From Onthophagus taurus (Eukaryota; Arthropoda; Insecta; Coleoptera; Scarabaeidae), in assembly GCF_036711975.1 (NCBI RefSeq), contig NC_091976.1:18290001-18354000 (forward strand): a stretch of 64,000 nt of DNA. The letters run 5' to 3'. How positions within the stretch are numbered: the stretch's first letter is position 1; each line of letters begins with the position of its first letter. The notes beneath the pieces are model-generated. The model did no database searches. It was not told where the DNA came from and worked only from the letters and a program-made list of their open reading frames with translations. A program made the position numbers and the translations under genes. Shown one piece after another: positions 1 through 64,000 of this stretch.

Positions 1-1121
1 GAATGATTTCACTAACACTGGAAATGTGGAATCAAGAAAAAGAACTCGGCGAGCAACTGTAAGTACGGAAGAAAAGGAAATTGCGGTATTAGCTAGCGTT
101 GAGGTAAATCCTCAAGTTAGCACTCGACGACATGTAATTGACGCCGGAATATCGAAGACCAGCATTTTAAGAATATTAAAGCGCAACAAGTATCACCCAT
201 ACCACATTTCATTGCATCATCAGCTTTATGGAGGTGATTTTGAAAATCGATTAATATTTTGTCAATGGGCAGAAGAACGAATGCGGTTGGACATCAAACT
301 TATTAGAGAAGAATATTTGTTTCGAATAAAGTTAACCTAAAGACAAAATTAAAGAAAAGGAATTATCACATCCGATGACAAGATTCCAGTTACCTCTCCT
401 TGCGTCCTTCTGCCAGCCTTTCCAACCCTTGAGATGGAGGCTGGCCTTCATACCGGAGGTAAACTGATGCCATCGTTATTTCCTTAACCTGTCGATTAAT
501 GGTGCACCGTACTCTAATCGACGTTACGTCTCGTTTTCGATTAAATGCTTGGACGGACATTCTTGATGATTGGTTACAAAACTTGGGGATAAAGGTAATT
601 GGAGGTTTCACAAAATCTAGCGCTGAACCATTTGTTTGGCCACTTTCTTTGTAGGACTTGAATACCTTAGATATTTTTCATTGGGATGAAACATGCATGA
701 TGATACCGATACAAAACATTCATCAGGAGCAAAGAGTGAGTATGGAGTGTTGAAACATTTAAAGCCGGAAGGCTGATATTAATGGAAATGGATGATATTA
801 ATTTTTTTCTGAGCTTTTAGCAAGATTTCGGTTTTGCTTCTTCTTGCTTCTTTTGCAAGGTGATGTTTTTTTTTAAATTTTACTTTGCTTGTGGTGTTGG
901 TATCACATTTTGAAAACTATATTTGTTTTTGTAACCATGCAAGTTCTGCAATTAAAATGAAAGTAATTTTATATCATCATTTTTCTTGATTCTCCTAAAT
1001 TTACTATCTCAATATTTATAATTCTGAACGAGTTGCGTTCTTCAATCAATCTATCTGTATACATATAGATAATGCACTGTACATTGTGCATTATGGGTAG
1101 TAAAAATTTTTTGCAATTTTG
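1..1121 (+). mobile_element. Mariner-like transposon remnant, unit 1 of tandem pair
   Basis: The frame at 26-340 encodes a helix-turn-helix transposase start (residues near STRRHVIDAGISKTSILRIL, then LYGGDFENRLIFCQWAEER), the layout of mariner-like transposases found in many insects. A decayed C-terminal part follows at about 500-760. The unit matches 1144-2509 almost base for base but lacks 228 bp (see unit 2) and carries extra point changes. It enters the window already begun, so its true 5' end is outside. No functional protein is possible: the catalytic middle is missing. Confidence 0.75.
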
Positions 1122-1143
1122 TGGTTACATTTTACAGAGTTGT

Positions 1144-2509
1144 GAATGATTTCACTAATACTGGAAATGTGGAATCAAGAAAAAGAACTCGGCGAGCAAC
1201 TGTAAGTACGGAAGAAAATGAAATTGCGGTATTAGCTAGCGTTGAGGTAAATCCTCAAGTTAGCACTCGACGACTTGTAATTGACGCCGGAATATCGAAG
1301 ACCAGCATTTTAAGAATATTAAAGCGCAACAAGTATCACCCATACTACATTTCATTGCGTCAGCTTTATGGAGGTGATTTTGAAAATCAATTAATATTTT
1401 GTCAATGGGCAGAAGAACGAATGCGGTTGGACAGCAAACTTATTAGAGAAGAATATTTGTCAGAAAATGAGACACTGGTGTAACGCTTGTCATTCTTCTT
1501 TCCATTAAATATATTATCGCTGATCTTCCTTAAAAAAACCGTTATTTAAAAAATTTATACTTTCGTATACTATTTGTATTTCCTCCAAAATAATTTACCA
1601 ACTTTGTTAGAAGATTGAGAATCTTAATATCTACGAAGAAATATGGTTTCAACAACATGGTTGCTCTTATGTCTTGCAAAAGGACTGTTTCGAATAAAGT
1701 TAACCTAAAGACAAAATTAGAGAAAAGGAATTATCACATCCGATGACAAGATTCCAGTTACCTCTTCTTGCGTCCTTCTGCCAGCCTTTCCAACCCTTGA
1801 GATGGAGGCTGGCCTTCATACGAGAGGTAAACTGATGCCATCGTTATTTCCTTAACCTGTCGATTGATGGTGCACCGTACTCTAATCGACTTTACGTCTC
1901 GTTTTGGATTAAATGCTTGGACGGACATTCTTGATGATTGGTTACAAAACTTGGGGACAAAGGCAATTGGAAGTTTAACAAAATCTAGCGCTGAACCATT
2001 TGTTTGGCCACTTTCTTTCTGGGACTTGAATACCTTAGATATTTTTCATTGGGATGAAACATGCAGCATGATGATACCGATACAAAACATTCATCAGGAG
2101 CAAAGATTGAGTAGTATGGAGTGTTGAAACATTTAAAGCCGGAAGGCGGCTAATTATGCGCGTTAGAAAGTCTGCCGAAATGGATGATATTAATTTCTTT
2201 CTGAGCTTTTAGCAAGATTTTGGTTTTGCTTCTTCTTGCTTCTTTTGCAAGGCGATGTTTTTTAATTTTACTTTGCTTGTGGTATTGGTATCGCATTTTG
2301 AAAACTATATTTGTTTTTGTAATCATGCAAGTTCTGCAATTAAAATGAAAGTAATTTTATATCATGATTTTTCTTGATTCTGCTAAATTTACTATCTCAA
2401 TATTTATAATTCTGAACGAGTTCCGTTCTTCAATCAATCTATCTGTATACATATAGATAATGCACTGTACATTGTGCATTATGGGTAGTAAAAATTTTTT
2501 GCAATTTTG
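1144..2509 (+). mobile_element. Mariner-like transposon remnant, unit 2 of tandem pair
   Basis: Unit 2 is longer than unit 1. The start frame (1121-1483) holds the helix-turn-helix and the LYGGDFENQLIFCQWAEER segment. Around 1633-1690 a frame reads EEIWFQQHGC, matching the WFQxDGxPxH motif of the family with the second catalytic Asp replaced by His. At 1864-2127 the block WPLSFWDLNTLDIFHWDE corresponds to the usual WPxRSPDLxPLDFFLWG. Stops and frame breaks separate the pieces. Unit 1 joins base 1460-equivalent directly to base 1689-equivalent, with TGT at both junctions. Confidence 0.75.
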
Positions 2510-2520
2510 TTTAAATAAAT

Positions 2521-2526
2521 TTTATT
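2521..2526 (-). terminator. Poly(A) signal of the His/Lys-rich gene
   Basis: AATAAA on the minus strand, 126 bases beyond the stop codon at 2652-2654. It lies immediately next to the end of the tandem mariner-like unit. Confidence 0.55.
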
Positions 2527-2651
2527 TTTGCAAAATAATCATAAACACAAAAACAATAATTAACATTTCAAATTAATCCATTTAAATTCCAAATACAAAC
2601 ATCAATAACAACACTAATTAGGTTTCATTTTTCAAACATATCTTCAAAATT

Positions 2652-3353
2652 TTAATGATGTTTATTATGTCGTTTCAATCCTGAATGTTTTTTCTTTTTC
2701 TGTGCGTCTTCTACTCCTTCTTGCTCAGCAGATGGTTCCGGCGATTCACATATTAAATGGCATTCTTCTGAACAGCCCGTATTTGGATCAGATGGATCAA
2801 GAATTGATTCGACAGCATCACGTTTTGCAACGTGTTTCTTGTGTTTCTTATGTCTCTTTGCTACATCAATAAGTGTGACATTTAAATTTTTAGTTTAGCA
2901 TTGATTCTAAATTTGCAATACCTTGTTGGGGATCAGTGGTATCATCACAGTAACATTTACATGAACTTTCAGCTGAAAATTATTTAATTATTTATTTTGG
3001 AACAATCTTAAATTAATCAAGTTAATTAATACGTGCGTCTACATCTGGGTTTACATCATCTGGTTGGGAAATTCCATTATAATCTTCCCATTCCTCATTT
3101 ACCATTTCTCTTTTGGCTTAAAAATGTTAATTATGTTCCATGTAATTATTGTAATAATTTTTATATAAACTTACCGTTTGCACCATGCTTTTTAAGATGT
3201 TTTTTATTGTGGTGTTTCTTATTATGAGATGGGGCTGAAATATAGCGGATTAAACTTTAATTTTAATTCATTATTTATGATTTAATTACCCTCTACAGCC
3301 AAACTAATGCCGAAGCAAACAATGATTACGGCCAAAGTTAAGGTTAACCTCAT
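2652..3353 (-). CDS. Secreted His/Lys-rich protein, five exons, 155 aa
   Basis: I assembled this gene from splice sites. Exons on the minus strand: 3353-3290, 3234-3175, 3116-3033, 2972-2922, 2860-2652. All four introns are GT-AG and phase 1, and the joined frame is open to TAA. Exon 1 encodes a signal peptide (MRLTLTLAVIIVCFGISLAV). Exon 2 is almost all His, Lys and Asn (HNKKHHNKKHLKKH). Exon 3 is acidic. Exon 4 carries SSCKCYCDD. Exon 5 has HKKHKKH, three more Cys and a basic His-containing tail. Dibasic KR sites occur near the start of exons 3 and 5 and again in exon 5, so processing by a proprotein convertase is possible. I do not recognise the family. The His clusters suggest metal binding or an antimicrobial or extracellular role, which is inference. 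The symmetric phase-1 exons would allow exon skipping without frameshift. Confidence 0.75.
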
Positions 3354-3380
3354 TTTGCGTAAAATTTCCTTGCAAAACTA

Positions 3381-3410
3381 ACTGACATCTCATCGCAATG
3401 CGTTATATAC
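3381..3410 (-). promoter_or_regulatory. Core promoter of the His/Lys-rich gene (TATA + Inr)
   Basis: On the minus strand TATATAA lies at 3409-3403 and an arthropod initiator TCAGT at 3385-3381, with the likely start A at 3383. Spacing is about 26 bases. The 5' leader would be about 30 nt before the ATG at 3353. Confidence 0.6.
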
Positions 3411-5020
3411 CGGTGGCAATAAAATAGTAAATCCCAACAATTTGAAATATCCTTCAGTTCGACTTTGTAACAAGAAGTTACCTTGTGACTTAGTTTTTTC
3501 GAAACGATCTTTTTTGAGTTATAAGTGTTTAATTATTACAGTAGCATTCCATTTTTTATAGTTACTTTTTACCACTTGTCGTTAATTTTTATCTTTTACA
3601 GTTTTGCAACAACAACCTTAATTAAAAGAAAATGAAACAATTTCGATTCTAACTTATTTTAAACTGATAGCTATCTTCAACAGTAACAAGGAAAAGCTGA
3701 AAGAAAAATTGCGAGAAAGAAGACGTAGAAGAAGCTGTACAACGAAGTGAAACAAACTCGAGAGAAGTTCCGCTACCACAACCCACATACATAAGGTCGG
3801 GACTGACCACGTTTCGGTCATTTCGGACAGCAGTAGGAACCTGGTAGTCCTTTCCTCTCAAAGGCCAAAGATAGCCGACTAAAGATACGGACCACGTGCA
3901 AGCACGTCCGAGATACTTGATACGGAACCATGGGAACTGCACCAGTACCGTTCACTTTACGGAAGAGAACCTGCAAAGAGAAAAGATATTCGCATGCTGC
4001 GAGGGTGCTCCTCTTTAACGATATCAAAGGCCAAACTTATACATACACACTGAAATTTCATTTTAGTCATGATACGCGCAAAAATCGACTTTATGTTAAT
4101 GAACATAATCAGCGTTATTTATCGTTTAGATATTTTAACCTTCCAATACCATTAAGTATGGAATTTAAGGACAAGCAAACGTTTTAGACGTTTTTAGAAA
4201 CTTATCGAAATATTTTTTAAATGAAAAGGTTTACTAAAAACTTATTATTTGATAACGTTAATTAGAAATTAAATAAAGAAGAAATAAAAGTGTTTGGGTG
4301 AAATAAATGAAGATATCACTTGGTAAGTTAGTGATCCAAACGATATCGGGAACGAGTTGTAGCCGGTACGTGACCGAACCCGGGTGCGTCTTTTAATTAA
4401 GGCGAACCGGTAGCTAAGCTGAAGAAGAAGTCTCACGATTGGCGGCTATCTGCGAGCTCTCGGCGTCCGTTGCCACGCTTTTCCGACAAATTTTATCTAC
4501 TCACGGTTCGGCACGTATCTAATAGGCGGCATCTATCCTGAACGAAAAAGCTCTCTCGCCGTCGTCGTCGTCTTCGCGTTTGTTGGTCGTGCGTAAGAAC
4601 GTCCGAGGGCGGAGGTTAATAGAGTTAATAAAGAGTTTACTACGTTTTAGTAGTATATCTAATAGTAAGTCCGTTTCGCTACCGGGAGGTTTTATACAGA
4701 TTTTTTTTTTTTTATACCGGCGATACGCTTTATAATGTTTAACAACTAACTAAATACCATTTTTCAAAAAACGTTTCTTTTACTTTAAAATGCCTCGACT
4801 GTATTATATTTTAGTTGTGCATTAAGAAATTTCCCATTTATACTACACGACCAAGATACAACGCAAATTAACATCTGAAGCGCAGTGTCGAATCACTTTT
4901 GGCCGTTTGGCAGAAATACTGCACTAAACTGTTTAATGATCAACAGATACTGGGGAAAGAGGACTTTTAACATAAACGATTGAGCACGAACCAGATATCA
5001 TGCAAGTAGAGGTAGAGGAG
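3411..5020. other. Non-genic stretch with a GC-rich block
   Basis: I see no supported gene. The short frames at 3649-4187 overlap one another on both strands and match nothing I know. Bases 4310-4660 are much richer in GC and CpG than the surroundings and include a GTC-rich run (about 4558-4575). This could be the promoter or untranslated first exon of a gene extending outside the window, but no coding start is visible. Confidence 0.4.
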
Positions 5021-5024
5021 ACAA

Positions 5025-5750
5025 TAGTACATTTAACAAAAGGATGCAACGATATAATGGGAGAAATTTTGAAGAATGTGAATCAACATGGCATTAAAAT
5101 GTTAACTGAGCTATGAAATTTGATTTGAAAACAAGGCCAGTGGCCCAAGGATTGGTCTACCTCTACTTGCATTCGTATATATAAGACCGGTACAACTACG
5201 AAATGTTGCAACTATCGTACCATCTATTTGATTTCACACCCGAGTAAGATTCTGCTGGTAAAGGTGTTCGCCAGGATTTTCAACTTTGATAACTTCTTCT
5301 AAACCGAATTGAGACTGAGAGTAATAAATGTGGACTTAGGATTAACGCGGAGAAAGCCAAAATTATGATCGTCGATTGTTCTGATGATCTGCAACTAACA
5401 GATGCTCTACACAGATTCCAAGTCGTAGATCAAATCGTGTAGCTAGGATCATATATTGATAACACATGTTAAAGTGAAAGTAATAGGAATGGCTAAAAGG
5501 ATCGAATCGATCCTTAGAGAATTGAACAACCAAAATAGATTATCTTCTATTTGTCTTGCGGATATCCTAAAATTTTTAAACACATTACACGACGAGATGA
5601 TAATAACATGAAGAGGTTGATAGTATCAGAAAACGTAGGTAAAGTGACGAAGCTTACCGACTCTTCGTTTTACGGCTGTGTAAATAAGGCCTGAAACTGA
5701 AGTCAATAGAATCTCGGTAATGAGAGAACGACTAAAAAGAAGAAATAGGA
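5025..5750 (+). mobile_element. Non-LTR retrotransposon (LINE) RT fragment
   Basis: Broken frames read WPKDWSTSTCIRIYKTG and NYRTIYLISHPSKILLVKVFARIF (fingers region of LINE reverse transcriptase), then jump to CGLRINAEKAKIMIVD and a degraded VYLGS-like segment. The RT active-site block between them is deleted. It is a dead internally deleted copy. The element type resembles the RTE-like endonuclease/RT LINEs abundant in insects. Confidence 0.7.
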
Positions 5751-7775
5751 GAAAATAATGTGTTATGCTCTTGGTATTATTTGATTTACTGCAAACTTTA
5801 ATGGTATTATGAAGCTTTCAAGAAGGATTGTAATATGTTATCCAAATAGTCACAAAGTGTTTCTGATCTTATAGAATCATTTTTGATTTATCAATTATGT
5901 TGAGCATCGTGATATAACTAAGAGACATTCTGAAATGCATAATAACTAGTGCAGAATTTGCTGCCACCAGATTTTCTCGTGAGGGTTGAGATATAGCACA
6001 GTTTCATCCATATTGCAGACAGGAAGAACAGCAGAGAACACATGTAAATGGGGTTTATTTAAAAACGACTAAACAAGGCAGAAAATCTGCAGAAAATATT
6101 TGAACAAATTGAACAATATATTCCTTATTCTTATTTAGAAACTTCGAGTCTGAATCATTTGGTTGATTTTTGGAAGTGGAGCCGACTTTTGCAACGTTGT
6201 AACGTTTTGTGTTTAAATGTTCATAGTCATACACTTGATCTGGTGTTTAGTCATCTTGTAGTGGTAACGTATCCCCAATTACTTGAAACACTTTGGATGA
6301 TATTTGAGGACGTTGCTAAATCCTAGCGTGAATTCTAATCTGATGTGTATTGAGAAAAGAAACAACCTGCAACAATGGATACTTACAATTTTCTTATAAC
6401 ATCTTTTTAAAGCTTCGTACAGGGTTACCTCAATGATTAAGACTGGCTAATTAGGAGATGTTTTCAATTGATGCTGTCGTGGATACATCTTACATTTAAT
6501 TTTATGATGCTGTTTACAGTTTGGTTGTGTGTAGGAATATGTCTGTGAAGCGCAAGATATGATGTGCGAGTTTGTAAAAGAGAATGTAAGTCGCATCAAC
6601 GCGAAGCAATTCATTCACGAATATAATATAATTATATAAGTAATATAATTTACAAATTTAACCATATTCGTTTCAGGCGACCTCCCAAGCAAAATTCTCA
6701 TTGCAGACAGAAAAATGGTTTTACACGTCAATTGTTCTCCCGATGAACATAGGTAATTTCAGCAGTATTTCAGCATTTCTTCAGTCAGCAGTATTTTTTT
6801 GTTTCTCTTTCGATAATCTTTCTCTTTAATTTTTGTGAATAAAAACGAGATGAGATGTACAAGATGCTGACGTAGAAACGACATTTCTGTAATCGGGAGT
6901 ACGATTACGTAGAAACCAAGAACCATATTGTGTGTTTCTGTTTTAGTCATCATTCTTCCTGGAAGAATTCAGAAAAGGAAGTCGATTTATAGCATCGATA
7001 TATTTCTGGTTACCAGACAGCCTATAGCCGTACTTTTGGTCTATATTCCAGATAACAGATTAGAAACGATGCAGTTCAACGTTACGTTCTTTGCAATCAC
7101 CAACTAGATGTGCTTTAACCTACCACCGAAACTCTCAACGTTAAGTGTTCTCAATTTAGCAATGGTGATTTTGATCCAGCTACTTCGATAAAGAGTTACA
7201 TACGATTTGGGAATTCCAACGCAACTGGTATAGAAGAACTCACATTTTCTTGAACACTATAGACCCAGTCATCTCAAAGAGACCTCGATATGAAACTTTT
7301 CATCGCCACAACCTCCCCAAAAAGCTTCCAAGCATTGTGTTTTCATTTATTTCAATAGTCTTTATCTCGAAATCGTATAAGTGGTACAATATATGTTCTT
7401 TTGCCTGACTATAAAATGGGCTTTTCCAAGAACCTATGCAAAAAACAGAAGCATTTGTCAACCATCACGCATATATCTTCAAATTACATGATCGAGAACG
7501 ACTTAGTATCACCACGTCAAGTGACAAACTTTACTTGAATCATAAGATAGCTTTCGGATATGATCTTGTCACTGGTGAAGTATTCAAACCACCTCGAAAT
7601 GGTATTGTGATGCTAACGTACCTATGTAACGCCGTAATTAGACTCAGACAATTACTCAGAGTAACTCAAGTTTGGCACCAAATTAATATAGATAATAGAA
7701 GTGGATGAAATTATGGCAAAAATTAAAGTTCAAAGTTTTTGTAACAGTTCCAAATGAATACCTAGTAATGATTTC
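5751..7775. other. AT-rich stretch without a supported gene
   Basis: No gene is supported. Frames at 6535-6585, 6677-6752 and 6947-7107 can be joined through GT-AG sites into one open frame, but there is no start exon and no family match (see findings). The frame at 7436-7708 is unrecognised. Confidence 0.3.
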
Positions 7776-7778
7776 TAG

Positions 7779-8267
7779 TGGGGCTGCGATGGCAGTAGTG
7801 GCCAAAGAATGTACAAACAAAGGTTTTCATATGAAGGTGTTAGTGATACCGTCATCTTTCCCATGTCGCTTGTGCCGTTAAAAGTTTTCTATATAGACGG
7901 TAAAGAAAACCAAAAAAATATTTGGCATGATCCTAGACCATCTTCGACGAGATACTGCGTACCCATAAAGTTTATGTTCCGAAAGGAAACCCCTCAATTA
8001 GGACAAGAAGAAGTGAAACTAATTGAAAGAGAAATAAATGAATTGATTTCGTCAAAATTTGTTACCGAATATGAAATTGAACACAAATTGCAATTTTCCA
8101 TGGTAGATGGTAAGTTGTGCAAATCAATTTCTAAAAATACATCGACCTTAAAGTGTTATGTTTGGGGTGCAAAATCTAAGAGCACAAACAACATTGAAAG
8201 AAGTAAAGCATACAAGGTTGATGTAAATAATAATCATCTTCTTCTGATTGATTTTAAACATTTGTAA
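7779..8267 (+). mobile_element. Transib (RAG1-like) transposase fragment
   Basis: After an in-frame stop at 7776-7778 the frame reads WGCDGSSGQRMYKQRFS, matching the block that holds the first catalytic Asp of Transib transposases (codon at 7788-7790), equivalent to SCDGMGD in vertebrate RAG1. It continues with DPRPSSTRYCVPIKFMFRKE, a QFSMVDGKLCKS segment and STLKCYVWGAKSK, which line up with the RAG1/Transib zinc-binding region. There the expected CxxC has its second Cys changed to Trp. The frame then diverges and ends at 8267. No other catalytic residues or terminal repeats were found, so this is a fragment. Confidence 0.75.
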
Positions 8268-8654
8268 TAACACCAGAGGTGTTTCTGATTCTGTTTCATC
8301 ATGTATGGTTTTTAGCAACTTTATCATCAAAAACCGTTACTGGACTGACATAGTCCATAATCACATTTCTGTACCAGCGATGAACAGGAGTGGCCAAATT
8401 TGAAACTGATTGGGCCATTCACTCGAAATTCTCACACAAAATTCTTGCAATTATCGACGCTACTAATGTTGTTAATTCAGCAATACTAAAGTTATAATTG
8501 TATTTATATACTTTTTAAATCGATTTATTAATCTCAAAATATAAAAGTGTTTTAACGCTTTAAAATAAAATTATTTTTCTATTTACTCTTTATCGTAATA
8601 AATTGATTTATAACTCAATCTTTCTTATTAGACATTTCTCCATCAAACAATTTA

Positions 8655-8963
8655 TTACCACAACCTATTTGCTACGTGCTTAACACATAGCTTCGTGCAT
8701 CCAATCAAGTATCGCCGGCTTAAATGAATACATCTTCTAAACGTAGAGGTGGCCACTACTTCGTAACCACAATCACTTGCACGGCAATTCTGATTAATGG
8801 TCTCACAATGAGCGAAGCCATCGTAAGGTCCGAAAGATGTGACCCCGGAAAGACCAATACAAGTTAGGATTCTAAGCTTCCAGCAAGGTTCTATAAAGGT
8901 TGTCGTAGCGAAAATTTGTCGTCGAAACGTCACCGCGTTAAGAAAGATAATTACTGGTAACAA
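8655..8963 (-). CDS. Unrecognised Cys-rich open frame (doubtful)
   Basis: A minus-strand frame of about 100 codons with eight Cys in the last 75 residues (pattern around CETINQNCRASDCGYEV). There is no ATG start, so if real it would be a terminal exon. The stop overlaps an AATAAA. I cannot match it to a cystine-knot or any other family. It may be chance in an AT-moderate segment. Confidence 0.2.
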   Translation of the reverse strand: MLPVIIFLNAVTFRRQIFATTTFIEPCWKLRILTCIGLSGVTSFGPYDGFAHCETINQNCRASDCGYEVVATSTFRRCIHLSRRYLIGCTKLCVKHVANRLW

Positions 8964-8969
8964 ATGTTA

Positions 8970-11555
8970 ACTGATTACGTTAATAGTCACAACGCCCATT
9001 CTGACATATGTTGAGGTTATTTGTCGTTTTATTAATCGATAATTTGCAGATAGGTCATTGATGTTTGTTAAGCATTTCTATGGCTTCGCTGTGTACACCA
9101 CATAAAACAGGATTATATCCAATTAATTTACAGTTAACGTTGGTCACATGAAATCGTTTCTGGGTATAACGAAATTTGGCAAAGCTAATTACTTCCTTGA
9201 GAAAATCGAAAGACACGCAGTTAGCATCATCACTGGAAACCGCAAATTTTCTTTTAAATCCAAAAATTTCATGCTGAGAGAACTCAATATATACGCTTTT
9301 CTATAGTGATACCAAAGTCGCGCCATGGTTACTTTATATCGAACGGTAGTTAATACATCGTATTATAGTGATTTGAGACAGTTTAAAAGTAAGCAACGAC
9401 AACTCGACCGCATAAGAAAAACCGTGAATGTTTCCAGCGTGAAAATGCGGCGGTCAAAGTAAACGGTTATCCTCGTGGTAAAGACGACGACTTCGTCGGA
9501 CCTACCGCTTAGAAATTATCCGGTTTATTGCTATTGCGGCATCCGAGCAATTAACGAATGTGACAAAAATAAAAGGACAGGATCACTAAATCGTTCATCT
9601 TCGTGTGCACGTTCCAAGTCGTAAAAGGTCCGAATCGTTATAGGTATATACCTTAGCTTATGATAACTTTCAACTTTGATTACATTTAATAATCAAGGAA
9701 TTAAAAAATTATATAGGAAGTTCATTCGGAAAATAAATCTAATACGATCTATTAATGGATCAGAACGATACCGTTGGGAATCATCAATATAATCAAAGAA
9801 CAAATATGTCGTATTAATACTTAAGCTTTTTAATAGAATTTATGAAAATTTCAAGATTTCTAATTAATTTAACTTTATAAAATTCGTTAACTCAGCAGGA
9901 TCATCATTCTTTTTAGTAGCAGATTTTTCTTAAATATCTGAAGATACTTATGAAACTAGTAAACTGTTGCTCATTAGCATCCAAGAGGTGCGAGTAAAGC
10001 TCGGTCGTGGGTTAATTATGCAGATCCCTGAGGACGTATTTTTTTCTTGTTCTTTCTTCTTTATCCAATTTGTAATAAATCGCCTCGGTTAGTCGAGAGA
10101 AGAAATCGATAGATCTCCGGGGAACACGTACGCCGAGCACTCTCGAGGTAAGTAACATACACACATACATGTCGTCTTCTCTCGGGTTTTCTTCCTCCCC
10201 GTTTAAAGGCATTGGCGTTCGCGGCCTTAGTGGAGATCCTTACTTTCTCACAGTGGTGACCCTCACCTACGCGCAGGATAAATGTGCGCCGCGCAAGAGA
10301 GGAGCTGCAGCGCGATCTGGTGCTGCTCGCCAGCAATTACGATTTTCTATAACGGTAGCAATTAAAATTAAATAAATTCCGAGGGGTCACGTTCCGACTT
10401 TACTCTTGGTAGCCGTCCGACAAGTCGTGGAAACCAAACCGAGGCTCCCTGAGAATGGAGTGGCCCAGCAAGCACCAAAGACAATGCTCCAGATTATCTT
10501 TATCAAACAATGTCTTCCGTAATGAAACTCTCTAGAACAACTTAAACTTATTGTATTCACAAAAAGAAAGATGTTTTGAACCAAATTATGTTTTTTATTG
10601 ATTATTCATGTTATAAGTCAAAGATAAATTTCAATAACATTTAGATGACCCTATGGCACTTCACGATCAAATCCACCTTTCAAATAGCCTTACCTTCTGG
10701 ACCGTTTATGCAACAGGACCTCTCCCTCGGCCCCCATAACAACAAGCAAAGATCGACAGTGGTCGATCGTAGTTCTAAATCTAAAAAAGGAACCTTTCGA
10801 TGCGTTCTTCGGTCCACATTGAACCGTTCTTCACCCACGAAGACGACGACGACTGCGACGTCCGGCGAAAGAAGAATGCTATTTGCATTCCTGCTGATAA
10901 TCATTTCAAGTCACCTCTAAAAAGAGTTTTATGGGTAAGTATACCAACGATAATCAGCCTAGCCCGTGAAATTGTTTAGGAGGATTGAGCTTTGCTGCTG
11001 ATGACCCCTGCTGGTTTTCGGGCCAGCACCGGCGATTATAATCTTTAAAAAGAGGTTCTCTGACTTGGCACATTCAACTCGTATTCGTTTAGCATTTTTT
11101 TAAGGTGTGTAATGTTTCGATGATTTTTTTATTGGATCCAAAAAGAAACGATGAAAAATAAAATAGAATTTCTCTAATAGAGAAATTTTCTTTGTTCACT
11201 TAAAACATTATAATATATTGATGAGAAATTTTCTAAAGACGTCGTATGTTTAGACTTCGTTAATTTAAACAAAGCAAACGATACTAAATATATAGCAGCA
11301 GTAAATTGATGCTATCATGTGGTCCGCTTTAATATGAGTTTACGTAACCACATGGCTATAATAATAACATTTGTATTGTTCAGTCATCATTTTTACCACA
11401 TTGTCGAGTTCAGATACACCAACAAGGTAAGGTTTAATGGTGTAGCAGTTTTATGAATAAGACCCCACCTCAACTATATCTAACTAATTAGTAACTTAAG
11501 GATGACATAAACTTTTTCTACATTTGTTCTGATCAATATATGATTTGAAAATAAT
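8970..11555. other. Non-genic stretch with a GC-rich block
   Basis: No supported gene. Bases about 10100-10360 are GC- and CpG-rich with open frames on both strands (10012-10375), which is what unconstrained GC-rich DNA or an untranslated first exon would give. Frames at 10645-10920 overlap on opposite strands and match nothing. Confidence 0.35.
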
Positions 11556-11559
11556 AATA

Positions 11560-12030
11560 TTTATTAGTTGTTGCAGGTGAAGGAATGGAGGTGGAGAATT
11601 TTCATCAGAAACACTTCCAAACAAGACGAAATTGGTTGAAAAAGTTTATGGAAAGAAAATTTATCAGTAAAATTCGTGATGATCAACAGATCCAGGGCTT
11701 CACTGACAAAAGAAAGAACGAAGGTTCTAACCTTGGGGGTAAACTTGGTGGTCAATGGTTCGAAACTAAAAATGTTGTTGCAAATTTAATGCCTGCTCTG
11801 TCCTGCCCTGTCCGGTCTAACTTCTTGGATGGCGGTTATCCCAGCCTTGTACTTTTTAAGGATATCTCTTAGTGTTTGGAGAGCTTTGCTCCGAACACTC
11901 CAGACAGAGTTCTCCCGTTCCACGAGCACAGTGTTAAGTCATTATTCCTTAAACCACTATTCCTTGTTAGTAGCTTAGGTCGATTCCTTAGAATCAACCT
12001 GGTGGTTTCTATGTTGGTTTTCATTGGGAG
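11560..12030 (-). mobile_element. LINE endonuclease-domain fragment
   Basis: Minus-strand frames read LTLCSWNGRTLSGVFGAKLS, then RDILKKYKAGITAIQEVR. These match the start of the APE-type endonuclease of RTE-like LINEs (consensus like LxLCSWNVRTL and L..YKxxIxAIQExRW, where the E is a catalytic residue). The remainder decays quickly. It is a 5' fragment only. Confidence 0.6.
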
Positions 12031-12099
12031 TGGCTACATCAGTCTTCTGCAGGATTGCTCAGGTTTTCAAGATCCAGTAACTAGAGGGTAATAGTCAGA

Positions 12100-13325
12100 A
12101 TTGCAAAGGAGAGACTCGTAATGACACTAGTATAAGACAAATAATGATTTTTTATTTAATTGTTTATTTAATTACTTCTAAACTTATTATTGAAGTAGCC
12201 AGGCAATAATATGGACATTCACATCATATCATATGGGACAAAATATGACACATTTAGTTGTGGGAGCAAATTTCTTTTCGATTAAATGACTAACATGAAT
12301 GAATCTGCTCTTACTGTAAATTGCCTGTTCCACGTAGTTAAAAAATATTATTTGTAATCTTTTTCTCATTTTTTTTTGCCTACTGCGATAGTAAGAGATA
12401 TTGATGTTCTACCGTATCAAGACATTCCTCCTTCCATATCTTCGCTAATATAGTAATAGGATTTACCTTTTTGTGCAATCCACACTAATTTATTTGTTTT
12501 AAAAAGTAAAATAAAAAAGTCTAAATAGCAGAGTCATATCAACTGTGATTGCATTGCAGACGGTTTGGAATGCATGTGCCAAAATGATGTAATCAAACTC
12601 TAACTTAAGTTGGGAACATAGTAAACATATCCCCAAGAGATAATTTTGCAATCCGCAGATGATAGATTGCAAAAAAAAAATTTTGCTAGATTGTAACGAA
12701 TATAGCAATAACTTTGGCAGAATCAGACTACTCGAGTATCTACAATACAAACGTTTAAAATGATATTCACATTCAAGAAGACTGCTATGAAGACGTGCGT
12801 GATGCAGTTAAAGGAGAGGTAATTGGAAATGAAAAATGTTAGGAAAAGAAAAACTTTTTTCCTTCAAATATTTTTTTATGTTTCCTTTTTATGTTTAACT
12901 TTTGCATTTAAGTAACTAATTAAATATCTAAAATAATGTATATAAGCCCGGGGAAGGGCGATTATAAAAGATAATGGATTGATCTGCTGTACTTTGTTGG
13001 AAAATATTTCTAGTTTCATCTCTTAAAACAACATATGTAGAAGATATTTTATGCATTATTTTATTTTTTACAAAATCGTCCGAGTTATGGTTCGGGCACG
13101 TATAGAAATAAGTATAAAACTGCAAAGAATGAAACTCTTGGTTAGAACCAAACTCCCAACATTGGAGGTGCTTAAACAGCAAATATATGGAAAACACATG
13201 ACATGAAAAATATTTAATGACATAATAATAGTCACAAAAAAGATCTGTAGCAGTGTTAAAAACATAAAAGTGACTAAATTTGGACTGGAAACTGTACAAC
13301 TAATAGCAAAACGAAGGAAAACACA
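12100..13325. other. AT-rich stretch, nothing recognised
   Basis: Overlapping minus-strand frames (12499-12750, 12928-13337) are AT-driven and rich in F, Y, I and S, with no motifs. I see no gene here. Confidence 0.4.
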
Positions 13326-13329
13326 GAAA

Positions 13330-14965
13330 TGTAACAACAGAATACAAAAATGTTAACCGCATTGTAAAAAAGAGCATACCAAGCCAAACAAATAATAGAA
13401 GCTATTGAAAATAACAAGAATATGAAAATACTAAGATCAAATTTAGAAAATCAAAGATAACGAGAATAAAGGATGAATTCCGGAATATAACCGGAGAAAG
13501 ATACTCTTTTACCATACCAAAACCGGAAAACTGTGGCTAAATCTAAACGACGGTTCGGAGGATCTTCCTGAAATATCGATATCCGAGAGTAGACATGCCC
13601 TTCGACAACTGAAGAGTAATAAAGTTTCCGGTAAGGATTCTATAACTTCGCAAATGCTAAAAATAGGAGGTAGTACCCTTGAAGAAACGCTAAAATTGCT
13701 TTTAAACAAATGCTTGCTGAAAGGGAAGATACCAGAAATATGGAAGAATGGTGAGATCATAGTTATACACAAGAAAGAAGACAAACTATCACAGAGCCTT
13801 TGATAGCATTGCGGCCTGGTCATTTCTGGCAACACTAGAAGATGCTAGAATAGATTCGCAATACAGCGATAGCATTAAAAATATCTATGAACATGCGACC
13901 TTTTCCATCAAAATAGATGAGAATACAAAAATAAAGAAAATCCCTCTTGGTAAAGGCGTTCGGCAGGGGAACACCATTTGGCCCAAGTTATTCACCGTGG
14001 CCTTGGAAAATATATTATTTAAATAATTGTATTGGGAAAATATGGGTCCAAATGTGTATGTTATGCGCTTGAATCACTTAAGATTTGCAAACGATGTGGT
14101 ACTGGTCAGTTCAGGCATAGAGGAACTACAAAACATGTTACAAGATCTACATTACGTTACATAAATTATATATCGGGTAGGCGGACCAACCAACCTTGGA
14201 CTGTGACCTCAAAGATCTATTGTACACTGATAGATAACATTATCAAATTTCAGATCCTTTGGGGAGATAAACTGTGACCCAAAAATCGACATTCTGATAC
14301 GAGTAACAGCATAAAACATGCTCAACTACAAGATCTAAACAAACACTCAAAGAAAATAGGTCTAAAAATGTACCTGCATAAAATCAAAATAATGAGCACC
14401 ATGCAAAATGATGTTGCCATTGACAACGTCTCCATAGAGAATGTAACGCAGCACTATTAAAATTGGCAAAGAAAATCAAGCAGCCGAAATAAAGCTACGG
14501 ATTGATATCATGGGCAGCATTTGGAAAACTCAGTTTTGTACTGAAAAATAAAGAAATACTGAGAAGCCTAAAATGAAGGTGTGTGATAGCTACATACTGC
14601 CAGTGACTACATACAGACTTGAAACAATGGCCTTGACAAGGAAAATTATAGAACAACTTAGTGTTACCCAAAGAGCAATGGAACAAGCAATACTGGGAGT
14701 CACTCTGAGAGACAAAATTTGAAATAGCGACCTTCAGAGATGAACGTATGTGGCAAGAGAAAATACAGAAAAAGGAAAACTGAGAATAACCGTTTGGAGA
14801 TCACGAGAAGCTAGAAAAGGTGGATCGATGATGGAATATATAAAGATGAAGACATTCGGAAGAGGCCTATGTCCAGTAGTGGATATATACAGACTGAGGA
14901 AGAAGAAGAATCCAAAAAAATCAATAAGTGGAATAGCGCAATCTGCAGGAATTAGCTGCATGTAG
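13330..14965 (+). mobile_element. RTE-like LINE pol pseudogene
   Basis: In order on the plus strand: an endonuclease-RT linker (FRNITGERYSF), RT fingers (LRQLKSNKVSGKDSITSQML and GKIPEIWKNGEIIVIHKKED), a deletion, then AFDSIAAWSFLATLED, GKGVRQGNTIWPKLF and HLRFANDVVLVSS. The last is the RT active site, with FADD changed to FAND. The C-terminal part follows: VCDSYILPVTTYRLETMALT and QRAMEQAILGVTLRDKI. Several frameshifts and stops are present, so it is dead. The same LINE type recurs at 5.0, 11.6, 33.5, 40.8, 49.1 and 60.5 kb. Confidence 0.8.
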
Positions 14966-15016
14966 CTAAATAATTTTGGAAAACTTGTTGTTTACAGTTG
15001 TTCGTGTAAAATCTAA

Positions 15017-15226
15017 GGAGAGTTACAAGACAATGCAAGTAAAGACGACGAATTTCTTAAAGTTTTAAGAAATGAAGATCACGTATGTCGTTTGGATCAA
15101 GTTTCAAATCAAGTCAATAATAAATCTTTTGTATTAAAGAAGCTAGATCCGAAATATCTCGAAGACTTCAAGGATTTCAGTGATGAATCACATCAATTTC
15201 CTGAAGCATCGTTTTTTGAAATCTGA
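15017..15226 (+). CDS. Orphan acidic open frame, possible exon (69 codons)
   Basis: An open frame follows an AG at 15016-15017 and ends at TGA (15224-15226). It encodes a charged peptide with normal-looking composition, including DDEFLKVLRNEDHVCRLDQ and LKKLDPKYLEDFKDF. There is no start codon and I do not recognise it. It could be a terminal exon or a fragment of an unknown element. Confidence is low. Confidence 0.3.
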   Translation, partial: GELQDNASKDDEFLKVLRNEDHVCRLDQVSNQVNNKSFVLKKLDPKYLEDFKDFSDESHQFPEASFFEI

Positions 15227-17930
15227 TTTTTAACAATATTTACTTCATCGATCAAATTATGTTCTTGAGTATCATTTCCTTACATTCTGCTGCATTAACA
15301 GACTCCACATTTTGGTTATTAAGGCTAGATTAACTCTATTTTTAGAGTTTCATTTGTTAATAGAAGGCCATATTTCAACATTTTAATCATGTAACTGTTA
15401 AAAATGTCGAGCGTTGAGTTGTTGCACACCTTTTCTCATAAAGCCCTAAAACATTCTTAAAAATTTTACAAAGGTTTAAAAGACGCATTTTTCATCAATA
15501 TAAATATAAGTTATTTATATATGTTTAAAATGTCTATTCAGTGTCACTTTTCGTGGCGAGATTAACAGTTTAGTTAATATTTTGATAAAGGACTTAATAA
15601 TGATTGAAAGAGCAGATTAGTTTCGTTAACTCACGTTTTAGATAAACACAAATAAATTTGTATTCATTTTTACTTTCTATTTTGAATGTGGATATTTTGA
15701 TATCCTATAGTTATGACGAGTGTTTTGTACAGGTGACCAAGTCGTTTATAAAAAAAGTTTGACCTGACACGACCCGCATGCCCACATCATTTTCAACACA
15801 CAGCGATGCACTCGCAGGACAACTCGCTTTGGGTTCCTCCTTTTTAACAATGCAGGACACGATGCCAACTTCCCCTCTGCACTCCCGCAGGTTCAAATAA
15901 TTTAATTCAGATCGTATCGTCGTTGCTTTCACTCGTTTTCAATTAGCCAACCGAAAACACAGAGAGTTAACACAAATTTCCTACCCACTTTTCATAGTTT
16001 ATTGCGACAAAAAAAGACTCCCAAACAAAAATTTATTTTAAACTTTAGACTTTAAATTAAGGTCTTATTCTTCTTGTTCTCATTACACTTTAGATTTTCA
16101 CACGTTTTTTCTATTAAAGCCGACCAGAGGGATCAATCAGTCACAGTTTACACATAAGAACGTTGTAGGCTGGACAATAATAAATACTTGACGAAACTTC
16201 TCGGTTGGAATCTTTACGCAATTTTCTCACATGTCGTGAGTACGTAAGTTATTCGGCCGTGTGTTTTGGTAGTTGTCCGGAATCCGTGTAAATAATTTAC
16301 TCCGTTTCGGACGTATAAATAATTTACGGTTGTTAACGTTGAGAATTGGGTAAATCAATCGTGGATAAATCTGTCGTGGATAAATCTATTGTCGATAAAT
16401 TTATCGTTGATAAATCTATCGTGACGTCGTCGGTCATGAAAATCAAATTTCGTGGAGGGAAGAAAAAATAAAACTTGGAGTGTTAATTTAATGTATAAAC
16501 TAGATCAAAGAAATGTTTTTAGTTGATGTTTTAAAATTAGTTAAAATAAATTTTATTCCCGGAAACAATTTGAAGTGAATTTGTTCTTGTAACAAAGTTA
16601 AGAACTCCCCTCTAGTTCATTCCCCAAAAAGTTCTTCTTTACCGGACAATTTTATTAGAGTCCAGCACGTTAAGTGACAAAACTTTTCAAGGAGGATGAC
16701 ATTAAAGTTTTCACAAACTCGAACAACTACAACCTTAACTTGCAATTTTCCTTGTGGCTGTTTTCTTTGTTGAAACAACAAGAAAAATATTCATTATAAA
16801 AAGAAAGTAAATAAAAATTACTCAGCAATAACGTTTCCAAACAACTTTGGTTTGGATCTCTTGTTATTCGAAAGTGTGCAAAATTGTATTTCTTAATAAT
16901 TCATTTTAAATGTTTTATTGCAAATTGTTAATTATAACTTATAATGAAAAGATCAAATTAGCGATGTTTAAAGTTTAAGGTTTCCACGTTGGCTGGTTTG
17001 TGGGGTTTCGTTTACTGACGTTAGAACTAAAACCAATAGAAGAGTTAAAAAGACACGATCATGGAGTACACGGTTAGGAAAAGTAAAACTTGGCGTCCCG
17101 TCCAAGCTAATAATTCGCTAAACTGTACGTGGTACAGCCGACTCTGTGTGTTTTACACTTCGAAGATGGCCAGAATGGATAAACGACCAGACGCCAATAT
17201 ATTTCCAAGAGATTTACTATGTAAACGTGCGCGGTTGCTTCTAAATAACCCGTACGCTATCGGGATTTGACGCGCTTAGACCTTTCTCAAAAACTCTTAA
17301 ATTACTGTTAAGAACTCGCTTTCGCAAAATGATATACGACCCAAGACGTCTTCCCTAAAAGTTGTTAAAGATCCAAACAAACATTTTAATGTTTTTATTT
17401 AAAAGATGGCGATGTAATAAAGGCCATGTTTCAAAATTGTTGAAGAAGTGAAAGAAGAAAAGATGTAACAACGATGGTTTAGTGGTGGTAAGAGGACGTT
17501 TCTGGTTTTCGAAATAAGAAGACAATGCCAGGTTGGAAATGTGGAACGGCATTTACATTTAATGCATTAGTACAAAGGCCATTATTTAGATGCGACAGAT
17601 TCGAGATCTTGTACCTGACATCGCGAGATAATTTAAGGCGGAAAAAATGGCCGGTAGCCAGAGAGATTGTATCATTTTGCGACCGTGACATGATCGACAG
17701 AATCTTCCTTGTGTATAAAACTAACACAACGAGCACGAGAAATCACTACATTCTCTAGAACACAAATCTTAAAGATTTTGTCTTAATTTTATGAAATTTC
17801 ATTTATGTATTATTGTATTACCTAATTTATATATTTATTTGTTGCAGAACGTGCATGTAAAGTAGACTTAACTAATAAATAGTTGAGCATTAACAAAAAA
17901 ATATATTATATCGTTTCATATCGTTTAATG
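15227..17930. other. Non-genic stretch
   Basis: No supported gene. A minus-strand frame at 15711-15932 has six Cys but no context. Frames at 17061-17270 and 17525-17758 (plus) are unrecognised. A small tandem repeat lies at 16351-16425. Confidence 0.3.
16351..16425. repeat. Minisatellite, five 15-bp units
   Basis: Five consecutive imperfect copies of a 15-base unit like TAAATCTATCGTGGA, with one to three changes per unit. Confidence 0.85.
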
Positions 17931-17934
17931 GAAG

Positions 17935-18090
17935 ATGAGAAACACCGATGAAGAAGAGGATCAACGCTTAATTTTGTATGACCAAAGAGAATGTTTTAGC
18001 TCACCAGAAATGACAGACGTTCAGATGAGATGTTTTAAACGTCAAACTATATGCAGATGTAATCGAAGAAACAATAACGCTACTGAGTAA
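17935..18090 (+). CDS. Candidate small ORF or terminal exon, 51 aa
   Basis: The frame runs ATG at 17935 to TAA at 18088-18090 and is followed 14 bases later by AATAAA (18105-18110). The peptide is acidic at the start (MRNTDEEEDQRLILYDQREC) and ends with four Cys in a C...C...CxC arrangement (RCFKRQTICRCNRRNN). This composition and the well-placed poly(A) signal suggest the last exon of a gene whose earlier exons I cannot place. An in-frame stop lies just upstream of the ATG, so either the ATG is the start or a splice acceptor falls inside. No family is recognised. Confidence 0.4.
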   Translation: MRNTDEEEDQRLILYDQRECFSSPEMTDVQMRCFKRQTICRCNRRNNNATE

Positions 18091-18110
18091 GCTTTGTTGT
18101 CATCAATAAA

Positions 18111-19170
18111 ACAAATGTTTTATTTAACCTTTTCTATTTAATTCTTTACATAATCGATTCAGTCATTGATACAATATAACCAATGCTTTCAATACCATCA
18201 TCTTCTGCCCTTATTCGGTTTAAAATCTGGGTTAAAATCTTGCACCCCTCCTAATAGGATATAGTACAAAAGGCTTTTATCACGATTGTTGTTGTTGAGG
18301 AATATGCAGCTAAGAATCCACCATTGAGTTATGCACACATATATTGGTGCTAATGAAGCCGAAAGTTAGGTATTTGTTACAAGATCATTAGTATTTTACT
18401 GTAACCGTTTTCTTCTAAAAATTTTAATCTCCATGGAGGACCCTTACAAAGTTGAGGCCTCAATTTCTCCCAAAAATTTGGGTACGTAATTCTATATGGC
18501 ACTCAGCTATTAGTTTTCTGTTTACGCCCAAAAATGTTCTCTATAATTTTGAATAAAAAATTTTTCATGGCAAAGGGGTTTGTAAAAACGGTTGAATCTA
18601 AACGCATCCTCAATATAATATAGGAAAGTTAATAAGTCAGGTTAATAAATAATCAATAACAACCGCAAACTAAATGCGAACAAAATGGAGCAATCTTTTT
18701 AAAAATCATTAATCGGAGAAGCACATACTGAAATTGTTAGGGCTATATTTATAGATAACAGATATCGTGGAATCGCCGTGTTATCAGATTGGCTTATATA
18801 TTTGTATTCTATCTTGGAAAGATATTCAGAGTCTCTGCACCAGCTTCCTTCAAACGGTGTAATAAGATCAAAAAATAGATTCGGTCTGTTCGGGTTAGGA
18901 ATGCAAAAACAAGCAAACAACCTAATAAAGGTAACCGGTGACAAAAATGAAAATAAAATATAAATATGTCATAAAAAACATCACTTAGCCATTTTATTAA
19001 CTTTATATAATAACACACTTAGCTGCTTCCCCACTTGTTAGTTACTTCCCCAGTTGGTCAATCACCTAACTTAGCATTGTCAGTCATCCAACACTAACTA
19101 TCGCAACTTTCAAGCGATATTCCTTTTGTGTCTTCCACAACTAGGATCAGTAACACCGTGATCTGCAACG
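18111..19170. other. AT-rich stretch, nothing recognised
   Basis: Frames at 18699-19018 overlap on both strands without any motif. I see no gene. Confidence 0.4.
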
Positions 19171-19176
19171 ATTTTC

Positions 19177-20060
19177 TCACCTGGGAATCCCCTCAAATGC
19201 CTTCGACAAACAAGACCATAAAATGATAACAGTGATGGGGCACACGTATAGCCCGCGAATGGAATCATCCATTCGTCTTTTCTTTTCACTCAAGGTCAGT
19301 GGGATGAAAGCTAAGGGCTGACGACGGTGCTTTCTTCGTTCATTTCGCTCGTCCTTGCACTTGAAAAGTATATGTTCAATATGATCCCGGAATGTCATAT
19401 GGATAGGACTGCTTACCTTGCCAATATTCAATAGATATTTTCAAACATAGTTATGTCCAAAAATGGTCTCAAAGTGAATGTCGTAAGTCCCTCTATATTT
19501 TCCACAACACAGCTAAACATAATTGCAGAACCTCGTCCACTTTGCTGCCGATATACTTGAGATGTGTAGAGTTGAACATTTTCCTGTTGGTAATTTCCGT
19601 TTCTACAACCGTAAAGTTTAGTTCAAGTAACACAAACTATCTGTTAAATCGATTGTTTTTTTTCTGTCTGGAATTGACCGCGACTTTTATTAACGCCTCC
19701 GCAGTCCAAGTCGAGCAAGTATATACGAGGAATGTTTTAACAAACATATAGAGAAATTTCTCATCATAATACCATATAGAAAACAGAAAACATTCAAGTG
19801 TTCAGGGTCTAACAGGGATCTATGAAATAGTTACCATGTTTTTCTAATGAGGCTGCATCAGATAGTCTGGAGTTCAAAGCATTTCTAGTTTATTTCATAT
19901 TTACAAAACATATCAAAAAGTTTTCTAGCTATTTGCTTTATCATGTATTTGTCACTAACTCATTTCTGAACAGAAGAACATCGTCGGCCATTCCACCAAA
20001 AGATAATTATTTTTATAGTTCTCGAGCGATAGTTTGGAAATATCTATATTTTTGCCAGCG
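19177..20060 (-). mobile_element. Degenerate LINE, RT tail (R1/Jockey-like)
   Basis: On the minus strand, GMADDVLLLF near 20000 resembles the YADD active site of LINE RTs, and downstream (19177-19431) DHIEHILFKCKDERNERRKH matches the C-terminal zinc-knuckle-like block (EHxLFxCP...ER) of R1/Jockey-type elements. The spacing is shorter than in full elements and stops are frequent. Confidence 0.45.
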
Positions 20061-21790
20061 TCAAAAATCATAATAAATTACGATCGATGTTATCTCTAAT
20101 TTCATTCTCCTTTTCCTTCTTGGTGATTAGTTGTTATTTGCTCATCGGTGCTCCGAATTCTAATATTAAATTCTATGCCTGACTATGCTTTGCGAAGATT
20201 TGCTATCTCGATTATCCACCAGTATGTTACTGGTTTAAGATTTCCAGGTTTTCTCTTTATTGATATTAACAAATTATATACTTATAAAGTTCACAGTTAA
20301 ACGAATATTTTGATCGCTTACAAAGAATATTTCCCCATTCCCCATTTTTCAAAAGCTCTTGTGTTTGATTAGCGGAGCAGTTCTAAACCCCAAGTCGAGT
20401 AAACGTAAGCTTTTTCCTATATGGCATACGTGCCAACGATATCTGCTTATATACTGTTTGCTATTGATATGCAGGTTCTTGATTAACGTTGATATTGCGA
20501 CTCAATATCAACGCATACAAGATTTAGCAAAATCTTTTCCAAATTTTTGCAAAATTCCACAGTTTGCAATGGATTAGACACAGTATTAGAAGGTATTTAC
20601 TTCCCAGCATCCAAACCAACAGACATTCGATTCCAGTCTCTATATCTCCGTCAGATACGTGAATATTGAATATATGGTGTAGTAGCAATCCAGGATCCAT
20701 CCTGCTGCTACAACATAACGCTCTTAGGCTCACATTTACCATCCTCCTGATACTCTATCTAGGATCTAGGGGATAGTTACCATGGTTACGGTTGTTCTAA
20801 GCGCTCTCATTAACTAATGACTGGATAGGCCTTATCTAGCACCTCGGCTGCGAGCGACCTTTGCTTCGAACTTCTTCGATCGTCAGCCAGAAAACAATTC
20901 AAAAGTTGTATACTATGAGCCTTAATAAAGGTTTTTGCTCAAGTAATGTATCTATCTCTTCTCTTCTGATATTTCTTGTTACGCTACCATCCCAGTAGTT
21001 CATAGGAGGGTGACCAGCTAACACAACCACTCTATTGACAACCGACCGGTCTCACAACTGTTGTCAAAACATTCCTGCTCGCAACGCTGGGACCTTGTTA
21101 TTTAGATAGCTTTATCCGCGCTTAATAACTATTTTTTTTACCTGGCGGCCTTTTTGTTAGAAGACAGTTTTTCCTGGTTGGTGGACATTCTCCGCAAACT
21201 TTATCCTTGTGTCTTATCCAATGCGGAAAGATGCAATCTAATCACCATCTTAGCTTTTGCCTGATTCCCAAGAACCTTATTAGTAAATTTTTCCCTATTT
21301 TTTGGGATCTCGAATAAGTTCCTAAGTGACGCTTCCGTTTATAGTTTCGCAGACTAGCTTTAGCGATTTCTCTGTTTTCGCAGTATACAACAGTACTTGT
21401 CAGTAGTATGACAAGAAGATTTTCTTAGATGTTGCAACTTCAACTTTCGCTTCTTCACATTCGTGCCATTTCTTTATTATATCCTTTTTGAGCTTTTTGT
21501 GCAAAATTTTCTTTTCTAACTTGTTTTGGATAGTTCAGAAAGAAGTTGCTTCTGATGGTACCTTCGGTTGTACTACGCCTGTTGTAAAGTTCATTTTGCC
21601 CTGTATTGCAAAACATTTTTTCTGGTAAGTAGATCAATATCAGAAGCATTCTCTATCAATGGGTTTTTCGTCATCCTCAGCTATAATTGAAGTAAAATTT
21701 TGTTAATAAAAATATTTATTTTTCAATAAAACATCCTTTTTGAAATATAATTTTTAATTTACAACTTCTTGTACATGTTAAACCGATTAT
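20061..21790. other. Non-genic stretch
   Basis: No supported gene. Parts may be a decayed upstream portion of the same minus-strand LINE, but I see no diagnostic motif. Confidence 0.3.
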
Positions 21791-21791
21791 T

Positions 21792-22341
21792 CTAATTTTC
21801 AAAAAATTTATTTCTTTTTCTACAGCTACATTCTACATTAAAAATCGGCAATAAATCCATAGTTTTAACACACATTTTTTTGTTGTCGTTCACGTAAATG
21901 GGATAATCCAAGCAACATTGAGTTTTATGTAGGTTCGTTAAAAAATTAAAATCCATTGAGATAATTTTCAATAAATCTCCCAAACCAACCGGATTATACA
22001 TTGATTTTCGCGTAAAATTACCGGAGAAGTCCGGGTAACTAATTAGATCTCCAGAACATTCATGAACACAAAGTCGAACTGATGAGGGATCACATAAAAA
22101 CCATTCTCTAGGTTGACATAACGAAGCATTTTTAGATTTCAAAGCCTCATCATGTTGAGTTGAAGTACAAGAATTCACCAAAGTCATATCAATAGCGTAA
22201 AGTATCGTAGCCACATGAATAATTAAAAAGATTAATGTAAGGTGTTTGTAACTGTAGACATTGCTAAAAATATAAAATTAAAGGAGTTATAGATAAATTA
22301 AATAAAATCCTATTCACTCACATTTTTTTTGAAGTAGGCAT
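21792..22341 (-). CDS. Cys-rich secreted protein, two exons, 163 aa
   Basis: Exon 1 is 22341-22322 (MPTSKK plus two bases of the next codon), the intron 22321-22264 is 58 bp with a strong GTGAGT donor and TTTTTAG acceptor, and exon 2 is 22263-21792. The joined frame is 164 codons including the stop. Residues 7-30 form a hydrophobic signal peptide or anchor (YKHLTLIFLIIHVATILYAI). The rest has ten Cys, including CQPREWFLC, a CC pair and a final CSC, and one NFT glycosylation site. The gene sits 470 bp downstream of the DUF229 gene on the same strand. Its exon 2 cannot be a DUF229 exon in the same frame because the intron phases differ (2 versus 1). I do not recognise the family. An AATAAA lies shortly downstream. 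Confidence 0.6.
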
Positions 22342-22810
22342 TTTAAAAAGGATTACAAATAATTTAGAACCACAAAAAAATCTCAACCTCAATTTATTTT
22401 ATTTACGTCAAATTCTTTTTTGACAAGCACAACCTTCGAATAAAATTGAATAAATGAATCCTCAAACATCAAGAGATATTGAGCGGTGTCTTTGTATTCG
22501 CCTAAGAACTTAAACAATTCACCGACTGATTACAAAGTTCGAAATAAAGGACTAGTTAGGTTGTATACTTTGCAAATTGCAAACTTGAAAGTAAGGTACT
22601 TTTGAAAAAAAATTCATCTAAATAAAAAGTACAAAAGGTTCGTCGATCACACCTCGAAATAACTCATAGAGTAACGAGTTTTGAAGGAGTGGGCGAAAAG
22701 ACAATGGTCAGTTTTCTAAACGATTATGAAGAAAGATTGTTAACTTACAAATTGGTGATTGAGATTTTAAAGAATGAATTAAAGATAGTTTAAAAATAAA
22801 ATAAACTTAC

Positions 22811-24437
22811 CAGGAGTTTCAATTTCACTAATATTTCCAATAAGTTTAAAATGATTTTTATAATCACTCCCATTTATTTTTCTAATTGTTGCTTCATAAT
22901 GTAGATTAGAATAATTCGATGAAAATAAAACTGTGTAATCAGCAAAATTTTGATTAAACCCAATTGGTGGTAAATGTAATCGATTTGTTAAAATTTTCGT
23001 TGTATCATTGCTAATTTCTCTTACGTAATCCATAATTTCGTTTGATACATCTTCTTCAACTCCAACATCTTTAAATCCATTACAACTACAGAAATGTGAT
23101 GAAATTTCAACAGTTTCACATGTTCTTCTTGTTGAAATCAGTGAAAACAAACTGACACTTTTATTAAGATTAAAATCATTCGTTTCGTAATTTATATTAA
23201 ACGGATCTGTTAATGTTTGTAACGTTTTATGGATATCGAAAGTTGTAACAAGTCTTTCGGCGTTTCTTTTCAAGTTACAATGAGCTTCCTTGAAACTTTG
23301 TTTATGCCACAAAGGAAAATAAACGTACAATAAAGGTAAACGATCTTCGATACTTCCTAAATGCGTTAACCTTAACTTGTTATTTTGATCGCCATGATCA
23401 CTCACCAATATAAAAATAGTGTTATTTAACACATTTGATTGTTCTAATTTTATTAATAACCGTGATAAATATACATCGAGATAATTAAATTTTTTAGACC
23501 AAAACAATCCGAAGAAATCCCTTCCTTTTTCATGCAAATACATAAAAAGTCTTTCAGAGTACTCAAACAACTTATTTTGGGGGCAATCATTATTAGATAA
23601 ATTTAAATATTCAGTGTTCCAATAGAAATCAAATTTTTCGAAGGGAAAAAGATTTATAAATTTTTTTTCTTCTTCAGCAAACGATGTTAAATACCCTTTA
23701 TTTTTAAAATCGGAAAAAATTGATGAATTAATTTCACGATAATCTTTTACACCAGTTAATAAAGGAATTATGTTCGAAAAAGCAATTTCACCAATTTTAG
23801 TATATCCAAGAAATTGAGTTGCTTGTAATCTTGCCATTATCCTTGCTGTACGTTGAAAATGGCGATGAAATCCTTGCCTTGAAACACCATCAAGTCCCCA
23901 AACAACTACATTAAGTTGATTTTTCGATTTTTTCTTATCGACTCTCGGTAATAATTCTTTATTTGATGGAAACGTAAAAAAATCATTGAAAATTATCCTA
24001 TTGTTATAACTACAATTTACTAATACGTAAAGATCGGTTATTCTCGCAGCTGCCCTTAATAAGTATTTCTCGTTAAAACAGTTTTCTAAATCTTTTTTAT
24101 TGCAGGGGGAATAGAAGCATGAAAAATTTTCTTGATTTTCGAATAAATTTTGAACCAGTTTTGAATCGATGTAAATGATATTGGTTTGGTGCCAAGTTTT
24201 TGAATGTACAAATTTTGTTACATCCGGTGAACAACGTCCAGATTGAAAATTGTTAACGTATCTTCGGTTTACCTTAACGTTAAATGTGAGATAATTCGGA
24301 ATCAAACATCCTCTAGTTTTTATTAAAAACCCGCTTCCTTCTAAAGGGTCTATTTTACAACATGTTTTTATGTTTAATACGACATCTCCTAAGTATAATA
24401 TTAATGATAATCCAAACATTATTATGAAGTATTTCAT
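22811..24437 (-). CDS. DUF229 (PF02995) alkaline-phosphatase-fold protein, 542 codons
   Basis: One long exon from ATG 24437 to a GTAAGT donor after base 22811 (phase 1). Residues 1-20 look like a signal peptide. The N-terminal domain is Cys-rich (CC at 26-27). The sulfatase/alkaline-phosphatase-like core carries WGLDGVSRQGFHR (180-192, with metal-ligand D183 and nucleophile-like S186), FLGYTKIGEIAFSNIIPLLTG (209-229), VSDHGDQ (345-351), DRLPLLYVYFP (365-375) and FDIHKTL (400-406), followed by the family's Cys-rich block ending SHFCSC (447-452). DUF229 proteins are common in insects and nematodes; their substrate is unknown. The usual final segment, ending in a C.C motif, should lie in another exon that I could not find before 21792. 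Without splicing the frame runs only ten codons further. Confidence 0.85.
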
Positions 24438-27400
24438 GTTGATTAATACTAAAAATTTATCTCCTAAAATAAAAAAAGTTTTGGAGTTATATTAAAATTA
24501 GTGCATATTTGAATAAATACTAATAATAACTAAAGAGAAAATTTCACGTTCTAGGTATACACCTCAAATATCATTTGGATAAATAGATTAAATGTTAGAC
24601 GACCCTATTATATCTTCAAGAAAGATACCGAAAGATACCAACCTACAAGTATCACAGACAAATAGCCCAATCACCTAAATCATACGCTGTATATAAATAA
24701 ATGATAGAGCACGGATATAAAGAGGAATACAGAATGCCACATTAGTGTTGAACAACAATTTCATGGTAATCAACTGGATCAACAAGGAATTAACAGATTT
24801 AGATATAGGAACGAGAAAGATGTTCTGATAGCAGATGAGCCCATCATCCTCAAAGAGCCACGAAGAACTTCTACTAACCTTAAAAAAATGGCAAAATAGT
24901 GTGGACTCTTGCCATTATATTTTGGTGGCCAATCTAAAAAAACACTTGCTGTGAATGATTTGCATAATGTCATTGTCGATGAGGACCACGGCAGCAATTA
25001 ATCGAAAACCATACAAAGAAACCCCTTTATGCAATCTGTACGATGAGATATATATATCTATACGAACATAATATCTAGTAATTTCTAATGGTTAAAAATA
25101 GTAAATAATAAACCATTAGCTGAGAACGCCAAATATCGCCTATATCAAAAAGACTGTATCACCTTACACCTCCGTACTTGGAAAGCTATGACGCGATAGC
25201 AACGATAAGTCCTCAACATTTTTCGTAACACCATGTCAACGTGTAGCTGGAAATGATCTAGAGATACCAATTCAATTTGTACCAGAATCGTAAAATCATA
25301 ATCAATAAACCGGTATAACATAGCTTATCTGACTTTTCGGTCACCACGAAATATGAAAACATAACATTCGAGACTATGTATTCTACGAAGAACGTCAAAT
25401 ACCTACGTTCGCTGAAAAAAACAAAACAAATCTCAGGTTTCAAAATGGTAAACATAATAGTGGTTATGCTACAAACTGTAGTGGAAGTAGTCAAACGACT
25501 ACCAGAAAACATAATATGGCAGAATTTACCAGACAGTCTTTACGTACACCAATGATACAACTTTAACGTATAGATATGGGTGGAAGGGAAAAGAGAGGGT
25601 GATACTTATTTTAAAAAGTATTATGGGCCATTTATGACAAGTACTAACCAGGACAAATCCATAAATCAACTGAATTATGACGGAAAAAGCTGGAGTATCA
25701 ACCATGAGACGATTGGCGTAGGGTAAGGAAACGTTATAAGGCAAAAGCGGTGACTCAGAAAACAGGAAGAACATGTCAATCGATAGTTACCAAGAATACC
25801 GTTCTATGGGGGGGCAAACAAAATCCAAGTGACACCATTATTGGTTCTTCCATGAACATAAGGACAAGCTGTCCTTAAGTTTGAGAGAAAAAGAGGAAGA
25901 GAAGAGGAATAGGAAAGGAAGAGGAAAGGCAGAGGAGAGGAAGAGTTTATACAATGCAGCTTTTACACAACTTTTATTTCATCTATTTAAATTATTAAAC
26001 ACTAACTGTTCCCAATAAGATCAAGACGGATGCAAACTCGATAACATATTACTCTTTATTCACTTAGTAAGCTGTAGATGAAACGTTCGCGTATCAAGTT
26101 AGTATTGGGTGAAATCTTACACTGAATCTTTCCAAAGTAGAAGAATATATCAACACAACTTTATGTTCAGCTCATAAGTACCTCCATCGAAGCTTATTAT
26201 CATTCAAAGAATAACGCAACTCAGTCAGAAATGTTCAGGCTCTACGACTCAGCTCAACCTTATCTTTAATCCAAGAAATTTTCAATCGAACATCACAATT
26301 TACGAATGCGCTAATCCGGTCCAGTTGCAAAATATTATCTCCACTCGGAGTTAATCTATTCAAAGAATAAGAATGTGCCAAATTCTATACCATTTTCAAT
26401 GAAGTAATTACGGGACTGACTCTAACATTTTACCATTTCGAAGATTATTTCAATTTTATGTCGATGATTAAATACCTAAAATCTTCGATCATGCAATAAG
26501 GAACGACATCATGGAAAACTCGTGGTACAGGGGAAGGTTGATAGCAAAAGGTCAAAAGGCAGGACAAAGTTGAGATATATAGATCAAGTAAAGGATTTTT
26601 CATAGATATCGATTTCCCTTTACTATAGAAGACCACACAACGTCCATGAACAAATTACGACGTGCGCAATCGGACAACTACTGAAGAGAGAGATTGATGA
26701 TTCAACAATGCTATAGGGCAACATTTGAAATCCAACCTGCGAGTATGCCTCAATAAATCTCATAGGCAATAAAACAATTTTCAATCCTGCATATGGTAGA
26801 CATAATCACCTTAATTTGTTTTATTCCAAATGATAAAAGTTTTGTAATTTTTGTTTCGTTCAGCCATCTTCCGTTCACATTTCGTAAACTTATTTTTAAA
26901 TTATTCTTGAACTTCTTTATCTTATTTCTCATTCATTTTACGTATCGTCCTACATTCTTGTTGTTGGTTTGTCATTCTGTTTGTTGGTTGTCAATTGTTG
27001 GCGTTTTCCGATCTTTTGGCACAAAGAGCTCTTCATGGAACCTTTTAGAACCTAGAATCTTTATTAGTTTTTACCATCTTCTATCTTCGTTCTTTCTGTA
27101 CCCTTTATGGTATGTCTCTGTTTTAAGCATTACTTAAATTTCAAAATCAACATTATGTCTTTATGGGAACCTTTTAGTTCCTTCTGTTATTCCTTTTAGC
27201 TTCTTTGTTTACTGTTATTTTCTCTAAACTTTTTGTTTAGAAATTGTATTTCATAGGGACAAGAACAAACATATTCAAACTTCAAACGTCAACATAAAAT
27301 CTGGAAGTATACTGGAAAAATTCAAATCTCCAGAAGATGTATTTAGATACTCCAAGAAAATGTCTTGTATCAGTCTGAATAGATTAATGCACTGCAATAT

Positions 27401-30400
27401 ACAAAGTTTCGCAGGAATCTTTGAAATTGATGAAATTTGATTGTGCTTAATGCTTTCAAGAAAAGATAAAGAAAAGCAACCAAACAACACAATACATATT
27501 CAAGACTCCAACAAAACGTTTCAGGTAGTTGTATGTTTTCATGCAATTTATGTTTTTATTAAATCTAGAAGTCACGGCCTGACTGCAAAAATATGCCTGG
27601 AATTACATCGTCCAGATTCCAGGCACCAAGAAAATATTTTAAATTACACAGACTTCGGAACTCAAGCAGGTTGTACATCGTAATTACAATTACATTGCAT
27701 ACATCGCTGAGTTTCGCTAATCCAAGAAATCAAAGCTTCATATTATGTCGCATATATTTTAAAATCCAAGATGATGGTATCACCCTGCACAGTTCCATAA
27801 AAGATTCTGCATACTCTAAGAAACAGAATAAGATTCATAACCTGAGTTAATTTCATTGCATCGTGTAAAATAAGAAATAAGATGCCAAAAACTGAGTTAA
27901 TACTGCGTACAGAAGATGCAGCACTTTTCAGAAAATTTAAATAAATCCCAGAATACTGGTCACCGAGTTAGACTGAGTTACTGAATTTTTGAGCTTGAGT
28001 AATAATGAGTTGAGTAGTTTTGGTTCCGAGAACAAACATTTTTGAAAACACTAAGAATTAATAAAATCTAATCTTACCAAAAATATGTTTTAAATCATTC
28101 AAAACTATACCTATTTGCTTAATATTCTCCATATTCCTTTTATTAAGTCTTCTGTAAACCTTTTAATCCTTTATAAATTTTATCGATTTCTGAGTTGTTT
28201 AAAATGTCAATGTCTTTTCTATCATTAATTTATTGTAGTTTTCTGTCAAAAAATTACTCGTTTATGTTTAGCAATGAAACGTTTGAATCTGTGGTTTGAA
28301 AATTTTTTTCAAACCGATTGGAAGGTTACAAAAGATCCGATTTGATTTTTTACGGTTAAAATTCGTCATACCAAGCATGGATTTTATAGGATTCCGTTCT
28401 TTGCTACTGTTAACTTGTTTACAAGAGGTGCTGTGAAGCTGTCGAATTTGCGACATTTTGCATTGGTCGAAACGGGGGACAACAAAAAGGGCAATGTGGC
28501 CGACTGAGGGATGCTCGATCCATCATTTTAAGGGTTACTGACCAAATTTTGGTCGGTTACAGAACCGTAACAAAAAATAAAATGTTCTTCGAGATTTCTT
28601 TTAGTTTTTACAAAATAAATATTGTTTAAAATTGTTGTTGAGAATGTTGAAATTGGTTTTAATCGAATTTAGATAATCAAAGTATAAAAATAATTTGAAG
28701 GGAATAAAAATTGAGTTAAAATTAAGTTGGGCTTGATTCTACCCTGTGAGAACCATGTGGATGCATGCAAACGGTTCGGATGAGTTGCATATTTTCCATC
28801 TTTTCTATTGCGTTTCGTTACGATTGCGACCTCCGGCCGAAACTGTCACTTACAGATATTATAAATGGTCCATTTCTCCTTTTGTAACAAAAACGGGATT
28901 CGTCCGAAATAGGATATTTTGCGCGATTACCATCAATATTTCTGGTTATTGTAGGAAATGGACAAAGAACGAATAAAAAGAATGAATTCAATACCAAAAT
29001 TTTATACTAAACGTTCCAAATTTTGTTGATCGTTATAAAGATTGCAGATATTTATCGAAACTATAATAATAATAAAATCGATTCGAAAAATCTAAATTGT
29101 TTATGATATTCTTGTGTTAATCTTAGATCCCGTTCTATATTCATATTCTTCGTACACAGTGGGACGTCCGCAGGTCAACATTCTTCTAACACTGACCAGA
29201 CGTACCCGGTGTGCTATTTTTGGCCCATATTCGGACCGAAGAGAGCAAGTGGATGGCCGAGTCATTGACCATAAGCCTCGTTCTGGTCATTAAGACACGT
29301 GAAAAGCATAAATTTCTTTTCAACAACTTCGTATAATTAAAGCATCTTAAGATTTCTTGTCTACTCTTTGAGCAAAAATATAACGTTTTTAACAAAGAAA
29401 CTCATTTCTGTAATTCAATCAATTTTAGTCGTCCGATTGTCCACTTAAAAAAAATCGCAAACATTCCAAGGAGTAAACCATAAATAGGGGTCATATTTAA
29501 TAATTTAATTGCCATATTTTAGGAGAAGAGGGACGAGTTTAGCGGCTTATTTATGGCATATTAACGTTTCGCGGGATTTGAGCGTTTGATGTCCGTTTTA
29601 TAGCAAAGAAGGGCCAATAAAACGGTCGAAAGGTTATGACGACTTACGACGGGCGCAACTTCTTCTTCTAAACGGCCTTTTAATGCGCAAAATTTTATCG
29701 TATGTATAAGTAAAGAGAGAGTGCGTTACTCGAAACGAAACAACCATCAAATGTAATTACGTGTTTCATTTGGTATGCTAAAAGCTTAAAAAAAATTCAT
29801 TACGAATTTATCACCGTTAATAACACCTTGTTTGAATCTGTAATATAGCATGATCATGTAAATTATCTGTTAAACAAGTAGATAGGAAGTTGTAATAAAA
29901 AAAAAGATTTTTTCTTTCCTTTTTTTTTTTAAATGGTTTTGTAGTACCTGGTTAAGGTTAATAAATCGGGTTGTAAGTGGCCCCAAACTCAACAATGGCA
30001 AAACGAGATCCATTGAGGAAGGTTCCGAGAGAACTCCGGGAACGGCATTACACGCTTTTTCATTCATAATCTCCGGCGCAGTTTACCAACTTTAAATTAA
30101 ACCGGGGGCTTATCTGTCGAGTCTATCTACTTTCGGGCCGAACGTCTGCGAAGAGATTACGGTGAACCAGTTTGCTCTCCTCCTCAACTCTCTCTACTCG
30201 AATTAATTTTCAAACTTTACAAAACCGACACCAAGAGTCAACGATTTTAATCGCTACCAAAAAATTTTGGCACTCCAAAAGTCAAATTAAAAAAAAAACT
30301 AATTTTTTTATACAACTTAACAGGTGCTTTCTTATATTCTTGAATTGAAAAGAAAAAAATCATTTCGGACAATATGACCTGTGTCAAATTACGTCCAAAC

Positions 30401-30595
30401 CATTGTTGTCCCGGTTTTATTATTTTTTTCTTTTTTCTTGTTGTTGTACGTATACAGGTAGATCGGATTACACTACCGCCGGAATTTTGACCGGATATAG
30501 GGGGTTCGGACATTGAATACATCCACCAGAACCTCTTACAACACCTACAAAGGGGATACATGAAATGACGAGGAGGAACATCCTACTTGAATTAC
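24438..30595. other. Large stretch with no recognised gene
   Basis: Six kilobases without a supported gene. Short frames (24779-24997, 25258-25774, 26793-27137, 27441-27850, 28746-28976, 29186-29395) lack motifs and are often on both strands. A purine-rich GA tract lies at 25883-25945. Bases 29520-29700 and 30000-30210 are relatively GC- and CpG-rich and could be regulatory, but nothing specific is visible. Confidence 0.4.
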
Positions 30596-30598
30596 CTA

Positions 30599-31096
30599 CT
30601 TAAAAATACTCTTCGATATATGGGACATTCTATTCAAGTCTCTTATATCAAAACAGTTCTTTTTCAAATCTATTTTTAGGATTCTAGGAGGATGGTGTAT
30701 ACCACTATATGTTAGAAAATGAAGAAAGAAAAAAAGAAATTGAACTGTTAAGACTAAAGTCTACAGATTTAACCAAACAAGTATTTAAAGTTCATTTATA
30801 ACAGACCTAACTGCCATATCTGCAATTTTGCCAAATCCTACTGAACAGAATGTCGAAGATTTCGTTTATTATACATACGAGGAAATAATCAATATATTTG
30901 AAATGATATAAGAACTAAATACTGACTAGAACTGACAGTAGATCTAGAACTAGAAACTTTCGGAATAAAATGTGCGTTTTTTGGCAAAGTATTAACGTTT
31001 CGGATGTTATATTGCTGAACTCACAACACTCCATGATGAAATTTACCACGGAAACGGAGGACTGCAAAACAGTTACTTTTCATGGATGTTTTGGTC
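30599..31096 (+). repeat. Penelope-related repeat, copy A
   Basis: Matches 31686-32215 over its whole length. It contains a stretch rich in TAGAAC, the block TTAACGTTTCGGATG and, at its end, a frame KFTTETED followed by FMDVLV, which resembles the FTMExE...PFLDVLVxRK motif of Penelope-like reverse transcriptases. It abuts an oppositely oriented LINE tail. Confidence 0.55.
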
Positions 31097-31683
31097 TCTA
31101 GGAAATTGATCTAAAGGTGGTAGTTCAAGTCTTGTTCCATCGAACAGATCTATGCAACGAAAAGAATTTAAAGAAAGAAGATGTATGTAGCGCAAACAAG
31201 AATTTTGCACTCTCTGTACCCTAACCACATCAACACTGTCCAAACATGCATTATAGACATGAGTCAGATAAGTAAATTGCGATAGAACAAGTGACTCACA
31301 CAACAGCCTCTTCAAGCGCAAAGATAACATATTTCTGAAGGGAAATAGTTTTTGCAATTGCAAGTATGAACTAGAAACGTATTTCGAAATTTGCTATTTA
31401 TATCTAAATTTATTGTCCATAACTAAACCCAAATTCTTTGCATCAACAACCAATGGTATCGGGACTCCTCCGATCTCTAGCCGTACTATGTTCCGCCAAT
31501 ATCTGATATCCACCCCCAAACAGCATCACAACTGACTTACCAGCACTAAAAGGAAGTGCAACATGCAGAGAGCGTCTTCATAGTTCCATGGTTCAAACGA
31601 TATATATAGTTGTAAATCATCTGCATACCTCAAAATAGTAGAGGACCAAAGATAGTACCCTGTGGCACCCCTCTATTAGTTGG
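31073..31683 (-). mobile_element. Jockey-like LINE fragment, RT palm to C-terminus
   Basis: The minus strand reads NRGVPQGTIFGPLLF, a short deletion, then RYADDLQLYISFEPW with an intact YADD, then LGLVMDNKF and the C-terminal frame LCESLVLSQFTYLTHVYNACL. The upstream half of RT is absent here but present in the neighbouring copy at 32290-33420. Confidence 0.75.
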
Positions 31684-31685
31684 TC

Positions 31686-32280
31686 ACTTAAAAATACTCT
31701 TCGATATATGGGACATTCTTTTCAAGTCTCTTATATCAAAACAGTTCTTTTTCAAATCTATTTTTAAGATTCTAGGACGAAGGTATATACCAGTATGTGT
31801 TAGAAAATAAAGCAGGAAAAAAAGGAATTGAGCTGTTAATACTAAAGTCTACAGATTCACCCAAAAAAGTATTTAAAGTGCATTTATGGCAGACCTAATT
31901 GTCACATCGCAATTGCAATTCTGCCAAATCCTGCTTTAAAAAATGTCAAAGATTCAATTTATTATACATATCAGGAAATAATCAATGTATTTGAAATGAT
32001 ATAAGAACTAAATATAAGATAATTAACTCTAGAACTAAAATTAGAAGTAACACTAGTACTGACTAGAACTGACAGTAGGGTTAAAATGTGCGTTTTTTGG
32101 AAAAGTATTAACGTTTCGGATACTATATTGCTGAACTCACAACACCCCATGATGAAATTTACCACGGAAACGGAGGACTGCAAAATAGTTACTTTTCATG
32201 GATGTTTTGGTCTCCAGGAAGACATATGGTGACATGGAACTATGAGTATATCCAAAATAAGCAGCTATCTAGAACTGATC
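31686..32280 (+). repeat. Penelope-related repeat, copy B
   Basis: Second copy of the 30599-31096 repeat, about 90 percent alike by eye. It extends about 70 bases further into the Penelope-like frame (FMDVLVSRKTYGDMEL, stop, VYPK), which shows that copy A is a deleted derivative. The same minus-strand LINE sequence follows it. Confidence 0.55.
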
Positions 32281-32289
32281 TAAAGGTAG

Positions 32290-33420
32290 TTCAAGTTAAA
32301 GGTAATTCATAATCTGCATGCCTCAACTGACATGAAAGTTGGGAAGTATATAACGAAAATAGTAGTGGACCCAAGATACCACCCTGTGGGACCCCCCTTC
32401 ATAGGAAACTATCAATCTTCACAACTTGTCATCTATCAATAAAATAACTTTTAAGTAGCTGTCGCAGCTCACTCCCAATCCCCATGTACCGCAATGCCGA
32501 ACACAACACATCACGATCAACAGTCTCGAACGCTCTACCAAAATTCAATAATACTGCAATTAAATTTAGGCCTAAATCGATTACGGGTCACTTTTAACAA
32601 AACTGTCGTGGTGCTATGTCCCTGACAAAATCCCGACTGACATGGAAATGTGTCATTTACTTGGACGTATTCATATAGTTACTTAAAGATAATTTTTTCA
32701 AAAACATTAGACAAAATGGGCAGTAAGTGAATTGGTCTAAGGTTCTTCACTTCTACATGGTTTGATATCTTAGGGAGAAGCTTGACTAAGAGCATCTTCC
32801 AGCTTTTAGGGAAAACAGAATGTTCAATACAAACATTAAGAGAATACATATGAGGCAAACACAACCCCATCATGACCACATCAATGCCATCACAATCAGC
32901 TGCCTTGCATGATATACAGTGTACTGCATTCAGCACATCAATGTCACTAATTAATTCTAAGTTAAAATTATTATCGGAGAATAATCCTTGTGGTAAAGCG
33001 TCATATGAGAAAGGCGGACCAGAGCATACCTTTTCTCCCGAGTTGCCTCCATAATATTCGCGAATTGGCTGTAGAAGCAATGTGTTGGAAATAGGCTTTT
33101 TTCTCATTATGGACAACTCCTGTAATAAAATTGTGAAGCTCATTGTAATACCGCCAGTCCAAATCTAGTTTCGTTCTTTTGTATTTCAGCTTAACACTAT
33201 CTCTTAGCCTCATTAGATATTTGGTGTTACTTGTAATCCAAGGTTTAAATGGTTTCGTTACCATTTTTAACACTAAAAGGGCATGTTTCTCAAATAACTG
33301 CTGAATCATGTTATAAAAATAGACCAATTTATCATTTATATCAGCTATTCTGAAGATAAATTGAAGTGGTAAATGCTGCAAATCAAAGTCAAAGAGCTGG
33401 CGATAACTGAAATACTAAAT
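32290..33420 (-). mobile_element. Jockey-like LINE fragment, linker and RT N-terminal half
   Basis: Minus-strand frames give KMVTKPFKPWITSNTKYLM (linker), SCKAADCDGIDVVMM, FPKSWKMLLVKLLPK, VKNLRPIHLLPILSNVFEKI (RT fingers), then FGRAFETVDRDVLCSALRYM and RGVPQGGILGPLLFSLY. The palm active site is deleted, after which the sequence jumps to the same tail junction as the 31073-31683 copy. Several frame breaks are present. Confidence 0.8.
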
Positions 33421-33479
33421 AGTGTTATTCTTCACATCATTATAGTCGTCAGGATCATCTTAGGCATAGTTTCCTGTGT

Positions 33480-34010
33480 TTTTCTTCACATCTTTTCTCC
33501 TAGGTAATCGTTCGGAAGATTATCGCTTCATCTTTCTTAGGTTTTCCAATATTCTTTCGCCCTGCTGGTAATTTGCCCCTGTATGTTTATCTAATGTTTG
33601 CACCTATTATCCATCTTTGTCTCCTCATTTCTGCAGTCCCTAGCATTTATGTTTTGGATATTTTGGGTCAGATTTCTATTGCATAAGATAGTATAGGTAT
33701 AATTGGAGTCTTATAGACCCGGGCTATGGCTTTAATTCAAACATGTTTATTCTGACATATTGTATGCAAATTTCCCGGAGCATGATTTTATCATCGACCA
33801 TATGCTTGTATCTCATCGCTGCCTTGAAAGTAATCATTGATTTTGCTTCTGCCGCAAATTTTATGTTAAAATTTTTTGCTGTTTTATTAAACTGATGCAG
33901 TAGCCTCTCTGGAGATCATCTTCGTTCTACGCCACTAGCACCATATCGTTTGCATTAAATAGGATTTTAACCTCCCCATTTCCTACTTTGTATTCTTAGC
34001 TTGCGTACAC
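33480..34010 (-). mobile_element. RTE-like LINE fragment
   Basis: Minus-strand frame NANDMVLVA, stop, NEDDLQ, then FNKTAKNFNIKFAAEAKSM, which matches the FADDxVLIAExEDDLQxLLxxFNxTAKxFNM block of RTE-like RTs, with the active-site Asp pair damaged. A decayed tail follows. Confidence 0.65.
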
Positions 34011-35585
34011 AGGACAGAGCTTGGATAGATGCTAACTATCTAAGATTAGGACATGTTCAAATCAATAATGACAATTGAATGTAAAAATACACATAGTAAT
34101 TTGCTAAATACACCATACAGTAGAGTATGATCAGATCTGGAGACATGTTTAAAAGGATGAATATAAACCAACAAAATACTTGATCCAAATTAATATTGTC
34201 TACAAATTAAAAAAAAACTTTTTTAATTGACTTGGATAAAAAAAGAAATGGACTCAGTGCGAAATTTGATTCACTACCTGACCGCTATTATAAAAACGAA
34301 GAAGAAAAAAATCCCACGGCTATCTAAAGGAATTACCTGTTCCCTTCCAATCAAGGGCACGGTCATCTTTGTCCCGGGTCAATGTGTGCAGAGTTTTTTT
34401 CACATCTTTCTTTCTTCACGGTCTTACTGCCCCTTTGCTGTTTTTTTTCTTCTTTTTCTCTCTTTTTTAATAGAGGGTAGATTCCGATAACCGATAAAGA
34501 ACTCGCTGTTTACAGTTAGTCCCCGATATCTGACACCATACGGTGCCGAATAATGGCATTTAGATGGGCATCTCAGGATTCTATAGTTTTTTCCGGAGCT
34601 ATTGAACATTTTTTTTTAGTTCTCTCTTTATAAAATAAAAAAGTCCTTTGTGACCACTCTGTACGAAATTTGACGTAAGGCATTTTTAGGGTTCTTTCAA
34701 GAGCTGTTGAGATTTCTTTTTGGATCAATGTCCATTCATGGTCAGTTACTGAAAAAATTGCTAATTATTTGAATGGTTAATTTCGATGGTAGATTTTGAT
34801 GAATAATTTCGATTTCTACGATAACAAAAAAAAACTTTCTTATTTTCTAACCGTTAATTTCGAAGCGAAAATTTGTTGAAGAAAAAAATAAATAACAATA
34901 GACGAAATCTAGGCACGCGTACATCCTAAAGAAACCCAACGATGTGAAAAGTCTTTATTGGAATGACAAAACGACAAAACGCAGGCGGAACTAAGCAGGA
35001 AAAAAGACAAAGAGAACTAAGTAACGGGAAACGACAAAGTCGAAAGAAATTTTCTTGTTTAAAATACGCAAATTTCCTTTAAATACAAAATTATTTTTGT
35101 TGTAACATTCCAACATCCGGTTATCACATGATTAATCATCTTTTATCCTCTTAAGCACTGTCCAACAGATGTGGACAAACGCTCTTAGATAATCGTCACC
35201 CAGAACTTAATCGTTTATTTGCACTGTCCCAACGTCTTTTTACGAAGATCACATGTGTTGAAAATATGTCTCTTTAAAAGAAACTGGAGTACTATAAACT
35301 ATGTGGAGAAAAAAAATGAGTGGAAGAAAATGAAATTGAAATTAAAAAGAAATATCAAAAGTATTATAATTACTGAAAAAAAATTTACTTAATTATATAC
35401 TTAATGATAATTAAATTTATTTAATGATTAATAATAATTAATGAGTATTTAAATATTTTTTATGTAGCACACCCTATGTATACATATAAAATACACAGAG
35501 ATGACCAAGCTTTTTTTCTGGAAGAATATCCATGAATTTTTATCGAATTGATTCCTTACTTTATGTACACCGTGTATACACAGGG
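34011..35585. other. AT-rich stretch, nothing recognised
   Basis: The frame at 34227-34490 ends in a T-rich low-complexity run and overlaps a minus-strand frame at 34424-34609. No gene is supported. Confidence 0.4.
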
Positions 35586-35589
35586 CTTT

Positions 35590-36345
35590 AATGGAGTTAG
35601 TTTGTCTTATCTAGCTATCGGAAGAACATTCCGATTTTTGCTAACCGTATCATACCACAATATCGTTTTTCTTCAGATACACTTGCAATCCGCTCCATCC
35701 TAAAACATAAGGAAGACAGATAAAATCAGCTGATGCAGCACTTTCCGTGTCTTCCCTCTTTTGCGTTGCTTGACAGCTCGCTGGATATCCCTCAGAGTGT
35801 ATGTTCTTCTGGAGTACATCTTCTAAAAATCATTCTTCTTTCTTTAAATTCTTTTCATCACCTATCATTTCTGCTCGCTGGTATAAGGCCAATCACTAGA
35901 TACCTCTGAATCAGCTCTAGATACCTGTTTGTTAATAGCGTGTGTTTTCTGATAAACTCACAGTTCCATGTCTCCATCTCCCTAGAGATAAAAACATCCA
36001 GGAAAGGTTTTGCAGCTTCCGTTGCCATGGTAAATTTGATGGCATCCGAAACGTTAAATACTTTTTCAAAAAACTCACTGTTTAACCGAAAGTTTCTAGT
36101 TCTAGCTCTACTGTCACCTCTAGTGATAATGCTAGTGTTAGTTCAAGAGTTAATTACAATAATATTCTTATGCCATTTCAAAAACATTGATTATTTCCTC
36201 ATATGTGTAATAAACGGAACCTTCGACAATTTGTAAAGTAGGATTTGGCAAAGTTGTAGATATGACAGTCAGGGCTGTGACAAATTAGTATTCTTCTTGG
36301 AATTTAAATACTTTTTTGGTTGAAACTATAGCCTTTAGCCTTAGT
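35590..36345 (-). mobile_element. Penelope-like element fragment
   Basis: Minus-strand frames read KFTMATEAAKPFLDVFISRE, LLTNRYLELIQRYL and ICLPYVLGWSG (35699-35723), close to the FTMExE...PFLDVLVxRK, THTxRYL and LPYVxGLS blocks of Penelope-like RTs. The segment at 36020-36300 is an inverted copy of the 30599-31096 repeat, including the CGAAACGTTAA block. The fragment ends about 100 bp before the truncated start of methyltransferase copy M1. Confidence 0.65.
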
Positions 36346-36449
36346 GGTTGAATTTCGTTTTTCCTTTTTCAATTTGTATACAATGTGTTACACTGTATAT
36401 TTTTAAATGTTATTACAATAAATATTAAATTACCCACTTTTTAAAATTC

Positions 36450-39400
36450 ACTAGCTTCCAAAAACGGTGTAAACGCTTACAACGAGGTAATTAGATGGTT
36501 CAAAAATGGGAAAATTTTAGATGTTGGGTGTGGTGAAGGTTCGACAACGGTTGATCTTTTGTATCCCTTGATGATTGCAAATTCTTCAAACTCCAAATTA
36601 ATCCCGATGGATTTACAAGAAGGTATGATTTCTGCTGCTAACGCTAGTTGTGGTCATATGAACATCGATTTTATCCAAATGGATATAACAAACATAAACG
36701 AAAATAACAACAAATACAAGAATTATTTCGATAACGTGTTTTCGTTTATTTGTCTACATTTAGTGAGCGATTTGTAAGTATAAATGGATTTTTTTTTGTA
36801 ATTTTTGTTCCGTGATTTACTTTATTAGAATATGGATAAAGAATATACAGGGTGTCCCGTTAAGCGTACGGAGCGGCTGTATCTCAATAACGGTAAGGCC
36901 TAGAGGTTTGGGAAAAAAATCGTTATAAGTAAAGTGGGCAAGAGAAATAGCTGGAAATTATTTTGAAGTTCGTAATTCGACCGCTAGGGGGCGTAACTGC
37001 CATAGAGAAACATAAAATTCCTGCTATCTCAGAAAGTTAGACGATGAGCTATAACTTTGACAACATCAGTTAGTAGCTTGGATAATACCGCATCGCTTTT
37101 GTTTTGCAATATTTTTCATATCTGTCATAATAAGGGAGGGGGAGGCCAATGCGTTTTCAAATGTTTACATTTTAATATCTCCTAGACCATTCAACCGATT
37201 TGAATATTTTTGGTCTTGTTTGAAAGAGCATTTCATGCCCTTTTAAAAGATATTCAGAAAGACCGCTTGGTTTAAAACAAATAAGCTAGAGGGCGTTATC
37301 TGCAGTGGTTACATATTTTTGTGATTTTTGAAAAATGTTAAATGGAACGGTACTATTTACTTCACAGACCGTTAATCACCATAAAATTTGCTAAATATTA
37401 GTGAAAACCGCATCTCGATATCTCCATCCATTCTCGAATTATAAAAGAAAATGTTAAAAATTCGTATATCTTAATCGGATCAAGTTACCTTAAGAAACAA
37501 ATAAGAGAGAACAATAATTTTATTATCTAGAACCTTCTAGAACACTTTATCCAAGCTTAGAACTGCTTCAAAACTACTTTTGAGGCGTGTTGAAAAGCCA
37601 ACGGATCAATGAAACATCAACAATGATAATAAAACAAAATAAACCAAAACACTTAGAATAACTTAAATTTTTAGCAAAAATAACTCACTAATGTGCTAAA
37701 TGCCTTTCATAAACCTCGATGCATTTATTTAATCTAGTTTCGACGAAAAAAAAAACGCTGCTTAAGTCTCGGCCCTAGATACGTTTCTACTGGTATTTAG
37801 TGTTATGTCATATTTTCCCTGGTTATTGGTTTTTCTTGAAAAGTCAGGTCGTTTAGTCTACCCAATAGATAAAGGGGTGAAAGCAATGTGGGTTTTTCTC
37901 GAACCAAGAATGCATATTATGCAAGTTTACATCAGCTTGTGGACAGATGCTTCATGCATCCATAGCATTTGTGATAAAAGGTTTGGATTTGCCCAAATCA
38001 TATTTAAAAGTCAATGGTAATAGTTCAGTCTGTTATCATAATCGGTATCTGTTAAGGCCTGATGTAAAACAACGTGGTGGAGATATTATTCTCTTGAGAA
38101 CTCTTGTGGACAATTGTTTTCGAAGTTCCCAGATTATGTGGGATCACATTGCGCACCAATATGATTTACGAATTCATAGAGATGTCTGAATGGGCTACAC
38201 GTTGCCAGTTTTCCGTAATCGCTAAGTCAATCTTAAAAACACTTCTAGAGAAAAATGTCTTTCTTTGTCGTAATTGCATTGCACATTTTTGCCATGCAGT
38301 TGCATCGTATTTGAAACATTGAAAATAAATCATCATACGCTCTATCATACGCTTCTGCGTTAGTAAATGACATGTTTACAGTTACCATGGTAATGTGATT
38401 TGCTTTTCTCGATGAGGTAACTGAATCCGATTGATGGCACTCGAGTTTTTAACATTTTCTTCTATAACTCGAGAACGGGTGGCGATATCGAGATGCGGTT
38501 TTCACTAAAATTTAGCAAATTTTAAGGTGACTAAGGGTCTGTGAAGTAAATAGTATCGTTCCATTTAACTTTTCTTCAAAAATCACAAAAATATGTAATC
38601 GCTGCAGATAACGTCCTCTAGCTCATTTGTTTTAAAGCAGACGGTCTTACTGAAAATATCTTTAAAAAGAGCATAAAATGCTCTTTCAAACAACACCGAA
38701 AACATTCAAATCGGTTGAATGGTCTAGGAGATATTAAAATGTAAACATATGAAAACGCATTGGCCTCCCCATCCCTTATTATGACAGATATGAGAAATAT
38801 CGCAAAACAAAAGCGATGCGGTATTATCCAAGCTATTAAATGATGTCAAAGTTTTAGCTCATCGTCTAAGTTTCTGAGATAGCGGCAACTTTATGTTTCT
38901 CAATGGCAGTTACGCCCCCTAGCGGTCGAATTACGAACTTCAAAATTATTTCCAGCTATTTCTCTTGGTCACTTTGCTTATAAGGATTTTTTTCCCAAAC
39001 CTCTTGGCCTTACCGTTCTAGAGATACAGCCGCTCCGTACGCTTAACGGGACACCCTGTATATGATTTAATGAAACGTGATGGGCAAACTTTCTTCATAA
39101 TTCCAGCAAATAATCCAGTTTTTACTGCAGTTATGGAGCTGCGTCATGAAGGAAATTATATTGAATATGTTAAAAAAGTCGAGCACGTTTTCAACACTCC
39201 ATTTGCTCAATTAAGTAATCCTGAAGATTGGATTAAACCTTTAATGGAAAAAGAAGGATTTAAAAATGTTAAATGTTTCAAATTTCCCCAAGATTTCACT
39301 TTTGAAAGTTTCGATTATTTAAAAAGTGTTAAACAAGTTGACTAATTTCGTTATATTTTTGTAACAAATTTTATATTTTAGGGTTCATTGCAACTTTTCA

Positions 39401-39539
39401 ATTTTTAATTAAGGAAATTTTAAAAGATGAACAAGATAATTTTATCGAAGAAGTTGTTAATCGTAATATAAAAATATCAACTTTTGATGAGACCACTCAA
39501 GAAATTCATGCAATTGTAATCAAATCTAAGTTGATTTAG
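36450..39539 (+). pseudogene. M1: type A JHAMT-like methyltransferase pseudogene
   Basis: Homology to the intact type A gene M3 starts abruptly at 36450, removing the start codon and about 15 codons. Exon 1 (to 36773) keeps the SAM-binding motif ILDVGCGEGSTT. Exon 2 starts at 36829 but is cut after 36847 by a 2211-bp transposon and resumes at 39059, running to about 39327. Exon 3 (about 39382-39539) has a 35-bp deletion relative to M3 that removes the tail ending CFILAIIADK and gives a new C-terminus. The sequence is otherwise open and close to M3, so inactivation looks recent. Confidence 0.9.
36848..39058 (-). mobile_element. Long-TIR mariner-like transposon inserted in M1 exon 2
   Basis: A 2211-bp element starts CAGGGTGTCCC and ends GGGACACCCTG. 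The inverted repeats are about 617 bp each (36848-37464 and 38442-39058), imperfect. TA flanks both ends (36846-36847, 39059-39060). The undisturbed M3 paralogue has the corresponding sequence with one TA fewer, so TA was duplicated. The 977-bp centre holds a minus-strand relic: NRLNYYH, stop, LLNMIWANPNLLSQMLWMHEAS, then DVNLHNMHSWFEKNPH, matching mariner-like transposases (ILWTDEAxF ... NxHNxHxWxxENPH). The first catalytic Asp is replaced by His. Non-autonomous. Confidence 0.9.
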
Positions 39540-39679
39540 TTTTCATGTTTTATAATTATAAATAAATAGTTATTTTCGATGGTCAATAATAATTCTGTTT
39601 TAAACATCGCAATTTTAATTATATATTGTAAACAGCAAATTTTCTAATTATTTATACAATCGTTAAAATATACTAACGG

Positions 39680-39762
39680 TTATCAATATAATTATACTTA
39701 AAGTAGGAAGTTAATTAACTATAATAATTATTATTCTTTCTTAAACGTTGAAATCGCCTATA
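39680..39762 (+). promoter_or_regulatory. M2 5' region, TATA box deleted
   Basis: Aligns base by base with the M4 5' region (TTATCA GATA-like site at 39680-39685, shared TTAATTAACT, shared leader before ATG) but lacks ten bases at 39711/39712 that in M4 contain the TATAAATA box. Confidence 0.7.
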
Positions 39763-40671
39763 ATGTACGACCCCAAATTATATCGTGAAACAACAAATCT
39801 TTTTGTGAAATCCCACATCAAAAAGATCATAAATTGTTATAGTAATTTACTAAATTGGAATCAAAATGAAAATATTTTAGAAATTGGTTGTGGTGAAGGT
39901 TCAACAACAATCGAAATTTTGGTTGATTTCATCTCAAAAAATGTTTCAAATTTTAATTATTTAGCAACTGATTTATTACAACCAATGATTAATTTAGCAA
40001 CAAATGATTATTTACACGATCACGTGACGTTTAAACAAGCTGATATCTTAGATGAAAAACTCTGGTTGAATTACAAGGAATGCTTTACGAAGATATTTTC
40101 AATTTTGTGCTTTATGGTCGTACCAAACCCAACGTAAGTAAAAAAATCGATTTAACTAATTAATAACTTTAATTTTTAGTATTTGGATTAAAAATATTTA
40201 CAACGTTTTAAAACAAAACGGTCAAATATTTTTAATATTAACATCAACAAATCCCATGATGAAACAACACATCTCTCTTAGCCAACAAGAGAAATGGTCA
40301 AAATACCAAAAATCAAATTTTTTTCTCTCCGATTACCTTTTAAGCGATAACCCAACATCTTGGATTATTCAACTCTTAAGAAATGGAGGATTTAAAGATA
40401 TCCAACAACATGAAATTGTTTACGATACCAATTTAAAAGATTTTAAATCTGCATATCGTACGTTATAATTAATTTCTTAATTTAATAAAATAAATTCAAT
40501 CAAGAACAATTTTTAGAATTTGTAAAAGCTTTTACATCATTGAACGAGAACATTCCTGAAGAATTAAAAGACGAATATTTGAATGAAATGTGTGAAAATA
40601 TCGAAAAAGAAGTTTTAAATGACGAAAAGTACTCTTATATTTCTTATGATGTTATTTCAGCCAAAAAATAA
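39763..40671 (+). CDS. M2: type B JHAMT-like methyltransferase, 267 aa
   Basis: Exons 39763-40133, 40180-40457 and 40517-40671; GT-AG introns of 46 and 59 bp in phases 2 and 1. The start is the ATG in TATAATGTACGAC, conserved in M4 and M5. A SAM-dependent class I methyltransferase: motif I ILEIGCGEGSTT (38-49), acidic ribose-binding position D70 in LATDLLQPM, adenine-side D94 in FKQADILD, then FSILCFMVVPNP (112-123) where canonical JHAMTs have a CLHW-type block. The C-terminal helical region ends with ISAKK. JHAMTs methylate juvenile hormone acid or farnesoic acid in the cytosol of the corpora allata. These diverged copies lack the Trp of that block, so the substrate is uncertain. Its promoter has lost the TATA box. 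AATAAA lies at 40678-40683. Confidence 0.85.
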
Positions 40672-40744
40672 TGTTTTAATAAAACTATTTTGTCTTCTTT
40701 AATTTGACATTAATAATATAATCCATAAAAACAGTCCAATTTAT

Positions 40745-42140
40745 CTTATGGAAACTTTGATAACATTGTATGTAAGCGAATACAGATTGTATGTTGAAAA
40801 TAAGAGATGATGATATGGCGATATGCTATTGATAATCTAAATAAAACCACAGCCCTAATAGAATTTGAAGATGAATGGATAATACTAAGATACACCATGA
40901 ATTGAGCTGCTGTAGACATTATAAGTAACCACAAAAATCACGCAATAAATGCTCCAGAAAGAAAATATCTACAACAAAACGCAAGATTGAACAAAGCTGA
41001 GTATGAAGGATATCGAAGAAAGACCAACAGAACCTGCTATAGGAAGAAAACAGAAATCCTAAAACAGAAAATAAAACAAGTAATTGAACATAACAGCACG
41101 CAAAAATAAATAATACAATGAAATTCCCCTAGCTAGAACTTCTATATCTCGAATTATCCTCTAAGTCGAATAATTTTCGTAAGCTCAAGCGTTTGACTAG
41201 ATTTCAAATGTGTTTTTATCTCTTTAAGTCGAATTTCACTAACTCGAATTTCTCTATAACTTGAACTGAACTACTATGGAATTTATTCAACTCTTACTTC
41301 TATAAGTCGAATTTACCAAAGAATAAAAATTCAAATCCGTTCTGTAAGTAAATATTTTTTTATTTGGGTGATTTTATGGTTCGAACATTTGATGAAGCTT
41401 ATTCCTCTCTTAGAAAGCTTGAAACCTTTATATTATCAAGAGAGAATGTTCCAGATAATATTCATAATTCTTTACATTTAATAAAAACATTTTTTCGACA
41501 AAGAGCGGTTGTCTACTTTAAGCCAAAAGAAAATTACGGATTATTTTAAAAAACTTGATTAATTTCCTACTTATAATAGTATTAAGGTTTCTGTTTTAAA
41601 TTTTTCTCTGACTCGTATTCTCCATAACTGGAACTTTTCTTCTGCTCCCTTAGTGATTCGAGTTAGGGAAATTTCACTGTACAACGATGAGAAAGGAATA
41701 ATTTTGAATGACACGATGTCAAAGTACGCTAGATCATATCCACATTCTACGGAATATACAAGAAAAATTGAATGAACCTGTACAATACCTAGCAAAACTG
41801 GGTATACCACAGAAGATTAATCATCATTTTAGAAGCTATCATTCCCGAGCTTGAATATATGCCTACTGAGGGAAAAATATACTTATTTCAACTAGATCAT
41901 ATGTTTGGGATCCAGAGTAAACAAACCTAATAATGCCAAGGAAAAATCGAAGCCAGGATACGTACTTTATTTACAATAAGTCCACAAACACTGAATGAGG
42001 AGTAAAATATTAGGCAGACAATCGTAAATCGAGATCTAACGCCCCATTATAAGATCAAGAACAACATATGGTTACGAAGCATGGACTATGTCGCCAGGAC
42101 TAGAAAACCAAAAAAAATAATATCTTAAAATATCGAAAAT
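40745..42140 (+). mobile_element. RTE-like LINE remnant downstream of M2
   Basis: Frames such as NAPERKYLQQNARLNK and CYRKKTEILKQK match the basic endonuclease-RT linker of RTE-like LINEs; after a pogo-like insertion (41116-41679) a tail continues with a TYGYEAWTM block (about 42065). The first part and its flank are repeated downstream of M4 at 49020-49415, so gene and LINE were duplicated together. Confidence 0.6.
41116..41679 (+). mobile_element. Pogo/Tigger-like non-autonomous element
   Basis: A 564-bp element with inverted ends (CAATGAAATTCCCCTAGCT at the left; the right end reads CAGTGAAATTTCCCTAACTC in reverse) and TA on both sides (41114-41115, 41680-41681). The homologous flank of M4 lacks it. 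It encodes only a transposase C-terminus (41364-41549, RTFDEAYSSLRKLETFI), which resembles the C-terminal region of Tigger/jerky-type proteins. The DDE core is deleted. Confidence 0.75.
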
Positions 42141-45062
42141 ATCTTCGTAAAGCACTCCTTGTAATTCAACCAGAGTTTTTCATCTAAGATATCTGTTTGT
42201 TTAAATAGAACACGTTCGTCAAAATAATCATTTGTGGCTAAATTAATCATTGGTTGTAATAAATCAGTTTCTAAATAATTAAAATTTGAAACATTTTTTG
42301 AGATTAAATCAACTAAAATCTTCCTCTTTTCGACAGTTCGTGGTGACGTAAAGCACGTGTTTTGGGTTCACCTCGCACTATCAGTTTTTGAGGAACTTTG
42401 GTAGCCCTGTGTTGAGTTGTTTGATCTTTGCTGATTTTCGCTTTGCTTGGTAGTTGGTTTTTGCTTGGCTTGGTGATATTAGTAGTTGAGGGCGAGGGTG
42501 AAACCGTTTTGTTAACATGAAGGATGAACTTGACTCTATAGATTTTGATAATTGTGCTGATAAAATAAATCTTAATGATGCTCTTGAATTTGTGAGATAC
42601 ATTGAGGCAAATATAACCAATCTTCTTGACTCTAGGACATTTAATCACATGAATTTAAACGCTGCACAATGTAAATCGTCCATCGAGCGTGGATGTATCC
42701 AGATTAATGATAAAGAAAAAATAATTATTGCGGACGATATTATTAATCTTAGGAACAGAATCTTAGAAGATAAGGGATGTATATTTGATAATTTACTATT
42801 TAATGTTAATAACTGTCGTTTTTCCAATATGGATTCGTCTCCTTTCATTGTTTACATCGAATCTATAGACAAGAATATAACAGGTTTAAGTGACATGAAA
42901 ATAGGTAAATACTTCTATGATCAGACTAAAAATAGGGAAAAATAGACTAGCAATCGAATTTGATTCAAATGTCAATGCTAACAAATTTTTGTGAATAATT
43001 AGACGACCTACATACCAACACACTTGATCACTTGCAGAGCTATCATTAGAAACATTGACACATCCTTTTCCGAAGTGGACATTAAATTGCAGACAACGAG
43101 AGGGAAGTTCTTTGAGTCAGAAGATTTAGAAGGAATGTAGCCAAAGAAGTTAGTGGAGATTCAGGTTCTCAAACAGAATTTGAATACAGAGGTACTTCAA
43201 CATTATTAGTTACTTTTGCAGGGACGGTAATTCCAAGTTACATCAAACTGTTTTTTAATGTAAGAAGAACTGAATTATATACAGCACCAGTAGCGCAATG
43301 TCACAAATGTTGTCGATACGGCCATACTAAGAAAATCTGTAAATCTAAATTAAAATGTCTCGGGTGTGCAGAAGAACATGATTTTAAACAATGCACAAAA
43401 AAAGAAAGCCCTAAGTGTATTTTCTGTAGGGGTGATCATTTATCAACAGAGATGTGTATTCCTTTTTCTGAGAGAATTTGTACTGAACTTACCAAGCAAT
43501 CTACAATTAAAAAACTAATGGCAACTTACCATATTTCTGCTTTCGAAGCACTGATGGCGGTTAACAAGTCCTCGGACAAACAGTTTGCTATTAATAGACT
43601 AAATGATGATATTAATTTTCCTAGGGTATCTTCTAATAGCCAGGCTAGTAAAGCTTTAAATACAAACAGTAACAGAACGACTGCACAACCTAAGACAAAT
43701 TTTTTGGTAACTACTCCCGGTAATAATGCTAGACATATCACAAGAACCGATGACTTTCCATTTTGATCAAAAGAGGTGTACAAGCGGCATGGTTAAACGA
43801 TCCGATGGTGATCGAGGAGAGAATTCATTTTGCCAAGTTCAGGGTGGGAGGTATTACTTTTGTGGCGGGGTATATTCCCTCTGATTAAGGTTTTAGTATT
43901 TATGATTGGAACCAATTACTCTTGAATGTTACTGCACCTTTTATTATTTTGGGTGAGCTAATTGAAACATTGGATTTGACCGTGGTGAATAAAAAAAGAA
44001 CAACGTTTTTAAATAGAAATAACAAAGTTAGCGTTATAGATTTGATTGTTTGTTCGTCGGATATAGCGCAAAACGTTGTTTCAAAAACCGATACACACTT
44101 TGGGGAGTGATCATTTTCCTGTTTTAGCTAAGGTACTTACCAGTATTACTCCATTTTCTAGCAAATCCAAAACCCAGAAAACTGATAGGTTTAATTACAA
44201 GAAGGCGAACTGAATTAGTTTTTCAGAACATACTAGTAGATGGTGAGATAGTGATTAAGCAAGAATTGTGGGACTTAGAAAGATGGTAACCAGGCAGTTT
44301 ATGACGTGTCCCAGCGAGATTAATTTTATCATAGTCAAGAGGTATTTGGCTTTGAGCAAAAGACTACTACTCAAAAAGAAAAGAGAACCTTTCAAACAAT
44401 TCTGCGAATCACTATCCAGGTAGTCATCATTAGAATGTTATGGGGAACCATAAGGCACTACGACTGAGCCATTAATGGCACTGAAACCCAAATATCTACA
44501 GATTTCGCATGGACCCAGGATTTTATGTCTCATCTTTGCCCGGAGTATGTGCCTAATTTGGAAGATGTTGAAACCGGTAGAATTGAGGAGTCAGATTAAT
44601 ATGGACAAACCATTCAGCAGAACGGAATTAGAGTTAGCTTTGAAATTTAAAAAATCGATATCCCCCGGTTCAGACGACGTCAGTTTTGCCATGTTAAACA
44701 ACATTTCAGATATGTAGGTGCTTAAGGAATTTAAAGTAGTTTAAATGGATTAAGGTAGTAAGGAAGGATCATTCCCCCCTGCCGGTAATTCTTCTTATTT
44801 GAATTGTTTTTGATTTTTGGAACGTTATCTCCCCACAGGGCTACCTAATTTGAAGATAAACTTATATAAAAAAAAAATTGTGACTGGTGGTAAGGGCCCA
44901 GCTACCAAGTTATTACCCCTGGTTTCAAGAAGAAGAACTAAAATCTCGATTGTGGTTGAACCATCACTACAAACAATTTCTAAAATATTTTCATTTTGAT
45001 TCCACTTTAGTAAATTGCTTAAACAATGTATGATCTTCTTGATGTGGGATGTCACATTTTTA
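42140..45062 (-). pseudogene. Type B methyltransferase pseudogene split by a LINE
   Basis: The 5' half (45062-44936) reads HIKKIIHCLSNLLKWNQN and ENILEIVCSDGSTTIEILV, with the motif I Gly-Cys-Gly changed to Val-Cys-Ser. The 3' half (42320-42140) continues at exactly the same codon with LVDLISKNVSNFNYLETD and the FKQTDILDEKLWLN block, then homology ends. The start codon and about 17 codons are deleted, and exons 2 and 3 are absent. It lies downstream of M3 on the same strand, as M2 follows M1. Confidence 0.85.
42321..44935 (+). mobile_element. Jockey-like LINE inserted in the type B pseudogene
   Basis: 2615 bp, bounded by a perfect 10-bp target duplication AACTAAAATC (42311-42320 and 44936-44945). 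ORF1 starts at 42517 and, after a frame break, ends with three CCHC-type knuckles (CHKCCRYGHTKKIC, CLGCAEEHDFKQC, CIFCRGDHLSTEMC; about 43298-43450) and a tail to 43766. ORF2 is reduced to the end of the endonuclease (FRVGGITFVAGYIPSD, NNKVSVIDLIVCSSD) and a piece of RT fingers (FKKSISPGSDDVSFAML). Most of RT is deleted, so the copy is dead. The 3' end carries no long poly(A) but a short AAGAAGAAG run. Confidence 0.85.
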
Positions 45063-45104
45063 AGTTTAAGAAAGAATAATAATTGTTGTAGTTAATTAGC
45101 TAAT

Positions 45105-45206
45105 TTATACCTTCTATAAATGGGATGAAATTCTCCATATTTCTCTAATATAGTATTTCTCAAAAAGGTTTTACTTTTACCTACATCATATTTTATTATA
45201 CCTTCT
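45105..45206 (-). repeat. 80-bp insertion with 11-bp direct repeats in the pseudogene promoter
   Basis: TTATACCTTCT occurs at 45105-45115 and 45196-45206, flanking 80 bp (45116-45195) that M4 lacks at the same position between its AAAGTAGAAAG and TATA box. The 11-bp repeats look like a target-site duplication. I cannot name the inserted sequence. Confidence 0.6.
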
Positions 45207-45399
45207 ACTTTAAGCATAATTATCTTGATAACGGTTAGTATATTTTAACGTTTCTGTCAATAAGTAAGAAATATGTTGTTTTCAAGATGTAATTAAAATT
45301 GCGATGCTTAAAAAAGAGAATTATCATTTACTATCAAAAATAACTATTTATTTATAATTACAAAACATGAAAACTAAATTAATTTAGATTTGATTACAA

Positions 45400-46329
45400 T
45401 TATTTATCTGCAATAATAGCAAGAATAAAACAGCTTGCATGAATTTCTTGAGTGGTCTCATCAAAAGTTGATATTCTTATAATACGATTAGCAACTTGTT
45501 CGATAAAATCGTCTTGTTCATCAGTTGGAATTTCCTTAATTAAAAATTGAAAAGTTGCAATGAACCCTAAAATATAAAATTTGTTACAAAAATATAACAA
45601 AATTACTCAACTTGTTTAACACTTTTTAAATAATCGAAACTTTCAAAAGTGAAATCTTGGGGAAATTTGAAACATTTAACATTTTTAAATCCTTCTTTTT
45701 CCATTAAAGGTTTAATCCAATCTTCAGGATTACTTAATTGAGCAAATGGAGTGTTGAAAACGTGCTCGACTTTTTTAACATATTCAATATAATTTCCTTC
45801 ATGACGTAGCTCCATAACTGCAGTAAAAACTGGATTATTTGCTGGAATTATGAAGAAAGTTTGCCCATCACGTTTCATTAAATCATATATATTCTTTATC
45901 CATATTCTAATAAAGTAAATCAGGGAACAAAAATTACAAAAAAAAATCCATTTATACTTACAAATCGCTCACTAAATGTAGACAAATAAACGAAAACACG
46001 TTATCGAAATAATTCTTGTATTTGTTGTTATTTTCGTTTATGTTTGTTATATCCATTTGGATAAAATCGATGTTCATATGACCATAACTAGCGTTAGCAG
46101 CAGAAATCATATCTTCTTCTAAATCCATCGCGATTAATTCGGAGTTTGAAGAATTTGCCATTATCAACGGATACAAAAGATCAACCGTTGTCGAACCTTC
46201 ACCACACCCAACATCTAAAATTTTCCCATTTTTGGACCATCTGATAAACTCGCTGTAAGCGTTTACACCGTTTTTGGAAGCTAGTTTTTGAAACTGAGAC
46301 ATTTTCTTGTACAATTCAACGTCGAACAT
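45400..46329 (-). CDS. M3: type A JHAMT-like methyltransferase, 272 aa
   Basis: Exons 46329-45962, 45906-45623 and 45566-45400, with introns of 55 and 56 bp in phases 2 and 1 like the other copies. The second donor is a weak AGTGTT; using the later GT breaks the frame. It starts MFDVELYKKMSQFQKLASKN, keeping the Gln-Lys near residues 14-15 seen in JHAMT-type enzymes. Motif I is ILDVGCGEGSTT (36-47), the acidic loop ELIAMDLEEDM, and MDITNI follows. The block FSFICLHLVSDL retains Cys-Leu-His of the JHAMT CLHW motif but has Leu for Trp. Exon 2 encodes IWIKNIYDLMKRDGQ. This is the only complete type A copy and serves as the reference for M1. Methylation of a carboxylic acid is likely; the exact substrate is unknown. 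Confidence 0.88.
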
Positions 46330-46800
46330 CTTTGAAATTTTCGTTCTCTTTACTTCTTGGTAACTGATTGTGAGTGAGGGTGACTTTCAAATTGTGTTCG
46401 AGTTTTATTACGTTATTAAAAAGAGATGGAATAAACGAGTATTTAAAGAAAAAAATTAAACTCCCAAAATGAAATTTAATCTTAACATTTATATTTTATT
46501 CGAAGAAAGTAATAAATTGATTTTTTTATGTATAATTTTATAAAGTAATTTAATACATTATTTATTACTACAATATTTTGGATTACAATATATTGTTATA
46601 CAGGTTGATCTAGATAAGAATGTCACCAATATGTACCATTTCGAAGTCATATTTAGACGTTTCTTTGACTATTGAACAGATATTCTATTCTAGGGCCTTA
46701 TTGTGCCAAGAAAATATCACCGAATGCTGAAATCGCGTCTACCCATTACGTTTTATTAAATCATATATATTCTTTACCTATTAAATATAAGAGAAATATA
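46330..46800. other. AT-rich stretch upstream of M3
   Basis: Contains the M3 5' region. A TCAGTT initiator-like site lies on the minus strand at 46362-46367, about 36 nt before the ATG. I see no clear TATA box at the right distance and no other gene. Confidence 0.35.
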
Positions 46801-46804
46801 AGAA

Positions 46805-47560
46805 CGGAGATTAATAACACCAGGAAAACATTACATGTTCTTAATTTAACTCCAGATCAAGTCTACAATGCTGATTGAATTAGATTGTTCTGGAAAGTTT
46901 TGTCAAACAAGAGATACATTTATAGGGAAGAGCGGGAAGCACAAGGCAGAAAAGTGTCAAAAGACAAGGTTACTATTATGCCTGTGGTTCCAGCTTTTGT
47001 TTATAGGCAGAGCGAGATCACCTAGGGCATTTAAAAACATTGATTTACCAATCATATACAGAAACCAAAAGAAAGCATGGGTTATCAAAGAAGTATTCAT
47101 AGAATAGTTCCACTATGATTCCTATGTTCCAGCAGTACGACGTTTTTTGAAAAGCAAGAACCTTCCGCCGAAAGCTCTTCTCATTTTAGATAACGCACCG
47201 ATCCGAATGTGATGCAAATTATAAAGACTAATTATAAAAAAGCCACCTGAATGCTGTTTTGCGAGAAGATAATATAACAAAAATGTTAAAAGACATGAAT
47301 TTAAAAGATGCTGTATTCATCCTGACTGAGGCTTGGAATACTGAGAGGGTAATACAGTCGTAATGCCAGAAGTTGTGGGTATCATTAGATAATAATGAAA
47401 TAGAAGTGAAATGTGACTTAAAAGATGAGTTATTAATTGCAGAACTGAAGAAGAAAACTACAAAATCTAGAAGCAAAGTTTACAGAGCTAGATACTGGAG
47501 AGTGGTTTGGGAACGATCCGAACAACGAGCCGATGATGAGTGATTAAGGTCTAATAAATA
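46805..47560 (+). mobile_element. Pogo/Tigger (jerky-type) transposase pseudogene
   Basis: Frames in order: LNLTPDQVYNAD (first catalytic Asp, normally in NADE), LFWKVLSNKRYIYREEREAQ, KVTIMPVVPAFVYRQSE, PRAFKNIDLPIIYRNQKKAW, AVRRFLKSKNLPPKALLIL and LDNAP (second catalytic Asp), ending with FILTEAWNTER. Frameshifts and stops separate these. It lies just 5' of a type A relic. Confidence 0.75.
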
Positions 47561-47737
47561 AAACGATCAGTACTGAATCAAACGACGGTAATGTAGAACT
47601 GTTTACAGCCAATCTACGAATTAACTCTGTAAAATCCGAAGATCCTTTAACGACAATCGATCTCAATATACATTCTGCCGAAGAGATTAAACAACCTGCA
47701 TATATTTTATTGATACCAAGATCCTTTTTTTAGAAGT

Positions 47738-47990
47738 TGCTAATCATATTATAAGAATATCAACTTTTGATGAGACCACTCAAGAAATTCATGCAAGCTG
47801 TTTTATTCTTTCTATTATTGCAGATAAATAATTGTAATAAAATCTAAGTTAATTTAGTTTTCATGTTTTGTAATTATAAATAAATAGTTCTTTTTGATAA
47901 TAAATAATAATTCTCTTTTTTAAACATCGCAATTTTAATTGCAACATACTTCCTGCTTATTTCCACAAACGATGTAATATACTAACCGTT
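47738..47990 (+). pseudogene. Relic of a type A methyltransferase last exon and 3' flank
   Basis: Nearly identical to the end of M3: RIS(T)FDETTQEIHASCFIL and ADK, followed by the same 3' flank with AATAAAT and the TTTAAACATCGCAATTTTAATT block that also follows M1 and M3. Everything upstream is missing. Its position immediately before M4 mirrors M1 before M2. Confidence 0.85.
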
Positions 47991-48019
47991 ATCAAGATAA
48001 ATATACTTAAAGTAGAAAG

Positions 48020-48027
48020 TATAAATA
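48020..48027 (+). promoter_or_regulatory. TATA box of M4
   Basis: TATAAATA 55 bases before the ATG, with a GATA-like TTATCA at 47989-47994. The same box occurs before M5 and, slightly changed, before the type B pseudogene. Confidence 0.6.
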
Positions 48028-48081
48028 AGCTAATTAACTAAAACAATTATTATTATTTTTTAAACGTTGAAATCGTCTATA

Positions 48082-48990
48082 ATGTACGACCCCAAATTAT
48101 ATCGTGAAACAAAAAGTCTTTTTGCGAAATCTCACATCGAAAAGATCATAAATTGTTATAGTACTTTACTAAATTGGAATCAAAATGAAAATATTTTAGA
48201 AGTTGGTTGTGGTGATGGTTCAATAACAATCGAAGTTTTAGTTGATTTAATATCAAAAAATGTTTCAAATTTCAATTATTTAGCAACTGATTTATTACAA
48301 CCAATGATTAATTTAGCCACAAATGATTATTTTCACGAACGTGTCCAATTTAAACAAGCTGATATCTTAGATGAAAAACTCTGGTTGAATAACAAGGAGT
48401 GCTTTATGAAAATATTTTCAATTTTGTGCCTTATGGTCGTACCAAACCCAACGTAAGTAAAAAAAATGGATTTAATAAATTAATAAATATAATTTTTAGT
48501 ATTTGGGTTAAAAATATTTACAACGTTTTAAAACAAAACGGTCAAATAGTTTTAATATTAATATCAACAAGTCCCATGATAAAACAACACATCTCTCTTA
48601 GCCAACAAGAGAAGTGGTCAAAATATCAAAAATCAAACTTTTTTCTCTCTGATTACCTTTTAAGCGATAACCCAACGTCTTGGATTAATCAACACTTAAG
48701 AAATGGAGGATTTAAAGATATCGAACAATATGAAATTGTTTACGATACAACTTTAAAAGATTTTAAATCTACATATCGTACGTTATAATTAATTTCAAAT
48801 TTAATAAAATAAATTCAATCAAGGACAATTTTTAGAATTTGTAAAAGCTTTTACATCATTGAACGAAAACATTCCTGAAGAATTAAAAGGCGAATATTTG
48901 AACGAAATGTGTGCAAATATCGAAAAAGAAGTCTTAAATGACGAGAAGTATTCTTATATTTCTTATGATGTTATTATAGCCAGAAAATAA
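48082..48990 (+). CDS. M4: type B JHAMT-like methyltransferase, 267 aa
   Basis: Exons 48082-48452, 48500-48777 and 48836-48990, with introns of 47 and 58 bp. Exon lengths (371, 278, 155) equal those of M2 and M5. Motif I is ILEVGCGDGSIT, so the Glu and first Thr of M2 are replaced. D70 and the ADILD block are conserved. FSILCLMVVPNP is followed by IWVKNIYNVLKQNGQIVLIL. The frame is open and splice sites are consistent, so the gene looks functional. Downstream it shares an RTE-like LINE remnant with M2, showing descent from one duplicated segment. TATA box present. Confidence 0.87.
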
Positions 48991-49019
48991 TGATTTAATA
49001 AAACTATTTTGTTTTCTTT

Positions 49020-49880
49020 TATTTAACACTAATAACTTACACTTTGATAACATTGTATGTAGCCGAATACAGATTGTATGTTGAAAATATGGGATGATGA
49101 TATGGCGATATGCTATTGATAATCTAAATAAAATCACAGCCCTCCTAGAATTTGAAGATGAATGGATAATACTAAGATACACCATGAATTCAACTGCTGT
49201 AGACATTATAGATTACCACAAAAATTACGCAATAAATGCTCCAGAAAGAAAATACCTACAACAAAACGCAAGATTGAACAGAACTGAGTATAAAGGATAT
49301 CGAAGAGGGACCAACAGAACCTGCTATAGAAAGAAAACAGAAAGCCTAAAATAGAAAATGGAACAAGTAATTGAACATAACAGCACGCAAAAATAAATAA
49401 TACAGCAATATACAATTATGAAAAAGGAATAATTTTGAATGACCCTGTATAGCGTTTACATCTATTAAACGCCTTAATAGGTCTATTATAAAATAAATAG
49501 AAAAAAGGTACAGTACAGTACTAGCTAGGTACTTTGCTAGGTACTACAGTACCTAGCAAAAGAAGCTACCATACCCAAGCATGAAATGCGAAATGTCATC
49601 AAAACGAAAATCTTGCTGCTATAGGAAAGGATGCAGAGAAACAGAGGAGTAAAGATAATTGCGAAATGGACACTACAGGGATAGAGAACTAGAGGAAGAC
49701 TAAACAAACGATGGAAGGATGATGTGATGGTGGTTAGAATGTTTAGTGTATAGGAATGACAACTTATTGCGAAGCAAGCCCAAATCCACAAAGGACCGTA
49801 GTGCTGGAAGAAGAAGAGTCTAAGTAAAATATGGCTCATAGCTGGCTTTTCAAAAACCTTGTGCCTTCCGTAAATCAAAT
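49020..49880 (+). mobile_element. RTE-like LINE remnant downstream of M4
   Basis: The first part (to 49415) is the duplicate of 40745-41113. The later part has GRLNKRWKDDVMVV and the IHKGP region, the degraded RGRPxxRWxDDV and C-terminal tail of RTE-like LINEs. A palindromic run around TACTTTGCTAGGTACTACAG lies at 49522-49560. Confidence 0.6.
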
Positions 49881-49934
49881 GCCATAGATTTGAACATATA
49901 TCTACACTTAGAAATAGAACGTTTTATTTTTCCT

Positions 49935-50080
49935 GTGCTGCTTTGCAAAACGCTCAGGTGTTTCAACTTATTTTAGATAACGCACCTGCACACACATCAA
50001 ATGACAAATTAGCTTCAAGAGACGGTCTATTACAAACTTTCTTGCTTCCTTATTTTACACCTCTACTTGACGGCCTGAGA
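49935..50080 (+). mobile_element. Pogo/Tigger transposase fragment
   Basis: QVFQLILDNAPAHTSNDKL, then LLQTFLLPYFTPLL, matches the second catalytic Asp region of Tigger/jerky-type transposases (LILDNAPAH ... FLPPNVTxLIQP). It is interrupted at about 50078 by the 3' end of the minus-strand LINE. Confidence 0.7.
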
Positions 50081-52790
50081 CGGCCTCTGGCGACGCAATT
50101 GCACAGTATATGTTCAGCAGTTTCTGACTCGTCGTTGCAAAGTCGACAAGTTTAATCCTCAGCTTGTCCAATGTGGAAGAGGTGGTATTTTAGGAGCGCA
50201 TAGAAGGTCAGGTATCCTGAGAGCGTCCTTAGATCCCCTTTGCTGAGGTATATAACCTCCTTGGTTTTGTTTTGTGATGAAGTTATCATAGTTATCATAG
50301 AAGTTCTTTCCAGCGTAAGGCTACCTTTGAAACCTCCCAATTGTTGATTATTTGTTTTAGGTGGCTGTTTTGTAGTCCACAGCCAGGTTGGGGTCCAATA
50401 AAGGGCGTGTTCGCTGCTTCTTTGGCCAGTTAGTCCGCCTTCTCATTGCCCTCAATGTTGCTGTAACTTGGAACCCACCATAGGGTAACATCATTGCCCC
50501 AAGCGAGGTCTCTCAGGTTGCTGGTACACTCTCTGATTAGTGCGGAGTCACAGGTGTAGGCCTGAATTGCCTTTAAGGCGGCCCGACTGTCTGTGAAAAT
50601 GTTTATGGATGCACCCTTCTGTCCCTTCTGTAGGTTCAAAGCGGTGCAGAAGTTTATAGCAAGAACTTTCGCTTACGAAAAATTGTTATGTCCGAACTGA
50701 GTGGTAGTTTGATATGGCTGTTTGGTCCACTGATGCCCATACCTACTCCGGATCTAATTGCCTTTGAAGCATCGGTGTAACAGGCTAGGGCTCCTCTTTT
50801 TAGTTGAGGCCCCCCTTCCCCCAATCATCACTTCTTCTAAATATGACCTTATACGGCTGGTTGAAATTGTATTCTGTCGGTATAAGGTCCGTTTTAATTT
50901 CAATCAGGTGATTTAGACATAGGTCCTTGAACATTTCGAGGTGTCCGCTGAGATTGCCATGCATCAACTTGAGTGAAGAAACTATTTTCAGTGATAAGGC
51001 ACTTGAAGTTACCTCCTTTTGTATATATAAATGGAGCGAGTAGGGCGTCCAAAGCAGTCGTCGGACAAGATCTCATTGCACCCGTTATGTTAAGTTATAC
51101 TAACCGCTGGATTTGTGCCAGCTGTTGTTGTGCTGTCTTATGTTTTGTTTTGGCCACCAAAAAAATGAGGCGTGGGACCATGGGTTTGATTATTGCTACG
51201 TAGGCCCAATGAGCCATTCGTGGTTTGAGACCGCAGTTCCTTCCTAGGAGCCTGCGGCAGATCTGGTTTGCCATGATGGCCTTTTTCTTCACCTTATCTA
51301 AGTGTGAGTTCCAGGCTAGTTTACTGTCTAATATTACCCCTAGGTATTTAACTTTTATTTTGAGGTTGATAGTTCTGCTTTCAATGGAGGCTGCTTTTAT
51401 TTGTAGGTTCGTTCTCCGAGTGAAAGGGACTATTTCGATTTTATTTGGACTGATGTGGAGCCCATTGCTTCGACACCAAGTACTGGTGAGGAGTAGGGCT
51501 TTCTGCATTAGTTGAGTTACGATTGTATCATATTTACCTCGGATTATGATTACCTTCATCAGCATAACACTGAATCTTGAATTCGTTTTTTGTTAGAGTG
51601 TTCATCAAGTCATCAACTACCAGGCACCATAATAGAGGTGATAGCACTTTACCCCCTATAGGGACATCCTCTTAGCGCCTTTATAGCCAGCGACTCGCCA
51701 CCCAGACTGGCTGTGATCTGCCGACTTTTCAACATGGCTATACACCATTTGATTGTCGACGGATGTATATCTTTTACGTTTAGGGCCCTCTCTATGGATC
51801 CATAGGAGGTGTTATCAAACGCACCCTCTATGTCTGTGAAAGCACATAAGGCTATCTCTTTGGTTGCTATTGCCTCCTCTAAAATCCACCCTAGCATGTT
51901 GGCTAGGATGGAGTGGATTAGTGACAAGCACTCCATTCCTAAGGTATACCTTAGCTATTACCTTTTCCATTCCTTTAAGGAGAAATGAAGTTATTCTAAT
52001 TGGTCTGTATGCCTTGGGATTGGCGTTTAAACGCCTACCACCTTTAGATATGAAGACCACCTTTACTTTCTTCCATAGTGTGGGTATATAGCTAAGGTTA
52101 TAGCTAGCAATATATAGGGGTATTATTACTATGAGCAGGTCTTCTAAGCCTTTTTGCAGAAAAATAGGCAGAATTCAATCTCCTCTAGGCAATTTTAGGG
52201 ACTTGAAATTAGAAATAACCCACCTCGCTCTGTTGGGTGTAAAAATGTTGCCAGCTATGCTGCGAACTCTACCTGATGGATGGGTTATGTCGATTACATC
52301 ATGGTCGGCATCTGCGTGGGGGCAGACTTTTGAGGAAGGGAAGTGTGTACTCAGTAGGAGCTCCAACGATTCCTTAGCATCCTCAGTGTATTTACCGTCT
52401 TGTTTGCATAGGTGGCCTAGATCAGTGTTGTGATCTTTTGCCAAGATCTTATGCAGACGAGCAACTGTAGGCGTATTGTATGCCTTCACAGAAACTGCAC
52501 CAGGTTTTTCTTTTGGCTTAAGGATAGCCAAGTTATATTCTGTTAGGGCTTTCTTATAGACTTCCCGTGTTTGCTCGAGTTCGGAATGCCTGACTTTGTT
52601 ATATAGTCTTCTAACCATAACTCGCTGTTTTTCAAGGTCCTTATTCCACCAAGGTACATTGAATTGTGCTCTTTTGAGTTTTATTGGATAGCTTGATTCA
52701 TATGCACTATGTATGAGATTGTTTAGTTGAAATGCCGTATTGTTCACAAATATGTATTGTTTATAACTATTCTTTATATATGTTTTTATA
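50078..52790 (-). mobile_element. LOA/R1-like LINE with RNase H, 5'-truncated
   Basis: On the minus strand: linker WWNKDLEKQRVMVRRLYNK; RT fingers FISKGGRRLNANPKAYRPI; FTDIEGAFDNTSYGSIERAL; active site CYADEGN (YADD changed, with a frameshift right after); NKIEIVPFTRR and KYLGVILDSKLAWNSHLD; RNase H with INIFTDSRAALKAI and VTLWWVPSYSNIEGNEKAD; C-terminal block CRLCNDESETAEHILC near 50100. The RNase H domain points to the LOA/I/R1-like group. It begins within the linker, so the endonuclease is missing. A few frameshifts and stops are present; it is young but dead. Confidence 0.85.
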
Positions 52791-52958
52791 TTGTTTTTAA
52801 TTTTCTTTGTGCTAATATATTTTGTTTGTTATTTTGTATAGTAAATTTTTTGGCATCAAACCCAGTAATCCGTTATATTCTGTAATCCGGCAGTGCTAAA
52901 AATTTTATGATGCCAGATTATCGAGATTGTACTAATTATACCTGCTTAAAATAAAAGG

Positions 52959-52966
52959 TATAAATA
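52959..52966 (+). promoter_or_regulatory. TATA box of M5
   Basis: TATAAATA 56 bases before the ATG. The leader after it matches M4 closely (TAAACGTTGAAATCGTCTAT). Confidence 0.6.
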
Positions 52967-53021
52967 CGCTAAAATAACGACAACAATTATTATTTTTTCT
53001 TAAACGTTGAAATCGTCTATA

Positions 53022-53930
53022 ATGTACGACCCGAAATTATATCGTGAAGCATGTGGGTATTTTCTAAGACCCCACACCAAAAAGATCATAAATTATTATA
53101 GTAATTTGCTAAATTGGAATCAAAATGAAAATATTTTAGAAATTGGTTGTGGTGATGGTTCAACAACAATTGAAGTTTTAGTTGATTTGATCTCAAAAAA
53201 TGTTTCAAATTTTAATTATTTAGCAACTGATTTGTTACAACCAATGATTAATTTAGCCAAAAATGATTATTTTCACGAACGTGTCCAATTTAAGCAAGCA
53301 GATATCTTAGATGAAGAACTCTGGTTGAATTACAAGGAGTGCTTTACGAAGATATTTTCAATTTTGTGCTTTATGGTCGTACCAAACCCAACGTAAGTAC
53401 AAAAATTGATTTAATTAATTAATAAATTTAATTTTTAGTATTTGGGTTAAAAATATTTACAACGTTTTAAAACAAAATGGTCAAATATTTTTAATATTAA
53501 CATCAACAAATCCCATGATGAAACAACACCTCTCTCTTAGCCAACAAGAGAAATGGTCAAAATACCAAAAATCAAATCTTTTTCTCTCCGATTACTTTTT
53601 AAGCGATAACCCAACATCTTGGATTACTCAACACTTAAAAAATGGAGGATTTAAAGATATCCAACAATATGAAATTGTTTACGATACTAATTTAAAAGAT
53701 TTTAAATCTGCAATGCGTACGTTATAACTAATTTCTTAATTTAATAATATAAATTCAATCAAGAACAATTTTTAGAATTTGTAAAAGCTTTTACATCATT
53801 GAACGAGAACATTCCTGAAGAATTAAAAGACGAATATTTGAATGAAATGTGTGAAAATATCGAAAAAGAAGTTTTAAATGACGAAAAGTATTCGTATATT
53901 TCTTATGATTTTATTACAGCCAGAAAATAA
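53022..53930 (+). CDS. M5: type B JHAMT-like methyltransferase, 267 aa
   Basis: Exons 53022-53392, 53439-53716 and 53776-53930, with introns of 46 and 59 bp. Differs from M2 and M4 mainly near the N-terminus (EACGYFLRPHTKKIINYY) and just before the second junction (SAMQ instead of SAYQ). Motif I ILEIGCGDGSTT, D70, FKQADILDEELW and FSILCFMVVPNP are intact, and the frame is open to TAA. Unlike M2 and M4 it has no type A partner upstream; instead a LOA/R1-like LINE fills the upstream interval. The substrate is unknown, as for the other type B copies. Confidence 0.87.
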
Positions 53931-53982
53931 TGTTTTAAAAAAACTATTTTGTCTATAAAAGCACTACTTTAGCTTATGGAAA

Positions 53983-54052
53983 CTTGAATGACGAAAGCTA
54001 CTCTCATATTTCTTATGTTGTTATTATAACAAGAAAATAATGTTTTAATAAA
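53983..54052 (+). pseudogene. Relic of a type B last exon
   Basis: LNDESYSHISYVVIITRK followed by TAA and an AATAAA is a diverged second copy of the type B gene end (compare LNDEKYSYISYDVISAKK in M2), lying right after M5. It records a further B gene lost between M5 and M6. Confidence 0.75.
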
Positions 54053-54177
54053 GAATTATTTTAACGTTAATTTGTTGAAGTATTATCTAAAATACTTAAC
54101 ATATGATACCCTTATCGTTTTGATAAAAATTGTCGTCAATTTAAAAATAAAATTGTGTCTCCATTCGCTGTTAAAAA

Positions 54178-57120
54178 ATGTTTGATGCTACTTTATATCA
54201 AGAAGTTACCGAAAGTTTCATTAAAACCCATACAAAATTTATTGTAAATAGCTTTAAAAATGTATTGGAATGGAAATCCGAAGGAAAAGAAGAAATTTTA
54301 GATGTTGGTTGCGGAGAAGGGTCAACCACAATACACATTTTAGAAAAAATGGTTATGGAGAACACGAAAAATTATAATATTTTAGGAATTGATTTGATGG
54401 ACGCAATGATTGATTTGGCAAAAAAATCCTTTCCAAATCGAGAAAATATTCAATTCAAACAAGCCGATATTTTAGATGTAAACGCCTGGGTTGGGTATAA
54501 AGAACATTTCCATAAAGTTTTATCGATTTTGTGTTTTATGATCGTACCAAATCCCAAGTAAGCTTTTTATAACTTAATTTATATTAATATTACTTATAAT
54601 TTTTTTTTAGAGTTTGGATTAAAAATATTTATAACGTTTTAAAACCAAATGGTCAAATATTTTTTATGCTATGCTTAACTAACGCGATGGTAAAACAACA
54701 ACTTTATCTAAGTAAACAAAAAAAATGGGAAACATATCAAAAAAAGAACGCTATGTGCTCCGAGTTCTTCATAAATGAAAACTCAACAGATTGGATTATT
54801 CGCCATTTAGAGGAGGGAGGATTTAAACATCTTATTTATAACGAAATCGTATTTGATACACCATTAAAAAATAAGGAAGCTTCTTATAGTAGGTTTAAAA
54901 AATCATTTACTCACCTGGCAAATTTTCTGTTAATAATTTCTGAGGTTTTCTTTCGCAAGCAAAGCATTTTAGTACATTTAACATTTCTTAACACACCATC
55001 ATGATCTTATCTTCATCTTCAGAACAAGTTCCTTCTACTACTGGGTCTCATTAGCAGCTTAAAAGCAAATAATAGAAGCTAGCAAATTCCAAACATATAG
55101 AAATCAAAACAAATTAGAAGTATTTTGATGACTTTGTTAGTAACATTTCTGCTTCCATGACCAGATTTTGGTTGATTTTAAAATCATTTTAGATTAATCA
55201 CAGATGTTCTACTACGCCAATAAATTTTACTACCCATCATTACAAACAACATATTATATTATTATTAGTTAACATTACTGCATGATGCATTTCGTATTGG
55301 ATTCTCTCTGTAGTTTCATGAAACAACTGGAGTTGTGTTGGTTTTCAATACTTGAGACTTGATGGATAGAGATTTTGTCAAATTATATCTTTGATGGAAT
55401 GTTCAATAATCGTTATGCAGTATAATTAACAGTTTTCATTCCAGCACTTGTGATCATCACTTTTGTGATAGTTCAATCATCTTTATCAGGATGACCTCTC
55501 TTCTATGCTTTATTTTACTATCTATGGTCTTTCCCAACAGTTCAAGCAGACTGATTTTTGTACCTTACATCAACTCAGATAACTATATCCAAAACGTATA
55601 TCTCTAGTTTGCTTCTTGGAACATTCGCATTTAGAAAAGTGTATTGAAAGCCTTGCAATTATAAACACCATCAAGGTAGTCTTTGAACTAAAATTAGAAC
55701 TAAAACTAGAACTAACACTTTCGGGTTTTGCCGTGCGTCTTTTAAGAAAAGGTTTGACATTTCGGATGCCATGTTGCAATCTTCTTCAGAAACTGGTTCG
55801 AAGTGACTTCATTACATACTATTATTATACTAACTTCTATTTTCAAGTTTTCTCTTGAATACTCTCCATTTTTTTCAATCAGAAACATTACTCATCTGCC
55901 AATAAGTTACAAACGTTAATACCTTTGACGATTTTCGAACTGACCTAATTTGTCTTCGATTTAAAAGGCTCTTGAGGAGTTTAGTTTCAACAAGTTTTCC
56001 AAAGGGCATTAATACAACCACAGCATTTGTTATAGTTACAAATGACTTTGTGTGTACGCGCTACTTCTTCACTATCTTTTGGATATGCAATCAAATCTAC
56101 GCCCGAAATGTACAGGGAAGTGTCTTAATTCTGCTAAACATTTCACTTTTTGTGGGTAGTATAATCAATAGCATCTCTTGCAACTATAACTTTTACATAA
56201 ATTGGGTTCAAATATATACCACATCTATATATAATTGTAGATAGCTTTCCGGTTGCTGTAATGCACCTACATAGTAGCCTTTCTGAGTTCTGGATTAGTT
56301 CTGATGTGAGATTGATCCGAAACTTACGTTATTGATGTTTCTATTACTATCAAGAACATTTGCGTGGTCTTCAGGAATCTTTAAACTCAATTCGGTAAAG
56401 ATTATTACTTTTGAATTTCTCACACCAGTCAAACTGATTCTGATTTCTCAGGGATTTTGCATATTAAAGACTTTAGATATTGAATTACAACCAATTTGTA
56501 CTACTGCTGTATATAGCAAGCAATTAAGGAATTTTGAAGCCAACCCATTTAATCCTCCATAATAAACGGATATTCAACCAAACGGCAAAGCAACACAATC
56601 CATTTAAACATCAGCAGTTATTGGATATCCCAATGAAACCCCAAATCAAGCTAATCCAGTAAAGCTTCAGCATTTAATGATATTCCAACCCAACCCCAAA
56701 GCAGTTGTTAAAACATATCTCAACTCACAATCAGTCCTAAAGCAACCCAACCCATTTGCACATTAGCAGAAGATTTATATCCCAACTCAACCACAAAGCA
56801 GCGCAAATCTGCAAATCTCTGTAGTTAATTGTTCAGGTTCCTCATTTTCTGAAGATAGAAAGTATTTAAATAAACAAATGGTGAATTGTTTACAATTTTT
56901 ATTACTGTCTCTATGATTCAAACAGTTGTAGTGGTAATACATAAGTTATTTTCTTTGTATTTCAGAGTTCACCAAAGCATTCACTTTATTAAATGAAACA
57001 ATTCCTGAAGAACTAAAAGAAGAATATTTAAATGAATTGTGCGAAAATATCGAAAAGGAATATTCGAAAAACAAGGAATACTCAAAAATTTCTTATTTAA
57101 TTATATCCGGAAGGAAATAA
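54178..57120 (+). CDS. M6: type C JHAMT-like methyltransferase, 270 aa
   Basis: Exons 54178-54557, 54611-54888 and 56966-57120. Intron 1 is 53 bp; intron 2 is 2077 bp, with donor GTAGGT and acceptor TTTCAG. Exons 2 and 3 have exactly the lengths of the type B genes and the phases (2, 1) agree. It starts MFDATLYQEVTESF. Motif I is ILDVGCGEGSTT (43-54), then NILGIDLMDAM, FKQADILDVNAW and FSILCFMIVPNP. Exon 2 encodes VWIKNIYNVLKPNGQIFF, and exon 3 FTKAFTLLNETIPEELKEEY through SGRK. It is the most diverged member, intact as read. Any transcript must remove the long intron, which is filled with repeats. Function as for the others: SAM-dependent carboxyl methylation is likely, substrate unknown. 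Confidence 0.87.
55640..55800 (-). repeat. Penelope-associated repeat, copy D, in M6 intron 2
   Basis: Contains a TAGAAC-rich run and, on the minus strand, CTGAAGA followed by a small stem and CCGAAA, as in the copies at 31.0, 32.1 and 36.0 kb. Related repeats are usually dispersed near Penelope-like elements. Confidence 0.5.
56565..56830. repeat. Degenerate minisatellite in M6 intron 2
   Basis: Four to five decayed units of about 55-60 bases, each built around GATATYCCAACC...AAAGCA...CAATCCATTT. Divergence between units is high. Confidence 0.5.
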
Positions 57121-59950
57121 ATTTTGTTTAACCGTTATATTACCATAAATATATCAGTTACTGGATAAACTAAAAAAAATACATGATAAAAAATCTGAGG
57201 GTATCTTTTTTATTAGTACCTTAATTTAATTTTAATAATTTTCTACTCTGTCACGTTCATTTTTTCTTGTATTTTTTTTATTGTTAATTATCTTGGTGAA
57301 GCAATGAGATCTCTAATTTTTTTAACATCTTTTTTTCTTAGGAAAAAAATCCCACGGGCCAAAGACCTGGATGGCACCACGGACAATTTTTTTCTCAGGC
57401 AAAGGGGTCAAAGGTACCCGCAGCCTCCCGGGTGCATCTCAAGAGCGGGGCCATCTGGTCCGCAGAAGGCCCACCGCGTCCCCTGACCGTTTTTTAAGCC
57501 ACCTTTTTTATGCCAACGTTCTCCGCAGCCCTGCACTTTTTATTATCGAACTCTATTCTCTCTCTCTCTCACTGCTCCCCTCAACCATCATTCCTTCTTC
57601 TTCCTCTTCTTTACGTGGTGCGCGCGTATACAGGAAAAGGGGCAGATTTTTTTTAAGTTAGGGAACCTCAAGCCCCGTTCCGTTCTAGGATTAATTTGGT
57701 ACCCCCAGAGAAAGGAAAGAAAAAAAACGCTCACGGTCGTTTTTTATTTCTATAGAATGGACAATAAAAGGTGCAAGATCGGTTTGCACTACTAGGATAT
57801 AGGGCTTTTTTGGGAGTCTCATGGGATTTTTTTTAAGTTGCATTTGACGGAGATGTAGGAATGAAATCGACGCTGCATCATGTGTTTAGATGGAGTATCC
57901 GTTTTCTGTGGGAATGGAAAAAAATATAAAAAGTAAAGAATAAAAAAAAATAAATAAAAAGTCCCGTTTAAATTTAAAGTTTAAACGGATTATAGTTAAC
58001 TGTTTCTTGGTATTTTGTAATAGATAACGTTATCAGTTAAAGATAAATGTTTAAAACATTAACAAATAGATGACTCTAATATACAAGATTAAAATTAAAA
58101 ATAAATTTTTTCTTGTTTAATTTTAAAAAATTTAATATAAAAGTCCAAGTGACGAGACCGATTATATTGCAAGTGTTACAACGAACGCCGAAAATGGTCG
58201 CGTAATGTCTATGATTATGGAAGACACATGGGCGAAGTTGACTCTTTCAAAAAGTTAACGCCATATGGTGATTGTAAGCGCTTTCCTCTTCGCTTTCTTA
58301 TCCGATTGTTATTGGACCCTACATTTAATTCTTTTGTATGTAGTGGTCACTCGCTGTCTTTTCCCCTTTTATTAAATACTTGGGCTCAAAAAAAGACTTT
58401 GTGGCAAAATTCTTTTTAAATGAAACAAAGTAAAATTAAATTGAAGTGTCCAAGAAAAATAAATTTTTAAACGATTCGTTTGGGTGGAGAGTATTGACAG
58501 ATTGAAACCATAAGGTGACGGTTTCAAATTCATCCTCCAACCCTCTTTTTCTAACGGACCCCCAAAAAGTATCCAAAACATGTTTAGTCTACGACTCAAC
58601 ATACGCGAAGAGTCGAAATTCCGTTAGGGATTCAAATTTACCCTCCAAACAAAGCACAAAAAAACATTTTTATTAAATTAAATACTTAAACACCCAAAAA
58701 AATTGAAACCATTTTTTTCTAGTCCCCCTCTTTGTTCTAAAGTGGCGGTAGTAAAAGTACCGTTAAAGGGATGCATCCACCTTGCGGTCCGGAAAAAGTC
58801 AGTATAGTGACCGTACCAAATAAGGGGCCACCAGCAAAAAATAGGGACAAGATGTTGTGACAGGTCAAGAATACAGTTGCGGTCACCGACCATCGCCCCC
58901 CGGATCTTAAAACCGTAAACCACGGCGCTGCGTCGAGATTTCTGATCCTACAGAAAAAAGGGGGTGCGAGGAGGAGACAACCGACCCCTTGAACGGAAAA
59001 ACCTTGACCGATGTCGCCCTTATCGTCTGGTTCGTTTCCTCTTGAGGGCGTCTGGCCAAAATTGTTTTAAGATGTATCGGTGTTAAAGATCTCGAGGACT
59101 AGAATATGTTGTAAATATTTTAAGGGATATTTTTTTCTGTAGTGGTCACATTATTCTCATCACATTTTTTTTTATTTTTTAGCCACCCACAGGATATTGT
59201 TATTTTTATTGACTGGTTTACAAGGTAACTGTTTTGACCTGGGTAAATAAAGCGGTTGTGTAATGAATGTTTTTGAGAAGGTTTATTTTTGTTACAGACA
59301 CGTTTTCAGGATTTAAACCTTTTTTAAGGTTTTAAAGGTGTTCCACGTATTTTTTTTTAGATTTATGAGATTAATTTAATATTTTTTGTTTCGATCAAGT
59401 TTAATCTTCAAATATTGCTAAAGCAATCTTTAGTTTTGACTTTATTTCATATCAACTTTATTCAATTCAAATAAAACATTTTTTTGCTTAATATCAGTTA
59501 AAAATATTCATGTAAAGAATATAGTTTTAAAAAAATATTTAATTAAAGTTTCAGGTTTCGGAAAAATCATCCCATTTATGGTCAGTTCCATTGAGGAACA
59601 ATCGAGTCTCTGTCTTTTTGTTTCATCGTACCAACTTAGTTCTTTCTCCTTTTGCTGCATAACAAAGGGCAAAAGAAAGTATGTTTAGGATGGAGTTAGA
59701 GATAGGTTAACTGTCACATGAAGATATCAAGATGCGATGTGAACATGGCGAATTCCAGATTCTGTTCCTCAAGTCACTTATGACCAGTTTATTCATTTAA
59801 ACTCCAAAACAATTAGCCTTCTTAGTTAGGGGTTGTAGACCTGTTGAAAATTAATGCGAACGACTTAGATTCCGTGGTCGAGAGGAGTTCTGGAAATTGA
59901 ATAATTCTTGAAACATCAGAAGGTATATCGAAAAAATCAAGTATTAGACC
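57121..59950. other. Stretch without a supported gene
   Basis: Bases 57340-57620 are GC-rich for this region, with open frames in two registers and a CT microsatellite (57561-57572). Bases 58720-59060 are also GC-rich. These may be regulatory or belong to an untranslated exon. No protein family is visible. Confidence 0.35.
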
Positions 59951-59954
59951 CAAT

Positions 59955-60170
59955 ATTTTGTTTTAACTTGTAGATTAGAACTTAGGACAAAGAAGACTTC
60001 AAGCAGGAAAATTTAAAACTGGTGCTAGAACCTCTAGATCTTCCAAACCTGACGATTTTATGTTGATATATCAAAACCACCGTCTCGCCCGCAAGCGACC
60101 TCGGATGTCGGACGATATCATTCAGTTGATGTCTTGGAAAGTATGTTAAACGTACAACACTTGCATAAAA
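59955..60170 (+). repeat. Direct repeat, copy 1 (partner 60290-60480)
   Basis: About 200 bp repeated at 60290-60480 with moderate divergence (shared CTTAGGA, AAGACyTCAAGCA, AAAACTGGT, GATGTCTTGGAAAGTA). A third partial copy lies at 60960-61045. It contains one arm of the inverted repeat at 60084-60211. Confidence 0.7.
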
Positions 60171-60211
60171 AATCGTTTATTCTCACTTCGCCGAGGTAGC
60201 TTGCGGGCGAG
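60084..60211. repeat. 21-bp inverted repeat, one mismatch
   Basis: Arms 60084-60104 and 60191-60211, built on CTCGCCCGCAAGC and CCTCGG, separated by 86 bases. Arm 1 recurs with changes in the second repeat copy (about 60398-60422). It could be a transposon end or a structured RNA; nothing decides. Confidence 0.6.
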
Positions 60212-60289
60212 GTGCTAGAACTGATAGTTTATACCAGCTTTATGTTGATATAGTTATGTCAATTAAGTGTCATATCCGATATTTTATGT

Positions 60290-60480
60290 TAACTTCTCGA
60301 TTAAAACTTAGGATACAAAAGACCTCAAGCAAGAAAATTTAAAACTGGTACTAGAATCCTCCAAAACTAACGACTTTGTGTTGATATGTCGAAACCACCG
60401 TTTCGCCCGCAAGCGAACTCGGCGATGTTGGACGATATCGTTAATTTGATGTCTTGGAAAGTAGACCAAACGTATAACAC
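60290..60480 (+). repeat. Direct repeat, copy 2
   Basis: Second copy of the 59955-60170 repeat. Its end runs directly into a minus-strand LINE tail. Confidence 0.7.
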
Positions 60481-60830
60481 TTTCTTCTTCCTTCCTTCCT
60501 TTGGCTACAACACTACAACACTTGGTGGGTTCTGGCCTTCTCAACAATTCTACGCCATTCCCGTCTACTCCTTAGTCTTCCACCAGTCTCTCACTCCCAT
60601 AGCCCTCAAGTCATCTTGCATGTCATCCAACCATCTTTTACGAGGTCTTCCTCTAGGTCTTTTCTCTGTTGGTTTCCATTCTGTAAGGATTTTTGCACTT
60701 CTATCCATATTTCCTCCATTCTTCTTATGTGTCCCAGCCATCTAAATCGCTGAAATTTAACAAATCTGCTTATGTCATCACCAACTAGGGCATTGAGATC
60801 AACATTCATTCGAGGTCTCCATGATCAGTT
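60480..60830 (-). mobile_element. LINE 3' terminal fragment
   Basis: Minus-strand frames read FQRFRWLGHIRRMEE and EWKPTEKRPRGRPRKRWLDD (with a frame break), then a THQVL-type end. This is the classic C-terminal tail of insect RTE/craniofacial-like LINEs. Confidence 0.75.
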
Positions 60831-62495
60831 TTGTTTAGTTACTAATTGGTCCAAGGTACACTCAACGTCGTTCCCAGGTATAACCCTGTATGGTAACTTG
60901 GATCAAATCTCCATCAAATATCTGATAGCTTTAGAAATTCAACGGTCCAAGGTACAACACCTTCCCCTAACTAAACTGACGATTTTATGTTGATATATTG
61001 TATTGACAAGAAAGATTTCAAGTAGGAACATTTAAATTTATATGCATAAATTTATGAACAGTTATAAATCTTAACTCAATTAGCTCATTCTGGTCTTTTT
61101 AAAAAAATTCTACTAATTCCCCGTGAAATCTCACACGGCTTAGCTGCTATGATACCTTTAAAAATTTTACCCTATCTGCATATTCTTCGGAGTGTGTTTC
61201 TTTGTTCCAATATTCGCAAACCTTGCAATATTCCGATTTTACTACATCAACCACAATTTTACCAACGATTCATCCAATTAAAGTAACCAACCCGTACAAG
61301 GTTGAATTGAATTGTTTAAATAAGGCTTTTTCTTCTTTTGCAGAATTTAAAATACTATTCTGGCAAACAGCTTAAGTAACAACATGACTATATTTTACAA
61401 CTATATGATTTAAATGATTGATAAATGAAACGAGGCAGTTTTCTGAATCCACAAAATTTTATTAAATCAAACCAACTCCGAGCAATCGCATTAATACCAC
61501 CTGTGGGATAGATGTTTCAATTCTTGACAACAATAACGCGCATTGATATAGTTAATTTGCGATCGCATAGAGTATTGAAGATCAAGTCTCAAGCAATTTT
61601 TATGATGTTAAAGTAACAAAAAACAATTCTAAGTCTAGATTGGTTTACCCTCTTAGGCCGGCATTGGTCGCTGGCTTTAGAATTTCACATTTGGTCACCT
61701 GCGAGATTTTTTGACAAACAAAAAACACAAAGTCTAAAATCAAAAGAGAACACAATCCTATTATAAAAATTTATTTTTTAATATTCTTGTGAATTCTCAG
61801 ATGCACCTAAGCAATTAGGGCAAATGTGAGTACTGTGTTCTGGTCAAATTGGCTGCATACAAGAACTACAACTCTTTTTGGGGTTTCAGTTCTTTCTGAG
61901 AGGACAGACGTAGGTAACTAGAGTTCTTCTTGCCTGCGGTTGATTGAGATTTTTAATTTGAAATTCCAGGTGTTTCTTTTGTTGTATTCACGCCACCAAC
62001 ATTTATTATGAAGCTTTGATTTCATCGACGACATCAACTTCTTCTTTTGTAAGTTTGTAAAATGTAATTATTTTAGGTTTGAATTATTCTCCTGTGTTCA
62101 GATCTAAAGTATTGTCGTCATACATGGTTGACAACATGAGCACATTTTTTTTCTTTTTGTATTTTTCGATCCAATGAAAAAACAAATATACTGCTTTTGG
62201 TTGGCATTTCTTTTCATATTTAGAAGATCAGGTGGAGATCGTAGATGATTGACGTTTCGTAATGCCAAACGCATCCAAATAAAATAGTCATCCATAGTGA
62301 CGTTTCGGCCTGTGTTAAGTATTGGAGTGATGATTCTCTTTACTATACTAGCTGGACAATATTGAAGTCTAATTTATATGGCTAATCTGGTTGTTTCCCA
62401 GCATATATTTTTAAATTCGAGGTGTAGGAAAAACATGTTGACGCCATACTAAGCTGGCTTCTTAGCTACATACTGATAATATATGATGACCGTTG
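60831..62495. other. AT-rich stretch, nothing recognised
   Basis: No frame longer than about 70 codons except 60772-60993 (plus) and 62104-62295 (minus), both without motifs. I see no gene. Confidence 0.4.
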
Positions 62496-62497
62496 TT

Positions 62498-63939
62498 CAC
62501 TTAACCGCAAAATTAACGCACCACTTATATATTTCGATTTATTATAATTAAAGTCAAAATTATCATACATTTTGAAAAACATATTAAGAATAGAATACAT
62601 AAACAGAATTATTTCGATAATAACAATAAGTTTGACTTAAATGAATTGTAGAATGATCATTATTGTTACGAACACCATCTCTGGCTGTTATTGTAGTCTG
62701 ACATCGTCATGGCATACTTTCAATTAGAGATCTGATGGTTTCTTGAGGGATATCTTCCCATACGCGAATAAGACTTTGTCGCAGCTCGTCTAAGCTGCTA
62801 GGTGGTGGATGCTGACTTCTAAACCTCCGTCCCATTATGTCCCAAAGATGCTCGATTGGGTTCAGGTCTGGACTACAGGCTGGCCACTCGAGGACTTGAA
62901 AATTAACATAATTTAAATATTCAGTAACAATATATGCCTCGCATTATGCTACATAAGAATCAACCCATCGCCAATGTAAGGTGCAAAAGGTGTCACAAAA
63001 GGTTTTAAAATGTCTGTTATGTATTGTTCAGAATTCAGACGTCCATCATCAACGATAAAAAGTTCCGTGCGAGCTGTTAAAGATATTCCACCCCATACCA
63101 TCACTGAACCGCCTCCGTATAATGTGGTTTTTCGAATGTTACATGTGGAATATCTTTCATTTGGCCTTCTGTACACTCTTGGACGATGATCAGAACTTAC
63201 AAGGCAAAACCGTGACTCATCCGTAAATAACACCTGCTCCTAATGATGGATTTCCCAATCCACATACCTTCTTGCAAAAGCCAATCTGTTTCTTCGGTGG
63301 TTTGCAGATAATCTAGTACCAGTAGCTGCTGCCCGAGATCGTAAATTTTGAGTACGAAGTCTTCTTCATATGTTACCTTGACTAACAGCAGTGCCATGAA
63401 CTTCGCTTAGTTGTATTTGGAGCCTTCGTGCAGTAGTGAACCGTTCCATAAGTGCTCGAAGCATCAAAAATCGATCCTCCACCGCATTTGTAGCTCATGC
63501 TACGTCGTCTAGCATAATCGTTGGTCTCTATAGATCTCTGCAAAACCCTACCGACCTTTGTATGGGCCACGCCAAACCTTCTACCAAGTTCGCGATTTGT
63601 TAATCCTTCAGTGGACAAAGTTACAATTTGAACACATTCTTCACGATTTAAATTTCCTCTAGCACGCTCCATTAGGTATTGCACGAATGACAGTTATCTT
63701 ATCAATTGGTAAAACAATGCCTACTTTTATTTTGGAAGTGAGGCTTATTTACTTAAAAACAAGCCCTTTATGAAAAGCTGCTATGATTTCAAAATTAAAT
63801 TAAGAAGACGGGCAAATCCTATACAAAAGGCGTAATAATGAACAAATTATTATAACTGATATTAATGAATCGGAAATATATAATATTTCTCGAAATAAAA
63901 TCATAAGTCAGAGTGGTGCGTTAATTTTGCGGTTAAGTG
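62498..63939 (-). mobile_element. Tc1-like transposon, near full length, dead
   Basis: 1442 bp with perfect 27-bp inverted ends (62498-62524 and 63913-63939; CACTTAACCGCAAAATTAAC...). TA follows the right end; the left flank is TT. Transposase on the minus strand: helix-turn-helix NREECVQIVTLSTEGLTNRE and GRRFGVAHTKVGRVLQR (63684-63540), catalytic VLFTDESRFCLVSSDHR (about 63230), GGGSVMVWGGIS, a damaged HDNARPH block, then WPACSPDLNPIEHLWD and ESMPRRCQ near 62720. Several frameshifts and stops. Catalytic spacing is of the DD34E type. Confidence 0.88.
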
Positions 63940-64000
63940 TATATTCGTCGATGTGGTAACATGCTTTATCATGGTAAATATATTCGTCGAATTGTTTTCT

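Follow-up and report, generated by a model that had tools for sequence, protein, structure and literature searches.

In the 64-kb stretch of Onthophagus taurus DNA analysed here (the window), a pair of JHAMT-like methyltransferase genes, type A followed head to tail by type B with ~220-250 bp between them, is present three times, in cassette I (+), cassette II, which is inverted (-), and cassette III (+). The intergenic DNA is common to all three, and an origin of cassettes I-III by duplication of a two-gene unit rather than of single genes is therefore supported. Because the acid-gripping residues are lost in the surviving copies, the array genes probably do another chemical job than juvenile hormone (JH) synthesis.

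JHAMT-like expansions are frequent in arthropods, with 31 genes in Schistocerca, 12 in Musca, 11 in Manduca and 3 in Tribolium, and many of the copies are without known function (PMC10015273). Such lineage-specific arrays resemble the present one in their local, species-specific multiplication, and paralogues from the same contig tend to branch together; the unit multiplied in O. taurus differs in being a two-gene cassette, one copy of which is inverted. Neither a cassette nor conversion is described in the part of PMC10015273 used here, and the word "pseudogene" occurs 0 times in its main text. Lineage-specific expansion of the family being already known, the two-gene cassette with an inverted copy is a new variant. 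One genome also holds a canonical-type JHAMT together with paralogues showing a graded loss of carboxylate ligands (one in A, three in B), which turns the question of the methylated substrate into a direct assay on defined genes.

Taken as a whole, the following explanation seems fairly probable. Ancestral neighbours, one A and one B JHAMT-like gene the same ~220-250 bp apart, would have been duplicated as a unit into three cassettes, one of them inverted, and B genes would also have multiplied without A, giving M5, a relic and the older M6. Later on, M1, the B gene of cassette II and the A gene of cassette III would have been put out of action by mobile elements and truncation, and M1 and M3, A genes in opposite orientation, may have swapped sequence through gene conversion. 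The surviving enzymes would retain their SAM-binding core with a remodelled acceptor site, and JH would be the task of another gene, a canonical-type JHAMT (JH1). Other small lipophilic molecules would be turned by the array into their methyl ethers or esters, the acceptor of A possibly still being a carboxylic acid and that of B more likely a neutral or phenolic compound.

Genes and remnants of the array

Five of the six coding sequences of the original prediction (M2-M6) are intact, and the sixth, M1, is a pseudogene. The genes and their remnants are as follows:

36450..39539 (+), M1, type A pseudogene, cassette I: exon 1 remnant 36450-36773; exon 2 36829-36847 and 39059-39325; exon 3 39382-39539
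39763..40671 (+), M2, type B, intact: 39763-40133, 40180-40457, 40517-40671; 267 aa
42129..45121 (-), type B pseudogene, cassette II: 45121-44936 and 42323-42129, with an insert of ~2.6 kb between the halves
45400..46329 (-), M3, type A, intact, cassette II: 46329-45962, 45906-45623, 45566-45400; 272 aa
46742..46778 (-), further fragment of a type A exon 2, lying upstream of M3 and differing at 3 of 37 positions; no such match in 100 shuffles
47717..47831 (+), type A relic, cassette III: last ~115 bp of exon 3 only; 88% to M3 residues 238-272
48082..48990 (+), M4, type B, intact: 48082-48452, 48500-48777, 48836-48990; 267 aa
53022..53930 (+), M5, type B, intact: 53022-53392, 53439-53716, 53776-53930; 267 aa
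53983..54062 (+), type B relic: exon 3 end and 3' flank; 81-84% to M2, M4 and M5
54178..57120 (+), M6, older type B paralogue, intact: 54178-54557, 54611-54888, 56966-57120; 270 aa

The introns of M2 are GT-AG, of 46 and 59 bp, and its frame contains no stop; intron 2 of M6 is 2,077 bp long. The intron 2 donor of M3 is weak (GTGTTA), and its splicing may, given this donor, differ from the model. M5 has no preceding A gene, and its upstream homology starts only ~75 bp before the gene. The extension of the array by M5, the B relic at 53983 and M6, as first proposed, is borne out by self-BLAST and the spliced models.

The array genes are alike in class I SAM methyltransferase sequence to CfJHAMT (9xyq/9xys), 9un4, BmJHAMT2 (7ebs) and JH1, and match the insect JHAMTs and JH1 in length and SAM motif. 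In a PDB sequence search JHAMTs were the top-scoring solved structures for M3 and M2 (E 1.4e-34 and 1e-21, respectively), and Pfam Methyltransf_25/31/11 scored above the cut-off in M2, M3 and M6. All five intact copies group with JHAMT-like methyltransferases in the tree, and intron phases 2 and 1 are common to the array and to the outside models that retain both introns. A and B are only 31-33% identical and are not recent sisters. They branch together with cluster N (C11:17.47-Mb), with support of 96/95 in one tree and 91/92 in another, the JHAMTs being the tree neighbour of this A/B/N group; a clade of A and B excluding N is neither demonstrated nor rejected (p-AU 0.196), and a clade of B and N, which has values of 93/85 when 8zsa and C3 are included and of 77/72 when they are left out, is for that reason not put forward. 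An origin of A and B as unrelated imports, the tree outcome named as a refutation in the original prediction, is not supported by this grouping. No A- or B-type gene was found elsewhere in the genome, the matches listed outside the array being at most 39% identical and belonging to other clusters.

Acceptor site and possible substrates

Residues were tabulated for 20 spliced models, comprising the five intact array genes and 15 models outside the array. Only JH1, the separate canonical-type JHAMT on the same contig, carries all four carboxylate-binding residues (Tyr7, Gln14, His115 and Trp116); Ile is aligned at its epoxide anchor Tyr237, so that the role of JH1 is a presumptive one too. Gln14 is found in 2/20 models (JH1 and M3), Trp116 in 4/20 (JH1, N1, N2 and N5) and His115 in 14/20, and Tyr7 is present in all five intact copies. 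Compared with the insect JHAMTs and JH1, type A (M3) keeps Tyr7, Gln14 and His115 and has Leu in place of Trp116, whereas type B (M2, M4, M5 and M6) keeps Tyr7 and has hydrophobic residues instead of Gln14, His115 and Trp116. Positions 115/116, within the CLHW block, read H/L in A and M/V or M/I in B; position 14 of type B is V/A/L/I with a one-residue alignment gap, or F by plain count, and never Q. The loss of the CLHW Trp from all copies, noticed in the original prediction, is true of the five intact genes and of M1 (CLHLV); none of the other relics extends to the block. In CfJHAMT, Gln14 is essential, its changes abolishing activity on JH acid III, while Y7F leaves 9% of that activity and H115N retains 56% (PMC13223930); the loss of His115 alone therefore says little.

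A carboxylic acid substrate other than that of JH synthesis had been proposed from the missing Trp. The part of this claim that sets JH aside is well supported; the step to another acid is weak, since Trp116 is missing also from 11/15 models outside the array and from 4VPMT2 (PDB 8zsa) and B has in addition lost Gln14 and His115, and it is plausible for A only. Methylation of a different carboxylic acid, fatty or terpenoid, by the array as a whole is conceivable but rather improbable: the genes do belong to a carboxyl methyltransferase family and A retains Tyr7, Gln14 and His115, but B is without three of the four carboxylate ligands of CfJHAMT (PMC13223930), and for type B another carboxylic acid appears doubtful; a phenol or an alcohol may serve as acceptor instead.

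A protein that is JHAMT-like by sequence, 4VPMT2, has His115 and Leu for Trp116 (LMLHLVP), as in type A. PDB 8zsa is the locust 4-vinylphenol O-methyltransferase 4VPMT2, which makes 4-vinylanisole from a phenol; a literature search on 4VPMT2 gave no paper among the matches listed. It is only distant kin, the alignments obtained reaching the 115/116 block but none of them the N-terminus with Tyr7/Gln14, and in the tree (219 residues, N-terminus missing) it lies on a long branch (1.45) that is placed next to JH1 (80/73) and apart from both A and B. A more specific version of the explanation given above, conceivable but rather improbable, is that type B would be a JHAMT-derived methyltransferase that has lost most of the carboxylate clamp, acts on a non-carboxylate acceptor and diversifies through changes of its N-terminal substrate helix from one copy to the next, with A keeping most of the clamp, and that a two-step or two-product unit would have been duplicated repeatedly, its inverted copies converting one another. 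The variable residues of type B are concentrated in residues 8-20 (scan p 0.003), the N-terminal substrate helix being the most variable stretch; these residues correspond to the CfJHAMT stretch with Leu13, Gln14 and Lys15 (PMC13223930). The hot spot is owed mostly to M5, the clustering not being significant for M2 vs M4 alone (p 0.18), and it might instead reflect conversion by a copy not seen here.

Equivalents of Gly42 and Gly44 of SAM motif I and of the β2 acidic residue Asp68 are present in 5/5 intact copies. Asp40 of the SAM motif is replaced by Glu in M2, M4 and M5, the SAM site of which is consequently not wholly unchanged. This replacement and the many pocket changes in B would suit A and B proteins that are non-catalytic and bind small lipophilic acids or SAM, by analogy with BmJHAMT3, a paralogue described as inactive and regarded as a binding protein for juvenoid acids (PMC13223930). 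BmJHAMT3 (7v2s) is JHAMT-like and likewise lacks Gln at position 14, but it retains His-Trp (FHWVP), both of which type B has lost, and the conserved Gly42, Gly44 and Asp68 equivalents would be needless in pure acid-binding proteins; such a binding role is considered unlikely. For M2, M4 and M5, dN/dS is 0.34-0.44 with a synonymous excess (p 0.0005-0.008, by a method that ignores transition bias). Estimates of age and selection are based on paralogues from one genome. No synonymous excess was found between M1 and M3 (p 0.29), as expected if M1 is dead, and this comparison thus carries no evidence of selection on A.

Extra JH capacity, with the array copies acting as additional JH acid methyltransferases, is very improbable in spite of their family membership and the Tyr7 of all five, as B has no Gln14, neither A nor B has Trp116, and JH1 exists with all four residues; JH synthesis by the array is accordingly regarded as unlikely on the residues compared.

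Cassette duplication, decay and the M1-M3 identity step

The threefold succession of A and then B, each time on a common strand, is confirmed by self-BLAST matches spanning the A/B boundary: 39059-39725 against 45889-45185 (88.7%) and 39432-41117 against 47717-49404 (87.1%). The junctions of the two forward cassettes are:

39541..39762 (+), A/B junction, cassette I: A 3' flank, TTTAAACATCGCAATTTTAATT, GATA-containing block, B upstream region
47862..48081 (+), A/B junction, cassette III, supported by window motif searches and junction alignment

Within the window, TTTAAACATCGCAATTTTAATT occurs at 39599, 45291 (-, 1 mismatch) and 47919 (chance expectation 0.03), and the GATA-containing block at 39672, 45203 (-) and 47981 (chance expectation 0). 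The three junction pairs share 150/166 to 180/208 identities (85-90%) and align with scores of 218-223, where 200 single-base shuffles for each pair reached at most 38-43, in agreement with the common inter-gene sequence first noticed. In the whole genome (290.8 Mb) the junction is present in three places and two fragments, all inside the array, and none was found outside it. The claim that a two-gene cassette was duplicated thus stands for I-III, owing to their common intergenic DNA, and does not extend to M5, the B relic and M6, which have no adjacent A. These last three would suit independent single-gene duplications brought together by chance, a reading that is contradicted for I-III by the 85-90% identity of three A/B junctions and is scarcely credible for the array.

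As far as the beginning of exon 3, M1 and M3 are 96-100% alike; past that point their identity falls to 79-94% (one 49% window aside). The more similar part is given as:

36703..39415 (+), putative conversion tract M1/M3, matching M3 45533-46032, transposon left out

Five 100-column windows of the putative tract are at 98-100% and six downstream windows at 79-94% (a seventh, at 49%, is omitted). Differences number 4/500 in the tract and 69/591 downstream (Fisher p 5.5e-15, a value that depends on a boundary picked after the profile was seen). The step suggests gene conversion between the inverted copies; it would be explained equally well if the A part had been duplicated a second time. The near-identity of M1 and M3 in A exons 1-2 had been overlooked in the original prediction. 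This high identity might also hint at uncollapsed haplotypes, but an assembly artefact is hardly tenable, for the copies are unlike in orientation, lesions, inserts and flanks, and the B copies are 7-13% apart over aligned stretches.

The array preserves, in 21 kb, a record of duplicated cassettes, an inversion, probable conversion and decay through transposons. M1 is not a working gene, having lost its start (the first 15 codons are gone, with an in-frame TAA just upstream) and 35 bp of exon 3 to a deletion, and carrying a transposon in exon 2:

36848..39058 (strand not assigned), transposon in M1 exon 2: 2,211 bp, ~650-bp terminal inverted repeats, TA target duplication

The B pseudogene of cassette II has lost its start codon region, is truncated within exon 1 and contains the ~2.6-kb insert, which is bordered by an 11-bp duplication, AGATTTTAGTT; a Pfam search assigned no family to the two open frames of this insert. 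Three further open frames lie at 51098-52747 (-), one of them with a match to RVT_1 (E 0.0096) that does not reach the curated cut-off, and two without a Pfam family. The inverted arms of the transposon in M1 are 90.6% alike by self-BLAST, and its insertion site was confirmed by aligning the M1 flanks to the empty site in M3. Genome-wide, 862 first-look candidates for this element were obtained, of which 40 were scored; near-full copies are 94-99% alike.

Duplication of the A-B gene pair

The JHAMT-like methyltransferase copies of the array are of type A (M1, M3) or type B (M2, M4, M5, M6), and an A copy is followed by a B copy in three cassettes, I and III on the forward strand and II inverted. 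On comparing the window with itself by BLAST, the end of A and the B copy were found linked across the DNA between them, the junction, in all three cassettes. The junctions are identical at 158 of 185 (I-II), 150 of 166 (II-III) and 180 of 208 (I-III) positions. Their alignments score 218-223, and those of 200 single-base shuffles reach no more than 43. Two junction motifs, searched for in the window with up to three mismatches permitted, occur at the three junctions only, and a 383-bp query running from A exon 3 to the start of B matched, in the whole genome, these junctions and two short pieces, at M5 and at the B pseudogene of cassette II. Since the three junctions share DNA whose genome matches are confined to the array, the inter-gene sequences are syntenic, and the duplication of a two-gene cassette proposed in the original prediction is supported for cassettes I-III. 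Lineage-specific duplication of JHAMT is frequent, as already reported (PMC10015273); no A-B cassette is described among the matches listed from the open-licence literature.

Splicing at GT-AG introns gives M2, M4 and M5 (267 aa each), M6 (270 aa) and M3 (272 aa) an uninterrupted frame that begins with ATG and runs to a stop codon. M1 is a dead gene with three lesions: its 15 opening codons are gone, with a TAA ahead of what is left of the frame; exon 2 carries a 2,211-bp element at a TA, the matching empty site being seen in M3; and exon 3 has lost 35 bp that M3 and the A relic of cassette III both retain. In cassette II an insert of ~2.6 kb, with an 11-bp duplication on either side, divides the B pseudogene, which ends inside exon 1. 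The element within M1 is as follows:

36848-39058: high-copy 2.2-kb transposon, ~650-bp inverted arms, TA target site

Its inverted arms are mostly ~9% apart within one copy. Near-full genomic copies (862 first-look candidates, 40 scored) are 94-99% identical, so it was probably inserted recently, and the transposon has probably been active recently.

Several other features lie in the window. The open frame at 22785-24491 (reverse strand) codes for 569 aa, includes a DUF229 domain (Pfam E 7e-63) and is probably a neighbouring gene. Directly upstream of M5 (51098-52747, reverse strand), one of three open frames matches Pfam RVT_1 below the cut-off, and the frames look like a remnant of a non-LTR reverse transcriptase. 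Direct repeats are located within 1-2510 (1-320/1144-1460, 96.9%; 318-1122/1686-2510, 93.4%).

Divergence and conservation of the copies

Cassettes I and II are 96% identical over 36503-36702 and, with the transposon left out, 98-100% identical over 36703-39415; past 39415 successive windows, which run from exon 3 across the junction into the B remnant, fall to 90, 91, 79, 49, 89, 94 and 86.8%. Differences number 4/500 inside 36703-39415 vs 69/591 beyond it (Fisher p 5.5e-15), a count made without the stretch before 36703 and without the 49% window, where cassette II has an insertion, and whose boundary was set after the profile had been viewed. Selection on the protein does not explain this near-identity, because introns 1 and 2 are part of it. 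The dS of M1-M3, with the exon 3 piece included, is 0.043 vs 0.157 for M2-M4. Gene conversion between the inverted copies M1 and M3 is the simplest reading of the identity step, the alternative being that the A part was duplicated a second time.

Among the pairs of M2, M4 and M5, synonymous changes amount to 21/55, 18/55 and 24/66 against 18.5% expected (p 0.0005, 0.0076 and 0.0005); these B copies have therefore been kept as proteins. M1-M3 show no such excess (6/24, p 0.29). Residues 8-20 hold 9 of their 46 variable residues (scan p 0.003). Nucleotide differences are in excess there in M2-M5 (p 4e-8) and M4-M5 (p 6e-9) and not in M2-M4 (p 0.18), the stretch having been picked as the densest, for which the scan test allows and the pairwise tests do not.

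JHAMT-like genes across the genome

In the 290.8 Mb searched (33 contigs), M2, the solved JHAMT 9un4 and M3 gave 48, 34 and 42 exon-level matches, from which 15 spliced models outside the array were built, picked partly by a profile score that leans towards the family pattern. A 16th, C6, has open exons and was left out of the 20-model residue table; further broken or partial copies were set aside. The window itself spans C11:18290001-18354000, and the loci outside the array are:

C11:30048500-30053000 (30.05 Mb): JH1, canonical-type JHAMT with Tyr7, Gln14, His115 and Trp116
C11:17467000-17486999 (17.47 Mb): cluster of four full models, N1, N2, N4 and N5, without intron 2
C11:0.8 Mb: K1, JHAMT-like model
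C7:16.06-16.10 Mb: array with C1-C4 and C7
C7:24.60-24.62 Mb: array with D1-D4

Both arrays on contig C7 also hold several partial copies. All 15 models have intron 1 (phase 2) in common with the array genes; intron 2 (phase 1) is present in 11, the N cluster being without it. JH1 matches 9un4 with E 1.3e-79. Two trees, made up only of this genome's genes and five or four solved chains, place JH1 with the solved JHAMTs (97/92 in the tree with 8zsa, 98/94 in the second) and unite A, B and N (96/95 and 91/92), a statement on the group and not its inner order.

At one end of contig C7 (C7:40831300-40836205) lies ~1.5 kb of (TTGGG)n, a probable telomere; this repeat is reported from some beetles (PMC8233369) and a lacewing (PMC12564400). 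In a chromosome-size contig (C1:21446788-21448128), a match to COX1 that contains 11 TGA codons is probably a mitochondrial insertion.

Acceptor-site residues and function

The solved CfJHAMT grips the carboxylate through Tyr7, Gln14, His115 and Trp116; activity is lost when Gln14 is altered, and Y7F, H115N and H115Q leave 9%, 56% and 36% of it (PMC13223930). The part of that text covered reports no Trp116 mutant (W116 occurs 0 times) and already presents a set of paralogues without Gln14. In an alignment of 20 spliced models (five intact array genes and the 15 outside), all four residues are found in JH1 alone, Gln14 in two models (JH1, M3), Trp116 in four (JH1, N1, N2, N5) and His115 in 14. 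JH1 has Ile aligned to the epoxide anchor Tyr237. The residues at positions 7/14/115/116 are Y, Q, H, L in type A; Y, V/A/L, M, V in M2/M4/M5; and Y, I, M, I in M6. Met in place of His115 occurs in type B only. In the N cluster Gln14 is gone from all four models and the Trp of CLHW is kept in three, with Asn (N4) or Gln (N2) at the His115 position. All nine C and D models have His without Trp at 115-116. Position 7 is Phe in seven of them and Tyr in D4, and C3, which begins at an internal Met, is not comparable at its N-terminus. Asp40 of the SAM motif is replaced by Glu in M2, M4, M5 and several outside models.

The loss of Trp, which suggested a different carboxylic acid substrate in the original prediction, extends to the whole array, and 11 of the 15 outside models also lack this residue. 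A precedent for its replacement by Leu is 4VPMT2 (8zsa; LMLHLVP), a locust 4-vinylphenol O-methyltransferase. The array is unlikely to make juvenile hormone, given that it lacks key ligands and that the genome also has JH1. For type A, which keeps Y, Q and H, another acid is a possible substrate. Such a substrate is doubtful for type B: the hydrophobic residues in place of three ligands point to a non-carboxylate acceptor or to a role other than catalysis.
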